Assembly (NCBI GenBank): GCA_945833885.1
Contig: CAMAFY010000016.1
Span: 1-54,174 of the forward strand
DNA from: an uncultured Bacteroidales bacterium
GTDB lineage: Bacteria; Bacteroidota; Bacteroidia; Bacteroidales; Bacteroidaceae
Reading direction: 5' to 3'
DNA: 54,174 nucleotides
Notes under the pieces: model-generated
Seen by the model: the letters and a program-made list of their open reading frames with translations, nothing else
What the model was told of the DNA's origin: nothing
The model's database searches: none
In this document: piece after piece, positions 1-54,174 of the stretch
How positions within the stretch are numbered: the stretch's first letter is position 1
How the letters are laid out: every line of letters starts with the position of its first letter
Translations under genes and position numbers: made by a program

Positions 1-1
1 G

Positions 2-42
2 AACCAGCCGCATCAGACAATATAAGTCGGATGCGGCTGGTT
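2..42 (-). terminator. Hairpin downstream of the first gene
   Basis: A perfect 12-bp inverted repeat (AACCAGCCGCAT at 2-13 and its complement at 31-42) with a 17-nt loop lies 25 bases beyond the stop codon of the minus-strand gene at 67-915. It is placed like a transcription terminator. The window begins before any U-run could be seen, so intrinsic termination cannot be confirmed. Confidence 0.5.
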
Positions 43-66
43 GTAAACGATGAGAATGAAGTGATT

Positions 67-915
67 TTACTTTATGGATTGAGGTATATGGAAAGATATA
101 CCGTCTTTGCCTGGCAGGTCTATATGGATCTTGTCCGATGTTGATGTGACTCTTAGGTTCTTCAAGGTGGAATTATCAAGGTCTTTGCAAAGATCCGGGA
201 ACATGGTTCGAATAAAATTGATGCATAGTTCCACGCTGTATGGTTTGCCCTTGCCGAGTCCTAACCTTGAAGTGATGTTCCATATCAGATGGCGCACGTC
301 AAAACTGGTCAGTGTACCTTTTAACCCAACAAATGGCTTAGGCTCGTATGCCGGGTTGATGGCAAACGACATTATTTCAGCACAGAATACCTCCATGTCA
401 CCCGGTTCGATGAACGGAGCCATGGTATAATGAAGATATTCCATGATCTTGTCAAGTTGCTCTTTCCTATGGGCAGCTTGATTCCTGTAAAAGTCATCAC
501 AACCTTGCCTGTAAACGTCAACCATAGAGGAAGAAGTAATGATGTCTTTCGTTTCTTCTTTCATTGCCAATAGCATTTCCTGCTCCCCAGAAACGATTTC
601 ATCATTTGATAGCTCTGATTCAGTTTGTGCTTTGGCTACAATAAATTTCTCATCCATCACTTTGTTGGCTAATATGGATTCATAGATTTTCATTGGCGCA
701 CATAGGAAGAGCCATGCCATAAACTCCAATAACACAGTAAAGCCTCCGAAGGAAATGTAAAAGATGCTCACATCTTGTGAGAAGATGCCGCTGATTATTC
801 GTGCTGGTATGATAGCGATGAACAACACCGCTATACTAACCAGCAAATACAATATGGTCTTGAAGTTAATTGTAGGGAATGCCGCTCCACCGTTTATACC
901 TGATGTCTCTTTCAT
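67..915 (-). CDS. Hypothetical protein with two N-terminal membrane helices
   Basis: I do not recognise a family. The open frame extends to 981, but I choose the ATG at 915, which starts MKETSG and is preceded by an AAAGGT ribosome-binding-like sequence, giving 282 residues. Two hydrophobic segments (about residues 19-43 and 50-74) form a hairpin-like membrane anchor. The remaining ~200 residues are hydrophilic and probably cytoplasmic. The Glu/Thr/Met-rich part after the second helix may be coiled coil. The gene lies downstream of a tyrosine recombinase on the same strand but is separated from it by a strong terminator at 1121-1152, so it is not obviously in one operon. The position suggests cargo of an integrative element that continues left of the window, which is inference only. 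Confidence 0.6.
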   Translation of the reverse strand: MKETSGINGGAAFPTINFKTILYLLVSIAVLFIAIIPARIISGIFSQDVSIFYISFGGFTVLLEFMAWLFLCAPMKIYESILANKVMDEKFIVAKAQTESELSNDEIVSGEQEMLLAMKEETKDIITSSSMVDVYRQGCDDFYRNQAAHRKEQLDKIMEYLHYTMAPFIEPGDMEVFCAEIMSFAINPAYEPKPFVGLKGTLTSFDVRHLIWNITSRLGLGKGKPYSVELCINFIRTMFPDLCKDLDNSTLKNLRVTSTSDKIHIDLPGKDGISFHIPQSIK

Positions 916-1120
916 TATTTTACCTTTTACTATCGTGATTACTCTTGTTTGTTGCCAACGATTGGCACTTTCGCTGTACAAAATTACCTTGGTTATTTCT
1001 GACAGCTGATGATTGTCAAAATAATCTGCTTCTTTTTAATTTTAGTTGGCTATCAAGTATGATTTTGCGGGGTTTTTCATACTATAAGGATTATAAGTCA
1101 AGAATAAACGAAAAGGAAAG

Positions 1121-1152
1121 AAACAAAAAAGGGAGAAGCAATGCCTCTCCCC
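1121..1152 (-). terminator. Rho-independent terminator of the recombinase gene
   Basis: GGGAGAAGC (1131-1139) pairs with GCCTCTCCC (1143-1151) around a 3-nt loop, with one internal A-C mismatch. On the minus strand it is followed by a TTTTTTGTTT run. It lies 50 bases past the recombinase stop codon. Confidence 0.85.
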
Positions 1153-1200
1153 AATGATGATACATGTATTATAGGTAACCGATAGAACAGATATAGGTAG

Positions 1201-2352
1201 TTATTGCCCCACGACCTTTAGTTGCGCCGTCTTCGCTGGTCTAAGAGTGATGCGGTTTACCGACTCGCGCTTGCTCTCGTCCGCCATTGCAGCATAAATC
1301 TGAGTGGTAGAGACGTTCTTGTGACCCAACATGTGTTGAACGGTATAGACGCTCGTTCCAGCATCCACTTGTAGAGAACCGAATGTATGGCGGCTACAAT
1401 GGAACGAAATCTTCTTGGTGATGCCAGCGGCTTTCAGCCAGTTCTTCAAGGGTGTTTGGGTAAGTTTGTCACTGAAACCTGTGAAGACGATGCCAGTTCC
1501 ACGCTCACCAATCAGTTCAAGTGCCTCGTCACTGATGGGGTTGTTCACCAGTTCCTTTGTCTTCTGCATACGGAGAGTCACGTACATGCCTCCATCACCG
1601 TATGGCTGTATGTTCTCCCATGTAAGCTGCTTGATGTCGCTCTTTCTCTGTCCCGTCAGACAGGCAATGAGGAAGGCAGTCTTCAAGATGGGATATTCGC
1701 AAGGCGTGTTCGCCAATCTTATAAGCTCATCCTTGGATAAATGTTCTTTCTCTGTTGGAATAGTATCAATGCGTTCCAAAAAGCCATTGGGATTCTCCAT
1801 AATCTTGTGCTCCCTATAGGCAGTATGGAGTACGGCACGGAAGGTTGACCAGTAGCCAGCCACACTATTGATGTGCAGCTTGTGCTCTGTGTGGATAGTT
1901 TGTGGGGCATTCAAAAGATACTCGCGGAACTTGTTGCACAAGTCAACGGTGATTTCATCGAAGCGGCACTTGTCGTTGCAGAATCGGGCAAAGTGCTTAT
2001 AGACGTGCTGCCACTTGCAGTTCTTCTTGTCTGCCTTCTGCTTGAAGTAGGCAAGGAAATCGCCTTTCATCTTCTCCTTGTCAAAGAAATCGTATCTTTC
2101 ATTCACAATGGACTCATAGCGACGGCAGCGGAGGGCTTCTGCCTTCTCACGCATACGGTCGTTGTAGTCCTTTTCTCTTTGGTTCTTCGGCTTGGCATAG
2201 ATGTAGATGCCGAGCGATTCATGACGCATAACCTTCTCGGCAGAAACTACTCCCTCTCCTACGGTTTCAACGAGATGGTGGTGTTCTTTAAAAAAGAGAT
2301 TTGCGAGATGCTGACCTACTATTCTCAGCAATCCGACTTCTGGAACCTCCAA
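1201..2352 (-). CDS. Tyrosine-type site-specific recombinase (phage integrase family)
   Basis: This enzyme breaks and rejoins DNA through a 3'-phosphotyrosyl intermediate and normally integrates or excises a mobile element. In the 383-residue frame the catalytic set is complete: Arg236 (TGQRKSD), Lys264 (MQKTKE), His318-x2-Arg321 (FHCSRHTF), His344 (LGHKN) and the nucleophile Tyr353 (TTQIYA). Residues ~95-190 look like the SAM-like core-binding domain, preceded by a segment beginning SLGIYIYAKPKNQREK that is usual in Bacteroidales integrases. The N-terminus is doubtful. The first ~40 residues do not look like family sequence, the opposite strand is also open there, and the next in-frame ATG (2229, MRHESLG) would give 342 residues. 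Either the first arm-binding region is missing or it was replaced. Specificity cannot be told from sequence. Confidence 0.85.
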   Translation of the reverse strand: MEVPEVGLLRIVGQHLANLFFKEHHHLVETVGEGVVSAEKVMRHESLGIYIYAKPKNQREKDYNDRMREKAEALRCRRYESIVNERYDFFDKEKMKGDFLAYFKQKADKKNCKWQHVYKHFARFCNDKCRFDEITVDLCNKFREYLLNAPQTIHTEHKLHINSVAGYWSTFRAVLHTAYREHKIMENPNGFLERIDTIPTEKEHLSKDELIRLANTPCEYPILKTAFLIACLTGQRKSDIKQLTWENIQPYGDGGMYVTLRMQKTKELVNNPISDEALELIGERGTGIVFTGFSDKLTQTPLKNWLKAAGITKKISFHCSRHTFGSLQVDAGTSVYTVQHMLGHKNVSTTQIYAAMADESKRESVNRITLRPAKTAQLKVVGQ

Positions 2353-2364
2353 TTCAATTCATCA

Positions 2365-2402
2365 CAAATCCCCATCTGTCCGATGAAGGGCAGATGGGGA
2401 TT
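2365..2402. terminator. Strong hairpin between recombinase and BspA-like gene
   Basis: A perfect 13-bp inverted repeat (AAATCCCCATCTG at 2365-2377, complement at 2390-2402) can extend by three more pairs to a 6-nt loop. It lies 140 bases past the stop of the minus-strand repeat protein and 13 bases before the first possible recombinase start, so it may end the upstream transcript. The short flanking A/T runs allow either orientation. Confidence 0.6.
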
Positions 2403-2543
2403 TCTGTAGATTATGCTTCTCTTGATGAAAATCCGCTTCACACATAGAAAGCAGACGGCTTATTGGTGCTGTCTCGTAGATTGAATGGCGCAGCGCTTTC
2501 CTGCCGGTTCGGACATCTCTGTCCTCCTGTGGGATAAGTCGTG

Positions 2544-4424
2544 CTACTCAACTGCTATCTTGATGCTCTCATTTCCAATCTGGGCAACAACGACGGTGCC
2601 GGATTGTACGGTGAAGGATGTTGTGCCGTTAATGGCTGTGGCGGTGCCGAGAGCCTTTCCGTCAAGAGCATAGAAGCGGACCATCTCGTTGTTGTCGAGG
2701 CCGGAGATGGTGATGAATCCGCCGGCAGATTGGATGGCGATGCCACGCATGGCGACGTTGTTGATTGTGCTGCCTGTGCTGCCTGAGCCTTCAAGAGTGC
2801 CTGAGGATGTCAGCCAATAGAGTTTTGCTGTGGCCACGTCGGAGTTCTCGTATCCAGTCTTCATTGCAGTAACCGAGATGTCGTAGCAAGCGGCGAGATT
2901 GATCTCGTCAGTGTAATAATTGCCGGCATCCGGGCATTTCACTTCACTGACATATTCAACTCCTTCAGTTGCACTGTCGAAAGTCAGTTTTCCATCAACA
3001 AATGATATTGTCGGTGTTTCGCATTTCTTTGTTTCCGCTTCTGTTCCTTCCACAGTCTTGAATGTTCCAAATCCGCTCCATGGTTCTGAAGTCTTATATG
3101 CTTGCAATGCACATTCTGGCACTGTCAATGTGGCGTATGCTATCCATGATTCGTAGAAAGCATCGCTGCTTGTCTCGGGAACTTCCTCTGCCAGACACGT
3201 GACAGTCTCAAGTTCCTTGCATGCTGCAAAAGCCCCAGTGTATATATATTTTACTCCTGCACCTATTTTTATGGACACAAGGCCACTACAACCCTCGAAA
3301 GCTTCAGAATCTATACTTGTGACGGAATTAGGTATTGTGACCGATGTCAGACCGCTACAGCCACGGAAGGCACCGTTCCCGATTCTTGTGACGGAATTGG
3401 GTATGGTGATGGATGTAAGGCCGCTACAACCAGAGAAGGTACCTTCCAGGATGGTTGTGACGGAATTAGGTATTGTGACCGATGTCAGACCGCTACAGCC
3501 ACGGAAGGCACCGTCCCCGATACTTGTGACGGAATTGGGTATGGTGATTGATGTAAGGTCGCTACAGTTGGTGAAGGCAGAGCCCTTGATGGTTGTGACG
3601 GAATTGGGTATGGTGATTGTTGTAAGGCCGTAACAATCATAGAATGTAAAAAAATCTATACTTGTGACGGAATTGGGTATGGTGATTGATGTAAGGCCGC
3701 TACAACCACGGAAGGCACTGTTCCCGATGGTTGTGACGGAATTGGGTATGGTGATAGTTGTAAGGCCGCTACAGTCACAGAAGGCATGGTCCCCGATGGT
3801 TGTGACGGAATTGGGTATGGTGATTGATGTAAGGCCGCTACAACCCTCGAAGGCACCACCCCCGATGGTTGTGACGGAATTGGGTATGGTGATTGATGTA
3901 AGGCCGCTACAATCACGGAAGGCACCGCCCCCGATGGTTGTGACGGAATTGGGTATGGTGATTGATGTAAAGCCGATACAGTCATAGAAGGCATAGTTCC
4001 CGATGGTTGTGACGGAATTGGGTATGGTGATTGTTGTAAGGCCGCAACAGTCATAGAATGTATAAGGTTCTATTCTTGTGACGGAATTGGGTATGGTGAT
4101 TGATGTAAGGCCGCTACAGTAAGCGAAAGCAAAGTCCCCGATGGTTGTGACGGAATTGGGTATGGTGACCGATGTAAGGCCAGTACAATTCTCGAAGGCC
4201 TTTTCTTGTATCCCTGTAACCGTATAGTTTTCTTCGTTAACTGTAATTGACTCAGGGATAATAACCTCTCCTTCGTATTTTTTGTCTCCAGAAGTCACAA
4301 TTGCAAACTTCTTGGCAAAAATGTAGTAAATACCATCCACTTCAACATCGTATGCTGATGCCGAGATGGTAAAGAAAACGCTTAGGATGAGCGTTGTCAT
4401 CAATGTAATAAATCTTTTATTCAT
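2544..4424 (-). CDS. BspA-like leucine-rich repeat surface protein with C-terminal sorting-type domain
   Basis: Secreted or surface adhesin-like protein of 626 residues. I start it at 4424 (MNKRF), which has GGAAAAG upstream and gives a clean signal peptide ending at SASA. The body is thirteen near-identical 23-residue LRR_5/BspA units of the form AFxxCSGLTSITIPNSVTTIG plus two degenerate units (roughly residues 70-410). These are followed by a linker with a threonine/proline-poor Ig-like or chitobiase-like segment. The last ~65 residues, beginning near SAGGFITISGLDNNE, resemble the beta-strand C-terminal domain used for type IX secretion (short glycine-rich strands, KIAVE end). That fits the plug-family protein at 23757. 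A promoter and a 140-nt leader are visible upstream. BspA-family proteins bind host matrix or other bacteria; the ligand here is unknown. Confidence 0.9.
   Translation of the reverse strand: MNKRFITLMTTLILSVFFTISASAYDVEVDGIYYIFAKKFAIVTSGDKKYEGEVIIPESITVNEENYTVTGIQEKAFENCTGLTSVTIPNSVTTIGDFAFAYCSGLTSITIPNSVTRIEPYTFYDCCGLTTITIPNSVTTIGNYAFYDCIGFTSITIPNSVTTIGGGAFRDCSGLTSITIPNSVTTIGGGAFEGCSGLTSITIPNSVTTIGDHAFCDCSGLTTITIPNSVTTIGNSAFRGCSGLTSITIPNSVTSIDFFTFYDCYGLTTITIPNSVTTIKGSAFTNCSDLTSITIPNSVTSIGDGAFRGCSGLTSVTIPNSVTTILEGTFSGCSGLTSITIPNSVTRIGNGAFRGCSGLTSVTIPNSVTSIDSEAFEGCSGLVSIKIGAGVKYIYTGAFAACKELETVTCLAEEVPETSSDAFYESWIAYATLTVPECALQAYKTSEPWSGFGTFKTVEGTEAETKKCETPTISFVDGKLTFDSATEGVEYVSEVKCPDAGNYYTDEINLAACYDISVTAMKTGYENSDVATAKLYWLTSSGTLEGSGSTGSTINNVAMRGIAIQSAGGFITISGLDNNEMVRFYALDGKALGTATAINGTTSFTVQSGTVVVAQIGNESIKIAVE
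3270..4200 (-). repeat. 69-bp coding tandem repeats in the BspA-like gene
   Basis: About thirteen units of 69 bp encode the 23-residue leucine-rich repeats. Many adjacent units differ by only a few bases, for example the runs reading GTGACGGAATTGGGTATGG. Such identity favours recombination and length change between strains. Confidence 0.9.
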
Positions 4425-4570
4425 ATTTTTCTTTTCCAGACACATATTTCAGCCACGAGGTCTGGGGTTGGCTTGTGTTTGTCAATATCAAGTAGGTTAA
4501 TAAGTAAGTGGACAAAATAAGTAAGTGGATGAAATCCTACGATATTATCTTGCGATAATGTGATGTTGCA

Positions 4571-4601
4571 CAAAGGTACTAATCTTCGGTTAAAATACAA
4601 A
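4571..4601 (-). promoter_or_regulatory. Predicted promoter of the BspA-like gene
   Basis: On the minus strand TTTG (4598-4601) is followed after exactly 19 bp by TACCTTTG (4571-4578). These match the Bacteroidota -33 TTTG and -7 TAnnTTTG boxes. Transcription would begin near 4564, leaving a ~140-nt leader. That leader contains a direct repeat of TAAGTAAGTGGA (4501-4512 and 4518-4529). Confidence 0.65.
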
Positions 4602-4888
4602 TTTATTTAATAAGAAAACATGTCTTTACCAATTCGTTTTTATATTTTGTTTGGCAAATAGCTATGCAAAACGCTCGTAAAACGAGGATTATCAATATTT
4701 TTTTGATTCCCTACGTCTCTTAGGAAGAGAATGAGAATTTTGCTAAACAAATCCCTGTTTACAACAATTCGAATGTCATTTTGTTGGCTCTAAGTAGGTT
4801 TCAACAATTAGTTTTTACAAAAACAGAGTTGGGGTTTGTATAGGGATCAAGCATAATTGTTGTAACCTTCCTATAACTTTTTATTTTT

Positions 4889-4969
4889 ACCCTCATACCA
4901 TCACTTTTTTGTATAACTATTTGTATATCAGATTGATAAATATAGTTATATGGGTGAGGGTATGAGGGT
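4889..4969. repeat. Nested inverted repeats downstream of the VirE-type gene
   Basis: An outer perfect 11-bp pair, ACCCTCATACC (4889-4899) and GGTATGAGGGT (4959-4969), encloses an inner perfect 9-bp pair, TATAACTAT (4912-4920) and ATAGTTATA (4942-4950). The structure could form a long AT-rich cruciform. It has no U-run and does not look like a simple terminator. Confidence 0.75.
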
Positions 4970-5004
4970 GAATGGTAGAAGTGAGGGCGAAAAGGTGTGT
5001 TTTT

Positions 5005-5235
5005 TGTGTGATTTGGGCTAAAAAAGTGCTTTTTTTGTGTGTTTTTTGGAGTGAAAATGTGCCTTTTTGGTGTATTTTTGGGAGAAAGTGATGCTTTTTT
5101 AGAGGGTTTTTGGGTGGAAATGTGTGTGCCTTTGTGTGATTTGAGGTGGGGTGGTGAAGTTTTTTAGGATGAGGTGGTGCTGGGTTTAGGGTGGGGTGTG
5201 AAGTTTTTTAGGGTGGGATAGTGCTGGGTTTCAGG
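5005..5235. repeat. Degenerate 33-bp and 44-bp tandem repeats
   Basis: About four 33-bp units (5008-5140) each contain GTGT, a T-run, G/A-rich sequence, then TGTGCC or TGATGC and another T-run. They are followed by two 44/45-bp units (about 5144-5234) containing GTGAAGTTTTTTAGG and GTGCTGGGTTT. All periods are close to multiples of 11 bp. No coding potential follows the repeat. Confidence 0.65.
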
Positions 5236-5260
5236 GGAATGAATGCGATGCTGTTTTTTG

Positions 5261-7066
5261 TTAATCCCGCAATTTTACGAGATATTGGGTGCCGTATTTA
5301 GAAGTCCTTTTCTGTATTCCGGGGAGGTTGGAGAGGTAGCGGCCGAACTTGGGGATTGACTCGGTGACGGCGGAGCCTGCCTTCTTCCGCAGATGGGCGT
5401 AGATGGCACTGGCAGTCATGTACTCGCCCTCGGCAGTATCGGCGACAATGTCGAAGTGGTCGTGGAAAATCATATCGGCAGATTCGCGTAACTCGTATCC
5501 GCGGTTGTGCTCCATGACGAGCGCCATCTGCGATGGGTCGAACCACCGTTGCTCATCGCGCATCACGGCATCGACGGCCTGCGCATAGAGTTGTTCGTAG
5601 TTGGGCTTGTAGTCGGTATCGATGGGTTCCGCCAGTCTTACCACGAAGAAACGTCGCGATCCCGAGGGGTCGCTCAGCACCTCGCTCATGTTGGATGTCG
5701 CAATGAACGATGCCAGGCGCGGCAGGTCCTCGCGCCGTTTGGCGTAGGGGCGCTTCACATTTACGGTGGTCAGTTGAATGGTGTTTTTGAGAAATCCCTG
5801 CTGCGTCTTGGGCGATATGGAGTTGAATTCGTCGAGGTTTATCAGCAGGAAGTCTGCCATGGCTTGCATCACCGCCTTTTTCTCGTCGATGACGAGGCTG
5901 TCGAGATAGCCCCAGCGCAGTTCCGGCGGCAGCAATGAGCGGCAGAACGTGGATTTATGGTAGCCCTGGGGAGAGATGATCAACGGCACTATGCTGTTGG
6001 CATACTTCACGTTGCGCCCCATCCATTGCGCCACCATACCGATGAACCACAGACGGAACCATTCGTGCCATTGCTTCAGATCGGTCTTCACCGTTGCCGC
6101 CAGCCGTCCGATGTGGTCAGTCCCATCCCATTTGTTGTGGAGCCCGTTGAGATAGTCGTCCAAAGGATTGAAGGTGGCGATGCGGTTGGAATTGAGGTAA
6201 CGCTCCACATCTTTGTTCCAGATATCGAGCCCTATCTCCCTCGCGCTGATTGTCAGTCCGTTGCGGAAGCGCTCGTCGGCGGGGAACCATCCGAGATAAC
6301 CGCGCTTTTTGTCGAGGTATTCCACGCAACCTCTCAGACGGTTGAACCGGAGATCGTATTTCCCGTTGACGAAAGCCATCAATCCTGTGGTCTCGATGTT
6401 CCTCATGTCGTCGGTCAACACGCTGTGCCCCTGTTCCGTCATGACCCTCTCGTTGCCAGTGACGGCGAGTGGCGCCGCCTTGGGATTCGTGTAAGGCTCC
6501 GCGTCGGCACTTATCCGGCAACTTGCCATCATCGACGACTCACCGCTTGATACCCCCGAGGCATTGACAGGTTCGCGGAACAGCGATCCGTAGATGCTGG
6601 TGGCTATGAGGTAGGCGGTGGAGAAAAACACCCTCATGGCCTGTTCGCTCTGCTGCGATGTTGGCGGCAGTTGTACGCGCACCATCACTTTCAGCGTGAT
6701 GCCGCTGGAGCCAACGAAAGCCATCGCCGTGGTAGGGAGCACCTTGACCAGTTGTTTGGCGGCGATGATTTGCCGTTCTTCGCTGAAAGGTCCGACGGAG
6801 AGCAACAGCATATCGTTGTATCCGGCCACCGACAGCGAGCTGTTGTCATCGGCCTTCAGCACCACCGAGGGGTAGACACGATGCAGACCGCTGACCATAT
6901 CGGCGTAGAGGTCTTTCCGCAATGTCATCGCCATCCGCTCGCGCATGAAACGGATATGTTGGTTGCTGACATTTTTCCGCAGTCTTTCCACAAGGATGGC
7001 GGCCGATGCCGCAGAGATTTTCTTCCTGTTGCTCCTGTCGGTTCTGACGAGTGTGAATTTTGTCAT
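5261..7066 (-). CDS. VirE-family P-loop ATPase with BT4734-like N-terminal domain (primase/helicase-like)
   Basis: A 601-residue protein of the type found as orphan, element-derived genes in many Bacteroidales genomes. Residues ~1-200 match the BT4734/BF3469-type (VirE N-terminal) domain. Residues ~300-500 form the virulence-associated-E ATPase. I see a Walker A-like loop at 366-373 (PQGYHKST), Walker B at 407-414 (LLINLDEF), a sensor-1-like ATSN at 456-459, and an arginine-finger-like GSRRFFV at 469-475. The last ~100 residues (YMTASAIYAHLRKKAG...) resemble the winged-helix tail seen in these proteins. By family it probably hydrolyses ATP to act on DNA during replication of a phage or plasmid-like element; the true role is unproven. 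A MITE begins 18 bases upstream of its start, and no HU or amidase partner genes of the usual cluster are beside it, so it may be a stranded remnant. Confidence 0.85.
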   Translation of the reverse strand: MTKFTLVRTDRSNRKKISAASAAILVERLRKNVSNQHIRFMRERMAMTLRKDLYADMVSGLHRVYPSVVLKADDNSSLSVAGYNDMLLLSVGPFSEERQIIAAKQLVKVLPTTAMAFVGSSGITLKVMVRVQLPPTSQQSEQAMRVFFSTAYLIATSIYGSLFREPVNASGVSSGESSMMASCRISADAEPYTNPKAAPLAVTGNERVMTEQGHSVLTDDMRNIETTGLMAFVNGKYDLRFNRLRGCVEYLDKKRGYLGWFPADERFRNGLTISAREIGLDIWNKDVERYLNSNRIATFNPLDDYLNGLHNKWDGTDHIGRLAATVKTDLKQWHEWFRLWFIGMVAQWMGRNVKYANSIVPLIISPQGYHKSTFCRSLLPPELRWGYLDSLVIDEKKAVMQAMADFLLINLDEFNSISPKTQQGFLKNTIQLTTVNVKRPYAKRREDLPRLASFIATSNMSEVLSDPSGSRRFFVVRLAEPIDTDYKPNYEQLYAQAVDAVMRDEQRWFDPSQMALVMEHNRGYELRESADMIFHDHFDIVADTAEGEYMTASAIYAHLRKKAGSAVTESIPKFGRYLSNLPGIQKRTSKYGTQYLVKLRD

Positions 7067-7084
7067 TACGGTTGTCTTAATAAA

Positions 7085-7275
7085 GGGGTGTTCTATAAAT
7101 TAGTTTAAGTAATATTTTCGGAGGGTTCATCATTTGCTTGGACGCTTATGATCTCTTACTTGCATCTATCTCATTTTCATACAGTCACGATGCCCGCATC
7201 GCTTCTTTATGAAAAATGAGATACCTGCTGCGTAATAGCCTTATAATCGTCTCAATCTAATTTATAGAACACCCC
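7085..7275. mobile_element. Miniature inverted-repeat element (MITE) of 191 bp
   Basis: The perfect 19-bp terminal inverted repeat GGGGTGTTCTATAAATTAG (7085-7103) has its complement at 7257-7275, flanked on both sides by TAAA (7081-7084 and 7276-7279), a likely 4-bp target duplication. No gene is encoded. Inside is a second hairpin, TATCTCATTTTCAT (7167-7180) with TATGAAAAATGAGATA (7208-7223), around a CGATGC/GCATCG stem. It lies between the VirE-type gene and the flavin-binding gene. Its ends resemble those of the element at 35089-35457. Confidence 0.85.
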
Positions 7276-7318
7276 TAAAATGATTTCATGGCAAGGTAAT
7301 CCACATTAACGGAAACGC

Positions 7319-7834
7319 TCATTTCCAGCGGTTTCCCCGGATTTCCTCGCCGTTTGTGTCGTATTCTTTCCGTTTCCCGGTAGGTGGTTCTGTGAGGGAA
7401 ATCCGCACCACGGCGGTTCGGGAAAGGCTGCGGGCAATGCTTTCGTCGAACGCCGCCATGTGCTGCGGCAGAAACCGTTCGCAGATGGCCCGCATGGCTG
7501 CGATCTTCTCGCGTTCGTCGCCGACGACTTCCGCACGTCCGAAGGCAATCGCCGACTTGAACTGCAAGGTGAAGGTGCCGTCCTTCGGACCGACGGTCGG
7601 GGTGCAGCGAGCCACTGCCGACAGGCAAACGTCGGGGTGCGCGGCGATGGCGTCAAGTTTGTCTCCCTCGGGAGCGCAGTGGAAATACCATGTGTTGTCG
7701 TCGGTAGAGGCCAGTGATAGCGGCAGACCGTAGGCGTTGCCGTCGGGGCGTACGAAACTTACGGTGATGAAGGGGGCGTGTCTCATGACCTCCAACGCCC
7801 AGGCGCTGTCCATTTCGCGTTTCTTTTTTCTCAT
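7319..7834 (-). CDS. Pyridoxamine 5'-phosphate oxidase-like, flavin-binding split-barrel protein (NimA-like)
   Basis: A 171-residue protein. The start is taken at 7834 (MRKKKREMD) because it overlaps the stop of the upstream repair gene as ATGA, a classic translational coupling. The fold is the FMN-binding split barrel: an N-terminal helix WALEVMRHAPF, then strands FITVSFVRPDGNAYGLPLSL and TWYFHCAPEGDKLDAI. The phrase HxxPEGxKLD is typical of the group that includes NimA nitroimidazole reductases and small flavoprotein oxidoreductases. It probably binds FMN or a related cofactor in the cytoplasm. The substrate cannot be inferred. The coupling to an AlkD-type DNA repair gene suggests shared expression. 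Confidence 0.85.
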   Translation of the reverse strand: MRKKKREMDSAWALEVMRHAPFITVSFVRPDGNAYGLPLSLASTDDNTWYFHCAPEGDKLDAIAAHPDVCLSAVARCTPTVGPKDGTFTLQFKSAIAFGRAEVVGDEREKIAAMRAICERFLPQHMAAFDESIARSLSRTAVVRISLTEPPTGKRKEYDTNGEEIRGNRWK

Positions 7835-8601
7835 GATTTCCGGTCTTTTTCCATCCACCATTGCCTCCGTTGTGCCGACATCTTCTCGATGGCGTATCGA
7901 AGGGTGGTGCGGTGCATTTCGTGACTATGTTGTTCGAGATAGTTTTCAAGGGTGTCCATGTCGCGTTTCCCCACTTCGCGGAGCATCCATCCCACGGCTT
8001 TGTGTATGAGGTCGTGAGGATGGTGCAGCAGACGGTCGGCAATGCGTAGGGTATCGCGGTACTCGTCGTGACGGATGAGCATCCAATTCGTGACAATCGC
8101 AATGCGCTGTTCCCACAGGTCGGTGCTTTCTGCCAGGCGGTCCAATATCCTGCGGTCGGGCATCCGTCCGTCGGGCAGGGGATGCAGCATCCAATGTCCG
8201 AGAATCTTGGGACACGACATGTCGACAAGGTCCCAGTTGTTGGCGTGACGGGCATGCCGCAGGTAAAAATCCGCGATTTCGAGGCGTCGCTCCGCCATTT
8301 CCGTTGTGTTTTGCCGCCTTTTGGGTAAGGCAGCCTGCATTTCCTCGACGAGGAGCAGGAAACCGGCGAGGCGGACTTCGTGCCAGGGGGAGAGGAGCAG
8401 CGTGTGGATTTCGGGAAACGGCACTTTCAGGCGCGCTTCCTTGACGACCATCCGGGTCTGGGGGCACCTCAATCCGATGAAAAGGTCGCCATGACCATAC
8501 TCTCCCTCGCCCGTCTTGAAGAAGCGGCTGAGCATTTCGCGCTGGTGTTCGTCGCTCATGGCGAGGAGCGTCTCGGTGATGTCTTGCGCAGTATATGGCA
8601 T
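7831..8601 (-). CDS. DNA alkylation repair protein, AlkD-type HEAT-like glycosylase
   Basis: A 256-residue protein of the AlkD family, made of helical HEAT-like repeats that wrap duplex DNA and remove N3- or N7-alkylpurines. Visible signatures are the N-terminal KTGEGEYGHGDLFIGLRCP region, the WDLVDMSCPKILG segment carrying the conserved Trp-Asp, and HKAVGWMLREVGKRD near residue 205. The length is usual for the family. The stop overlaps the next gene by four bases. The 42-bp spacing from trmN6 upstream would allow one transcript of three genes. Function is by homology; a catalytic residue cannot be assigned safely from sequence alone. Confidence 0.9.
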   Translation of the reverse strand: MPYTAQDITETLLAMSDEHQREMLSRFFKTGEGEYGHGDLFIGLRCPQTRMVVKEARLKVPFPEIHTLLLSPWHEVRLAGFLLLVEEMQAALPKRRQNTTEMAERRLEIADFYLRHARHANNWDLVDMSCPKILGHWMLHPLPDGRMPDRRILDRLAESTDLWEQRIAIVTNWMLIRHDEYRDTLRIADRLLHHPHDLIHKAVGWMLREVGKRDMDTLENYLEQHSHEMHRTTLRYAIEKMSAQRRQWWMEKDRKS

Positions 8602-8643
8602 GTTGTGTGGTATTGGTCAGGTGAAAAAGTACATATCCTCCGT

Positions 8644-9393
8644 TTACAAATAGAAATCCTTGCAGAGTTCGCTGTAGGCTTCGGAGCGTTGGCCGTCGTT
8701 CATCAAGATGATTTCGTCCCTTCTGACGATTTCCGGTGCCGGTCCGTTTTGGAAAAGCATGAGGATTCGCCGTACAGGTTTGCGTTGTACGGTGCGAATG
8801 TCGGTGGCATGAATCAGCGAAAGTCCGCGGGTGTTGCAGATGCCGTGGAAATGCTGTTCCGAGGTTTTGGGGATGATGACGGCAAAATGTCCGTCGGGAC
8901 GGAGTAGTGTGGAGGCGATGTCGGCGAGGCGGGGAAAGTCAAGTCCGGCGGCGGTGTGACGGGCTGTGGCACGCGAGGCGTCGGGCGGGAGCAACGTCTC
9001 CTGGAAAAAGGGAGGATTGCTCACCACGAGGTCGAAACTTCCGGCTTCCATCAGCGTCGCAAAATGGCAGGCATCGTCGGTGACGACGGTGATTTGTCGG
9101 GAAAAAGGGCTCTCTTCCACGTTTTCCCTGGCCTGCATGGCCGCCTCCGCGTCAATCTCGACAGCCGTGATATGAAGTGTAGGGAAGCGCTGCGCCAGCA
9201 TCAATGCCACGAGTCCGCTTCCCGTTCCTATGTCGACGGCCCTGCCAATGCCGGCGGTTCCGGCGAGATGGTCGCCATCGGAGCCACCGGAAGCACTATG
9301 GATTTCGGTCCATGCCCCCAACAGGACACCGTCGGTGCCCACCTTCATGGCGCAACGGTCGTCGTTAATCTTGAATTTCTGGAATTGAAACAT
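8644..9393 (-). CDS. trmN6: tRNA1(Val) adenine-37 N6-methyltransferase
   Basis: A 249-residue SAM-dependent methyltransferase of the YfiC/TrmN6 family that makes m6A37 in tRNA1(Val). It opens with the family hallmark FKINDDRCAMKVGTDGVLLGAW. Motif I is DIGTGSGLVALMLAQR, motif II VEIDAEAA, and the catalytic NPPF tetrapeptide is in VVSNPPFFQ. An insertion of ~20 residues rich in Gly/Ser (HSASGGSDGDHLAGTAG) sits before motif I and is longer than I expect for the family. It is probably a flexible loop. Upstream is a 512-bp spacer with 22-bp repeats. Confidence 0.93.
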   Translation of the reverse strand: MFQFQKFKINDDRCAMKVGTDGVLLGAWTEIHSASGGSDGDHLAGTAGIGRAVDIGTGSGLVALMLAQRFPTLHITAVEIDAEAAMQARENVEESPFSRQITVVTDDACHFATLMEAGSFDLVVSNPPFFQETLLPPDASRATARHTAAGLDFPRLADIASTLLRPDGHFAVIIPKTSEQHFHGICNTRGLSLIHATDIRTVQRKPVRRILMLFQNGPAPEIVRRDEIILMNDGQRSEAYSELCKDFYL

Positions 9394-9549
9394 ATATTTT
9401 TTCTGCGTATTGTATCTGATGTCTGTTGCAGACCTCCCTCCCTCTTTTCGTGGTTCCGGGGAAGGCTTTCCGGCATTTCAGGTGGAGGAACCTTGCTGTT
9501 TCCACGAATGTTTCCGCCGTGTCGAAGCCTTTGACCGAAGGTGTCGACG

Positions 9550-9660
9550 CTCCTTTCCCCAATCCCTTATGGATAGTGCGGCATTTCCATGCGAAAACCT
9601 CGGAACTTCCTCTGCAAAACCTCGGAACTTCTTCTGTCAAACATCGGTGGTTCCAGGGCC
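9550..9660. repeat. 22-bp tandem array between trmN6 and rplT
   Basis: Two clean 22-bp units (9594-9615 and 9616-9637) contain AAAACCTCGGAACTTC. They are flanked by degenerate units on both sides (9571-9592, 9638-9659). The unit is related to the GGAAAGTTCCGA-type units at 36691, 43969 and 54076. The rest of the 9394-9905 spacer has no visible gene. Confidence 0.8.
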
Positions 9661-9828
9661 GCTCTTCTGGCGGTTCACTCCTCCTTTTCAAGGGGTGCAT
9701 TTCCCGTGTTCGGCTACATAAATCTGTTCATTCGGGCGTGTAGTCCGTGATATTGGACTGTGTTCGACATCTTTCCTCACGAAAACAGGCCCACTTCCCG
9801 GCAAGACAAACTTACAGCCCCCACCTGA

Positions 9829-9868
9829 AAACAAGAAAAGGCTCACGCCATGATGGTGCAAGCCTTTA
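9829..9868 (-). terminator. Terminator of the infC-rpmI-rplT transcript
   Basis: On the minus strand AAGGCTTGCACC and GGCGTGAGCCTT form a hairpin with two wobble pairs and one mismatch around ATCAT. It is followed by TTTTCTTGTTTT. It lies about 40 bases after the rplT stop. Confidence 0.8.
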
Positions 9869-9905
9869 TGATTGATTGGGAATGTGGAATTTTTGTAGCC
9901 GTTAG

Positions 9906-10250
9906 TTACTTAACCTTGGCAACGATGGCCTTGAAAGCCTGGGGGTTGTTGACAGCGAGGTCAGCGAGAACCTTACGGTTGATCTCGATACCAGCCTTGT
10001 GAAGTCCGCCCATGAGTTGTGAATAACTCAGACCTTCGAGACGTGCAGCGGCATTGATACGCTGAATCCAGAGAGCGCGGAAGTTGCGCTTTTTGTTGCG
10101 ACGATCGCGGAAGGCATAGGTAAGACCCTTCTCCCAAGTGTTCTTGGCAACGGTCCAAACGTTCTTGCGGGCACCATAGTAACCGCGGGTAAGTTTAAGG
10201 ATTCTCTTGCGCTTTGCGCGAGAGGCTACATGATTTACTGATCTAGGCAT
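9906..10250 (-). CDS. rplT: 50S ribosomal protein L20
   Basis: A 114-residue, highly basic protein. It begins [18 protein letters not shown] and contains the L20 signature of residues 48-70, around [21 protein letters not shown]20 binds 23S rRNA early in assembly of the large subunit, and in several bacteria it represses its own operon by binding the leader or intergenic RNA. It is last in the infC-rpmI-rplT order and ends at a clear terminator. The length is normal. Confidence 0.98.
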
Positions 10251-10355
10251 AGTAAATTGTTTTTTGATTGCCAGCGTCGGACTTGACTATCCGAACTTTC
10301 GGTGCTGGGCATTCGGTGAATAAATGACTGTTGGTAAGATGTGTTTGGGAGAAGA

Positions 10356-10553
10356 TTAACGCATGCAGAGGAGTTCGCGAACCTGCTTTACATTGGTACG
10401 GTCAACGAGAGCAACGTGGTCGAGGTTACGCTTCTGCTTCTTGGTCTTCTTGGTCAGAATGTGACTGTGATAAGCGTGATGGCGCTTAATCTTACCTGTT
10501 CCGGTGAGCGTGAAACGCTTCTTTGCACCGGAATTAGTCTTTACTTTAGGCAT
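10356..10553 (-). CDS. rpmI: 50S ribosomal protein L35
   Basis: A 65-residue basic protein starting [24 protein letters not shown], the standard L35 opening, with the [14 protein letters not shown] core. It is a small component of the large ribosomal subunit. It lies 105 bp before rplT and 236 bp after infC. The latter gap is large for this operon and may hold a regulatory RNA structure. Confidence 0.98.
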
Positions 10554-10789
10554 TTGGTAAATGAAAAAATGGATTAATAAATGATTTTACGGTGCGGTTG
10601 CGCATACCTGGCACAACGCGCTACTATTGAATGTCGGAGGGCGGAACACGAAGGGAAGCGCCTTGCAGGATTGGTTTTAGTGATATGGAAACTGGGGTAG
10701 TTCCTGCAAGAACTGGTTCAGTGTTGACCGGCGGTCCGGGATTCTCTTTGAAAAGGTTGTGTGGGAACCGGTGTTTCGGTAGGGGCGTA
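10554..10789 (-). other. Long infC-rpmI spacer, possible autoregulatory leader
   Basis: A 236-bp spacer without a gene sits inside an operon whose genes are usually close together. It contains short self-complementary pieces such as AGTTCTTGCAGGAACT (around 10698-10713). In other phyla, L20 controls rpmI-rplT through RNA structures near this place. A similar function here is a guess from position. Confidence 0.35.
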
Positions 10790-11542
10790 TCAGAAGTCTT
10801 CGCCTTCAACCTTGGGGCCGGTGTATTCCTTGCGCTCCTTTTGCTTGGGTTGCTTCTTGACGGGAGCGGCAACAACGGTGTTCTCCTCGCTGTTGTCCTC
10901 AGCCATGTCGGTGTCCTCCACCTCGGCATTCTTCTTGGGAGCCGTCTTCTTGGGAGCGATGTACATGGTCATTCGCTTGCCTTCGAGCACGGGCATGGCT
11001 TCCACCTTTCCGTATTCTTCGAGGTCGTTGGCGAATCTGAGCAGCAGAACCTCGCCCTGTTCCTTGAAAAGGATGGAGCGTCCGCGGAAAAAGACGTATG
11101 CTTTCACCTTGTCGCCGTCGCTGAGGAAGCCTTTTGCGTGCTTAAGTTTGAAGTTATAGTCGTGGTCGTCGGTCTGAGGTCCGAATCTTATTTCCTTCAC
11201 TTCAATCTTCACCTGCTTGGCTTTCAGTTCTTTCTGTCGCTTTTTCTGCTGATAGAGGAACTTGCTGTAGTCAATCAGTCGACAAACTGGGGGCTCAGCG
11301 TTGGGGCTGATCTCTACGAGGTCAACATTTTTCTGCTGTGCAAGGCGAAGTGCGTCGCGGGTAGGGATCACCTGACTCTCAACATCATCGCCAACGATGC
11401 GTACTTCGCGGGCACGAATCTGTTCGTTGATTCGATACTGCTGTTGTTTTTTGTCGTTTTTTTGAGGTTTCAAGTTTCTTGGGCTTGTTGGTTTGTGACT
11501 GATATCAAAGTTTCGGTGGATTCTGTTTGTTACCACCGTCAA
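10790..11542 (-). CDS. infC: Translation initiation factor IF-3
   Basis: IF-3 binds the 30S subunit, blocks premature 50S joining and proofreads the start codon. Both domains are clear: the N-domain from [18 protein letters not shown] to [18 protein letters not shown], and the C-domain from [21 protein letters not shown] to [11 protein letters not shown] Lys/Glu-rich tail of ~45 residues follows, as usual in Bacteroidota. The start is uncertain. The ATG at 11542 gives a 36-residue extension before YRINEQ that is absent from usual IF-3. Its first codons lie inside a dispersed repeat (11515-11642). The mature family start corresponds to KNDKK just upstream of YRINEQ, where no in-frame ATG exists. 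A TTG codon (in NLKPQ) is a candidate. infC is known in E. coli to use a rare non-AUG start. Confidence 0.95.
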
Positions 11543-11642
11543 GTTTTATTGTATTTCGTGGGTCGCGTTTTGCCTTCTTCCTGTCTCTTTTCGATTGAAA
11601 ACAGGTTCGGAATCTGCCAAATCGATTTCAAGGAACCCACCT
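11515..11642. repeat. Dispersed element copy B, in the infC leader
   Basis: A copy of the GTGG(A/G)TTC element family. Left end GGTGGATTC (from 11516), then GTTACCACCG, GTGGGTCGCGTTTTGCC and CTTCCTGTC, ending in GAACCCACC (11633-11641), the inverse of the left end. It aligns over about 85 bp with the left arm at 35090 and with those at 19215 and 49173 (reverse). It lies between the predicted infC transcription start (~11677) and the infC coding region. Confidence 0.75.
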
Positions 11643-11683
11643 TTAATTATGCACAGAACCTTATGGGTGCATAAAATTCTGAG

Positions 11684-11714
11684 CAAAGGTAGCGTTTTTC
11701 CGTACTTTGCCAAA
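11684..11714 (-). promoter_or_regulatory. Predicted promoter of infC-rpmI-rplT
   Basis: Minus-strand TTTG (11711-11714), 19-bp spacer, TACCTTTG (11684-11691). Start of transcription near 11677. It lies just downstream of the thrS terminator, so infC is probably transcribed separately from thrS. Confidence 0.7.
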
Positions 11715-11731
11715 GTGTTTGCTGTTCTTTT

Positions 11732-11781
11732 CAAAGAAAAATGTCACCCCAAGAAGTTTTCTGACTACTTAGGGTGACAAT
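11732..11781 (-). terminator. Terminator of thrS
   Basis: On the minus strand TGTCACCC...GGGGTGACA forms a stem that extends by AAGTAGT/ACTTCTT with one mismatch. The loop lies around TCAGAAA. It is followed by TTTTTCTTT. It is 46 bases after the thrS stop. Confidence 0.85.
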
Positions 11782-11826
11782 CTTTGCGGTATTTCGGCAC
11801 GGAAAACGTGCGTTATGGTCTACGGA

Positions 11827-13779
11827 TTATTTGAATTCTCCGAGTTGTTCTTCGACTTCGGCGTGTACGCGCTTCACGAATTCCTCTACGCTCATGGTCT
11901 CAGGCTCTCCGCCTTTTCCGCCTTGTACACGAACGTTGACAAGGCCTTCTGCGGCTTCTTTCTCGCCGACGATGAGCATGAAGGGTATGTGTTTCATCTC
12001 GTTGTCGCGGATCTTTCGGCCGATCTTTTCGTTACGGTCGTCGATGAGAACGCGTACGTCTTCGGCTTCGAGTTGCGCCTTTACCTTGTAGGCGTATTCG
12101 TTTGACTTCTCGGAGATGGGGAGGATGACCACCTGGTCGGGCGTGAGCCAGAGGGGGAAATGTCCGGCAGTGTGCTCGATGAGTACCGCCACAAAGCGTT
12201 CCATACTTCCGAAGGGTGCGCGGTGAATCATCACGGGACGGTGCTTCTTGTTGTCCTCTCCGGTGTATTCGAGTTGGAAACGTTCGGGGAGATTGTAGTC
12301 GACCTGGATGGTTCCGAGTTGCCAACGGCGTCCGAGAGCGTCCTTCACCATGAAGTCGAGTTTGGGACCGTAGAACGCGGCCTCGCCGTATTCGATGTGT
12401 GCGGGAAGACCCTTTTCCTCGCAAGCCTCGATGATGGCCTGCTCGGCAGCCTCCCAGTTTTCCTCGGAACCGATGTACTTTTCGCGGTTAACCTTGTCGC
12501 GGAGAGAGATTTGTGCCTCATAATTCTCAAACTTCAAGGCCTTGAAGATGATGAGGATGATGTCCATCACGCGGAGGAACTCCTGCTTTACCTGGTCGGG
12601 GCGGCAGTAGAGGTGGGCGTCGTCCTGCGTAAATCCGCGTACGCGGGTCAGTCCGTGGAGTTCACCGCTCTGCTCATAGCGGTAGACGGTTCCGAACTCT
12701 GCCAGACGCAAAGGCAGGTCTTTGTAACTGCGGGGCTTCCATGCGTAGATGGCGCAATGGTGAGGGCAGTTCATGGGTTTGAGGAAGAATTCCTCGCCTT
12801 CCTCGGGAGTGGTGATGGGACGGTAGGAGTCCTTGCCGTATTTGGCATAGTGTCCGGAGGTGACGTAGAGGTTCTTCGAACCGATATGGGGCGTCATTAC
12901 CTGCTGGTAACCATAGCGCTTCTGGATCTTCTTCAGGACATCTTCAAGGCGGAGACGCAGTGCTGTGCCCTTGGGAAGCCACATGGGAAGGCCCTTTCCT
13001 ACGAGGTCGGAGAACATGAAGAGTTCCATTTCCTTACCGATCTTGCGGTGGTCGCGGCGCTTTGCCTCCTCAAGCAGGGTGAGGTATTCGTCGAGAAGTT
13101 TCTTCTTTGGGAAGGAAACGCCGTAGACACGTGTCATCATCGGACGCTTTTCATCGCCGCGCCAGTATGCCGAACTTACGCTCATCACCTTGAAAGCCTT
13201 GATGGGAGCGGTGGTCATGAGGTGAGGACCGCGGCAGAGGTCGGTGTATGCACCCTGGGTATATGTGGTGATATGACCATCCTCGAGTTCGGCAATGAGT
13301 TCGTTTTTGTATGTCTGTCCGTGGTCTCCGAAGAACTTCAGGGCCTCGTCCTTGCTGATGTTCTCGCGTACGAGCGCCTCTTTCTTCTGCTGGAGTTCCT
13401 GTACTTTCTTTTCGATTTTTCCGAAGTCTTCCTCGCGGATGGTGACTCCCTCGGGGGGCATCACGTCGTAGTAGAATCCGTTTTCTATGGCAGGTCCGAT
13501 ACCGAACTGTGTTCCGGGCCAGAGTTCCTGCATGGCTTCTGCCATGAGGTGTGCCGAGGTGTGCCAGAAGGCGTGCTTGCCTTCGGCGTCCTCCCATTTG
13601 TAAAGGTTGATGGTGGCATCCTCACAGATGGGGCGATTCAGTTCCTGCGTTTCGCCGTTCACACCGCAAGCCAGGACGTCCTGTGCCAGACGGCTGGAGA
13701 TGCTTTCGGCGATTTGCAATCCGGTAACGCCGCTTTCGTACTCGCGTACGCTGCCGTCAGGGAATGTAATCTTAATCAT
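11827..13779 (-). CDS. thrS: Threonyl-tRNA synthetase
   Basis: A 650-residue class II synthetase that charges tRNA(Thr) and edits Ser-tRNA(Thr). Domain order: TGS (1-~62, [17 protein letters not shown]), editing domain with [11 protein letters not shown] (~residues 75-85), catalytic core with the zinc-binding [10 protein letters not shown], motif 2 [15 protein letters not shown] and motif 3 around [11 protein letters not shown]. The C-terminal anticodon-binding domain starts near [20 protein letters not shown]. Full length. The start ATG at 13779 is 70 nt downstream of the predicted transcription start. It is followed by its own terminator, then infC. Confidence 0.98.
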
Positions 13780-13855
13780 TTCTTATGGTCTTTTTTTATC
13801 TTTGTTCAGATGATGTTGGCGCAAAATCCTTGCGGACATTACGCTTTTAGCGCGG

Positions 13856-13886
13856 CAAATTTAATAAATATTATGCTTATGGCAAA
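13856..13886 (-). promoter_or_regulatory. Predicted promoter of thrS
   Basis: Minus-strand TTTG (13883-13886), exactly 19 bp, TAAATTTG (13856-13863). This is a perfect match to the Bacteroidota consensus. Expected transcription start near 13849, giving a ~70-nt leader with a GC-rich inverted segment (GCTAAAAGC). Confidence 0.75.
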
Positions 13887-14007
13887 ATTTTCTATCTGAA
13901 AGGTGTGCTTTCCTCCTCACGTGCGTGTAATATATATATGTGGAAGCCCCCTAAATGTGCGATATTTGTTCCGTGGTTTTCTGGACTTTTGTCTGAAAAA
14001 GCAAATA

Positions 14008-14044
14008 AAATCCCCGCCAACGTGGTGTGCGATGGCGGGGATTT
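14008..14044 (-). terminator. Terminator of the glucan phosphorylase gene
   Basis: A perfect 12-bp stem, AAATCCCCGCCA (14008-14019) with TGGCGGGGATTT (14033-14044), and a 13-nt loop. It is followed on the minus strand by a T-rich stretch (TTTTATTTG). Confidence 0.9.
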
Positions 14045-14070
14045 ATGGTGCTTATAGCGCTTTCAGGAGA

Positions 14071-16701
14071 TTAGAACCACTTCACGTAGCACATATCCTG
14101 ACGGCTGGTAAGGTTCTTGTTCTTGGGATACATACGGTATGCGGAGCGGTAACTTCCGGCCACGTCGATGTTGGCCTTCACCTCGAAGGTGTAGAGGTTG
14201 CCTTCGTGGGCCACAACCTGCATGGGGAATGTGCGGAACACGAGGTCCTTTCCTGTCTCTGCATCGGTGCGGAGAACCACGATTTCAATGCCGATGGCAT
14301 CGTCAAGTCCGCGTTCGTCAACCACGACGCGAACGGTGAATTCGCGGTCGCTGACAATCTGTCCGGAAGCATCGTCGCCGGCACGTTCAACGGAAACGAC
14401 GCTGATTTCGTCCCAACGCTGTGCAACGGTCTCCTTCCATGCGGCGATTTCCTTGGCAATCTTGTTGTTGTTGGCGGAAACCACGGCGAAACGGTCGCGG
14501 AGTTTGTTGTAGAAGCGGTCGTAGTAGTCGTCAAGTTGACGCTTCATGGTGTAGTGGGGAGCAATCTGTGCGATGCTGTTCTTCACAGTCTTCACCCAGC
14601 CCTCGGAATATCCCTGGGCGTTGCGGCTGTAATAGAGAGGAATAATCTCGTTCTCGAGGAGACTGTAGATGGTGGCAGCGTCGAGTTGGTCCTGCTGGTC
14701 CTGATTTTGGTAGGTACGTTTGTCGGTAAGTGCCCAACCTGCACCGGGACGATAGCCCTCATACCACCAACCGTCGAGCACGGAAAGGTTGACAACACCG
14801 TTCATCAGAGCCTTTTCACCGGAGGTTCCGGAGGCCTCGAGGGGACGTGTCGGGGTGTTCATCCAAATGTCGACACCGCTGACGAGGCGACGGGCAAGTT
14901 GCATGTCGTAGTTGTCGAGGAAGATGATCTTTCCGATGAACTCAGGACGCTGGCTGATTTCGTGAATCTTCTTGATAAGACCCTGGCCGGCTCCGTCTGC
15001 GGGGTGTGCCTTACCGGCGAAAAGGAACTGGACGGGGTACTGAGGATTGTTCACAATCTTGGCAAGACGGTCGAGATCGCTGAAGAGCAGGTGTGCGCGC
15101 TTGTAGGTTGCGAAACGGCGTGCGAAACCAATGATGAGGGCGTTGGGGTTGATCTTGTCGAGAAGACTTACCACGCGGGCGGGATCACCCTGGTTCTTCA
15201 GCCAGTTGTCGCGGAAGCGGTCGCGGATATAGTTCACCAACTTGTTCTTCAGTGCCATGCGGGTTTCCCAAACCTCCTTGTCGCTGACCTTATAGATGTT
15301 CTCCCAGATGCTCTGATTGCTCTGGTCGTTGATGTGTTCCTTGCCAAAATACTTCTTGTGGAGGGCTTTCCACTCGTGAGCGCACCATGTGGGGTAGTGT
15401 ACACCATTGGTGACGTAGCCGACATGGCTCTCGTTGGGGTTGACATCATAGATGGCCTCGTACTCGTCGTGCGAGAGAATCTGATGCTCACGATGTGACT
15501 CTTCGGGCATATATCCGGGCCAGATGGGGGCAAACATGCGCTCGCTCACCTTTCCGTGGAGCCAACTTACACCGTTCACCTCCTGGCAAGTCTTGCAGAG
15601 GAAGGTGGACATGCAGAAGCGTTCGCTCTTGTCGGCGGGGTTCTGACGGCCTAGACCCATGAGTTCGTCCCAACTGATGCCCAGTTTCTGAGCGTAGTGT
15701 CCGAGGTACTTGTTGGCAAGACCCTCGTCGAAATAGTCGTGTCCTGCGGGCACGGGAGTGTGTACGGTGTAGAGGCTGCTGGCACGAACGAGTTCAAGAG
15801 CCTCGCCGAAGTTTAGGCCGCTCTGCACGTAATCGGCAAGGCGCTGCAGGTTGGCAAGGGCGGCGTGACCCTCGTTGCAGTGGTATACGTCCACGTTGAT
15901 GCCGAGTTTCTGCAGGGTGAGGACACCGCCGATACCGAGGAGATACTCCTGCTTCATGCGGTTTTCCCAGTCGCCACCATAGAGGGCGTGGGTGATACCC
16001 TTGTCGAATTCGGCGTTCATTTCGTTGTCGGTGTCAAGGAGATAGAGGGTGACACGTCCAACATTCACCTTCCATACGAGGGCATGTACGGTGAAAGTGT
16101 TGAAAGGAACGTCAACAACCACCTGCTTGCCTTCGCTGTCGAGGACGCGCTCGATGGGCATGCGGTCGAAATCCTGCGGCTCGTACTTGGCAATCTGCTG
16201 TCCGTCCATCGAAAGGGTCTGAGTAAAGTATCCATAACGATAGAGGAAACCTACGGCCGTCATGTTGACGTTGGAGTCGGAAGCCTCCTTGACATAGTCA
16301 CCAGCCAGGATGCCGAGACCACCGGAGTAGATCTTCACGTTGTGATTCATACCATATTCCATGCAGAGATAGGCTACGCTGGCACGGTCGGTGCGCTTGG
16401 GCTCGTCCATATAGGTGCGGAACTGCGTGTAAACGCTGTTCATACGAGACACCAAGTCCTTGTCGGTGCTCATTACCTTCAGGCGCTTGTAACTGATGCG
16501 GTTCAGCAGTTCTACGGGATTCTGCTGCACTTCGCTCCAGATTTTGGCGTCGAGGCTCTTGAAAAGTTCAAGGGCTTCCTGGTTCCAGCAGAACCAAAGG
16601 TTGTGAGCCATTTCGTCGAGGGGTTTCAGCACGGTGGGGATGTGGCTTCTTACAGTCACAGAGCGCCACTGGGGCTGATTGGCATTTGTGATATTTACCA
16701 T
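14071..16701 (-). CDS. glgP: Alpha-glucan (glycogen/maltodextrin) phosphorylase, GT35
   Basis: An 876-residue PLP enzyme that releases glucose-1-phosphate from alpha-1,4-glucans. It belongs to the AgpA-like bacterial/archaeal branch, not the classical muscle type. There is an N-terminal DUF3417 region ([17 protein letters not shown], residues ~30-50), [14 protein letters not shown] as the glucan/phosphate region, and the PLP-lysine motif [19 protein letters not shown], where Lys of GEKA should bind the cofactor. [10 protein letters not shown]-type sequence ([16 protein letters not shown]) is also present. With the glycogen synthase 500 bp upstream on the same strand and the phosphoglucomutase-type enzyme at 20968, it forms a glycogen turnover group. 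Start 16701 is the only good ATG. The start context is AT-rich. Confidence 0.95.
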
Positions 16702-16898
16702 TTGTTATTTATATAAATAATGTGTTGTTTTTTATTGGGATTACCGAAGAATAGCCGCAAAAATGCTGTGGGGCATCCGCGTTTCTCCGTTCTTTTTCAG
16801 TCAGACCGCAATTCTTTTCTGGAATGAATGCTGTATCTTGCACTTGGGATGCTGTGTTTTGCGCTTCGTGTGCCGTTCCTAAATGGCAGGGGAGCAGT

Positions 16899-17187
16899 TC
16901 CTGTACATTCGGATAGCGGCTCTTGTACATTCGTGCGGCAGCACCTGTATGTTTATACTGCAACACCTGTGCGTTTATACTGCAATATCTGTGCGTGTAT
17001 ACCGCAATACCTGTGCATTTATACTGCAATATCTGTGCGTTTATACTGCAACACCTGTGCGTTTATACTGCAATACCTGTGCGTTTATACTGCAATACCT
17101 GTGCGTTTATACTGCAATAACTATGCGTTGATACGGCTATGCCAATGTGTCCGCATAGCGGTTCCAGTACATTCAAACAGCGGTTCC
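16899..17187. repeat. 22-bp tandem array between glycogen synthase and phosphorylase
   Basis: Nine successive 22-bp units from 16942 to 17139, most containing CTGTGCGTTTATACTGCAA, with the last unit degenerate. Flanking units of the same length but different sequence (containing GTACATTC and AGCGG) are on both sides. The array fills most of the 501-bp spacer and would be transcribed on the minus strand between the two glycogen genes. Frames stay open through it only because the unit lacks stops; I see no gene. Confidence 0.92.
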
Positions 17188-17202
17188 TTTACGGTCAGCG
17201 TG

Positions 17203-18858
17203 TTATTTGCTGAGTGCAAATTCGTAGGCTTTGTAGTAGTGTTTGATGAAGTTTTTCCACTGGGCTTTTGTGGCAAACTTCGAGGCGCTGCGACGCATAT
17301 TGTCAATTTCCTCGTGCGAGGCGTTGAGCACATGTTCGATGTTGTCGCAGATGGCAGCGGCACATTCGTGGTAATTGCGGTCGTCGCGGTGGAGCACAGC
17401 CACGCCGTCCTGGATGGTGCCTTCGCGGTCGAGGACCTCGTTCACCCATTGTCCGAATCCGCTGAGGTCGGTCGTGATGCAAGGAGTCTTGAATGCTACG
17501 CTTTCGAGTGGCGTATATCCCCAGGGTTCATAGTACGAAGGGTATATGGTAAGGTCGTTGGCGGTGAGCATATCGTAGTAGTGAGTGTTCAGAATGCCGT
17601 CCTTTCCGTCCAGATAGCATGGTACGAGAATTACCTTCACCTTGTCTTCCGGACCATTGGTGAGCCCCAGGTCTTTCATCAAGCAGAGGATTCTGTCCTC
17701 GTTGAGGTTGTAGAGGTCGTGGGTAATCATTGGTGTTTCCAACGGAGTGTTGGGCATTTCCGCATTTTCCACCTGCATTTCCTCAAGGCGTTTCAGGAGG
17801 TCTTTGCGCGGACCGAAGAGCCAGCAAGGTACTTCTATGAGTGAAATCACCTTACGTTCGCTGTCTTTCAGGCGGTCGCGGAGTTGTCGCATGGCCTCAA
17901 GATAGACATCGAAGCCCTTGCAACGGAAGTCATTGCGGCCGGAAGTGCTGATGATGAGCGTATCGTCGTTGAAACTTTCTCCCGTCAGCGCGGTGGCAAT
18001 CTGCATGATTCTGCGGCGTGCGTCGCGGCGTTGCTTGGAATACTCGGTCGCTTTGGGGACAAAGTCAAGTTCAAAGCCGTTTGGAAGGATCACATCCGCG
18101 GGCTTGTCGAGCAGTTGTCGGCACTCACGGTCGGTGAAATGACTGACGGTTGTGAAGCAATCTGCCATGTGTGCGCTCTGCTTTTCAATGCTATGCTTCG
18201 CCTCCATGTTCAGTTCGCTCGCCATTTGGTCGCCGTTGTAGCCGTAGAAATATTCGTAGAGCAACTTGTTGTTGCCGCTGATGCTGCGGCCAATGCTCGT
18301 GGCGTGGGTGGTAAAGATGGTGCGGACGTTGGGGCATTGTTGCTTAAGGAAGAGCATGCCCAGTCCGCTCATCCATTCGTGAGCCTGGTAGATGACTTTT
18401 TTCTTTGCCAGACGTTTCTTGACGATGATCTCTGCAAAGCGTCCGGCAGCAAAGGAAAACATGCTCGCTTCGTCGTAGTCTCCGTAGGCGTGCAGGCTGT
18501 CGACGTGGAAATCGTCCCATGCTTTTGCGTAGATGTCGTTCTTCTGTGCGAAGAAAGCGCGGAAGTCTACCAGCACTGTTACGGGTTGTCCGGGGATGGT
18601 CCATCGTCCGATGCGTACTGCAAAGCCTTCACGTTTGGCGTCCATGCGCCAGTCGGCCAGCAGTTTTGCGTCCTCACGGAAGAGAGGGTTCTCCTTTCCG
18701 GCCCAGATGTCGGGACCGATGAATACAAGGTTGTCGCCAAAGCGCTCCTTTAAGGTCTTGGCTCTGCTTGACAGCACTGTATATATTCCTCCAACCTTAT
18801 TGCAAACCTCCCAACTGGTTTCGAACACCACGTCGGGAAGATTCTGATTTTTTGCCAT
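17203..18858 (-). CDS. Glycogen synthase, GT3 (eukaryote-like) family
   Basis: A 551-residue glycosyltransferase that extends alpha-1,4-glucan. It is of GT3 type (like yeast/animal GYS), common in Bacteroidota, not the GlgA GT5 type, so I give no symbol. Evidence: N-terminal FETSWEVCNKVGGIYTVLSS with the donor-site KVGGIYT, the YQAHEWMSGLGMLF acceptor region, TTHATSIGRS, the FTTVSHFT segment, STSGRNDFRCKGFDVYLEAM, and the C-terminal PSYYEPWGYTPLESVAF loop with its conserved glutamates. GT3 enzymes normally use UDP-glucose, which suits a phosphoglucomutase-type enzyme nearby at 20968. Animal-type regulatory phosphorylation tails are absent. Confidence 0.93.
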   Translation of the reverse strand: MAKNQNLPDVVFETSWEVCNKVGGIYTVLSSRAKTLKERFGDNLVFIGPDIWAGKENPLFREDAKLLADWRMDAKREGFAVRIGRWTIPGQPVTVLVDFRAFFAQKNDIYAKAWDDFHVDSLHAYGDYDEASMFSFAAGRFAEIIVKKRLAKKKVIYQAHEWMSGLGMLFLKQQCPNVRTIFTTHATSIGRSISGNNKLLYEYFYGYNGDQMASELNMEAKHSIEKQSAHMADCFTTVSHFTDRECRQLLDKPADVILPNGFELDFVPKATEYSKQRRDARRRIMQIATALTGESFNDDTLIISTSGRNDFRCKGFDVYLEAMRQLRDRLKDSERKVISLIEVPCWLFGPRKDLLKRLEEMQVENAEMPNTPLETPMITHDLYNLNEDRILCLMKDLGLTNGPEDKVKVILVPCYLDGKDGILNTHYYDMLTANDLTIYPSYYEPWGYTPLESVAFKTPCITTDLSGFGQWVNEVLDREGTIQDGVAVLHRDDRNYHECAAAICDNIEHVLNASHEEIDNMRRSASKFATKAQWKNFIKHYYKAYEFALSK

Positions 18859-19905
18859 AAAATATTTATCGAGGGCGGGTTATATAATGGTATTTCGTTA
18901 TGTTGCTTTCTGTTCTGTATTTCAGGCCTTTCCATACTTCTGTCGTCTGTGGTGGACATTTTTCCAAGGTTTTGTCGGATATCCGGCGCAGAAGCATACC
19001 CCTTCTTGGTTATAGGCACCGAAAATACCGTCATGAAGTACCGCTTTTCCCATCTGTCCTTGCGGGGATTGTCCTCTCCTCAAACAGATGCGTTGCGGAA
19101 ACCTCTTGACGCCTATTTGTTGCAAATCTGTATTGTCTGCCCGATTCTTGGTTGCCGGCGTGCGCATGAAAGCCTTGCCGGATGCTTCGTCTTCGAGCGA
19201 TGTCTTCTCTATAGGTGGGTTCTATATATCACCACCATAAGTCTTTATCGTTGTCTCGTGGGTTTCTTTTTGCCATCTTCCGCCCTGTTTCCTACCTGTA
19301 ATCCCTGTCCGCTTAGTCAAGTGCCATTGAACATTGTCCGATGTTTTTACGCTATTGGCGTGGAAAACGCGTTTTCTCCGCTCTGGCATAGCGAAAACTT
19401 TTTTTTTTGCTTTCAGGAATTATTCTGTTGGAAACAGATACGAAATCCGGTAAGTTTGCTCATAGCCCCCACCTTAAATTCTACCTAAATGATATGTTCC
19501 GTTTTGCAGATGCTACCATTATGTAGGGATCCTGTCATTTGCGACTCTGCGTCGCAATCTTGATTTTTACGCTGTAAAAGTTTTGATGCGTTATTTTTTC
19601 GCTGCAAAATTACGGCATTTTTTGCAGATTTTAATTGTTGCGCCGCTGTTTTTTTTCAGTTTTGTGCTGAAAGTCAGGCACTTTTTCCTTTTTATTGTCC
19701 GCCTGTCCGTCTTTTGGCAAGTCCACATTTTCAAATGTTCTGTTCTTCTGCTATTTTCGACTTTTCCACGTTTCCCGGCCTTTTTTGTCGCTTTGTCAGA
19801 CGCAGTGTGCAAATGTCCGAGGCTGCGTCAGCGCACCTCTCAGGCGCCACGTTCGCCACTTTTCCGGGAATATTCCGATGTGCGCGGGGAAAGTGTGGCA
19901 TAAAC
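18859..19905. other. 1-kb spacer with element copy C, no gene
   Basis: The open frames here have no family likeness and no good start. The spacer contains copy C of the GTGG(A/G)TTC element (from 19213). A degenerate 22-bp-like stretch lies near 19810-19905, and a low-complexity T-rich part lies near 19580-19760. Confidence 0.6.
19213..19474 (+). repeat. Dispersed element copy C
   Basis: Begins GGTGGGTTCTATATATCACC (19213-19232). It continues with GTGGGTTTCTTTTTGCC, ATCTTCCGCC and CCTGTCCGCTTAGTC, matching the order of blocks in copy A (35090). A weak inverse end, AGCCCCCACC, occurs near 19465-19474, so the right boundary is provisional. Confidence 0.6.
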
Positions 19906-19909
19906 GAAA

Positions 19910-19952
19910 ACCGGTGTCCCGGAGACCATTGCGGTCTGCTCGGGGCACCGGT
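19910..19952 (-). terminator. Terminator of nudC
   Basis: ACCGGTG (19910-19916) and CACCGGT (19946-19952) enclose further pairing (GAGACC/GGTCT, CCC/GGGG). Followed on the minus strand by TTTTCGTTT. It is 45 bases after the nudC stop. Confidence 0.85.
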
Positions 19953-19996
19953 ATATTTTCCAAACGTTTTTTTAGACAGGTCTGCTCGTCCTTGCC

Positions 19997-20770
19997 TTAT
20001 TCTTCCTGCAGCCACAGGTCGATGAGTTGGCGTGCCAGACTCATTTTTCCGGGGATTTCCGGCATTTTGTCGCGTGTGAACCATCCTCCGTAAGAGAGTT
20101 CCTCATCCTGCAGACGGATGTCTCCGCCGGCATAATCGGCAAAGAATCCTACCATCAGCCCCGAAGGGTAGGGCCATGGCTGGCTGGCTCTGTAGCGGAT
20201 ATTGCTGATGTTCAGCCCCGTTTCTTCCATGACCTCGCGTTGCAGGCACTCCTCCAGGCTTTCGCCCGTCTCGACAAATCCGGCGACAAGTCCGTAGAAA
20301 CGTCCCACAAAGTTCCGGGCATGCACGAGCAGCACTTCCTCAAGATCTTTGCGTCCTGACGGGTGTGGCTTTCGGATGAGTACGATGATGGCCACGGTAA
20401 GTGTCGGCCATATCTCACGTCCGCATGCCGTGCAGCGTTTCGAAATGTCGCTGGCACGCTCCATGGGTGCGCCGCAAACGCTGCAAAACTTGTGGGTGAT
20501 GTCGAAGAAAAGCAGTTCGCGGGCCTTGCCGGCAAGGCGGTATTCTTCGTCGCTGAGACTGTAGAAACTGGCGCGAAGTCCTTGGCGTTGTAGCCCGGTG
20601 GCGCATACATCGGCATCGGATGCCAGGTGGTGCGCCACGGCTTTCTCCCCATTCAATGGCGGCAGGGGTTGGGCTTCGCCGGTGGTCGGTAGCGGACACA
20701 TGTAGGAAAAGGGGATGTGTCCGTCAGCGGTAAGGATGATGTCGGCATCATCAAACAGGAACCAGTACAT
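19997..20770 (-). CDS. nudC: NAD(+)/NADH diphosphatase (Nudix)
   Basis: A 257-residue enzyme that cleaves NADH/NAD to NMN(H) and AMP. In some bacteria it also removes NAD caps from RNA. The family layout is complete: an N-terminal Bacteroidota-type domain, a zinc ribbon with CSVCG and CTACG pairs (~residues 98-119), and the Nudix box GFVETGESLEECLQREVMEE (GX5EX7REUXEEXGU pattern). The NudC-specific SQPWPYP stretch follows, which distinguishes it from other Nudix enzymes. It is monocistronic in appearance, with its own terminator. Confidence 0.96.
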   Translation of the reverse strand: MYWFLFDDADIILTADGHIPFSYMCPLPTTGEAQPLPPLNGEKAVAHHLASDADVCATGLQRQGLRASFYSLSDEEYRLAGKARELLFFDITHKFCSVCGAPMERASDISKRCTACGREIWPTLTVAIIVLIRKPHPSGRKDLEEVLLVHARNFVGRFYGLVAGFVETGESLEECLQREVMEETGLNISNIRYRASQPWPYPSGLMVGFFADYAGGDIRLQDEELSYGGWFTRDKMPEIPGKMSLARQLIDLWLQEE

Positions 20771-20849
20771 GGTTTAGGTCCGGATTTTTGGAATGAAATT
20801 CGATTTCTGGTCGTGGGTGTCCAGGTGTTCCCCCTGACGCGTCGCAAAC

Positions 20850-20887
20850 AAAACTCCCTGTGCCATTGTCGTGTGGCACAGGGAGCG
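20850..20887 (-). terminator. Terminator of the phospho-sugar mutase gene
   Basis: A perfect 12-bp stem, CTCCCTGTGCCA (20854-20865) with TGGCACAGGGAG (20874-20885), and an 8-nt loop. It is followed by TTTTGTTTG on the minus strand. It is about 80 bases after the stop of the mutase gene. Confidence 0.9.
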
Positions 20888-20967
20888 TCGTATTCAGCGT
20901 CTGCATGTTCCGTCATCGGTATGGCGGATAGCGCAGGAATGTCTGGGGAATTGCTCCCGAAGAAGGT

Positions 20968-22710
20968 TTAGAGACCGAGGTCAACCTTGATGGCTTCAAT
21001 CTTCTTGAGGGCGTCTTCCTTGGCGCTGCCGTAGCAGTTGGGGCAACCCATAGTGCCGTGAATCTCGCAATAGAACTTGATTTTGGGCTCTGTTCCGGAA
21101 GGACGTACGGAAATCTTTGTGCCATCTTCGGTGAACCACTGGAGCACATTGCTGGTGCAGGGCATGTCGAGGGGCGACTCTACGCCTTCGCCATCGTAGC
21201 ACTTCAGCACGCCATAGTCCTTGACGAGGGTCACCTTGCTGCCGGCAATGGTCTTGGGACGGTTGGCACGGAAGTTCTCCATCATGGCCTTTATCTCGTC
21301 TGCGCCGCTCTTTCCGGGCTTTGTGACGTTGATGGTGTGCTCAAGGCTGAAGCCATAGTCTACATAAATCTGCATGAGAAGGTCGTAGAGGGTCTTGCCC
21401 TGGTCCTTCGCCCATGCTGCGATTTCGCAGATAAGGCAGATGGATGCGGGTGCGTCCTTGTCGCGAACTTTGTCGTAGGGGAGGAATCCGAAACTCTCTT
21501 CACCGCCACCGATGTACTTCTGCTTCCCTTCGGAGAGGGCGATTTCGCGGGCAATCCACTTGAAACCGGTGTAGCAGTCGCGGATTTCAACGCCTTCCTT
21601 GCGGGCGATGTTTGCAATGCTCTCGGTGGTGACAATGGTCTTCACCAGGAAGTCCGTACTCTTCAGTTGTCCGAGGTTCTTCTTGTTCTTGATGATGTAG
21701 TAGCAGAACATCAGGGCCGTCTGGTTTCCGTTGAGAATCATCCATTCGCCCTTGTTGTCGCGGCAAACGATTGCCAGACGGTCAGCGTCGGGGTCGGTGG
21801 CAACCACCAGGTCGGCGTTGAGTTTGGTGCCGAGTTTCATGCCGAGGGTCATGGCCTCCGCGTTCTCGGGATTGGGACTTACGACGGTGGGGAAGTTACC
21901 ATCGACTACCATTTGCTCGGGAACGACGTGGATATTCTGGAATCCCCAACTGCGGAGACAGAGGGGTACGATGACGCGTCCCGTACCGTGCATGGCGGAG
22001 TATACGATGTTGAGGTCCTTTTGACGGTTGATGACGTCCTGATCGATGAGGGCTTCGTGTACGGCGGTCATGTAGTCAAAGTCCATTTCACCGCCAATGA
22101 TTTCGATAAGGTCCCAGTTGGCTTCGAACTTAACGTCCTCGATGGCCACCTTGTTTACCTCTTCAATGATGCCGGTATCGTGGGGTGCGAGCACCTGGGC
22201 ACCGTCTTCCCAATAGGCTTTGTATCCGTTGTATTCCTTGGGATTGTGGCTTGCCGTGACGTTAACACCGGCCTTTGCTCCCAGTTGACGGATGGCAAAG
22301 GAGATTTCGGGTGTGGGACGGAGGCTCTCGAAGAGATAAGCCTTGATGCCGTTTGCGCTGAAGATGGCTGCTACACTTTCGGCGTACATGCGGCCTTCGT
22401 TGCGGCAGTCATGGCCTACTACTACGCTGATCTGCTGTCCGGGGAAGGCTTTCAGGAGGTAATTTGCAAAACCTTGGGTGGCCATTCCCACGATGTATTT
22501 GTTCATACGGTTGGTGCCGGGGCCCATGATACCGCGGAGTCCACCGGTTCCGAATTCGAGTGAGCGGTAGAAAGCATCGATGAGGGCGGTCTTATCCTCG
22601 GCATCGAGCATGGCTTTTACTGCCTTCTTGGTCTCAGCATCGTAGATGGGGGAGTCGAGCCACTTTTGTGCTTCAGCGGAGCACTGGGCAATGAGTTCTT
22701 GATTTTCCAT
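20968..22710 (-). CDS. Phospho-sugar mutase (phosphoglucomutase/phosphomannomutase, PGM2-like)
   Basis: A 580-residue alpha-D-phosphohexomutase that interconverts hexose-1- and -6-phosphates. The phosphoserine loop is TASHNPKEYNGYKAYWEDG, the Mg-binding loop is ATDPDADRLAIV, the sugar-binding loop contains GGGEESFGF, and the C-terminal phosphate loop is VRPSGTEPKIKFY. The length fits the PGM2-like branch. It would join glucose-1-phosphate from the phosphorylase to glycolysis, and supply glucose-1-phosphate for UDP-glucose and glycogen synthesis. Substrate preference (Glc versus Man or deoxyribose) cannot be settled from sequence. The predicted promoter lies 56-89 bases upstream. Confidence 0.94.
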   Translation of the reverse strand: MENQELIAQCSAEAQKWLDSPIYDAETKKAVKAMLDAEDKTALIDAFYRSLEFGTGGLRGIMGPGTNRMNKYIVGMATQGFANYLLKAFPGQQISVVVGHDCRNEGRMYAESVAAIFSANGIKAYLFESLRPTPEISFAIRQLGAKAGVNVTASHNPKEYNGYKAYWEDGAQVLAPHDTGIIEEVNKVAIEDVKFEANWDLIEIIGGEMDFDYMTAVHEALIDQDVINRQKDLNIVYSAMHGTGRVIVPLCLRSWGFQNIHVVPEQMVVDGNFPTVVSPNPENAEAMTLGMKLGTKLNADLVVATDPDADRLAIVCRDNKGEWMILNGNQTALMFCYYIIKNKKNLGQLKSTDFLVKTIVTTESIANIARKEGVEIRDCYTGFKWIAREIALSEGKQKYIGGGEESFGFLPYDKVRDKDAPASICLICEIAAWAKDQGKTLYDLLMQIYVDYGFSLEHTINVTKPGKSGADEIKAMMENFRANRPKTIAGSKVTLVKDYGVLKCYDGEGVESPLDMPCTSNVLQWFTEDGTKISVRPSGTEPKIKFYCEIHGTMGCPNCYGSAKEDALKKIEAIKVDLGL

Positions 22711-22765
22711 AGTGTTGATATCGTGTATAAATGATTTCTTGAAAAAACGTAAGGTAACAACGCCA

Positions 22766-22799
22766 CAAAGTTACAGATAATGCGGTAAAGAAATGCAAA
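22766..22799 (-). promoter_or_regulatory. Predicted promoter of the phospho-sugar mutase gene
   Basis: Minus-strand TTTG (22796-22799), 22-bp spacer, TAACTTTG (22766-22773). The -7 box is perfect and the spacer is slightly long. Transcription start expected near 22759. Confidence 0.5.
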
Positions 22800-22984
22800 A
22801 AAAAGATTGAAAAGTGCATGCTGTGTGGCTTTTTTTTGCCGTGCTGTCTTTTCAGAAGCCTTTTTTCATGCTCTTTGCGGTGCGTCGCATTTGATAATGG
22901 CGGTGCGTAGGACGGGTGTCAGAGCAATGAAGCCAGTGCCGCATTCTCCGGGACTTTGTCCCGATGTGTGCCGTGCGCGGCGTG

Positions 22985-23683
22985 TCAGGCCGGGAAATCG
23001 GAGTCGCCTTCACCGCTTTTGAGGATGGGTAAGTGCAGGTTGTAGCGCACGGCAAGTATGCGCGTGAGGATGACGCTGGCGCCGCAGGCGAAGCCGCAAG
23101 TGACGGGCGACAGTTCCAGTTGTGCGCAACTCCAATAGAAAAATCCGCCGATGATGCATGCCAAAGCATAGATTTCGGCGCGGAAAATAAGGGGGATTTC
23201 GTTGAGGAACACGTCGCGGATGACACCACCTCCGGCACCGGTGAGGGCACCCATCATCATTGCCACCCACATGGGCTGGCCGCAGGAGAGTGCTTTTTCA
23301 ATGCCTATGACGGTGAACATGCCCAGACCGACGGTGTCGAAGAGGAACCATGTGTTGTCGCGTCGCACGACATGTTCGCGGAAGAGCCATACCAGGATGA
23401 GGGCCACTGCGACGATGGCGAAATAGATGATGCCCGTCTTCATCCAGAAGATGGGCAGACCGAGCATGATGTCGCGTATGGTTCCGCCGCCGATGGCTGT
23501 GGCAAGTCCCATGACGTATGCGCCGAAGAGGTCGAAATTCTTTGCCGATGCCAGACGGATACCGGAAATGGCGAAGGCCAGGGTTCCGATATAGTCGAGG
23601 GAGGTGACGAACCATTGGTGCAGTTGCTCGAAATCCAGATTCAGGTTGTAGCCTATAAGGGGGTCGAAAGAAAAGAAATTCAT
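22985..23683 (-). CDS. TRIC-type/YadS-family membrane protein (UPF0126)
   Basis: A 232-residue inner-membrane protein with seven predicted helices arranged as a tandem repeat. Each half carries the family glycine motif: GGGTIRDIMLG near residue 67 and GGGVIRDVFLNE near residue 150. UPF0126 proteins are annotated as trimeric intracellular cation channel-like or glycine transporters; the transported species here is unknown. The start MNFFSFDPLIGYN is followed by an amphipathic stretch before helix 1. The next gene upstream (type IX plug protein) ends 73 bp away, so co-transcription is possible. Confidence 0.93.
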   Translation of the reverse strand: MNFFSFDPLIGYNLNLDFEQLHQWFVTSLDYIGTLAFAISGIRLASAKNFDLFGAYVMGLATAIGGGTIRDIMLGLPIFWMKTGIIYFAIVAVALILVWLFREHVVRRDNTWFLFDTVGLGMFTVIGIEKALSCGQPMWVAMMMGALTGAGGGVIRDVFLNEIPLIFRAEIYALACIIGGFFYWSCAQLELSPVTCGFACGASVILTRILAVRYNLHLPILKSGEGDSDFPA

Positions 23684-23756
23684 GGTAGAAGGGTTAGGCG
23701 GTCGGTGGTGAGGGGCTGGTGTTTGTGGCGGATTTCCTGCGGTGTCCGGGAGGGGT

Positions 23757-25043
23757 TCATCGTTTCCCGCTGTCCAGGAGCGCCGTACCTACCAGCCGGT
23801 GGTAGCGGCATCCGGGGGTGGAAAAGTAGACCAGTATGCGGTATTCGTTGGCGGTCTGGTAGAAGTCGCCCTCGACGCTGGCGGTATGGCTTTGGCTGTT
23901 CGGCGCCGGAAGCGGCGAGCCGTTCGGCACGACAAGGTACTGATAGTTGTAATATCCCTGTTTGAGCATGAACGCCCCTTCGTAGCACTGGCTCGAGGCG
24001 TTGTAGTTGAGTTTCCATTCCGGGGCGATTCCGCCGGTGGTCCACTTGCCGTTGAGGTAGACTTCGGCGTCGTAGAAGGGCTCGGGGGCGTGGAGTTGGA
24101 AATGTGTGACCATGTATTCCGTCTCCGTAGCGTCGTCGGTGTTGTCGGTATTGCGGATGACGTTGATGCCGTTCTGGTCTTCCGTCGTCAGATAGTTCCG
24201 CCGGATCTCATCGGTGTCGATGGTCGCGTGGATGTATGGTGGGAACCATCCTACGGATTCCACGTTGAGGCCGGGGTAGCGTGCCGAAAGGATCTCATAT
24301 TTCCTGTATTCGTTTCCTGCCGGGAAGACAAGTGCCCGCTGGTGGTCCCACGTGAGTCTTCCGAGCCGTGTGGTGGAGGGTGGGGCACCGATGACGGCAT
24401 TGTCCCATCGGCCGTTTTGGAGTACTGTGGTGAAAATGTCCTCACGGTAGTCGCGTGCGGGGAGCGATGAGCAGTCAACATCGAAGGTCACCTGCTGGTG
24501 ACGGTCGTTGTAGTCGGTCTCAGTGTCGGTGGTGACAGCGCCTTTCACGGCGACGCTGTTTTCCACGACGCAGCAATAGACCTCGGCCACCGGTAGCGGC
24601 TCGTCGCTTTCTTCGTCGAGGAGGATGGTGATGCGATAGTTTCCTGAGAGAAGGGGCCGCATGTCGGCGTTCGGAAACCGGAAGGTGTAATGGGTATAGT
24701 TGGTGCTGACGTTCTGGCTTTCCGTATAGTCTTCAATGGGGACGTCCGTCTGTGTCGCCTCGGCATACTCGGTGAAGAACAGTTCGTCCGTGGGCTTCCA
24801 TCGGCGGTTGAGGTGCTCCAGGCGGTAGACGAAGCGGTGATAATTGTGTGAAAACACGTCGAAACTGACTTCGAAGTCCTCGTCGCTGTCGAGCGTGATG
24901 ACGGGAAGCGGCTCAAGATGTCCGTCCACTTCTGTACGAAGTGTGGTGACGGTGTTGAAAATCCTTGCCTCCTGGGCTGCGGATGGCAATGCCGTGAGGA
25001 AAAGGATGAGGAGCGCGAAAAACGTATTTGGAGTCAGAGTCAT
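23757..25043 (-). CDS. Type IX secretion plug-family protein (DUF5103)
   Basis: A 428-residue secreted protein. The signal peptide is MTLTPNTFFALLILFLTALPSAAQ. The body is beta-rich with the DUF5103 pattern (PLPVITLDSDEDFEVSFDV, then YRLEHLNRRWKPTDELFFTEY, then AGNEYRKYEILSARYPGLNVE). This family was identified with the plug of the type IX secretion translocon, or as a close accessory. The window also has a likely T9SS substrate (2544-4424), so the organism probably has an active T9SS. Its minus-strand promoter is probably TAATTTTG at 25074-25081, divergent from rnpB. Confidence 0.88.
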   Translation of the reverse strand: MTLTPNTFFALLILFLTALPSAAQEARIFNTVTTLRTEVDGHLEPLPVITLDSDEDFEVSFDVFSHNYHRFVYRLEHLNRRWKPTDELFFTEYAEATQTDVPIEDYTESQNVSTNYTHYTFRFPNADMRPLLSGNYRITILLDEESDEPLPVAEVYCCVVENSVAVKGAVTTDTETDYNDRHQQVTFDVDCSSLPARDYREDIFTTVLQNGRWDNAVIGAPPSTTRLGRLTWDHQRALVFPAGNEYRKYEILSARYPGLNVESVGWFPPYIHATIDTDEIRRNYLTTEDQNGINVIRNTDNTDDATETEYMVTHFQLHAPEPFYDAEVYLNGKWTTGGIAPEWKLNYNASSQCYEGAFMLKQGYYNYQYLVVPNGSPLPAPNSQSHTASVEGDFYQTANEYRILVYFSTPGCRYHRLVGTALLDSGKR

Positions 25044-25126
25044 GTAAAGATGGCGAAAAAGGGGGATTTTGTCTGCAAAATTAGGAAATTATTTTGTTAT
25101 TCCGCTTCATTCAGCGTGGAATTTCA

Positions 25127-25200
25127 TACTTTTGCAGTGTAGTATCCGTCGGAAAAACACCGCTTCCGGTGTAACGCCACGGTTTCCGTGCCGTTTTTTT
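25127..25200 (+). ncRNA. Candidate short leader RNA upstream of rnpB
   Basis: A -7-like box TACTTTTG (25127-25134) is followed by two small hairpins, ACACCG-cttc-CGGTGT (25157-25172) and CACGG-ttt-CCGTG (25178-25190), and then seven T. It could be a ~60-nt terminated transcript, a processed rnpB leader, or chance. No conserved -33 box is at the right distance. Confidence 0.3.
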
Positions 25201-25225
25201 CCGCGTATCTTCTTCAGAATCATCA

Positions 25226-25732
25226 GGATGCAGCCGGACGGTTCGTCGCTTGTACACGTCGTTTTTCCGCACAACCGCATAGACGCATGGCCCGCCATCG
25301 CCTTCGGATGTCGTTAAAACGTGGAGGTATAAGAGGAAAGTCTGGGCAGCATAGGGCATTCCGCTTCTTAACAGGAAGGAGTCCGCGAGGGCTGAGTAAC
25401 GTAGAAGAAAACAACCGCCTCCGCATGATGGTGGCGTAAGGCCGGCATTCCTTGCCGGCGACATTGCGTCAGTTCATCATGTTGCTTTGAAGGAGGTAAG
25501 GGTGAGAAGGTGAGGTAAGGGCTCACCAGGCGGCTGGTGACAGTCGTGCTGTGCGTCTCGGAAGATGAAAGTCCGCGTATACCGGCGTCTGAGGGCGGCC
25601 CGTTCGAATGTCGTTGGCGACATGCGCCGGAGGGTAGGACGATAGAGGTGGTCGGTGACGTCCATCGTAGATAAATGACGAACGCTGCATTCGTGCAGTA
25701 CAGAACCCGGCTCATAGGCCGGCTGCATCCCT
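25226..25732 (+). ncRNA. rnpB: RNase P RNA (catalytic subunit)
   Basis: The ribozyme that matures tRNA 5' ends, bacterial type A. The universal cores are visible: GAGGAAAGTCTGGGC near 25333 (P4 and CR-I; the usual C is T here), GGTAAGGGTGAGAAGGTG... and AGGCGGCTGGTGACAG near 25493-25550, AGATAAATGACGAACG near 25668, and ACAGAACCCGGCTCAT near 25700. The ends are fixed by a perfect 12-bp P1 helix, GGATGCAGCCGG (25226-25237) with CCGGCTGCATCC (25719-25730). At ~507 nt it is long, with extra sequence in the P3 and P12 regions. A TATCTTC sequence at 25206 may be the -7 box. All open frames here are spurious. Confidence 0.95.
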
Positions 25733-25823
25733 TTTCATAACGTCAAGGTGCGCTGAAACCGCTGCGGAGAGCGCGGCAGGCAATGCGCCGGGACGGAAGT
25801 CGGAATGAAAGTGTTCCACGAAA

Positions 25824-25875
25824 AAATCCGCATCTGCAGGTTCCTCTATGGACTGCGGATGCGGATTTCTTTTTG
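25824..25875 (+). terminator. Rho-independent terminator downstream of rnpB
   Basis: AAATCCGCATC (25824-25834) pairs with GATGCGGATTT (25858-25868). The stem continues inward by GCAG/CTGC with one mismatch. It is followed by CTTTTTGTC on the plus strand. It is ~90 bases beyond the RNA's P1 helix. Confidence 0.85.
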
Positions 25876-26059
25876 TCTTGCGGGCAAAGCCGTGATGGTG
25901 TGCCGTAGATGCCGCCGCGACGAACCGCTCCCGTCAGGGTTCCGCGTGTGGAATTTCTGGCGCGATGTCTTGATTTTCCTCCCACCCTCGGTTGAGAAGC
26001 CGGACGGGATGTCTTGCGGTGTCGTTTTTGCAGGGTCCGGCTTATTCCCCACGCTTGCG

Positions 26060-26187
26060 GACATCGGAAATTCCGGTGTTTGTCGGGTGTGGCGGAAACA
26101 TCGGGACTTTGCCGTTGAAAGTGCGGAACTTTCCGTCGTGAAGTGCGGACGTTTCCGCAAAGAAATGCGGACGTTTTTTCGCGCCTT
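26060..26187. repeat. 22-bp tandem array
   Basis: Three clear 22-bp units start TGCGGAACTT (26122), TGCGGACGTT (26144) and TGCGGACGTT (26166). They are preceded by two or three degenerate ones. The type is related to the GGAAAGTGCGGA family seen at 36691 and 43969. Confidence 0.8.
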
Positions 26188-26415
26188 CTCCTCCGCCTTC
26201 TGCAAGATGTTCCGGAAGCGGGGGAAGGGTGTGCCTTCCCATGGAGCCGCCCCTGTGGTAAAACGGAGGGTTTTGTTCCGGATGCCTCCCCTGGGATGCC
26301 AAAAAAATCCCCTCCCATTCCTCCATACAGTCTTGAAAACCGCTGGGAGGACGGGTGGGGAATTGTTGTGGAATGGCAAACGTCAGCCAAGCACTCTTGT
26401 GGGGTAAATCCTTAA

Positions 26416-26490
26416 TGTGGGTTGCGCTTTGCCGTCTTCCGGTCTGTCGCGCTTGGGGGATTCCTGTCCGTTCAGCCGTATGGTCCGCCA
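26416..26490 (+). repeat. Dispersed element copy D (partial)
   Basis: Contains GTGGGTTGCGCTTTGCC, GTCTTCCGGTCTGTC and CCTGTCCGTTCAGCC in the order seen in copies A and C. The first part (TTCTATAA and ACCACC blocks) is missing, so this is a truncated or decayed copy. Confidence 0.6.
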
Positions 26491-26565
26491 AACGCTATTG
26501 TTCGCAGAAATCCCAATCGTGGAGACAGACTTGAAATCAGGCGGGGCGTACTGATGGTATCCGTC

Positions 26566-27339
26566 TTACTTCTTCGTCGAGTCTGTTGAGGCGGGTTGCG
26601 GATTTTCGGCTTTCGGGGTTATGCCTGCCGCTTTCAGTTCCTGCTGTTTCTTGTACTTCTCGCGGCGTTCTTCGGGTGTGGTGTATCCCTCATGGAATTC
26701 CGTCGAGGTCACTTCCTTGACATCGCACCTGAGATTGTCGATGTAGCATTCCGCCGAACTACCTTTTTGTATATGGATCTTCTTGCACTCGCCTTCGAAG
26801 AGGTTCGATGCCGCCAGCGAAATCCTGGAATTCAGGAGGTCGCATTTCAAGGTTTTGACGGTGACATTGGAGGCGGTGGTGGACTCAACGTTGAGGGTGC
26901 GGCATTCGAGATTGGAGATCATGACCTGACCTGCCGTTTCTGTCGTAACCTTTATGTCGCCGTCGGAGTGCAGATCCTTGCAGACAATGGTGGCGGCTGT
27001 CGATGCATGGAATTCGGTAATGGCGGGAGCGCTTACCTTAACCTCGATGCCGTTGACGGGAACTTGCGCGTTTCCGGTAAGGGCGGCATGGAGAACACCG
27101 TTCTCAACCCTGACGTTGAGGTACGACTGATAGGCGGAGTCGCAGATGGCGGTAACGCTGGTTTTGTCCTCCGAAGTATAGGTGACACGGATGGCGTTTG
27201 TGGCATTGATGCTGTGAATGTACGAGGCATTGATGTCCTCTTTGTACTTTTCTTTCTTCTTGGTAGCGCATGAACTGAGGGCAAGCATGGCGATGATGGC
27301 CATGGCAATGGCGATGATGTTCAGTAGTGTGTGACGCAT
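26566..27339 (-). CDS. GIN-domain (DUF2807-like) lipoprotein
   Basis: A 257-residue lipoprotein. The frame is open to 27504, but the start at 27339 (MRHTLLNIIAIAMAI) gives a proper lipoprotein signal with lipobox LSSC. The mature part begins CATKKKEKYKE, then a repetitive beta-helix typical of the GIN/DUF2807 domain (short Val/Thr/Asn-rich strands, e.g. ITEFHASTAATIVCKDLHSDG). The C-tail is Lys/Pro-rich. Such proteins often sit next to GntR regulators and ABC transporters in Bacteroidota, as here; the function is unknown, possibly an envelope-stress or adhesin-like role. It is the last gene of the group. Confidence 0.8.
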   Translation of the reverse strand: MRHTLLNIIAIAMAIIAMLALSSCATKKKEKYKEDINASYIHSINATNAIRVTYTSEDKTSVTAICDSAYQSYLNVRVENGVLHAALTGNAQVPVNGIEVKVSAPAITEFHASTAATIVCKDLHSDGDIKVTTETAGQVMISNLECRTLNVESTTASNVTVKTLKCDLLNSRISLAASNLFEGECKKIHIQKGSSAECYIDNLRCDVKEVTSTEFHEGYTTPEERREKYKKQQELKAAGITPKAENPQPASTDSTKK

Positions 27340-27407
27340 GAGGGATAGGGATTTATGGGAAGTTGATGATGTTTTTTGTGAAATGTTGTGCGGGATTTTG
27401 CGGAAGT

Positions 27408-27776
27408 TCATTCCGCATCTTCCATGGCTGTCTGCAGACGTTGCAGCAGTTCTTCGTTGCTGATGCCGAGTTGCCGTACGGTGCGTGCAAGGTCGGGAAG
27501 CCATTCGCTGAAGAAAGTGTTGCGGCGAAGTTCGAGAATCGACTCCCGGGCATCGGGGCTGACGAAACTGCCGAGCCCGCGACGGTCGTAGATGATGCCG
27601 CGCTGGCGAAGTTGGTCGAAGGCTTTTGTGGTGGTGTTCACGTTGACTTGCAGTTGAATGCTGTAGTCGCGGACTCCGGGAACGCGCTCGTCCGGGGCAT
27701 ATTTTCCGGCAAGAATCTCGTCCATCAGCCGGTCAGCAATCTGGAGATATATGGGGGATGTTTCGCGGAAATTCAT
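27408..27776 (-). CDS. GntR-family (YtrA-type) transcriptional regulator
   Basis: A 122-residue regulator with an N-terminal winged helix-turn-helix: IYLQIADRLMDEILAGKYAPDERVPGVRDYSIQLQVNVNTT covers the recognition region, and AFDQLRQRGIIYDRRGLGSFV forms the wing. A short ~45-residue helical tail follows. This is the YtrA subfamily layout, in which no large effector domain is present. Such proteins usually repress the ABC transporter operon they belong to. It sits between the permease gene and the lipoprotein gene, which differs from the common regulator-first order. Confidence 0.93.
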   Translation of the reverse strand: MNFRETSPIYLQIADRLMDEILAGKYAPDERVPGVRDYSIQLQVNVNTTTKAFDQLRQRGIIYDRRGLGSFVSPDARESILELRRNTFFSEWLPDLARTVRQLGISNEELLQRLQTAMEDAE

Positions 27777-27911
27777 AGGCGTTTGGGGTGTTGGTGGGGA
27801 TGTCGCGGGTGGGAGAGCCTTGCCTGAAGGCGCTGTGGGCGGACCTCTGTGAACGCTTTGTGGGACTTATGGTTCTCAGGATGCGCCTTGCGGGACTTCA
27901 GGAACAGAGGG

Positions 27912-28739
27912 TCAGAAACCGAAACGCTTGTTGGTGATGACGCTCGCACGGCAGAACATGCGGTAACTTATGACGAGACAGAAGGAAATCCAGAGAATCA
28001 TGACGAGGGCAAGGATGCTTTTCAGTCCAAAGATCAGTTGGTTCTCGCTCAGTTTGTCGAGGAATCCGAAATCAATCATGTGGAGGGGGAGGTTTTCGCC
28101 AATGTATCCGAGGGATATGGACGATACGATGAGTATGACGATGCTCAACACCCATTCACAAAGTGTGGTGAGAATGAAGGGCTGACGGCGGAAGCAGGCA
28201 CTGCCCAGGACGTAGGTGGAGATCTGAGAAAGGAGGGCCAGGAAGAGCAGGAACAACATGGAGGGGGAGCATTCTCCCATTACCTCAAAGAAATAGGGCG
28301 AAAAAAATACCGAGGACCCCTTCATGATGACGAAGAAAAGGAAGTTGGCGAGGTCGGCAACGGGCAACAGAACGAGGAAGGCAATATGGTAGAAAACCAC
28401 GGATACCGTGAGGAACGAGATGAATTTCTCGAGGTTCGTGGCGGGGAGCATCAGGGTGCTGATGCGCTTGCCCTTGCTGTTCAGACTGTTGAATGTGAGC
28501 GAGGTGTAGAAGAGGGAGAGGACACCGCCGGCAAAATACAGGGTGGGTATTGATATGGAAAGCGCCGCAGCCTTGTCAGTAGCGTTGAGAGAGAAGATGT
28601 CGACATTGTAGAAGATGAAGAACATGCACAGGAAAATGCACAGGAAGATGCCGATAAGTTGGTTGCGGTAATTGCGGATGTCGGAGAATATCTTGTGGCG
28701 GATGAGAAGGCCGACGCGGGTGAAACTGAAGTTGTTCAT
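27912..28739 (-). CDS. ABC transporter membrane protein
   Basis: A 275-residue integral membrane protein with six hydrophobic segments. One is at ~28-45 (IGIFLCIFLCMFFIFYNV), a pair at ~65-85 and ~108-130, and the rest near 150-175, 190-215 and 240-260. It has no known enzymatic motif. It follows the ATPase gene after 69 bp on the same strand, so the two probably make an exporter of the type controlled by YtrA-like regulators. The substrate is unknown. Confidence 0.85.
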   Translation of the reverse strand: MNNFSFTRVGLLIRHKIFSDIRNYRNQLIGIFLCIFLCMFFIFYNVDIFSLNATDKAAALSISIPTLYFAGGVLSLFYTSLTFNSLNSKGKRISTLMLPATNLEKFISFLTVSVVFYHIAFLVLLPVADLANFLFFVIMKGSSVFFSPYFFEVMGECSPSMLFLLFLALLSQISTYVLGSACFRRQPFILTTLCEWVLSIVILIVSSISLGYIGENLPLHMIDFGFLDKLSENQLIFGLKSILALVMILWISFCLVISYRMFCRASVITNKRFGF

Positions 28740-28808
28740 GATGAAAAATATATGGAGGTGTGGTGTGAGGGGTGAATGAAAATGGAATGGGGGGAATGGT
28801 GTGGCTGA

Positions 28809-29639
28809 TTAGAACTGCTCGGTAATCTGAGGATTCTGATTGATGGCGTTGAAGAGGAGTTCCAAATCTACGGTAGTGTTTTGGAAACCGTCGGAGGGTG
28901 CCACTACGCGGGTGCCGGCAATCGAGGGCTCGATGTACAGGGCATCGGAGAGGTCGGCGCCGACCGGACGGACGGCGAAGCAGAGTTTCTCGCTGATGGC
29001 ATTGAGCGATGTGTTGAGCAACAGGTGGTCTTCTTCGAGCATGATCACATGATCGATGAGCATTTCCACGTCATGCACCTGATGAGTGCTGATGATGATG
29101 GTGCGGTCGTCGGTCATTTGTGATGCGATGACCCTTCGGAACTGTGCTTTGCTGGGGATGTCGAGACCGTTTGTGGGCTCGTCGAGGAGCAGATATTCCG
29201 TCTGCGTGGCGAGAGCGAAACTGATAAATGCCTTCTTTTTCTGACCCATGGAGAGGCTACCCAGGTTGATGTCGGTGGGAAGTTCAAATTCTGTGAGGGA
29301 TTGTTCGAGGATTTCTTCGGAAAAATTCGGATAGAATACGCTGTTTATCTTGACGTATTGTTTCATGGTGATGGAGGGCAGTTCAAATTCTTCGGTGACG
29401 AAGAATATGCGGTTCAGCATGCCGGGGAGGCGTTTGTAGGAGGGTGTGCCGTCGATGCTGACACTATGCTTGTGGTCGTGGAGGAGTCCGGCTATGAGAT
29501 AGAGAAGTGTGGACTTGCCGGTGCCGTTCTTGCCGAGCAGTCCTATGATTTTTCCTTTGTCGATTTCAAGGGAGAGGTTTGAGAATACGGCGGGATGCTG
29601 GAAATCGTAGCGGAAAGAAAGGTTTTGGATGCTGATCAT
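28809..29639 (-). CDS. ABC transporter ATP-binding protein
   Basis: A 276-residue nucleotide-binding subunit. Walker A is GLLGKNGTGKST (residues ~34-45), the Q-loop is in the FVTEEFELPS region, the ABC signature is LSMGQKKK, a slight variant of LSGGQ. Walker B is EYLLLDEPTNGLD and the switch His is in ISTHQV. The C-terminal ~70 residues are an accessory domain after the ATPase core. It is the first gene of the group ending with GntR and the GIN lipoprotein. Confidence 0.96.
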   Translation of the reverse strand: MISIQNLSFRYDFQHPAVFSNLSLEIDKGKIIGLLGKNGTGKSTLLYLIAGLLHDHKHSVSIDGTPSYKRLPGMLNRIFFVTEEFELPSITMKQYVKINSVFYPNFSEEILEQSLTEFELPTDINLGSLSMGQKKKAFISFALATQTEYLLLDEPTNGLDIPSKAQFRRVIASQMTDDRTIIISTHQVHDVEMLIDHVIMLEEDHLLLNTSLNAISEKLCFAVRPVGADLSDALYIEPSIAGTRVVAPSDGFQNTTVDLELLFNAINQNPQITEQF

Positions 29640-30529
29640 ATTGGTGGAATGTTTTGAGGGTTTGTGGTGAAAAGTGTTGGGAATACACGGGACGTTTGCG
29701 TCCGGGGGGCAGTGTCTGCAGCGCTCCCAGAGGAGGAACGACGGGGCGAAAGGATGGGGAAGGAGGGGATGGATGAAACGAAGGTGGGGTGGTGTGATGG
29801 GTGTTGTGTAGGGGTGTCGTTCCTAAGGTCTTGCACATTGGATGTGCATCGTCATTTGCACGCTCTGGAAAATGGTGTGGATGGAAGGGTGAGTGTTTGG
29901 ATGATGGAAGGGTGAATGTCTGGGTGATTAAAGGGTGAACGGGGAGGATTGAAAGGAAATGGTCGGATTTGTCGTTGTGGATTGTAGCGGAGGAGGGGGA
30001 TTTTGAGTGGCGAAGATGCTTGACTTTGCGGATTTCGTTTTCCCCGTTTCCGGCGCTCTGCCTTCGTTGTGCAATGCTGTTTCCGATGCTTTTCGGAGGT
30101 TGCTACCCGATGCTTCGTAGATTTGGGTTGCCTGTTTCCGACGTCCGTTTCACATTGTACAATGTTGCTTCCGATGCTTTTCGGAGGTTGCAGCCCGATG
30201 CTTCGTAGATTCGGGTTGCCTGTTTGCGGCGTTCGTTCCACATTGTGCAATGCTGTTTCCGATGCTTTTCGGAGGTTTCAGCCCGATGCTTCGTAGATTC
30301 GGGTTGCCTGTTTGCGGCGTCCGGTTACTCTCCTCTTATATATTATAGGAGCGTCCTCCGGGCGAGACAGGTCAGCCTGTCGTGTTTCCATTTCCTTCGG
30401 TGGGTGTTTCATCCTCTTTTCTCCTTTGTTTTGGGGTAAAACATCGGAGATGTGTTTTAGAATTGTGGTGTAATAGTTAAGTATTACACTGCAAAAGTAT
30501 GGCGGTTTTTTGAATTCCGCAAGTCTTTT
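29640..30529. other. Gene-free spacer dominated by tandem repeats
   Basis: Nothing coding is supported. It contains a 23-bp-like degenerate array (about 29875-29950, unit containing GGATGATGGAAGGGTGA), the 88-bp triple repeat at 30065-30328, and a small inverted repeat ACAGGTCAGCCTGT near 30367-30380. Confidence 0.7.
30065..30328. repeat. Three 88-bp tandem repeats
   Basis: TTCCGATGCTTTTCGGAGG recurs at 30081, 30169 and 30257, exactly 88 bp apart. The full block 30065-30328 is 264 bp, three units, about 90% alike. Each can be written as four 22-bp sub-units. The unit contains short palindromes (CACATTGTACAATG). Confidence 0.93.
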
Positions 30530-30542
30530 TGCAGAAAAAATC

Positions 30543-30575
30543 AAAAAAAAATGGCTTCCAAAGGGTTGGAAGCCA
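30543..30575 (-). terminator. Terminator of the HU-LysM gene
   Basis: A perfect 10-bp stem, TGGCTTCCAA (30552-30561) with TTGGAAGCCA (30566-30575), around a 4-nt loop. On the minus strand it is followed by nine U. It is ~50 bases after the gene's stop. Confidence 0.95.
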
Positions 30576-30624
30576 CGGTTTTGCTATGTATAATGTTGCA
30601 AAATATGGGAAATGTTTTGCAACA

Positions 30625-32250
30625 TTATGGTTTTGGGGTAAGGCGGGGAATCTCTATCGTCTGCCCCAGTTGAATGACGTCGGGATTGGAAATCTGGTTG
30701 TGGAATATGATGTAATTGGCCAGTTCCTTGTCGTTATAGTGCTTTTTTGCCAACTTGTAGAGGTTATCACCTACGGAGATGGTGTGCTGGGTGATGACAC
30801 CTGTGATGAGATAATCGCCACCTTCAAGTTGGGGATATTTGTTGGCGGCCTTAAGTTCAGCCTCACGTTGCTTGGCAACTTTTGCCTCTTCGGAGATTTC
30901 TGCGGCAGATGTTTGCACTTTGTTGCTTACAGCAGTGCTTTGTTGTGCGGAGTCTGCCGCTTCTTTCTTGGAGTTTTCCGCAATGGGTTTCTCTATTTTC
31001 GCCGGAGCAGGCTGGGGTTTTGCTGCAACATCCTTGTCGCTTGGAGAGAGAACATCGGTGATGACGCACGGAGGACAGAGGACTCGGTAGTAGCCGGCGT
31101 AGTAACTCAGCGTCATCAGTACAAGAGTGACGAGGACGATGAACGCTGTGCGCCACCAGTTGTGCCGTTCTGCGGCGAGGGTGTTCTGGATGACGATGGG
31201 TGATCCCTCGTGCATCTCTCCGTCGGGATATATGTGGATTTCATGCTTTTCTGAGGCATCTTTCTGTGCGTCTACCGTATTGTCGGAGTTGGTATTGCTG
31301 CATTCCTCTTCGCCGTCAGCCGGTGTTTCGCTTTCGTTTTCCTCCACCGGAGTTGCGTTTCCCGGACATTCCTCCTCAGGGTTGGCTGCCATTTCGCATT
31401 CGCCTTCCCCTTCAGGTGTTTCGTCCTCTGGACTTTCCTGGGTGTTCTCTTCAGTGGGAAGTTCCGGATTCTCCGCAGTCTCTGCTGTGTTTCCCGCAGT
31501 CTCCACTACGTCCTCCTCGGTTTCCGCTGTTGCTTCTTCCGCAGTCTCTGCTACGTCCTCCTCGGTTTCCGCTGTTGCTTCTTCCGCAGTCTCCACTACG
31601 TCCTCCTCGATTTCCGCTGTTGCTTCTTCCGCAGAGGTCTTTTCCTCTTCCGCATTATCGGCATAGGGATGTTGCTGCTTTTCTGCCTCGTCAATGAGGT
31701 TTTGGGCCTCATCCATCAGATTTTGCGTTTCCGCTTCCGGCAGGGGGGCGGTGTCATCTTTTGCTTTCGCACCTTCCGCATCCTGTGTTTTTACCTCATC
31801 GACATCGTCGTTCTCAGCAGTATCTTCGGATGTCTGCATGCTTGTTTCCTCAGCCATTTCCTCATCGGTACTGTCGGTATCGCTGGGAATGATGTCGTCG
31901 GCATTGTCAAGTTCGGAAATGTCGAAGTCATCATCCAAAGTGATGGTGGTGAAATGGTTGAACGGACGGTTGATAAGTTCCTTAAATGCGGCGTCGGGAA
32001 CGAAACTTACCTTCTCATGGCCGTTGATTTGGAAGCGTTCTCCCGTGTTGATGTTCACGCTTTCTCGGTCGCTGACGGTGACAATCTTGAAGGTTGCGAA
32101 GCCTTTTATCTTCAAAATACTGTCAGTAGTGAGCCCCTCCTCGGCAAGTTCGAAGAAGGCACGGACAAAATTTTCGGCTTTTCGCTTGGAAATGCCGGCA
32201 CGGTTGGCAAGGGCCTCTGCAAGATTGGGGAGGAGAATTTTGTTGTCCAT
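30625..32250 (-). CDS. HU-like DNA-binding domain / transmembrane helix / LysM protein
   Basis: A 541-residue protein joining three parts. Residues 1-~100 have the HU/IHF fold (LLPNLAEALANRAGISKRKAENFVRAFFELAEEGL, then the beta-arm region LKIKGFATFKIVTVSDRESVNINTGERFQI). Residues ~105-335 are an acidic, low-complexity spacer with three 15-residue repeats EEATAETEEDVAETA (208-252). Residues ~368-388 form a single membrane helix (FIVLVTLVLMTLSYYAGYY). Residues 488-536 are a C-terminal LysM domain (HTISVGDNLYKLAKKHY). The order predicts the HU domain in the cytoplasm and LysM in the periplasm, so it could tether DNA to peptidoglycan. It lies 6 bp after another HU gene and near rimO and ftsY. Related HU/SPOR proteins are known in Bacteroidota; the function is not established. 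Confidence 0.9.
   Translation of the reverse strand: MDNKILLPNLAEALANRAGISKRKAENFVRAFFELAEEGLTTDSILKIKGFATFKIVTVSDRESVNINTGERFQINGHEKVSFVPDAAFKELINRPFNHFTTITLDDDFDISELDNADDIIPSDTDSTDEEMAEETSMQTSEDTAENDDVDEVKTQDAEGAKAKDDTAPLPEAETQNLMDEAQNLIDEAEKQQHPYADNAEEEKTSAEEATAEIEEDVVETAEEATAETEEDVAETAEEATAETEEDVVETAGNTAETAENPELPTEENTQESPEDETPEGEGECEMAANPEEECPGNATPVEENESETPADGEEECSNTNSDNTVDAQKDASEKHEIHIYPDGEMHEGSPIVIQNTLAAERHNWWRTAFIVLVTLVLMTLSYYAGYYRVLCPPCVITDVLSPSDKDVAAKPQPAPAKIEKPIAENSKKEAADSAQQSTAVSNKVQTSAAEISEEAKVAKQREAELKAANKYPQLEGGDYLITGVITQHTISVGDNLYKLAKKHYNDKELANYIIFHNQISNPDVIQLGQTIEIPRLTPKP
31495..31632 (-). repeat. 45-bp coding repeats in the acidic linker
   Basis: Three 45-bp units code for the acidic EEATAE(T/I)EEDV(V/A)ETA repeats. 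Adjacent copies are nearly identical at DNA level, so linker length may vary among strains. Confidence 0.85.
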
Positions 32251-32256
32251 GTGGAT

Positions 32257-32532
32257 TTACTTCTTGATTTTGTCTTTCAGTACGGCGCTCGGTTTGAAAC
32301 TTACGGAAAGTTTGGGCGGAATCAGTTGACGTTGTTTGGTGGCAGGGTTGACGATGATGCGCTCAGTCTTCTTCTTCGTCTCGAAATTTCCGAATCCCTG
32401 GATGGTGATAACGTCACCTTCATCAAGAATGTCCGCCATGACTTCCGTCAGTCGTTCTACAATCTGCTGTGCGTCTTTGGCATTGGAATCGGTGCGTCGC
32501 GCCAATTCCGTGATGAATTCTTTGTTGTTCAT
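32257..32532 (-). CDS. HU-family DNA-binding protein
   Basis: A 91-residue HU/IHF-type protein. I start it at 32532 (MNNKEFITELARR) rather than the upstream ATG at 32556, because this matches the family N-terminus. The fold shows the dimerisation helices (TDSNAKDAQQIVERLTEVMADILDEGDVITIQGFGNFE) and the DNA-binding beta-arm (ERIIVNPATKQRQLIPPKLSVSFKPS). It bends DNA as a dimer. It lies 6 bp before the HU-TM-LysM gene, so the two are almost surely co-transcribed and could form heterodimers through their HU folds. Confidence 0.95.
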   Translation of the reverse strand: MNNKEFITELARRTDSNAKDAQQIVERLTEVMADILDEGDVITIQGFGNFETKKKTERIIVNPATKQRQLIPPKLSVSFKPSAVLKDKIKK

Positions 32533-32598
32533 AGTGTGATGTCGTAAAACCCACAAGAAAAGTATGGGAAAATGGAGGAAAAGAACTGGGGAGAGGCA

Positions 32599-33930
32599 TC
32601 AGATGATTTCGCCATAAAGGTCGAATTCCTCAGTGCGGACGATACGGACATTGCAGAAGGTTCCGGGCTGGAGAGCGGCGTTTTCCGCAACGGGAACAAG
32701 CACTTCACAGTCGACTTCCGGACTGTCGTATTCTGTTCGTCCGACCATCCAGTCGCCTTCGCGGCGGTCGATGGTGATGCGATACGCCTTTCCCACCATG
32801 TTGCTGAGGATGTCTGCGGAGATTTCCTGCTGCAACGCCATGAGTTTTTCCAGACGTTGCTGCTTCACTTCATCGCTGATATCGTCGCCAAAGTTCAGTG
32901 CTGCGTATGTGCCTTCCTCCTCACTGTATGCAAAGGCTCCCATACGTTCGAAGCGGACATCGCGTGTAAATTCAAGAAGTTCGCGGAAGTCTTCGTCCGT
33001 TTCTCCGGGAAAGCCTACCATAAGTGTCGTGCGAAGACAGATGCCGGGCACCTCTTTCCGGATGGTTTCGATGAGTTGCAGCGTCTCGGACTTCGTAAGA
33101 TGGCGTTGCATTCTGCAGAGCATGTTGTCGGAAATATGCTGGAGGGCAATATCGAGGTATTTGCAGACGTTGTCGTTTTCGCGGATAACACGCAGCAAAT
33201 CGTAGGGGAACTGTGCCGGATAAGCGTAGTGAAGACGTATCCATTCCACGCCGGGAATGTGTGCCATCCGCTCGATAAGTTCGGCGATCTTCTGCTCATG
33301 GTATAGGTCGACGCCGTAAAATGTGAGTTCCTGTGCAATGATTTGGAATTCATGTACGCCGTCTTTGACCATCATTTCCACCTCGTTGAGGATGTCCTCC
33401 ATGGGACGGCTTTTGTGCGGACCGGTGATGATGGGTATGGCACAATAGGCACATTTGCGGTTGCATCCCTCGCTAATCTTGATGTAAGCGTAGTGGCCGG
33501 TGGTATGGAGTGTGGAGAGCGGGAGGGAACAGGGCGGTGTGGCTGGTGTCTGGCCGTTGGTGTTTGCCTGTTCCGCCTCAAGGTCCGCCACCATTTGTTT
33601 CCAGTCGAATTTGCCGTAGAAACGGTCCACCTCAGGGATTTCCTGCCGAAGTTCCTCACGGTAACGTTCGGAAAGACAGCCCATAACATAGACACGGCTT
33701 ATCTCGCCTTCCTCTTTTCTGTTGCAGAGTTCAAGGATTTCTGCGATGCTTTCTTCCTTTGCATCACCGATGAATCCGCAGGTGTTGACGACGGCAATGT
33801 CGCCATGAAGAGTCTCGGGATTGTGATAAAAGGCATAGCCGACACGTTCGAATTGCCGCATCAGGTTCTCTGAATCGACAAGATTTTTCGAACATCCCAT
33901 GGTGATGACGTCGATGGTGTGTTTCATCAT
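32599..33930 (-). CDS. rimO: Ribosomal protein S12 methylthiotransferase
   Basis: A 443-residue radical-SAM enzyme that adds a methylthio group to Asp89 of S12. The N-terminal MTTase domain has the auxiliary-cluster cysteines in VITMGCSKNLVDSE, VVNTCGFIGDAKEES and YVMGCLSERY. The radical-SAM cluster is CNRKCAYCAIP. A C-terminal TRAM domain starts near GKAYRITIDRREGDWMVGR. RimO is told from MiaB by the MGCSKN opening and the short N-domain. Three bases separate it from the ftsY stop. Confidence 0.96.
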   Translation of the reverse strand: MMKHTIDVITMGCSKNLVDSENLMRQFERVGYAFYHNPETLHGDIAVVNTCGFIGDAKEESIAEILELCNRKEEGEISRVYVMGCLSERYREELRQEIPEVDRFYGKFDWKQMVADLEAEQANTNGQTPATPPCSLPLSTLHTTGHYAYIKISEGCNRKCAYCAIPIITGPHKSRPMEDILNEVEMMVKDGVHEFQIIAQELTFYGVDLYHEQKIAELIERMAHIPGVEWIRLHYAYPAQFPYDLLRVIRENDNVCKYLDIALQHISDNMLCRMQRHLTKSETLQLIETIRKEVPGICLRTTLMVGFPGETDEDFRELLEFTRDVRFERMGAFAYSEEEGTYAALNFGDDISDEVKQQRLEKLMALQQEISADILSNMVGKAYRITIDRREGDWMVGRTEYDSPEVDCEVLVPVAENAALQPGTFCNVRIVRTEEFDLYGEII

Positions 33931-33933
33931 TCG

Positions 33934-34890
33934 TTAAGAAAAAAGCGATTGCACAAAATCCTTACGGTTGAAAGGCTGAAGATCGGTCATCTTTTCGCCG
34001 AGCCCGATGTATTTAACAGGGACTTTCAGTTGGTGACTGATGCCGATGACGACTCCGCCTTTCGCGGTTCCGTCGAGTTTTGTGATGGCAAGTGCGGTCA
34101 CTTCCGTTGCCTTGATGAACTCTTTGGCTTGGTTATAGGCGTTCTGTCCGGTGGAGCCGTCGAGGACAAGTAGCACTTCGTGGGGGGCATCGGGCTGAAG
34201 TTTCTGCATCACCTTCTTGATTTTTGTCAGTTCGTTCATCAGTCCAATCTTGTTGTGAAGTCGGCCCGCGGTATCGATGATGACCACATCCGCTCCTGTG
34301 GAACGCGCGTGGTTAAGGGTATCGTATGCCACAGATGCGGGGTCGGCCTGCATCTTCTGCTTGATGACGGGGACGCCGATATTCTCGCCCCATATCGATA
34401 GTTGTTCGATGGCTGCCGCGCGGAAAGTGTCGGCAGCACCAAGCACTACCTTCAGGCCTTCCGCCTTGAACTGGTAGGCAAGTTTGGCGATGGTGGTGGT
34501 TTTTCCCACACCATTCACTCCGACGACGAGGATGACGTATGGACGTTTGTCGGAGGGAATCTCGAAACCTTCGGTGTCATCGTTTCCGCTTTCCACGAGA
34601 AGATTCATCGTTTCTTCGCGGAGGATGTTGTTGAGTTCGGAGGTGGAGACATATTTGTCGCGTGCTACGCGCTCCTCGATGTTGTGAATGATGTCGAGAG
34701 TCGTGTCAACGCCGACATCGGAGGTCACAAGTACGTTCTCCAGTTCGTCGAGCACATCGTCGTCAACCTTTGACTTTCCTGCTATGGCATGCGACAATTT
34801 GTCGAAAAAACTGGTCTTGGTGGTTTGCAAACCGTTGTCAAGCACCTCTTGTTTTTCCTTTTTTGAGAAGAATTTGCTAAAAAATGACAT
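33934..34890 (-). CDS. ftsY: Signal recognition particle receptor FtsY
   Basis: A 318-residue GTPase that docks SRP-ribosome complexes at the membrane. The N-domain starts at residue ~25 and the G-domain has GVNGVGKTTTIAKLA (P-loop), DTAGRLHNKIGLMNEL, the DGSTGQNA region, and TKLDGTAKGG. There is no long acidic A-domain, only a short Lys-rich N-terminus (MSFFSKFFSKKEKQE), as in many Bacteroidota. It is the first gene of an ftsY-rimO-HU-HU/LysM series. Confidence 0.97.
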   Translation of the reverse strand: MSFFSKFFSKKEKQEVLDNGLQTTKTSFFDKLSHAIAGKSKVDDDVLDELENVLVTSDVGVDTTLDIIHNIEERVARDKYVSTSELNNILREETMNLLVESGNDDTEGFEIPSDKRPYVILVVGVNGVGKTTTIAKLAYQFKAEGLKVVLGAADTFRAAAIEQLSIWGENIGVPVIKQKMQADPASVAYDTLNHARSTGADVVIIDTAGRLHNKIGLMNELTKIKKVMQKLQPDAPHEVLLVLDGSTGQNAYNQAKEFIKATEVTALAITKLDGTAKGGVVIGISHQLKVPVKYIGLGEKMTDLQPFNRKDFVQSLFS

Positions 34891-34906
34891 ATAATAACTT
34901 TATGAC

Positions 34907-35045
34907 ATTAAGTGGGTGGACAGAATAAAACGAGATGGCATCCAAGGTGATTTGGAGACCGTCTTTTACATCTCAAACATGTTCCTTCCGGCGGTTTCCG
35001 TCTTGTCATTCAGTTGCATAGCACGCTATGCGCCCTCATTCCGCG
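34907..35045 (+). repeat. Diverged repeat left of copy A
   Basis: Starts with ATTAAGTGGGT (34907-34917), the inverse of ACCCACTTAAAT (35450-35461). It later contains CCTTCCGGCGGTTT and CATTCAGTTGCATAGCACGCTAT-like sequence, recalling the copy A sequence at 35150-35205. CATAGCACGCTAT is shared exactly (35017-35029 and 35193-35205). Confidence 0.55.
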
Positions 35046-35088
35046 AACAAAATCCGCTAAAAAAATAACGGTGTTTGGAAATGCAAAG

Positions 35089-35457
35089 GTGGATTCTATA
35101 AGTTACCACCGCAAATTTTGTTTGTTGTAAGTGGGTCGTGTTTTTGCTGCCTTCCGGTCGTTTTTCGGCTTGAAACCCCTGTTCGTTCAGTCACATAGCA
35201 CGCTATATTCCATCATTCACAGGAATTTTCTTCTCGAAAAACAACTCGAAATCCGACGTTTTCGTTAAGCCAGATGAGCAGATGGGAAGCGGGTGCAACG
35301 CGCTTATGGTATGCCATGGCGAGAAAACGAAGGACGAAATCCAACGTTTTCGTTAAGCCAGATGAGCAGATGGGAAGCAAGTGCAACGTGCTTACGGTAT
35401 GCCATGGCGGGAAAACGAAGGATGAAATCCAACGAATCTAATTTGTAGAACCCACTT
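35089..35457 (+). mobile_element. Dispersed element copy A with internal 88-bp tandem repeats
   Basis: Left end GGTGGATTCTATAAGTTACC (from 35089). Right end TCTAATTTGTAGAACCCACTT (35438-35458), whose reverse complement matches the left end at 14 of 17 positions. The left arm has the conserved blocks GTGGGTCGTGTTTTTGC and CCTTCCGGTC. Then come two 88-bp direct repeats (35248-35335 and 35336-35423, containing CGTTAAGCCAGATGAGCAG) and the start of a third. No gene inside. The ends resemble the MITE at 7085-7275. Confidence 0.75.
35248..35437. repeat. 88-bp tandem repeat, two copies plus a partial
   Basis: Period exactly 88 bp (GAAATCC at 35248, 35336 and 35424). Differences between the two full copies are about 8 bases. 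88 equals four 22-bp units, the same length as the repeat at 30065-30328 although the sequence is different. Confidence 0.93.
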
Positions 35458-35771
35458 AAATTTATTTTTGTCCGCTAACTTATAGTTCAAAGTGCGGATG
35501 TTTTGAGCGGTTTAGGCCGTATATGATGCCGCGTGTCTTCGGCTTTCCTGCAAGCATATCGCGGTATACCTGATGGAAAGCACCGTATGTGGCATCGCGT
35601 ATCTTGGGTGTTTCGCCTTACTCTTAGGGTGCAAATTTAGCAAATATTTATGGAATTTTATGACTTTTCGGTGTGAAATGCGTGCAGATGTTCCTCTTTC
35701 TCTGTGCTTTAGCATGGTGGAAATGGAAAAAGAGCACAAAGATAGAGGGTAAGCGAATGCTTTTGTAGATG

Positions 35772-35811
35772 CAAAAAAACAGCCTCAACAGACTTATGCT
35801 GCTGAGGCTGT
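35772..35811 (-). terminator. Terminator of rpmB-rpmG-DUF4295
   Basis: ACAGCCTCAACAG (35779-35791) pairs with CTGCTGAGGCTGT (35799-35811), with one mismatch. It is followed by seven U on the minus strand. Confidence 0.95.
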
Positions 35812-35905
35812 ATGCTGTATGTATGCTTCTTTCGTGTCGGAAGTTCTGAAAATAGCATTGACAGAATTCCGTATTCACGCAGGAAGACAGGAATATCTCG
35901 ATGGA

Positions 35906-36064
35906 TTAGTTCTTGAAGAAATCGTTAACTTCTTCGTTACGAACCATCTGCTCGTCAAAGGTATAAGCGCCAGTCTTGGGGCTCTTTACCATTTTGATTA
36001 CCTTTGTATAGGCACGTCCGTCGGTCTTTCCGGTTTGGAGCGTGGCGACTGCTTTCTTTGCCAT
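35906..36064 (-). CDS. DUF4295 small protein
   Basis: A 52-residue basic protein beginning MAKKAVATLQTGKTDGRAYT and ending VRNEEVNDFFKN. It matches the short Bacteroidota DUF4295 family that always follows rpmB and rpmG. Its function is unknown; the conserved place and basic N-terminus suggest a ribosome-associated protein. The start ATG at 36064 lies 6 bases after the rpmG stop. Confidence 0.93.
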   Translation of the reverse strand: MAKKAVATLQTGKTDGRAYTKVIKMVKSPKTGAYTFDEQMVRNEEVNDFFKN

Positions 36065-36070
36065 TTCTTA

Positions 36071-36259
36071 TTACTTGATTTCCTTGTGAATAGTCATGCG
36101 CTTGAGAATGGGGTTGTACTTCTTCAACTCAAGGCGTTCGGGTGTATTCTTGCGGTTCTTTGTGGTAATGTAACGGCTGGTACCGGGCATACCACTGTCT
36201 TTGTGTTCGGTGCACTCGAGGATAACCTGTACACGATTTCCTTTAACTTTCTTTGCCAT
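36071..36259 (-). CDS. rpmG: 50S ribosomal protein L33
   Basis: A 62-residue protein starting [20 protein letters not shown], with [22 protein letters not shown], the L33 pattern. Only one cysteine of the zinc ribbon remains (ECTEH), so this is the zinc-free C-minus form. It lies between rpmB (12 bp away) and DUF4295. Confidence 0.97.
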
Positions 36260-36271
36260 GGTTCAAATTGA

Positions 36272-36532
36272 TTAGCCGATTACTTTGATGTCTTTGTAAT
36301 TGCAGAAGCCCTTTTCAACTGCAGCCTTGAGGGCGCGGTCGAGACCTACCTTGTTGATGAGACGGAGACCGGCGGCGGAAATCTTGAGCACAATCCAGCA
36401 GTCCTGTTCTACATAGTAGAACTTCTTGGTGAAAAGGTTGGCTTCGAAGGTGCGCTTTGTGCGACGCTTCGAGTGCGAAACATTGTTGCCAATCATGGCC
36501 TTCTTACCGGTGATTTGACAGATCTTAGACAT
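36272..36532 (-). CDS. rpmB: 50S ribosomal protein L28
   Basis: An 86-residue protein starting [21 protein letters not shown], with [20 protein letters not shown] and a VSTKGLRLI-like C-part ([15 protein letters not shown]). It is the first gene of the rpmB-rpmG-DUF4295 operon. A perfect promoter lies 54-84 bases upstream. Confidence 0.97.
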
Positions 36533-36585
36533 ATCGCTATGTTTCTTTTGTAGTTACTTGTTTGTAGTTATTCCCAATCGAGTTG

Positions 36586-36616
36586 CAAATTTAGGTGTAA
36601 AATCCTAAAACACAAA
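36586..36616 (-). promoter_or_regulatory. Predicted promoter of rpmB-rpmG-DUF4295
   Basis: Minus-strand TTTG (36613-36616), exactly 19 bp, TAAATTTG (36586-36593). Expected start near 36579 gives a leader of ~47 nt. Confidence 0.75.
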
Positions 36617-36690
36617 ACTTTTCTGCACAAAAAATGTGTTTTTTGTATTCGTGTTTTGTCTTTTGCCAATTTGCATTTGCAGATATGCGG

Positions 36691-36888
36691 GAAGAAGTGC
36701 GGAAGTTTCTTTTGCAATGTTCCGAAGTTTCGTGTGGAAAGTTCCGAGGTTTTGTGTGGAAAGTTCGGAAGTTTCGTGTGGAAAGTGCGGAAGTTTCGTG
36801 TGGAAAGTTCCGAGGTTTCTCACACAATGTTCGGAGGTTGTCCCACGCGATATCCGGAGGCTTTGCGAGAGGATGTCCGAAGGGCTTG
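36691..36888. repeat. 22-bp tandem array between cinA-type gene and rpmB
   Basis: At least six strong 22-bp units between 36713 and 36844, most of the form TGGAAAGTTCGGAAGTTTCG. Less similar units follow up to ~36888. It occupies the spacer between the pncC-type stop (36949) and the rpmB promoter. Related units lie at 9594, 26122, 43969 and 54076. Confidence 0.93.
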
Positions 36889-36948
36889 CACGGAAGTCCG
36901 TTATGGGAGTCAGGTCGTTCCGTACTTTCGACAGGTGCGTCTGATGTG

Positions 36949-37482
36949 TCAGAGCGTTTCCACGGTGTTGTCGTTGTCTTCTTCCACAAGATCGTTTTTC
37001 AAGATCTCGAGAAGTATGTGTGCGGCTGCGGCACTTGCTTTGCAGACGTTGTGGTCGCGCCCTTCATCTTCTGTGAGGCAAAGGGTGACGATGTTCTCGG
37101 CATTTCCTGCCGCTACCCATATTGTGCCGACGCGGATGCCGGTCTTCAAGTCGGGACCGCCAGGACCTGCAAATCCTGTTGACGCTACGGCATAGTCGCT
37201 TCCAAAGGCCTTGATGGCACCGATGACCATCTGTTTGGCCACTTCTTCACAGACAGGAGTCTTTTCTGCAATGATATCGGCATCAACCCCCAGCATTTTT
37301 ATCTTTGATTCTTCGGAATATGCCACGATTCCGCCCTTGAAGTAGGCGGAGGCTCCGGGAGTGGAGGTGAGGATACTGGAGATTTTACCCGCAGTGCAAC
37401 TTTCTGCGGTGGATATTGTCTTGTGGGTACGCCAGAGGATTTCGTTGATTTCCTTGCTGGTCAGTCGGATGTCAAGTTCCAT
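36949..37482 (-). CDS. CinA C-terminal-domain amidase (nicotinamide-nucleotide amidase)
   Basis: A 177-residue stand-alone CinA C-terminal domain. Motifs: STAESCTAGKISSILTSTPGAS with the catalytic Ser, FKGGIVAYSEESKIKMLGV, and VASTGFAGPGGPDLKTGIRVGTIW. Such proteins hydrolyse NMN to nicotinate mononucleotide in NAD salvage (PncC activity). This is consistent with the NAD diphosphatase in the window, which makes NMN. The N-terminal MoaB-like domain of full CinA is absent. An Asp/Glu-rich tail (VEEDNDNTVETL) ends the protein. Confidence 0.92.
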   Translation of the reverse strand: MELDIRLTSKEINEILWRTHKTISTAESCTAGKISSILTSTPGASAYFKGGIVAYSEESKIKMLGVDADIIAEKTPVCEEVAKQMVIGAIKAFGSDYAVASTGFAGPGGPDLKTGIRVGTIWVAAGNAENIVTLCLTEDEGRDHNVCKASAAAAHILLEILKNDLVEEDNDNTVETL

Positions 37483-37815
37483 AGTATTGCGAAATTGAGT
37501 GGTTTCTTCTTAGGATTCCGATTCACCTTGTCCCCGAAATATCCGGTGTCTGTCAGCGTTTTTTGCCAGTAAAAGGCCATAACGATGGCTGTGGCCACGG
37601 AGAGCGTGTGCAGGTTGTGGCGGATTCCGTCGCTTCAAACCAGCACCGGGATGGTGGTTCTATCAAGGATTTTCGGTAGAAGATGCCTATATAATATTAT
37701 ATATATATGAATGTCGGGTTCAAAGAATACGGTTTGGGGAAGTGCGTTACTGCGATGTCTACCCTTGTATCTTCCCAACGGGTTATATCCTTTTGGAGCG
37801 TCCGTTTGCGGATGT
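37483..37815. other. 333-bp spacer without a gene
   Basis: I see no coding sequence. A 22-bp alternating A/T stretch lies near 37686-37707. No terminator of clear form follows tsaD here. Confidence 0.55.
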
Positions 37816-38835
37816 TCAGAGGACGGTGCGGGAATATGCGGGCTTCGACAGCGGACAGTATTCGCCATCGAGGAACTTATAGTAGCCTGTAATGGCAATC
37901 ATTGCCGCGTTGTCAGTGGTATATGAGAATTTCGGGATGTAGATTTTCCAACGTCCTGACTTCTCCATATTCTTGAAAGCCTGCCGGAGTCCGGTATTTG
38001 CGCTGACGCCTCCCGAAAGTGCCACATGCGTGATGCCGGTTTCCTTGACCGCCATTTTCAGTTTCTTCATGAGGATGTCCACGATAGTGGCCTCAAGTGA
38101 TGCCGCCAGATCGCACTTGTTTTCCTCGATAAACTGTGGATTTTCCTTGATTTTATCGCGGAGGAAATAGAGGAAACTCGTCTTCAGACCGGAGAAACTA
38201 TAGTTCATGCCGGGAATGTTGGGTTTGGCAAATTGGAAGGCTTTGGGGTTTCCCTCCCTTGCCAACCGGTCGATGATCGGTCCTCCGGGATATCCCAGCC
38301 CCATGACCTTCGAGCATTTGTCGATGGCTTCTCCTGCCGCATCGTCGATGGTCTGGCCGAGAATTTCCATTTTGTTGTACGCCGACACCTTTACAATCTG
38401 TGAGTTTCCGCCGCTTACGAGCAGACAGAGGAAAGGGTAGGGCGGGTCATTCACGGGTTCTTCAGGGGCATGGATGAAGTGTGCCAGGATATGTCCCTGC
38501 AGATGGTTGGCCTCAATAAGGGGGATTCCCAGACTGATGGCAAGACCTTTCGCGAAACTTACGCCAACAAGCAGCGAACCCATCAGACCTGGTCCGAGTG
38601 TAACGGCGATGGCTGACAGTTCTTCCTTTGAAACTCCGGCTTTTTTCAGCGCGGCATCCACCACAGGTACAATGTTTTGCTGGTGTGCGCGGCTGGCAAG
38701 TTCAGGCACTACGCCGCCATACATTTCATGAACCTTCTGTGAGGCTGTGACGTTGCTCAGCAAAATGCCGTCGCGGATGACGGCCGCGGAGGTGTCATCG
38801 CAACTTGATTCTATGGCAAGGATTGTCGTTGACAT
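37816..38835 (-). CDS. tsaD: tRNA N6-adenosine threonylcarbamoyltransferase
   Basis: A 339-residue ASKHA-fold enzyme that installs t6A37 in ANN-decoding tRNAs with TsaB/TsaE. It opens ILAIESSCDDTSAAVI, has SRAHQQNIVPVVD (metal-site His region), PGLMGSLLVGVSFAKGLA, NHLQGHILAHF with the second His pair, SGGNSQIV, DDAAGEAIDKCSKVMGLGYPGG, and the C-terminal GGVSANTGLRQAF and DNAAMIA. All family motifs are present and the length is usual. Confidence 0.97.
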   Translation of the reverse strand: MSTTILAIESSCDDTSAAVIRDGILLSNVTASQKVHEMYGGVVPELASRAHQQNIVPVVDAALKKAGVSKEELSAIAVTLGPGLMGSLLVGVSFAKGLAISLGIPLIEANHLQGHILAHFIHAPEEPVNDPPYPFLCLLVSGGNSQIVKVSAYNKMEILGQTIDDAAGEAIDKCSKVMGLGYPGGPIIDRLAREGNPKAFQFAKPNIPGMNYSFSGLKTSFLYFLRDKIKENPQFIEENKCDLAASLEATIVDILMKKLKMAVKETGITHVALSGGVSANTGLRQAFKNMEKSGRWKIYIPKFSYTTDNAAMIAITGYYKFLDGEYCPLSKPAYSRTVL

Positions 38836-38914
38836 GATGTTATATGGATAAAAAGTTTGGCGAAAGGGTGTGATTCAGGGCAAGCACCTGATAAATGTCG
38901 GTGTCTTTCCGGTG

Positions 38915-39769
38915 TCAGTGGGTAAGGACCTCGAGGCCGTTTTCGGTCATCACAAAGGTATGTTCCCATTGTGCCGAGGGCTTTTCGTCCTCGGTGACCA
39001 CAGTCCATCCGTCGTCTTCGTCGATGAACACCTCGTGGGTTCCCATGTTGATCATGGGTTCTATGGTGAAAACCATGCCGGGCACGAGCAGCATGCCTCG
39101 TCTTTTGGTGTCATAATGGTCAACTTCCGGGTCTTCATGGAAGTGGTTTCCCGTACCATGTCCGGCAAGATCACGTACAACAGAGAAGCCGTCTTTCCGA
39201 GCATGCTTCTCGATTGCTTTGCCGATTTCCCCGACGAAGTGCCAGGGTTGTGCGGCCTGAATGCCGATTTCCAGGCATTCCTTGGCGCAGTCGACGAGCC
39301 GTTGTATGCGGGGTTTGACTTTTCCGATGCAGAACATTCGCGATGCGTCGGCAAAATAACCGTCCTTGATGGTCGTGACATCAACGTTTATGATGTCGCC
39401 ATCCCAAAGTTCCTCTTCGTCAGAAGGTATGCCGTGACACACCACTTCGTTGATGCTTGTGCAACAATGTTTAGGGAAACCTTCGTAGTTCAGCGGTGCG
39501 CAGACGGCTCCATGACGTTCGGTGAATTCGGCAACGAGGCGGTCAATTTCGCCGGTTGTCATGCCTTCACAAATCTTTTCCTCAATCATATCGAGGATGG
39601 CTGTGTTGATTTCTCCCGCGCGTCGGATGCCCTCTATTTGTTCGGGTGTCTTGATCAGGTCGCGTGTCGGCACCAGACATCCCTTGTCCTGGAACTCCAT
39701 GATGCGCAAATCGAATGGAGTGGGCTCCACACCTTGTGGCAATGTCCAGTTTTTTCTTTTCTTGCTCAT
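38915..39769 (-). CDS. map: Methionine aminopeptidase
   Basis: A 284-residue enzyme removing N-terminal Met. I start it at 39769 (MSKKRKNWTLPQG); the frame is open to 39862 but the added 31 residues are unlike the family. Metal ligands lie in DIINVDVTTIKDGYFADASRMF (two Asp), GHGTGNHFHEDPE (His), FTIEPMINMG (Glu) and QWEHTFVMTE (Glu). An N-terminal ~35-residue extension before the catalytic domain resembles that of Bacteroidota type I MetAPs. It follows rpsP on the same strand, separated by a terminator. Confidence 0.95.
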   Translation of the reverse strand: MSKKRKNWTLPQGVEPTPFDLRIMEFQDKGCLVPTRDLIKTPEQIEGIRRAGEINTAILDMIEEKICEGMTTGEIDRLVAEFTERHGAVCAPLNYEGFPKHCCTSINEVVCHGIPSDEEELWDGDIINVDVTTIKDGYFADASRMFCIGKVKPRIQRLVDCAKECLEIGIQAAQPWHFVGEIGKAIEKHARKDGFSVVRDLAGHGTGNHFHEDPEVDHYDTKRRGMLLVPGMVFTIEPMINMGTHEVFIDEDDGWTVVTEDEKPSAQWEHTFVMTENGLEVLTH

Positions 39770-39864
39770 GATGCTGAATGTTGCAGGGTGTTGCAGAATA
39801 CCTGTCGGAAATCCGTGGATTTTATGGAATAGTCTTGAACAACCAGGTGATTCTCTCCCCAAAA

Positions 39865-39904
39865 AGAAAGTCGCCGACTGACCTTTCGGAGCCGGCGACC
39901 TTTG
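39865..39904 (-). terminator. Terminator of rpsP
   Basis: GTCGCCG (39870-39876) pairs with CGGCGAC (39893-39899). T-runs flank both sides, TTTCTTTTT on the minus strand and TTTGTTTTTTT on the plus strand. On the minus strand it ends the rpsP transcript. Confidence 0.85.
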
Positions 39905-40052
39905 TTTTTTTCTGTCATGCCGTCAACCATTGATATAGGAATTCGGGAAGATGGCATCCCGCAATGCAAGGAATGGACCCTTTTTCCGTGTTGTTGACGT
40001 GCTGTGCAGACTTCTTTTGTTGCTTCTTAATGGAGCGGATTGTGAAGCCTGC

Positions 40053-40598
40053 TTAGGCGTTGGCTTCTTCAGCGGGCTGTTCCTGAGCCTCGGCTTCAGC
40101 CTTTGCGGCAGCCTCAGCCTCAGCCTTTGCGGCAGCCTCGGCGGCCTTCTTTTCTGCTACTTGCTCGGCCTTCTTGGCGTTAACAGCCTTTTCAGCCTCG
40201 AGACGTGCGGCATCTGCGGCCTTCTTAGCCTCAGCCTTTGCAGCAGCGAAAGCGGTGCTCTTGGCAACCTTCTCCTGCTTCCAAGCCTCAAACTTGGCCT
40301 TGGCAGTAGCCTCGTCGAACGCACCCTTCTTCACACCACCATTGAGGTGCTTCATAAGGAGAACGCCTTCGTCAGAAAGGATGTTGCGAACGGTGTCGGT
40401 GGGCTGTGCGCCACACTCTACCCAATAAAGGGCACGTTCAAAATTCAAATCTACAGTTGCAGGGTTGGTGTTGGGGTTGTAGGTACCGATTTTTTCGGTG
40501 AACTTGCCATCGCGAGGAGCGCGGGCGTCAGCGATAACGATGCTGTAGAACGCATAGCTCTTGCGACCATGACGCTGCAAACGAATACGTGTTGCCAT
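40053..40598 (-). CDS. rpsP: 30S ribosomal protein S16 with long Ala/Glu/Lys tail
   Basis: A 181-residue protein. Residues 1-~85 are S16 ([43 protein letters not shown]). The rest is an Ala/Glu/Lys-rich coiled-coil-like tail ending AEEANA. Long S16 tails are normal in Bacteroidota, but this one (~95 residues) is about as long as the ribosomal domain. It lies upstream of map with its own terminator between. Confidence 0.97.
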
Positions 40599-40869
40599 TT
40601 TTCTTGTAAAATGTTTTGTATTGTGGAAGGATCACGTCCTCCCGTGTTTGTAAATAAGGTTTGAATTATGCCTCTAACTCGTAAAGGCAGTGCAAAGTTA
40701 CGGATTATTTCCTTGTCGACGTCGTTTTTTTCTTCTTTTTTTGTTGATATTCTCTATGGATATCTCCCAATGTTTATCCCGAGTGGGCATTTTCCGCCCT
40801 CAAGGAGTTTTATCATCTTTATTTATGAATTTGCGCGCGTGAAATTTGGTTCTTTTGCGGAATAATGTG

Positions 40870-40877
40870 TAATTTTG
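40870..40877 (+). promoter_or_regulatory. Predicted promoter of bamD-rpoZ
   Basis: -7 box TAATTTTG (40870-40877) with TTTG at 40845-40848, spacer 21 bp. Transcription start near 40884, ~80 bases before the bamD ATG. Confidence 0.55.
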
Positions 40878-40964
40878 CACCCAAACATCCCCTTTTTCAG
40901 GCGCCAATGTCGGACGAACGTTTCATCAGGTGCCGTGGAAAACTACTTTTTTCTTAGGAAGAGC

Positions 40965-41831
40965 ATGAAAAAATCCCTAAATATCTGGCTTGCGACAATG
41001 TTCTGCGCCATGGCATTCATGGCATCATGCAACGAATACAACGCATTGCTCAAGAGTCCTGACAGCGATCTCCGTTACGAGGCCGCGAAGCAGTATTTCT
41101 ATGATGGAAACTTCAACCGGTGTTCCACCCTGCTTTCCGATCTGCTCGCCGCCACCAAGGGTACGGAACGCGGACAGGAAGCACTCTATATGCTGGCGAT
41201 GGCCAACTATAAGGCAAAGAACTACAACGCCGCTTCCGACTATTTCAAGAAATACTACGAAACCTATCCCCGAGGATACTACTGTGAGGAGGCAAGACTC
41301 TACTCCGGACTCGCCCTTTATAAGAACACTCCTGAGCCGATTCTCGACCAAACGGACACTTATAGCGCGATAAACGAGTTCAATAACTTCATTGAAGCCA
41401 TGCCCGACAGCCGTTATCGCCAACAGGCGCAGGACTATATTTTCAAACTTCAGGACAAACTGATAGAGAAAGAGTACGCTGCCGCCAAACTTTATTTTGA
41501 CCTCGGCTCCTATTTCATGAACTGTTCTGAGGGCGGTTCCAACTATCAGGCGTGCATCGTCACCGCACAAAACGCCATCAACGACTATCCTTACAGCGCA
41601 CGTCGCGAGGATTTCGCCATTCTCATCCTGCGTTCGAAGTTCGAACTTGCCGAGCAAAGTGTCGAATCCAAGAAGCCCGAGCGTTACCAAAACGCGGCAG
41701 AGGAGTATTACGGATTCCAGAATGAGTATCCCGAATCCAAGTTTATGCGCCGTGCCGACGAACTCTTCCGCAAGGCAAAGCCCTATCTTACTGCCGAAGC
41801 CATCGAAAACCTTACCGGCGAACAACAATAA
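40965..41831 (+). CDS. bamD: Outer membrane assembly lipoprotein BamD
   Basis: A 288-residue lipoprotein of the BAM complex. The start at 40965 (MKKSLNIWLATMFCAMAFMASC) has AGGAAG before it and gives a lipobox MASC. The open frame upstream to 40875 is not used. The mature part consists of TPR-type helical pairs (YEAAKQYFYDGNFNRCSTLLSDLLA; ALYMLAMANYKAKNYNAASDYFKKYYETYP). BamD with BamA folds outer-membrane beta-barrels. It is followed after 44 bp by rpoZ and further by a DUF4293 gene, a conserved Bacteroidota trio. Confidence 0.95.
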   Translation: MKKSLNIWLATMFCAMAFMASCNEYNALLKSPDSDLRYEAAKQYFYDGNFNRCSTLLSDLLAATKGTERGQEALYMLAMANYKAKNYNAASDYFKKYYETYPRGYYCEEARLYSGLALYKNTPEPILDQTDTYSAINEFNNFIEAMPDSRYRQQAQDYIFKLQDKLIEKEYAAAKLYFDLGSYFMNCSEGGSNYQACIVTAQNAINDYPYSARREDFAILILRSKFELAEQSVESKKPERYQNAAEEYYGFQNEYPESKFMRRADELFRKAKPYLTAEAIENLTGEQQ

Positions 41832-41875
41832 GGTACCCTAATATCCTTTGAAAAATCTACAAAAAACCATAGACA

Positions 41876-42217
41876 ATGGACTACAAGAAAGTCAAAGCAC
41901 CTACCAACACCGTTACCCACGATCTGATGAGTTTTGCCGATGAAACCGGCAATATCTACGAGAGTGTGGTCATCATGGCAAAGCGTGCCAACCAGATTTC
42001 GGTGAAGATGAAGGAAGACCTCACCCGCAAACTGAAGGAGTTTGCCACCACTAACGACAACCTTGAGGAAACTTTCGAGAACCGTGAGCAGATAGAAATC
42101 AGCCAATATTACGAGCGTTTGCCCAAACCCACGCTGATTGCTGCCGAAGAGTTCTCTACTAACAAGATCTATTATCGCAATCCGCTGAAGGACCGCGACG
42201 ACCAAAATCTTGATTAA
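41876..42217 (+). CDS. rpoZ: RNA polymerase omega subunit (Bacteroidota form)
   Basis: A 113-residue protein with the omega core NIYESVVIMAKRANQISVKMKEDLTRKLKEF, a divergent but recognisable Bacteroidota version of the VLVAARRARQI motif. Omega supports assembly of RNA polymerase by holding beta-prime. Position between bamD and DUF4293 confirms the call. A terminator lies directly after it. Confidence 0.93.
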   Translation: MDYKKVKAPTNTVTHDLMSFADETGNIYESVVIMAKRANQISVKMKEDLTRKLKEFATTNDNLEETFENREQIEISQYYERLPKPTLIAAEEFSTNKIYYRNPLKDRDDQNLD

Positions 42218-42251
42218 GCCGTCAGTTTCTCCCTCTAAACACTGAATCCCC

Positions 42252-42301
42252 ACAGGCATTGTACTCCCGCAGAGAGGGAATACAGTGCCTGTTTTTCTTT
42301 C
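42252..42301 (+). terminator. Terminator of bamD-rpoZ
   Basis: ACAGGCA (42252-42258) and TGCCTGT (42286-42292) with a further pairing of TTGTA.CTCCC to GGGA.TACAG inside. Followed by TTTTTCTTT on the plus strand, 35 bases after the rpoZ stop. Confidence 0.92.
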
Positions 42302-42621
42302 CATCTTCGGCATCCGTTGGCGGCATCACGGGATGCCGTTATGTCAGCCTCGGCATTTTACCGCCACATCAACATTCCTTTCGGGTGGCTTCCGCAAGTT
42401 CCCTCCGTAGGTCCACACGGGTTTTGTCGGTGACGTGTTTGTCATCTTCCACCTTTTCTGCGGCAAGAAACACCTGAGATTTCTGCCGTCAGGCGGGCGT
42501 CTTCCGTTATTTCCGGAAACCAGATTCCGTAATCAGGCGGGAAAACCGGCAAACCTGATTTATGGAATCCGCCTGAAACCGTTTTATAGAATCCGCTTTT
42601 CACCCATTCACCTCTCCACTT
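42302..42621. other. 320-bp spacer with weak repeats
   Basis: No gene is seen. GGAATCCGCC and TAGAATCCGC phrases near 42530-42600 recur at ~22-24 bp spacing, a weak instance of the intergenic arrays. Confidence 0.45.
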
Positions 42622-43086
42622 ATGATTCAACGCATCCAGACCATCCATCTTTTTGTCGCCGCCCTTTTGCTTGTGGCGGTCAATTTCTTTACCCTCGCAA
42701 CCTTTGAGGTTCCGGGCGGAATGTTCCGTATGACCATCTTCGGAGTCGATGCCTTTGGTGTAGAAGTCTACACCGGCGTTCAGTGGCTCTGCTATTTCCT
42801 GCCCGTTCTGAGCGGTTTGTCGGCATTGGTTTCCCTCTTCGCCATCTTCGGCTACAAAAACCGTATCGCCCAAATGCGGAAGTGCATCTATGCCATTCTC
42901 CTCATTATTATATATTATATGGTATATGGCGCGCAGACATGGCTCATTTTCGCCGCCACCGAGGCGATGCCTCTTCCTTCTCTCTCGGCCCAGATGCCCC
43001 TTATCGCCGTGGTTTTCCTCTTCTTGGCCGGACGTGCCATCAAGCGCGATGAGGACCTCGTGCGTTCTACCGAGCGTCTGCGTTAG
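42622..43086 (+). CDS. DUF4293 four-helix membrane protein
   Basis: A 154-residue integral membrane protein of the Bacteroidota DUF4293 family. Four hydrophobic segments are visible: residues ~8-24 (TIHLFVAALLLVAVNFF), ~50-74, ~88-108 (CIYAILLIIIYYMVYGA) and ~118-138. Opening MIQRIQTIHLFVAALLL is the family hallmark. Function unknown; the fixed neighbourhood (bamD-rpoZ-DUF4293) hints at an envelope role. A terminator separates it from rpoZ. Confidence 0.92.
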   Translation: MIQRIQTIHLFVAALLLVAVNFFTLATFEVPGGMFRMTIFGVDAFGVEVYTGVQWLCYFLPVLSGLSALVSLFAIFGYKNRIAQMRKCIYAILLIIIYYMVYGAQTWLIFAATEAMPLPSLSAQMPLIAVVFLFLAGRAIKRDEDLVRSTERLR

Positions 43087-43169
43087 CCTTTCCTCCCGTT
43101 TCTTTCCCCGAAACCTTGGTCTTCGGTGACGGGAACTACCAGTAATCACCCTGAAAAATACCACAGACT

Positions 43170-43514
43170 ATGAATAAAGTGATGCTCATCGGCAATGTAG
43201 GGCGCGATCCCGAGGTCCGGTATGTCGATAGTAATACGTGTTCGGCACAGGTCTCTCTGGCCACAACCATGCCCAGTTACACCCTCCCCAACGGCACTGT
43301 TGTCCCCGAAAAGGCGGAATGGCATCGCCTCCTCTTCTGGCGTAAACTTGCCGAAGTGGTGGAGCGCTACGTCAAGAAGGGCGACAAACTCTATGTCGAA
43401 GGCCAACTCCGCACACGTTCCTATACCGACCAACAGGGAATCACCCGCTATGTTACGGAGGTCTGGGTGGAGCAGATGGAGATGCTCACACCGAAGCCTG
43501 CCGAGAACAAGTAA
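43170..43514 (+). CDS. ssb: Single-stranded DNA-binding protein, short form
   Basis: A 114-residue OB-fold protein: MNKVMLIGNVGRDPEVRYVDS, then VSLATTMPSYTLPNGTVVPEKAEWHRLLFWRKLAEVVERYVKKGDKLYVEGQLRTRSYTDQQG with the conserved aromatic residues. It binds ssDNA in replication and repair. It ends MEMLTPKPAENK, so the acidic DDDIPF-like tip that recruits partner proteins in most SSBs is absent. It may be a paralog with reduced partner binding, for example for transformation or element-related use. A strong terminator follows ~255 bp downstream. Confidence 0.95.
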   Translation: MNKVMLIGNVGRDPEVRYVDSNTCSAQVSLATTMPSYTLPNGTVVPEKAEWHRLLFWRKLAEVVERYVKKGDKLYVEGQLRTRSYTDQQGITRYVTEVWVEQMEMLTPKPAENK

Positions 43515-43581
43515 GGCGGTCATACGGTGTGCTGCCAAATCATTCCTTGTGACAGGGCGGAATGAAGCCTTCACCCAAGCA

Positions 43582-43690
43582 GGATAATGTCCGTCGGTGT
43601 GTCGGATAAATTCCGCCGACATACCGGATAATGTGTTCGGTTTTCCGGACAATTCCTCCCGACATCTCCGCATACGGCATCCTTTTACGC
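43582..43690. repeat. 22-bp tandem array after ssb
   Basis: Four units starting GGATAATGTCC (43582), GGATAAATTCC (43604), GGATAATGTG (43626) and GGACAATTCC (43647), at 22, 22 and 21 bp spacing. It lies in the ssb 3' untranslated region, before its terminator. Confidence 0.8.
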
Positions 43691-43771
43691 AGGACATCTT
43701 ATTCCGTCATATCCGCATCTTTCACCTTCGATATGGAATAATTTGAAGGCATTTACCCCTTTTCTTATCCG

Positions 43772-43816
43772 ACAGCCCCCGAAAGTCTATTGCAAGGCTT
43801 TCGGGGGCTGTGTTTT
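43772..43816 (+). terminator. Terminator of ssb
   Basis: A perfect 14-bp stem, ACAGCCCCCGAAAG (43772-43785) with CTTTCGGGGGCTGT (43798-43811), 12-nt loop, followed by TTTTTGTG on the plus strand. Confidence 0.95.
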
Positions 43817-43968
43817 TGTGTGCGGTAGTCACATGCTTGTTTTCCGCATATCTGTTTCATGTTTTTGCGGTGTCGTTCCGCTGCGCTTCCTGTAAATGTC
43901 TGTCGCATTTTCCGTTGTTGTGAAGGGTATGTGTGGCAGGCTTTTTCCCATACTTGGGAAAGGCGTGC

Positions 43969-44056
43969 GGAAAGTGCGGAGGTTTACGGTGAAAAATGCG
44001 GCACTTTCCATACGAAACATCGGAACTTTCGGGCGGAAAGTTCCGATGTTTTTTGT
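43969..44056. repeat. 22-bp tandem array upstream of the lipoprotein gene's end
   Basis: Four units of exactly 22 bp (43969, 43991, 44013, 44035), the first and last of the form GGAAAGTGCGGAGGTTT or GGAAAGTTCCGATGTTT. The middle two look like the inverse-complement type (GCACTTTCC, GGAACTTTC), so the unit is partly palindromic. Confidence 0.85.
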
Positions 44057-44182
44057 CATGTTACTCAGACCTTGATGGGAAATGTGGCGCGTCGGTTGCG
44101 ACAACCTGCCGGCGGATGAGGCTCAGACGGTTGTACGCTCCGTCCGCCTTCCCGTACCATACGGAGCATGGCGCGGAAAACC

Positions 44183-44926
44183 TCATTGCGATGTGGCGTG
44201 TACCAGACGTATGGAGTAGGTGGTCTTCGCTCCCGATTTCGTGACTTTCGAGCCTGGATACAGGCGGAAAGTCTTTTCGCCATCGGCGCACAGATAGCGG
44301 AGGTCGTTGGAAAACGTATCCCATCCCTTCTTTTCGAGGTTGCTTTTTCCGGGAGAAATGAAATTGTTGAACAAAGGAATGGGCTCATTACCATAAGCCA
44401 TTTTTTCAGAACCTAAGAAGGTCATCAGGGTTCTTGCCTCGTCTTCTGTGGGCAGACGCCAATCTTCAAGTTCCTCTTCCTTGTAGTTCTCGATGTATTC
44501 CCGTGTTCCTGCGAAGAGGAATTCGTCGGCGAAGGCACCATAATATCCGCATACTTCTTCGCGCGAAAGGTAGAAAAGTTCGTCTATCTCCATGTGTTTC
44601 CCATCGATGATGCGGATGACCGTGCCATCGATTTCCACTATCGGCGCTTCCTCGTCGCCGTCTTTGTCGCCATCGTCATCGTTTCCGCTGCTGTCATCTC
44701 CTGAGGTGGTGCCGCCGTTGTCGCCGTCGTCCGCCGGATTTTCCCCGTCGTCGCCATCGGAAGTCTGGCCGTCATCCCCTCCATCCTCCGGCTTTTCCGT
44801 GTCGTTCGCCGTGGGTGGTTGCGGGCCTTCGTCCTCTGTCGGAAGGTCAATCTCCCCGCATCCGTTGCAGAAAATGCAGAGCGGCAGCAGGAAAAGGCGT
44901 AGAAAATGGCGGAAAAACGTGGGCAT
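44183..44926 (-). CDS. Lipoprotein with Asp/Gly-rich linker and FISUMP/DUF1566-like domain
   Basis: A 247-residue lipoprotein. Start at 44926 (MPTFFRHFLRLFLLPLCIFCNGC) gives a signal with Cys at the lipobox; the open frame to 45190 is not used and overlaps cydB. Residues ~30-90 are a very acidic Asp/Gly/Ser linker (DGDDG repeats) that probably holds the C-domain away from the membrane. The C-terminal ~130 residues, with the DWRLPTEDEARTLMTFL phrase, resemble the carbohydrate-binding-like FISUMP/DUF1566 (formylglycine-like C-type lectin) fold. I do not know a defined function. Position after cydB is probably not functionally linked. Confidence 0.75.
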   Translation of the reverse strand: MPTFFRHFLRLFLLPLCIFCNGCGEIDLPTEDEGPQPPTANDTEKPEDGGDDGQTSDGDDGENPADDGDNGGTTSGDDSSGNDDDGDKDGDEEAPIVEIDGTVIRIIDGKHMEIDELFYLSREEVCGYYGAFADEFLFAGTREYIENYKEEELEDWRLPTEDEARTLMTFLGSEKMAYGNEPIPLFNNFISPGKSNLEKKGWDTFSNDLRYLCADGEKTFRLYPGSKVTKSGAKTTYSIRLVHATSQ

Positions 44927-45104
44927 GGCTATTGGGAATTGGCGGGAGGAAAAAGGAATAAGTGCAGGGCGGAGAGGCGGTGCGGACGGTTCTTTCCGGC
45001 CTCCTTTTCCGCAGATGGGGCAACAATGGATGGCGGGAGAAAAACGGAAGGTCCGGCATACCGCCCCATTCATGCGGCATGGGATGGTCCAAGGCCTTGC
45101 GGCA

Positions 45105-46238
45105 TCAGTATTTATGCTCGGAATTTTCGAGTTCCGTCCGCGAGAGTCCGGGAATGTCAATGCTGCGCCATGCCCATACGATATAGGCAAGCACGAAGGG
45201 AATGAGCGCGCTGACGATGGTCATGGCACGGAGTGTGAACTCGCTCGACGAACTGTTTCCGAGGTGAAGTGACGACTGTGTGTCGGCCAGGCTCGGATAG
45301 TAGCAGGTCTGATTGAGGCCTGCCACGAGGAAAAGGGCGAGGACCGTGAACACCGTACCCGCACCGGCGAACCATATTCCGCAGCGCTTTTGACGGACAA
45401 TGGAGACGAAAAGTCCGTAAAGTACGGCAACGACGCCCACAAGGAAGAGTGCCAGCACCAGAGGAAGTGCGAGGAAATTGTGGAGATACTTGAAATCTTC
45501 CACCACAACCGTTCCGTCGTTGCCGACAGCCCAGCCCTGTGCGGTCAGCAGATAGGCGACAAAAGGCAGGAAGGAGAGGAGAAAGAGGGCTGCATTCACC
45601 AATACGGCACGACGGAAACGCGGTTGCAGCGCCTCCTCGTTGATGTTGTTCTGCAGGTACAGTGCGCCGAGCGTGCGGCTGAGCATGAGTACGGCAAAGC
45701 CGAGAATCTGATTCCAGGGGTTGCACACCGCCTCAAGACCGTGCCAGGGACTTGCCCATGACGAGATGGAAGCGCCGGAAATCATGGAGTCTCTGCAGAC
45801 AATGAACTCGGCACCATTGAAGAATGTGCCTACGGCAACGCCGACAAGGAAGGGGCCGAACACACCATTGAGGACAAGAAAGCGGCGATATCCGTCCGTA
45901 CCGAAGACGTTTCCGGGCTTCGATTGGAACTCATAGGCCACAGCCTGCAGGATAAAGGAGAAAAGGATCAGCATCCACACCCAATAAGCGCCGCCGAACG
46001 AGGTGCTGTAAAAGAGGGGGAAGGAGGCAAAGAACGCACCTCCGAAGGTGACGAGCGTGGTGAATGTGAATTCCCATTTGCGTCCGGTGGCATTGACAAT
46101 GAGACTTCGTTCGGCATTGTTGCGTCCAAGACTGAAGATCTGGCTGTTGGCACCCTGCACAAAGGTGAGGAACACAAAGAGTCCGGCCAGCAGACTGACC
46201 AGGAACCACCAGTATTGTTGTAGGAAGGAATACGTCAT
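45105..46238 (-). CDS. cydB: Cytochrome bd oxidase subunit II
   Basis: A 377-residue integral membrane subunit of the bd quinol oxidase. It begins MTYSFLQQYWWFLVSLLAGLFVFLTFVQGANSQI, has RSLIVNATGRKWEFTFTTLVTFGGAFFASFPLFY and a C-terminal helix ALIPFVLAYIVWAWRSI. Nine hydrophobic segments can be counted. It supports CydA and the quinol site. It lies 87 bp after cydA. bd oxidase lets this anaerobe scavenge or tolerate low oxygen. Confidence 0.97.
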   Translation of the reverse strand: MTYSFLQQYWWFLVSLLAGLFVFLTFVQGANSQIFSLGRNNAERSLIVNATGRKWEFTFTTLVTFGGAFFASFPLFYSTSFGGAYWVWMLILFSFILQAVAYEFQSKPGNVFGTDGYRRFLVLNGVFGPFLVGVAVGTFFNGAEFIVCRDSMISGASISSWASPWHGLEAVCNPWNQILGFAVLMLSRTLGALYLQNNINEEALQPRFRRAVLVNAALFLLSFLPFVAYLLTAQGWAVGNDGTVVVEDFKYLHNFLALPLVLALFLVGVVAVLYGLFVSIVRQKRCGIWFAGAGTVFTVLALFLVAGLNQTCYYPSLADTQSSLHLGNSSSSEFTLRAMTIVSALIPFVLAYIVWAWRSIDIPGLSRTELENSEHKY

Positions 46239-46325
46239 AGGAAATGAACGATGAGGGGTTGTTGCATGTTTTTAGGGGAGTCTTTGGTGGGTTTTATGGA
46301 TTTCCACCATATTTGTTTGGGAGCC

Positions 46326-47798
46326 TTATGCCTGATATTCGCGTATGGCACGGAGCATAATGCGGATTTCCGCCACAAGAAGTGCGGTGAAGATGAGGGC
46401 AAAGATGCAGGTGGTGGCCAGCACATGGCCGCTGCTCAGACTGCTGACGCCGGCATTCACCGGGAGAAGTCCTTGAATGGCCCAGGGTTGACGCCCTACT
46501 TCGGCGACAATCCATCCGCACTGTCCGGCAATGTATACGCAGGGCAGCGCCAGAAGGGCGGCATAGTGGAAGGGCTTGAACCGCTCAAGTTGCTGCTTGT
46601 AGCCCAGCCATAGGCCGAGAAGGAAGATGAGGACAACGAAACTTCCCAAACCTATCATCAGACGGAACGACCAGTATACGACAGGAACATTGGGCACCAG
46701 GTCCTCGGCAGAGGAGAGATAGCCATAGCCGAAGTAGGACTTGTGTTCATTGAATTCCGTCAACGCCTGCTGGGCTGCGGCAGGATCGGACTTGCGCAGT
46801 CGGCGATAATCACTGAAAGCCTCCAATGCCACCTTGCCTTTTGCAATCTTTTGGGCTCCGCTTTCCACGGTTTCGCCCTGCTGGTTCGTATATCCGTTAT
46901 CGGTGATGTCGTTGATGCCGGGGACAAAGCCGTTGAAATCGTGTGTGGCAAGGACACTTAGCATGTGAGGAATCTCCAGTCCGGGGACAATACTGAAGGG
47001 TGCGGCGTCGGAACCTTCCATAAGTCCTTCGGCAGCCGCCAACTTCATCGGCTGCGTTTTTGCGATGTCCACACCCGAAGCATCGCCGGCACCCATGCAG
47101 CCGAGCGAACCTATGAGTCCGACAATGGCGGCAACCTTGATGCTACGTTTGGCGAAATCCATGTTGCGGCCTTTAAGAAGGTACCAGCAACTGACGGCAA
47201 TGACGAAGACGGCACCCGTCATCCAACCGCTGAGAACCGTGTGGGAGAACTTGATGACTGCCGTTGGAGAGAACGCCACGGCAAAGAAATCGAGCATCTC
47301 ATTGCGGACGGTTTCGGGGTTGAACTCCATGCCTACGGGGTGCTGCATCCACGAATTGGCTACCAGAATCCACCATGCTGAGATGGTGGCTCCCAATACG
47401 GTGAGCCAAGTTGAGGCAAGATGGGCACGACGGCTCAGTTTTTCCCATCCGAAAAACATGAGGGCGATGAAGGTTGCTTCCATGAAAAAGGCCAGAATGC
47501 CCTCAATGGCAAGGGGAGCACCAAAGATGTCGCCCACAAACCACGAATAGTTCGACCAGTTTGTGCCGAACTCAAATTCAAGAATGATGCCTGTGGCGAC
47601 GCCAACAGCAAAGTTGATACCGAAAAGTTTTTGCCAAAATTGGGCTGTACGCTTCCAGAAATCGTCGCCGGAGCGGACATAAAGTGTTTCCATGACCGAC
47701 ATGACGATGCCGAGGCCCAGCGTCAGAGGCACGAAGAGCCAATGGTAGCATGCCGTAAGAGCAAACTGGAAACGGGAAAGAAAGAGCAGTTCGTTCAT
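46326..47798 (-). CDS. cydA: Cytochrome bd oxidase subunit I
   Basis: A 490-residue subunit carrying hemes b558, b595 and d. Conserved regions: SRFQFALTACYHWLFVPLTLGLG with the heme b595 His19, the GDIFGAPLAIEGILAFFMEATFIAL segment with Glu ligands, the PTAVIKFSHTVLSGWMTGAVFV His, and the quinol-site GWIVAEVGRQPWAIQGLLPV. The Q-loop is short, the type common in Bacteroidota. The order DUF4492-cydA-cydB is one operon. Confidence 0.97.
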   Translation of the reverse strand: MNELLFLSRFQFALTACYHWLFVPLTLGLGIVMSVMETLYVRSGDDFWKRTAQFWQKLFGINFAVGVATGIILEFEFGTNWSNYSWFVGDIFGAPLAIEGILAFFMEATFIALMFFGWEKLSRRAHLASTWLTVLGATISAWWILVANSWMQHPVGMEFNPETVRNEMLDFFAVAFSPTAVIKFSHTVLSGWMTGAVFVIAVSCWYLLKGRNMDFAKRSIKVAAIVGLIGSLGCMGAGDASGVDIAKTQPMKLAAAEGLMEGSDAAPFSIVPGLEIPHMLSVLATHDFNGFVPGINDITDNGYTNQQGETVESGAQKIAKGKVALEAFSDYRRLRKSDPAAAQQALTEFNEHKSYFGYGYLSSAEDLVPNVPVVYWSFRLMIGLGSFVVLIFLLGLWLGYKQQLERFKPFHYAALLALPCVYIAGQCGWIVAEVGRQPWAIQGLLPVNAGVSSLSSGHVLATTCIFALIFTALLVAEIRIMLRAIREYQA

Positions 47799-47853
47799 AG
47801 TATTCGTTAAGGGTTAAGAGTAATCTGTGGGAAAAAAGGTAGGGGAATACAGA

Positions 47854-48015
47854 CTATTGGGCGATTGTCGGCGCCACAGGTTGGAAGAAAAAAAGGCGCA
47901 GAATGACGAAAAGTACAAAGAGTTTGATGAGGATAATCGCCCACAGTTGGCGTCCCCACGTCATTTTGCGAAAGCCTTCAAGGTAAAAGTTTACGATACG
48001 ACGGAGGAGTTGCAT
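47854..48015 (-). CDS. DUF4492 small membrane protein preceding cydA
   Basis: A 53-residue protein starting at 48015 (MQLLRRIVNFYLEGFRKMTWG). The open frame to 48306 upstream is not used. It has one hydrophobic helix (WAIILIKLFVLFVILRLFFF) and matches the DUF4492 family that precedes cydAB in Bacteroidota. It could be a small accessory subunit of the bd oxidase, comparable in size to CydX, but that is inference. It lies 55 bp before cydA. Confidence 0.88.
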   Translation of the reverse strand: MQLLRRIVNFYLEGFRKMTWGRQLWAIILIKLFVLFVILRLFFFQPVAPTIAQ

Positions 48016-48317
48016 GGCAATGTTTTGAATTTTAGGGAGGAAGCAATGGCGGAAAAAAACTTTTTCCTCCTTCTTCCCGCCGCCGTTGTTCAGGGTTTCT
48101 AGGGTATCGCTGCGGACAGCATCGGTTGGTGCTGCCCAAAAGCCTTCGGGGCAGAGGGGGTGTTGAGGGGGCAGACTGGCAGACAACGTGTTGCAGCAGA
48201 CGGAAGCCTGCCGGCCGGAAAGCCCCTGGCGGTGAGGGGCTTGTCTGATGTCGCTGATGAAAAGTCTGGGAAAATCCCCGTCAATCTTCCGCTTCCCCGA
48301 AGGCATTTGCCGGAGAA

Positions 48318-48785
48318 TCAGTCCTTGCTGTTCAGGTATGCGAGAATCTGTTCCGCGTGGATTTTCGTCTTAATCTCCTTCGGTGTGAAGATTTTTTCAA
48401 TGATTCCCTCCTCGTTGACGAGGTAGGTGGTGCGCAGGATGCCGATTGTGCGGCGTCCGCATGCCACCTTTTCGCCCCAGCATCCGAGCGTTTGGAGTAG
48501 GGTAGTGTCGACGTCTGCGATGAGAGGAAACTCCAAACCTTGGGCGTCTGCGAACTTTTTCTGCAGCGATTCCTTGTCCTTGCTCACGCCAACTACGGCA
48601 TATCCCGCTGCCGCGAGTTCGGGAAGGTGGGCCTGAAGTGAGCAGGCTTCTGCTGTGCATCCGCTGGTATTGGCCTTGGGATAACTGTAAAGTACGAGTT
48701 TACGTCCGGCAAAATCGGAGAATTTTACGGGATTTCCGTTCTGGTCGGTTCCCAGAACTTCGGGGATACGGTCGCCTACATTCAT
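48318..48785 (-). CDS. bcp: Thiol peroxidase Bcp/PrxQ
   Basis: A 155-residue thioredoxin-fold peroxiredoxin that reduces hydroperoxides. The catalytic motif is ANTSGCTAEACSLQ, where the first Cys is peroxidatic and the Cys five residues later is the resolving one, the PrxQ pattern. The rest, VGVSKDKESLQKKFAD and RTTYLVNEEGIIEKIF, fits the family. It lies upstream of the bd oxidase operon, which is a plausible oxygen-defence neighbourhood. Confidence 0.96.
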   Translation of the reverse strand: MNVGDRIPEVLGTDQNGNPVKFSDFAGRKLVLYSYPKANTSGCTAEACSLQAHLPELAAAGYAVVGVSKDKESLQKKFADAQGLEFPLIADVDTTLLQTLGCWGEKVACGRRTIGILRTTYLVNEEGIIEKIFTPKEIKTKIHAEQILAYLNSKD

Positions 48786-48943
48786 GGTGTTGGTTTGTCT
48801 TTTGAAGATGGTTGGTTTGACATGGTGGGTTCTGCAGGTCGGTCTTGCCGGTTTTTAAGTCTGCTCCCGAGGCTGATTTTTTCAGGGAATCAAGGTGTCT
48901 TGTTCGTTAAACTACTGAAGGAACAGCCGTTCTTGGTTGGAAA

Positions 48944-49119
48944 AAGGCCGGAAAGCGGTACTGAAATGGCCGAAAATCAGTGCCGGATAGGCCGGAAATC
49001 AGCACAAGATAGACCGGAAATCAGCGCCGGATAGGCCGGAAGTCAATACAAAAATGACTGGACGACGGCACAAAAAAGGCCGGGGCGACGGTACTGAATA
49101 GACCGGAAGATGACACAGT
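48944..49119. repeat. 22-bp tandem array, eight units
   Basis: Eight consecutive 22-bp units start near 48944, 48966, 48988, 49010, 49032, 49054, 49076 and 49098. They share AGGCCGGAAATCAGC with variations. The last unit (AATAGACCGGAAGATGACAC) overlaps the start of element copy E. Confidence 0.93.
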
Positions 49120-49175
49120 CTAACCCACAAATAAAATGATGTTTTACGGTGGTGTTTGATGGAAACCACCCTGCA
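49085..49175 (-). repeat. Dispersed element copy E
   Basis: Read on the minus strand from 49175: GGTGGTTTCCATCAAACACC, then ACCACCGTAAAACATCATTTT, GTGGGTTAGACTGTGTC and ATCTTCCGGTCT, the same order of blocks as copies A-C. The final CTTCCGGTCT belongs also to the 22-bp array. Confidence 0.7.
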
Positions 49176-49390
49176 TTTTTTACGGAATCTTCCATCAGCA
49201 GCCTCCTGACCTCGGGACATCTTGTAAGGATGTTGAGGACGTGTGGCGGCGAAATGTGGAAGAAATGTTTCCGCTATGCCTCGCAAATTTACAATAAATG
49301 CAATGAAATCATTTTAGGACATCGCGTGTTTTTTACTTTTTTCCACACCTTTTACCGTATTTTTACCGGAAAACCTCCTTTTAAGGCACG

Positions 49391-49419
49391 AAAAAAGGCG
49401 ACACACAGTCGCCTTTTAT
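49391..49419. terminator. Terminator of dnaG
   Basis: AAAAGGCGAC (49393-49402) pairs with GTCGCCTTTT (49408-49417) around a 5-nt loop. It is bidirectional, with U-runs on both strands. It lies ~50 bases after the dnaG stop. Confidence 0.92.
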
Positions 49420-49468
49420 TTTGAAATACAATGGATGTCTTTCCTATGAATGCCTACAAAGTGTGGCA

Positions 49469-51583
49469 TCAACGTGCGAGGATTCGTCCGCCAAGCACCT
49501 TTGCCAACTGGCGTTCTATGGTGTGTAGTTCGGTCAGACGTTGCATCATCCGGCACATTTCCTCGTCGTTGTAGCCGTTTCCGTTGGAGTTGAAGGCCTG
49601 CGACAGGGATTCCTTCTCGACAAGTACCAAAGCATACTTCAGTTCGTGCACGGCTCGGGGGATGGTAGTGTAGAGCCTTTGCTCCTCAGGCACGTATTCC
49701 CGGGCCTGATTCGTGGAGAGTTGTATGGTGTCTTGCTGCAATCCCACAGCCATAGCGCTGACACATTCGTCGGGATATTGGATAAAATGCTCGATGGTGC
49801 TGAAAAAAACGCCCGGTTCCGGCGCGTTTTCCATGAATTCCTCCACCTTCTGCACCGCCATTTGCAGGATTTCGTTGAACAGAGGTTGGGAGAATCTGAT
49901 GCCGTCGGCTTCAAGTTCCGCCATGATGTACGGTGCCACGAACGGACTTCCCTCCTCTGCGAGCAGTCGTCTGGCGCGTGGTTGTACGGCCGTTTCCTCA
50001 GTTTCCGTTGCCGTGTCCGCTTCCTGGTCATTGTGACCGCCGGTCTTCCAGCGTCTTTCCACCTCTTCCTGTTTGAGCAACAGCGGCATTCCTCCGTAGA
50101 GCATCACCTTTGAAATCAGGTTTCTTTCGCTTTCTGCCAGTCGTCGTTGGGCGGTAGAGGCGTGGACTGCCTGTGGAATCCTTTGCGGAGTTTCGGGCTT
50201 TTCCTCGACGGATGGCGTGGGTGTGGTGGCATTTTGCGCGTTATTGTCGGTCTCACCGTCGCGGACGCGCTTGCGGAAGATGGTGATTTCGTTCAGAAGT
50301 GTGGACTCGTCGACCTTCATGCGTTGTGAAAGGTCGCGGACATATTCGCCCCTGAGCACCTCATCCGGGATGATGGCGATGCTTTCCACGATATCTTTGA
50401 TGGCTGATGCACGGCGGATGGGGTCCTGCGATGCCTCTTTCAGGAGGAACGAAGCCTTGAAAGTGATGAAGTCGGTTTCGTTCTTTTCGATGTAATCCCG
50501 CAGGGCTTCCGGGCTGTGGCCTTGCGCAAAGGTGTCGGGGTCCTCGCCATCGGGGAGCATCAGTACGCGGATGTTGAGGCCTTCTGTCAGCAACATGTTC
50601 ACGCCGCGCAGGGCTGCGTGTATGCCGGCTGCGTCACCATCGTAGAGAAGTGTGACGTTTTCGGTGAAGCGGTGGAGGAGTTTCACCTGCTGGGTGGTGA
50701 GCGAGGTGCCGCTCGATGCCACAACATTCTGCACGCCGGCCTGGAACATGGATATCACATCGAGGTAACCCTCAACGAGAAATACCTTGTTGTATTTGGC
50801 AATGTATTGCTTGGCCTGATAGAGACCGTAGAGTTCGTTCTTCTTATGGTAGATGTCCGACTCGGGAGAGTTGACGTATTTGCCGATGCTTTTCGCCTTT
50901 TGCTCTTCTTTTGACAGGAGTGTTCGGCCACCGAATGCCACGACGCGTCCCGAAATGGTGAAGACCGGGAAGATGACGCGTCCGTAATACCGGTCGGAGA
51001 GTTTGCCGTCGTGACCTTCGATGGACAGACCCGTGTCGATGAGATATTTGCGGTCGTAGCCCTTTTCCGTGGCTTCGTAGGAGAGTGCCGTGCGCGATGC
51101 GGGTGAAAAGCCCAGTTGAAAGAGGCGGATAATGTCGTCGCGCAGGCCGCGTTGGCGGAAGTACGTCATGCCAATGGCGGCACCCTCGGCCGATTCATGG
51201 AGTGTTCGGACGAAAAAGTCCCGTGCCCACTCGTTGACAATGAACATCGCCTCGCGACTGTTCTGGCTTTCCCGCTCCTCGTCGCTGAGTTCCCGCTCCT
51301 GAACTTCAATGCCATACTTCCGCGCCAGCCATTTCATGGCCTCGACATACGAGAGTTGCTCATGCTTCATCAGGAAACTTACGGCATCGCCACCGTTACC
51401 ACAACTGAAGCATTTGCAGATCTGTTTGGAGGGAGACACCATGAATGAAGGGGTCTTTTCGTCGTGAAACGGACAAAGACCCTTGTAGTTGGCGCCGGAT
51501 TTGCGGAGGCTGACGAATTCGCCAACCACCTGTACGATGTCTGCGGCCGCCCTGATGCGTGCTATGGTGTTGCTGTCAATCAT
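49469..51583 (-). CDS. dnaG: DNA primase
   Basis: A 704-residue replicative primase. I start it at 51583 (MIDSNTIARIRAAADIVQVVG), 16 codons inside the open frame, because it matches the family. The CHC2 zinc finger is C37-x2-H40 and C58-x2-C61. The TOPRIM domain contains FLVEGYLDVISMF (Glu) and LLYDGDAAGIHAALR (DxD). After the core comes a linker rich in Thr/Pro/Glu, and a C-terminal helicase-binding helical region. The length is above the E. coli enzyme's (581 residues). A TAAATTTG box lies 46-53 bases upstream. Confidence 0.97.
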   Translation of the reverse strand: MIDSNTIARIRAAADIVQVVGEFVSLRKSGANYKGLCPFHDEKTPSFMVSPSKQICKCFSCGNGGDAVSFLMKHEQLSYVEAMKWLARKYGIEVQERELSDEERESQNSREAMFIVNEWARDFFVRTLHESAEGAAIGMTYFRQRGLRDDIIRLFQLGFSPASRTALSYEATEKGYDRKYLIDTGLSIEGHDGKLSDRYYGRVIFPVFTISGRVVAFGGRTLLSKEEQKAKSIGKYVNSPESDIYHKKNELYGLYQAKQYIAKYNKVFLVEGYLDVISMFQAGVQNVVASSGTSLTTQQVKLLHRFTENVTLLYDGDAAGIHAALRGVNMLLTEGLNIRVLMLPDGEDPDTFAQGHSPEALRDYIEKNETDFITFKASFLLKEASQDPIRRASAIKDIVESIAIIPDEVLRGEYVRDLSQRMKVDESTLLNEITIFRKRVRDGETDNNAQNATTPTPSVEEKPETPQRIPQAVHASTAQRRLAESERNLISKVMLYGGMPLLLKQEEVERRWKTGGHNDQEADTATETEETAVQPRARRLLAEEGSPFVAPYIMAELEADGIRFSQPLFNEILQMAVQKVEEFMENAPEPGVFFSTIEHFIQYPDECVSAMAVGLQQDTIQLSTNQAREYVPEEQRLYTTIPRAVHELKYALVLVEKESLSQAFNSNGNGYNDEEMCRMMQRLTELHTIERQLAKVLGGRILAR

Positions 51584-51628
51584 GGAAAGTGCTGGGAAAT
51601 CTGGGACGATTTGCTGCCAGAAATGACG

Positions 51629-51636
51629 CAAATTTA
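51629..51636 (-). promoter_or_regulatory. Predicted -7 box of dnaG
   Basis: TAAATTTG on the minus strand (51629-51636), expected start near 51622, leader ~38 nt. No matching TTTG at the normal 19-bp distance was seen, so it is tentative. Confidence 0.45.
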
Positions 51637-52160
51637 CGACTTTATCGTGATTTCATCCGCTATCGCTTCTGTTTTTTTCGTTCAACGGTATAAAAATGTC
51701 CGCAAAGTTTGAAAATAATGTGTAATTTTGCGGCATTGAATGTTCCGCATTCCGACAACGTACATGCCGTGCCGCGTGCCGTCGGTAGCGCATCAGCCGC
51801 ACGGATTTCGCCGCAGACCCCGTTCCCGCTGTGCCGCGTCCTGTGCCGGCAAGGGTGCTTTCCCCGGTGTGTATGCCGCCGCGTTTTGTATAAATTCAAT
51901 CCGCGTTTTGTATAAATTCAGCCATCTTTTTTTATAAATAGGCAATGCTTCTTTTTCGCAAAGACGGCGCATCTATTATAAATACACGGCACATCTTTTA
52001 TAGATAGACTGCACATCTTTGTTAAAAGACGACGCATCCGCCGCCTTCTTCCGCTTTTGCGGTTTTGCGGATATGGAGGTTCGGCATGGAAAAAGGGGCG
52101 AAAGTGAACGCTGCATCTGGAACACTCATCAATGTTTATCCATCGTTTTCAACGTCAACC
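51637..52160. other. 524-bp spacer between dnaG and the glucosaminidase gene
   Basis: Bidirectional regulatory region. It contains a plus-strand -7 box TAATTTTG (51723-51730) with AATAATGTG before it, the same motif as upstream of bamD. The 22-bp array at 51879-52032 follows. If that box is used, the plus-strand leader would be ~420 nt. No gene is supported. Confidence 0.5.
51879..52032. repeat. 22-bp tandem array in the leader of the glucosaminidase gene
   Basis: Seven units of 21-23 bp: two identical-start ones with CGCGTTTTGTATAAATTC (51879, 51901), then four of the CATCTTTTATAGATAG type (51923-52032). It lies between dnaG and the next plus-strand gene. Confidence 0.85.
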
Positions 52161-53048
52161 ATGAAACATCTGCTGTCAAGCCTCCTGTTTTTTGCCTTCG
52201 CGGCCTTTGCAAACGCGCAGAATAGTGCCTATCAACAGTATATCGAACAATATCATTCCATGGCCGTCGACCAAATGAAGCGCCACGGCATTCCCGCAAG
52301 CATCACCCTTGCACAGGCTCTTCTCGAGAGCAATGCCGGACGTTCCGTGCTGGCAATACAGGGAAACAACCATTTCGGCATCAAGGTTGGAGGAAATTGG
52401 ACCGGACCTTACATCATAAAGAGCGACGACCGCCCTGACGACCGCTTCAGAAAGTATAGGAATGTGTCGGAAAGTTATGAGGATCATTCGCTCTTCCTCA
52501 AGCGTCCGCGCTATGCCGCGCTATACGAATTGCAGACAACTGACTATGTAGGTTGGGCACGCGGACTGAAGGCTGCCGGATATGCCACCAACCCTTCATA
52601 CGCACAGTTGCTCATCAACATCATCGAACAGAACGACCTGACGCGGTATGACCGGATGGAGAATGCCGCATCCGGCGGACGGGATGCGCGGAATCAGGGC
52701 TTCCTTCAGCGCGTAATGCTCTGCAACGACGTGGTTTATCTGGTCGTAAGACAGGGGGAGACCTTCGCGGACATTGCAAAAGCGGCGAAAATCCGCGAGA
52801 GCCGTCTGCGCAGTTACAATGAGGTGGACCGCCATTATCGGCTGAAGGCCGGCGACCGCGTGTTCCTCAGCCGCAAGAAGACGCACGTGGAGAAGCCCCT
52901 ACGTGGGACAACACACCAGATAAGGACGGGAGAGTCGATGTACGACATCGCACAAATGTACGGTGTAAAGGTGGAGAGACTTTACAAATGGAACCATCTT
53001 GACGACGATTATTACCCCACGGAGGGCGACATCCTTGTGTTGAAATAG
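52161..53048 (+). CDS. Secreted N-acetylglucosaminidase with two LysM domains
   Basis: A 295-residue murein hydrolase. Start at 52161 (MKHLLSSLLFFAFAAFANAQ) gives a signal peptide; the upstream ATG at 52065 is not used. The catalytic glucosaminidase (FlgJ/GH73-type) domain runs from HSMAVDQMKRHGIPASITLAQALLESNAG, with the catalytic Glu in LLESNAG, to WARGLKAAGYATNP. Two LysM repeats follow (VVRQGETFADIAKAAKI and HQIRTGESMYDIAQMYGV). It cleaves GlcNAc in peptidoglycan during growth or division. Confidence 0.93.
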   Translation: MKHLLSSLLFFAFAAFANAQNSAYQQYIEQYHSMAVDQMKRHGIPASITLAQALLESNAGRSVLAIQGNNHFGIKVGGNWTGPYIIKSDDRPDDRFRKYRNVSESYEDHSLFLKRPRYAALYELQTTDYVGWARGLKAAGYATNPSYAQLLINIIEQNDLTRYDRMENAASGGRDARNQGFLQRVMLCNDVVYLVVRQGETFADIAKAAKIRESRLRSYNEVDRHYRLKAGDRVFLSRKKTHVEKPLRGTTHQIRTGESMYDIAQMYGVKVERLYKWNHLDDDYYPTEGDILVLK

Positions 53049-53345
53049 GGGAGAAGTGCGGATGAAAACGGCGCGAAGGCTGGGGGATGCCGTCGGAAAC
53101 GTCGGCGCTTGCCGTAAAACCTTCAGGGAAAACGGTGCCTAAAAGTCAGCATCTGTTCTTCAAGCCCCCTGCCGTTTGCACGGTCGTCTGCGGGAAACCC
53201 ACAGCATCTGTCCGCCCCAGGGCAACCTTTACGGCTGAACACCCTCGTTTTTTCTGCTGGGAAAAGATTGGAAGAAGGCAACGCACAACCTGCAAGACTG
53301 CAAAAAAATATATTGGAAAGAATTGAATAAATCCATCAAAAAATC
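53049..53345. other. 297-bp spacer without a gene
   Basis: No open frame with support. A GC-rich stretch and an A-rich leader (AAAAAATATATTGGAAAG) directly precede the next gene. Confidence 0.4.
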
Positions 53346-53849
53346 ATGACAAAACGTCTAAGACAGTACGTCGCCATCCTCGTAGCCCTTGTGGTTTATT
53401 ACCTTGTTCACGAAGGTGCGCATTTCCTTTCAGCCCTCTATTATGGCGTTTTTGAGAAAATCCGGTTTATGGGAGTAGGTGTACAGATAGTGGTAGACCA
53501 CGAATCCATGACGGAAACCCAACTCGGCGTCTTCTGTATTGTGGGTGCTTTGGCGACATTTGCCGTGGCGTGGGTGCTCGTAGGCGCCACATCGCGCATC
53601 TGCATGCTGAAATCGAAGTTGCTGCGCTCGTGTTTCTACTACACCAGTATTGCACTTTTGCTGATGGACCCCGCATATCTGTCGGTCCTCTACCGCTTTT
53701 TCGGTGGCGGAGACATGAACGGCATCCGTTTTCTTTTGCCGGAAACGGTGGCGTGTGGCGTATTTGCCGCCCTGTTTGTGGCACATCTTGTGGTGTTCTT
53801 CAAATTCCTCCTTCCGCGCTATAAGGCTTCGTTTGCGGAAAACACCTGA
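53346..53849 (+). CDS. Membrane protein with HExxH motif (M50-like, unclassified)
   Basis: A 167-residue membrane protein with four hydrophobic segments: ~8-28, ~62-82, ~95-115 and ~135-155. The first contains HEGAH (residues ~23-27: YYLVHEGAHFLSALYYG), the HExxH zinc signature placed inside a helix as in site-2 proteases. A later MDPAYLSVLYRF could provide the third ligand (Asp, in the S2P-like position), but the normal LDG motif is absent. I cannot assign it to a subfamily. It could be an intramembrane metalloprotease or an inactive relative. The start ATG at 53346 is preceded by an A-rich stretch without a clear Shine-Dalgarno. Confidence 0.7.
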   Translation: MTKRLRQYVAILVALVVYYLVHEGAHFLSALYYGVFEKIRFMGVGVQIVVDHESMTETQLGVFCIVGALATFAVAWVLVGATSRICMLKSKLLRSCFYYTSIALLLMDPAYLSVLYRFFGGGDMNGIRFLLPETVACGVFAALFVAHLVVFFKFLLPRYKASFAENT

Positions 53850-54174
53850 AAATCCTGACGCGCTTTTACAGAATCTTTTATAAGGTTGCGACGAATCGTT
53901 TACGGGTTCAAAAGACCCGTATGTAGGGTTCTGAGGAATCCATAATGGTTTTTTCGAAGACTCCATAATGGTTTTCAGCAGACTCCATAATGGTTCTCCG
54001 CAGACTCCTTAATAAGGTTTCGAAGACTCTATAAAAGGGATTTGAGGTCCCGTTTGCAAAGTTCCGCTCTTTTGCCCGGAAAGTTCCGCACTTTACATCA
54101 CAATGTTCCGATGTTTTGTCCGGAAAGTTCCGCACTTTACATCACAATGTTCCGATGTTTTGTCCGGAAAGTTC
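53850..54174. repeat. 22-bp and 44-bp tandem array, running past the window end
   Basis: From 53936, five units of 22-23 bp of the form GACTCCATAATGGTTTT, then two mixed units. From 54076, a 44-bp repeat (CGGAAAGTTCCGCACTTTAC...) has copies at 54076, 54120 and 54164, exactly 44 apart and identical. The last is cut by the window end. The sequence is related to that at 36691 and 43969. Confidence 0.93.

Follow-up and report, generated by a model that had tools for sequence, protein, structure and literature searches.

BrickBuilt, an intergenic MITE of Porphyromonas gingivalis, is built around 23-nt tandem units and occupies 19 loci of a single strain, according to a study that also notes 22-nt repeats in W83 (PMC4596501). 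The repeats described here resemble BrickBuilt in being intergenic, in belonging to Bacteroidales, and in having units of about two helical turns that are each conserved in part and variable in part. As portrayed in the accessible text of that paper, however, BrickBuilt has a leader and a tail with IS5-type inverted ends, ranges from 1 to 22.8 units, and forms one sequence family, and neither a fixed number of four nor a dyad is described there (PMC4596501). REP/BIME sequences (RAYT) likewise are short, many-copy intergenic palindromes, some species-specific, that prefer tandem and convergent spacers, but in the accessible sections of the source they are characterized by GTAG or CGTC tags, stem-loop pairing, and irregular grouping (PMC3733652), whereas we found an exact 22-bp step, no clear tag, and no covariation. 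PINSR of Prevotella intermedia, which belongs to a related genus, also is a lineage-specific intergenic repeat (177-184 copies, no terminal inverted repeats), but is 188 bp long, and the available text does not present it as an array of 22-bp dyads (PMC4755523). A further likeness is to the AsnC/LrpC and RemA octamers, in which eight DNA-binding units per ring (four dimers in LrpC) are proposed to wrap multi-site DNA, according to the accessible part of PMC8481266. Our searches of open-licence PMC papers turned up none that we recognized as describing four-dyad 22-bp elements.

We analyzed a 54,174-nt stretch of DNA (the window) from an uncultured, gut-type Bacteroidales bacterium, whose genome is designated G000. 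The original prediction had placed intergenic tandem arrays with an 11n-bp period at 12 positions, and Tandem Repeats Finder (score ≥30) reported an array at 10 of these. The two unreported positions are 43582, where nothing was confirmed, and 43969, where four dyads of the common motif nonetheless form an element. Coding repeats of 69 and 45 bp also are present (3317-4181 and 31494-31634), but they are not the sole coding repeats of the window, as had been stated, given further ones of 12/24 bp (40086-40145) and, weakly, 21 bp (31685-31725). The intergenic features are as follows.

26096..26176, unstranded: four-dyad element, dyads at 26096, 26118, 26140, and 26162 (22-bp steps), a motif run of 4 units of which the first two dyads are strict 15-mers
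43971..44051, unstranded: four-dyad element, dyads at 43971, 43993, 44015, and 44037, a motif run of 4 units
36694..36840, unstranded: expanded array in which seven dyads (eight with the most permissive threshold) keep the 22-bp register
54058..54174, unstranded: array with five or more dyads, truncated where the contig ends (54174)
9595..9653, unstranded: three degenerate dyads, each matching 13/15 positions, with both a motif match and an array report
35489..35503, unstranded: single dyad, a short way past the 88-bp repeat
16943..17134, unstranded: locus-specific, motif-free array with 8.7 copies of a 22-bp unit, with diverged units at both flanks and a match to one place only in the genome
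48945..49045, unstranded: 22/44-bp array without the motif
51879..52038, unstranded: motif-free 22-bp array whose TATAAAT-rich units form two drifting sub-arrays
53924..54034, unstranded: motif-free 22-bp array built of TCCATAATGG units
30067..30323, unstranded: higher-order array with 2.9 copies of an 88-bp (4 x 22) unit
35247..35434, unstranded: 88-bp (4 x 22) array of a dispersed family, 23 genome matches including itself
4985..5236, unstranded: poor G/T-rich array (predicted near 5005), 32-33 bp, plus an adjoining 44-bp stretch

The periodicity is confirmed as real and genome-wide in intergenic DNA. Within the window, intergenic autocorrelation peaks fell at lags 22, 88, 44, and 66, in line with the claim that the arrays exceed chance. 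In an 834-kb sample of G000, with genes called by a simple codon model, 104 of 158 intergenic arrays had period 22 and 22 more had periods of 44, 66, 88, 110, or 154 (L019 and L020 overlap, such that a few arrays are counted twice; L020 was excluded from the autocorrelation, the dyad spacing, and all later statistics). The intergenic match rate at lag 22 was 0.311 against a median of 0.260, and the peak survived masking of arrays (score ≥30) and their 44-bp flanks (0.287 vs 0.259). It was absent, as anticipated by the original prediction, from G000 coding DNA, where multiples of 3 were raised. Intergenic peaks were found at 22, 44, 66, 88, and 110, with none at 33, 55, 77, or 99; the period is 22n and not the proposed 11n. 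A lag-22 z-score >3 was reached by ~35% of the 315 spacers and by 56% of those measuring 400-700 bp (n = 73), while seven control lags reached this level in 0 to 9% of spacers.

About a third of the tested units (41/119) match a degenerate 15-bp dyad, AAASWNCSGNWSTTT, with 400 copies in G000 compared to 4 for the reversed control. Using a pattern slightly looser than AAASWNCSGNWSTTT, nearest-neighbour distances of ≤300 bp among 116 G000 dyads were 22 (41), 44 (10), 66 (1), 110 (1), and 240 bp (1), with no neighbours at 21, 23, or 33 bp. Of 59 independent loci, 49 have a further unit at +22 and 39 have one at -22; any other offset of 15-65 bp (excluding 44) is occupied in no more than one. The dyad step thus is exactly 22 bp, and conservation is confined to the dyads: the 15-mer columns at +/-22 carry a mean of 0.71 bits in these 59 loci, compared to ~0.1 bits in the variable 7-bp spacers.

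Four is the preferred number of dyads. At four thresholds, 35, 38, 34, and 30 of 60 G000 loci had four, as did 41/63 loci scored by matrix, though runs reach 11 units. In the congener G007, all nine loci (9/9) had four dyads; under another rule this was 8/10, and the remaining two had five. For the Phocaeicola group, where loci (also those of the arm-covariation and gene-context counts) were picked by match to the motif and 37/39 searched loci gave an element (not L250 and L252; L269 was unused), 33/37 elements combine three complete palindromes with a half-site at either end, that is, eight half-sites. Eight half-sites span ~80-90 bp, and each step includes an unconserved spacer of 6-8 bp. 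By eye, four units were also seen in other relatives (L051, L058, L132, L155, L176 at 9647, L187, L188, and L191), the exceptions being five units at two G010 loci and six at L059, and three units were seen in some (L074, L079, L090, L052, and one L176 locus). From G015/G017 the matrix count had just 3 loci, of which two carry three dyads and one carries four, and from G062 it took in the 10 of 20 loci that have a strict seed.

Across other Bacteroidales this layout is kept, but the letters differ. The G000 motif occurs as 144 pairs in its own genome and as none in 60 others, and TAACCSTASGGTTA occurs 49 times in G007, once in one other genome, and not at all in the other 59 of the 61 genomes. 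Other species have a step of 21 or 23 bp, and pooled same-genus relatives peak at 21, 42, and 63 rather than 22. Tested singly, 10/41 same-genus and 3/35 named units were palindromic at p < 0.05, although the means were still above shuffles; one locus set comprised the best 80 of 150 loci. Carriers among cultured species are Bacteroides mediterraneensis and, with fewer copies, Phocaeicola plebeius. The system is probably dispensable, since no 20-23-bp intergenic arrays were found in 120 kb of another congener (G004, one contig). Between presumed orthologous elements, differences were counted at 47/384 fixed half-site positions, 30/128 degenerate positions, 73/192 spacer positions, and 94/320 flank positions, in an ungapped comparison of eight pairs that is biased toward conserved half-sites because the orthologues were found partly via the motif itself. 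Three of these pairs reuse L233, L254, and L255, and two (L235/L261 and L264/L266) were matched by eye on the likeness of their flanks.

A layout conserved with species-specific letters points to a candidate protein assembly that would read DNA at fixed intervals. The reading we favor, at a probability of about one half, is that a discrete intergenic four-dyad 22-bp cis-element is read by a putative octamer, and that the remaining arrays are local amplifications. Each dyad would be bound, as double-stranded DNA, by one protein dimer, and four dimers side by side on one helix face would form an octamer that wraps or stiffens ~90 bp. The half-site sequence, and hence the protein specificity, would change between species while the geometry stays. 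The conserved dyad, the variable spacers, the exact 22-bp spacing, and the preferred four all argue for DNA binding, such that the DNA-binding architecture put forward in the original prediction is the best reading for about a third of the arrays, though not for all.

The elements might instead act as RNA, forming tandem hairpins that are REP/BIME-like or serve as terminators, but we consider this very unlikely. The palindromes, the intergenic positions, and the convergent enrichment in G000 all are as for REPs, and CGTC-type REPs have been reported in Bacteroidetes, as far as the accessible text of PMC3733652 goes. Yet the arms do not covary (z = -3.0 and -1.0 in G062, -0.6 and -3.3 in G000) and, if anything, avoid complementarity, making hairpins unlikely, and the commonest G000 form sets a CAT arm opposite a GTT arm, without full base-pairing. 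With no complementary excess in this stem-loop arm test (z between -0.6 and -3.3), we do not assign the elements to the REPs. The tag scan of G000 and G007 gave no GTAG and no clear CGTC excess: GTAG in 1/226 and CGTC in 8/226 G000 flanks (chance ~4.4 each, CGTC thus above expectation but small), and 0/18 and 1/18 in G007 (chance ~0.4). In the Phocaeicola group, each strand runs from T at its 5´ end to A at its 3´ end, opposite to the order in an intrinsic terminator. No Rfam family matched the window elements or the elements at the 11 searched loci of relatives; the matches were RNase P RNA only in the window and 16S plus FopS at one of these 11 loci, off the element. CRISPR was rejected as well, with steps of 22 and 6-8-bp spacers here and no cas family among 20 window proteins scanned against NCBIfam.

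Another possibility, rather doubtful in our view, is that the four-dyad elements are MITE-like non-autonomous mobile elements, the dyads being transposase or recombinase sites and the arrays by-products of transposition. Families are dispersed and species-specific, and BrickBuilt is a MITE around 23-nt tandem repeats. In the Phocaeicola group the element forms a discrete ~100-bp unit whose T-rich/A-rich ends and terminal half-sites are inverted, and one orthologous convergent spacer, in P. plebeius (G061), is empty, with 85 bp vs 223 between the aligned gene parts. No target-site duplication is visible at this single empty site, however, in a spacer that is barely alignable; arrays of G000 and G007 lack conserved flanks and terminal half-sites of this kind; and presumed orthologous loci keep their half-sites while spacers are free. 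A preferred internal four would also be unexpected of a MITE. A search for a mobile partner, limited to Y1 transposases, found none: G000 and G007 each have one weak Y1-like match without the strict motif nearby (6.0 kb and 5.5 kb examined, respectively), making a RAYT partner unconvincing. A non-motif 22-bp array does lie in the 6.0 kb around the G000 gene, and no Y1 match was found in three genomes with 21- or 22-bp arrays, G013, G016, and G019 (89-91% complete). Phage origin also was rejected: among viral contigs, one has the G000 pair pattern and none the Phocaeicola pattern, and 270 bases of this viral match (L270) are A-rich and look unlike G000 elements.

Arrays without the motif are locus-specific, not palindromic, and variable in copy number. 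They differ from the motif arrays in palindromy, copy-number distribution, and gene context, contrary to the single common cause proposed for all arrays, and the two kinds do not share spacers in excess (11 vs 14.1 predicted by length). A weak motif likeness of the non-motif units (mean -16.7 vs -18.9 shuffled) vanishes against real intergenic 22-mers, where 55 units scored -13.07 vs -13.11 (p = 0.57), leaving no motif residue. Blocks of conserved and variable positions inside single arrays reached p < 0.05 in 0/16 non-motif and 1/7 motif arrays. As a side observation, on which we do not build, pairwise likeness among 59 non-motif units was slightly above shuffles (13 matches: 85 pairs vs 41).

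Phasing on one helix face, proposed for all arrays, did not extend to these units, whose A/T autocorrelation at 11 bp is -0.047 +/- 0.041, that is, none. A general account by DNA curvature, or by a non-specific nucleoid protein wanting A/T tracts on one face, is barely plausible. Two helical turns per unit and the AAA and TTT blocks inside the G000 dyad would suit it, but motif units are positive at lags 8-10, not 11, peaks at odd multiples of 11 are missing, and species-specific dyads would be unexpected of a non-specific protein. Nothing points to the HU-like protein once suggested, against which the sequence- and species-specific dyads would argue.

We suggest that these remaining arrays may be local tandem amplifications, by slippage or unequal exchange, that retained the 22-bp register. 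That all arrays, dyads included, are functionless satellite-like DNA of such origin, with the register a frozen accident, is unlikely. The higher-order periods (44, 66, 88, 110, and 154), the diverged outer and similar inner units of the printed arrays, the nearly unrelated, non-palindromic sequences of the other units, and the end of contig C16 inside an array all agree with such an origin. This suits the arrays without the motif. It does not suit the dyad elements, in which the 15-mer, unlike the spacer, is conserved across independent loci and at presumed orthologous ones, and whose number of four is repeated across several species that use different letters. Even for the non-motif arrays, we take it that slippage leaves the choice of exactly 22 by unrelated sequences unexplained.

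Gene context suggests a role for the four-dyad elements. The G000 motif is found in 14/36 convergent, 4/37 divergent, and 31/260 tandem spacers (convergent vs divergent, p = 0.007; with spacer length held, 14 convergent vs 10.0 expected, p = 0.017). Of G000 arrays outside called genes, 0 lie within 100 bp of a called start and 11% within 100 bp of an end. Because the elements favor spacers between converging genes and avoid start codons, we propose that in G000 they might be architectural or insulating sites between transcription units, not operators. No such convergent preference was seen at the 20 loci of B. mediterraneensis, of which 10 are tandem, 7 divergent, and 3 convergent.

The Lrp/AsnC orthologue and RemA fit poorly as readers. 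The recognition helix of the Lrp/AsnC orthologue, SRAA[IV]HQ[RH][VI], is nearly constant across five species (G000, G007, G010, G012, and G020) though their motifs differ; the extracted frames of G015 and G017 start after the helix, and G000 has a second AsnC protein beside the one compared. RemA (PF04025) was found in 0/37 genomes, with 3/14 control genomes positive. It is possible, and we offer this tentatively, that an undescribed chromosome-organizing system extends across Bacteroidales, with four abutting dyads at a 21-23-bp step, letters replaced between species, and a rapidly evolving octameric reader, and that in the window's genome its machinery templates or stabilizes 22-bp duplications on unrelated spacers.

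Overall, the interpretation in the original prediction is partly supported. Known bacterial intergenic repeat families are recognized by shared sequence; here the layout, often four dyads at a 21-23-bp step, is kept and the sequence is replaced between species, as expected of a site-protein pair in fast co-evolution. The dozens of unrelated arrays with one period in one genome form a second layer, which bears on how tandem repeats of fixed length arise. The elements offer a direct way into the search for a new architectural protein in gut Bacteroidales, and carriage by cultured species makes the system testable.

The observation that intergenic arrays in the window share a common period was confirmed and extended to the whole genome, while the original prediction's interpretation of it proved only half right. 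Tandem Repeats Finder reported an array at 10 of the 12 places listed, and the locus at 43969 is a genuine element of four palindromic dyads that the program misses; the array at 43582 was not confirmed. The proposed 11n-bp geometry did not hold, as the period is 22 bp and the intergenic autocorrelation is flat at 33, 55, 77 and 99. The expected genome-wide 22-bp peak in intergenic DNA is present, with multiples at 44, 66, 88 and 110, and the signal survives masking of the arrays. It is visible within single spacers, in roughly one in three of 315. The 22n arrays that were detected cover ~6% of intergenic sequence, and thus weak or decayed repeats supply much of the 22-bp signal.

Counts were made in an 834 kb sample, comprising the window and 39 stretches of 20 kb, at an array score of at least 50, with a few arrays counted double due to the overlap of stretches L019 and L020. 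Period 22 accounts for 104 of the 158 intergenic arrays, followed by 44 (12 arrays), 88 (6) and 66 (2), with one array each at 110 and 154. The arrays outside the 22n series include 13 of period 21, 4 of 23, 3 of 43 and 3 of 20, and periods of 10, 11, 12, 17 or 32 together contribute 9 of the 158. Among 33 arrays inside called genes, 26 have a period that is a multiple of 3 and 7 have a period of 22 or 44, some of the latter plainly being intergenic motif within over-called genes. By our own gene calls, the intergenic share of the sample is ~24%, compared with 8-24% in sampled relatives of the same genus (congeners). The assembly (3.1 Mb, 89 contigs) is 87% complete, and the window, the whole of contig C16, terminates within an array. 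The host probably is Alloprevotella-like, given that, among the best 80 of 150 loci, the nearest named relatives of its RimO are an uncultured Alloprevotella (65% identity) and MAGs labelled as uncultured Bacteroidales (76, 72 and 65%).

A degenerate 15-bp dyad, AAASWNCSGNWSTTT, is matched by 41 of 119 array units tested. The genome has 400 copies, compared with 4 for the reversed pattern used as a control. Dyad pairs at a 22-bp step occur 144 times in this genome and 0 times in 60 others, 36 of them from the same genus. Neighbouring dyads are spaced at 22, 44 or 66 bp and practically never at other distances; when alternative steps were examined for 113 sites, 21 bp extended 1 and 23 bp extended 9, by one unit each. 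Across independent loci, the neighbouring 15-mer averages 0.71 bits per column against ~0.1 for the 7-bp spacer, leaving the spacer unconserved, and adjacent spacers in one array are only partly similar (4.4/7 vs 2.9 for random, 12 pairs). Four dyads per locus are favoured: of 60 loci, 35, 38, 34 or 30 have this number, depending on which of four thresholds is applied. Dyad counts gave the following elements in the window:

26096-26176, strand not given, four-dyad element (dyad count per locus)
36694-36840, strand not given, expanded dyad element with seven dyads
43971-44051, strand not given, four-dyad element, absent from the Tandem Repeats Finder output
54058-54174, strand not given, expanded dyad element with at least five dyads

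A bacterial class A RNase P RNA (Rfam, 186 bits) is located at 25230-25730 on the forward strand of the window, ~370 bp ahead of the element at 26096.

Relatives have the same layout written in other letters. In the congener G007, TAACCSTASGGTTA has 49 exact copies, with 1 in one other genome and 0 in the remaining 59 of 61; all nine of the nine G007 loci have four dyads, as do 8 of 10 under a looser rule, the other two having five. Each of the congeners G010, G012, G015, G017 and G020 repeats dyads of its own at a step of 21 or 22 bp, and none were found in 120 kb of G004, a genome assembled in one contig. The period therefore varies by species (21, 22 or 23), remaining near two turns. Pooled same-genus relatives show autocorrelation maxima at 21, 42 and 63, and a comparable peak is absent in Dysgonomonas and in pooled other families of the order. 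The units are palindromic on average, both in same-genus relatives (5.20/7 pairs vs 4.36 shuffled; 41 units, 10 at p < 0.05) and in named relatives (5.26 vs 4.54; 35 units, 3 at p < 0.05). In G017, dyad three of a four-unit array (L191, 8850-8927) is inverted relative to the other three, which suits recognition of dyads, not of oriented repeats. Congener G009 differs from the others of the genus in its repeat habit; many 7-, 8-, 14- and 16-bp intergenic arrays were noted in its stretch L146 (6245-13400), with one 22-bp array in 40 kb.

For the Phocaeicola group, GRAAACRTACGTYTYC was searched with up to one mismatch. Cultured Bacteroides mediterraneensis has 62 matches in each orientation, some of them at shared places (control 0 and 3), P. 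plebeius has 14 and 16 (control 2 and 4), and P. faecicola 0 and 1. The step is 22 in 36/36 cases in B. mediterraneensis (20 loci read, all picked by motif). The element in this group is discrete and ~100 bp long, with one T-rich and one A-rich end, and among 37 elements taken from four genomes, 33 consist of three full palindromes plus a terminal half-site at each end, that is, eight half-sites. One B. mediterraneensis element (stretch L237) lies between a FopS small RNA (RF04319; 1688-1754) and a gene for 16S rRNA (2919-4001).

The motif is absent in 78 of the 119 units tested. These units showed no palindromy (4.33 vs 4.19 shuffled, 3/78 at p < 0.05), their A/T content is not phased at 11 bp and they retain nothing of the present motif; the non-motif arrays have neither a preferred copy number nor a gene-context bias (7/36 convergent, 6/37 divergent spacers). 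The units seem mostly locus-unique, with any cross-match detected in 93 of 360 spacers; 49 of these have the motif, 22 directly match the spacer that contains the 88-bp repeat of the window, and 28 fall into neither class. In printed arrays, inner units are similar, outer units have diverged and higher-order units appear, as in satellite DNA. Their common 22-bp period may reflect relics of earlier motifs that have stayed in step, or a process that duplicates DNA by a 22-bp ruler. The dispersed 88-bp (4 x 22) family is represented at 35247-35434 and by 22 other matches in the genome. Diverged copies are found in G007 and G023 (longer matches, 69-78% identity), with shorter ones in G012, G014 and G021, and the family therefore predates the species-specific dyads. 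An 88-bp array occupies the spacer immediately downstream of the gene for a 541-aa protein (30625-32250, reverse strand) with an N-terminal HU-type DNA-binding domain, a weak C-terminal LysM match and a 45-bp coding repeat in between.

Several identities were considered for the dyad elements. RNA hairpins are unlikely, as covariation between the arms is missing under both pairing schemes, with complementary bases tending to be avoided, and the elements compared with Rfam, those of the window and of 11 loci in relatives, matched no family. Assignment to REP elements failed, since REP tags are not clearly enriched at the elements and the arms lack covariation. Lrp, the obvious octamer, was discarded as the binder because its recognition helix is kept across five species whose motifs differ. 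RemA was looked for in 37 genomes and not found, and the search for a mobile partner, which covered Y1 transposases, revealed none linked to the elements.

In the source genome, elements are present in 14/36 convergent and 4/37 divergent spacers (p = 0.007). Convergent spacers are longer, and at fixed length the bias is weaker but kept (14 vs 10.0 expected, p = 0.017). No element lies closer than 100 bp to a called start; taken with the convergent bias, this fits an insulating or architectural role better than promoter control. The convergent preference was not seen among 20 B. mediterraneensis loci. Eight pairs of presumed orthologous elements, non-independent and partly picked through the motif and hence support rather than proof, differ at 12% of fixed half-site positions, 38% of spacer positions and 29% of flanking positions. 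One orthologous spacer in P. plebeius is without an element, so elements are gained or lost.

The constant step, the unconserved spacer, the independence of the half-sites and the preference for eight of them are features that a protein octamer of four dimers would be expected to select. AsnC and LrpC are octamers of four-dimer build for which nucleosome-like DNA binding has been proposed, a build matching that of the putative octamer at the dyad elements (PMC8481266). Since the REP tests failed and neither a protein nor a mobility mechanism was identified, we filed the dyad elements as dispersed intergenic palindromic elements, set apart from REPs. If the octamer model is true, they would merit a class of their own.
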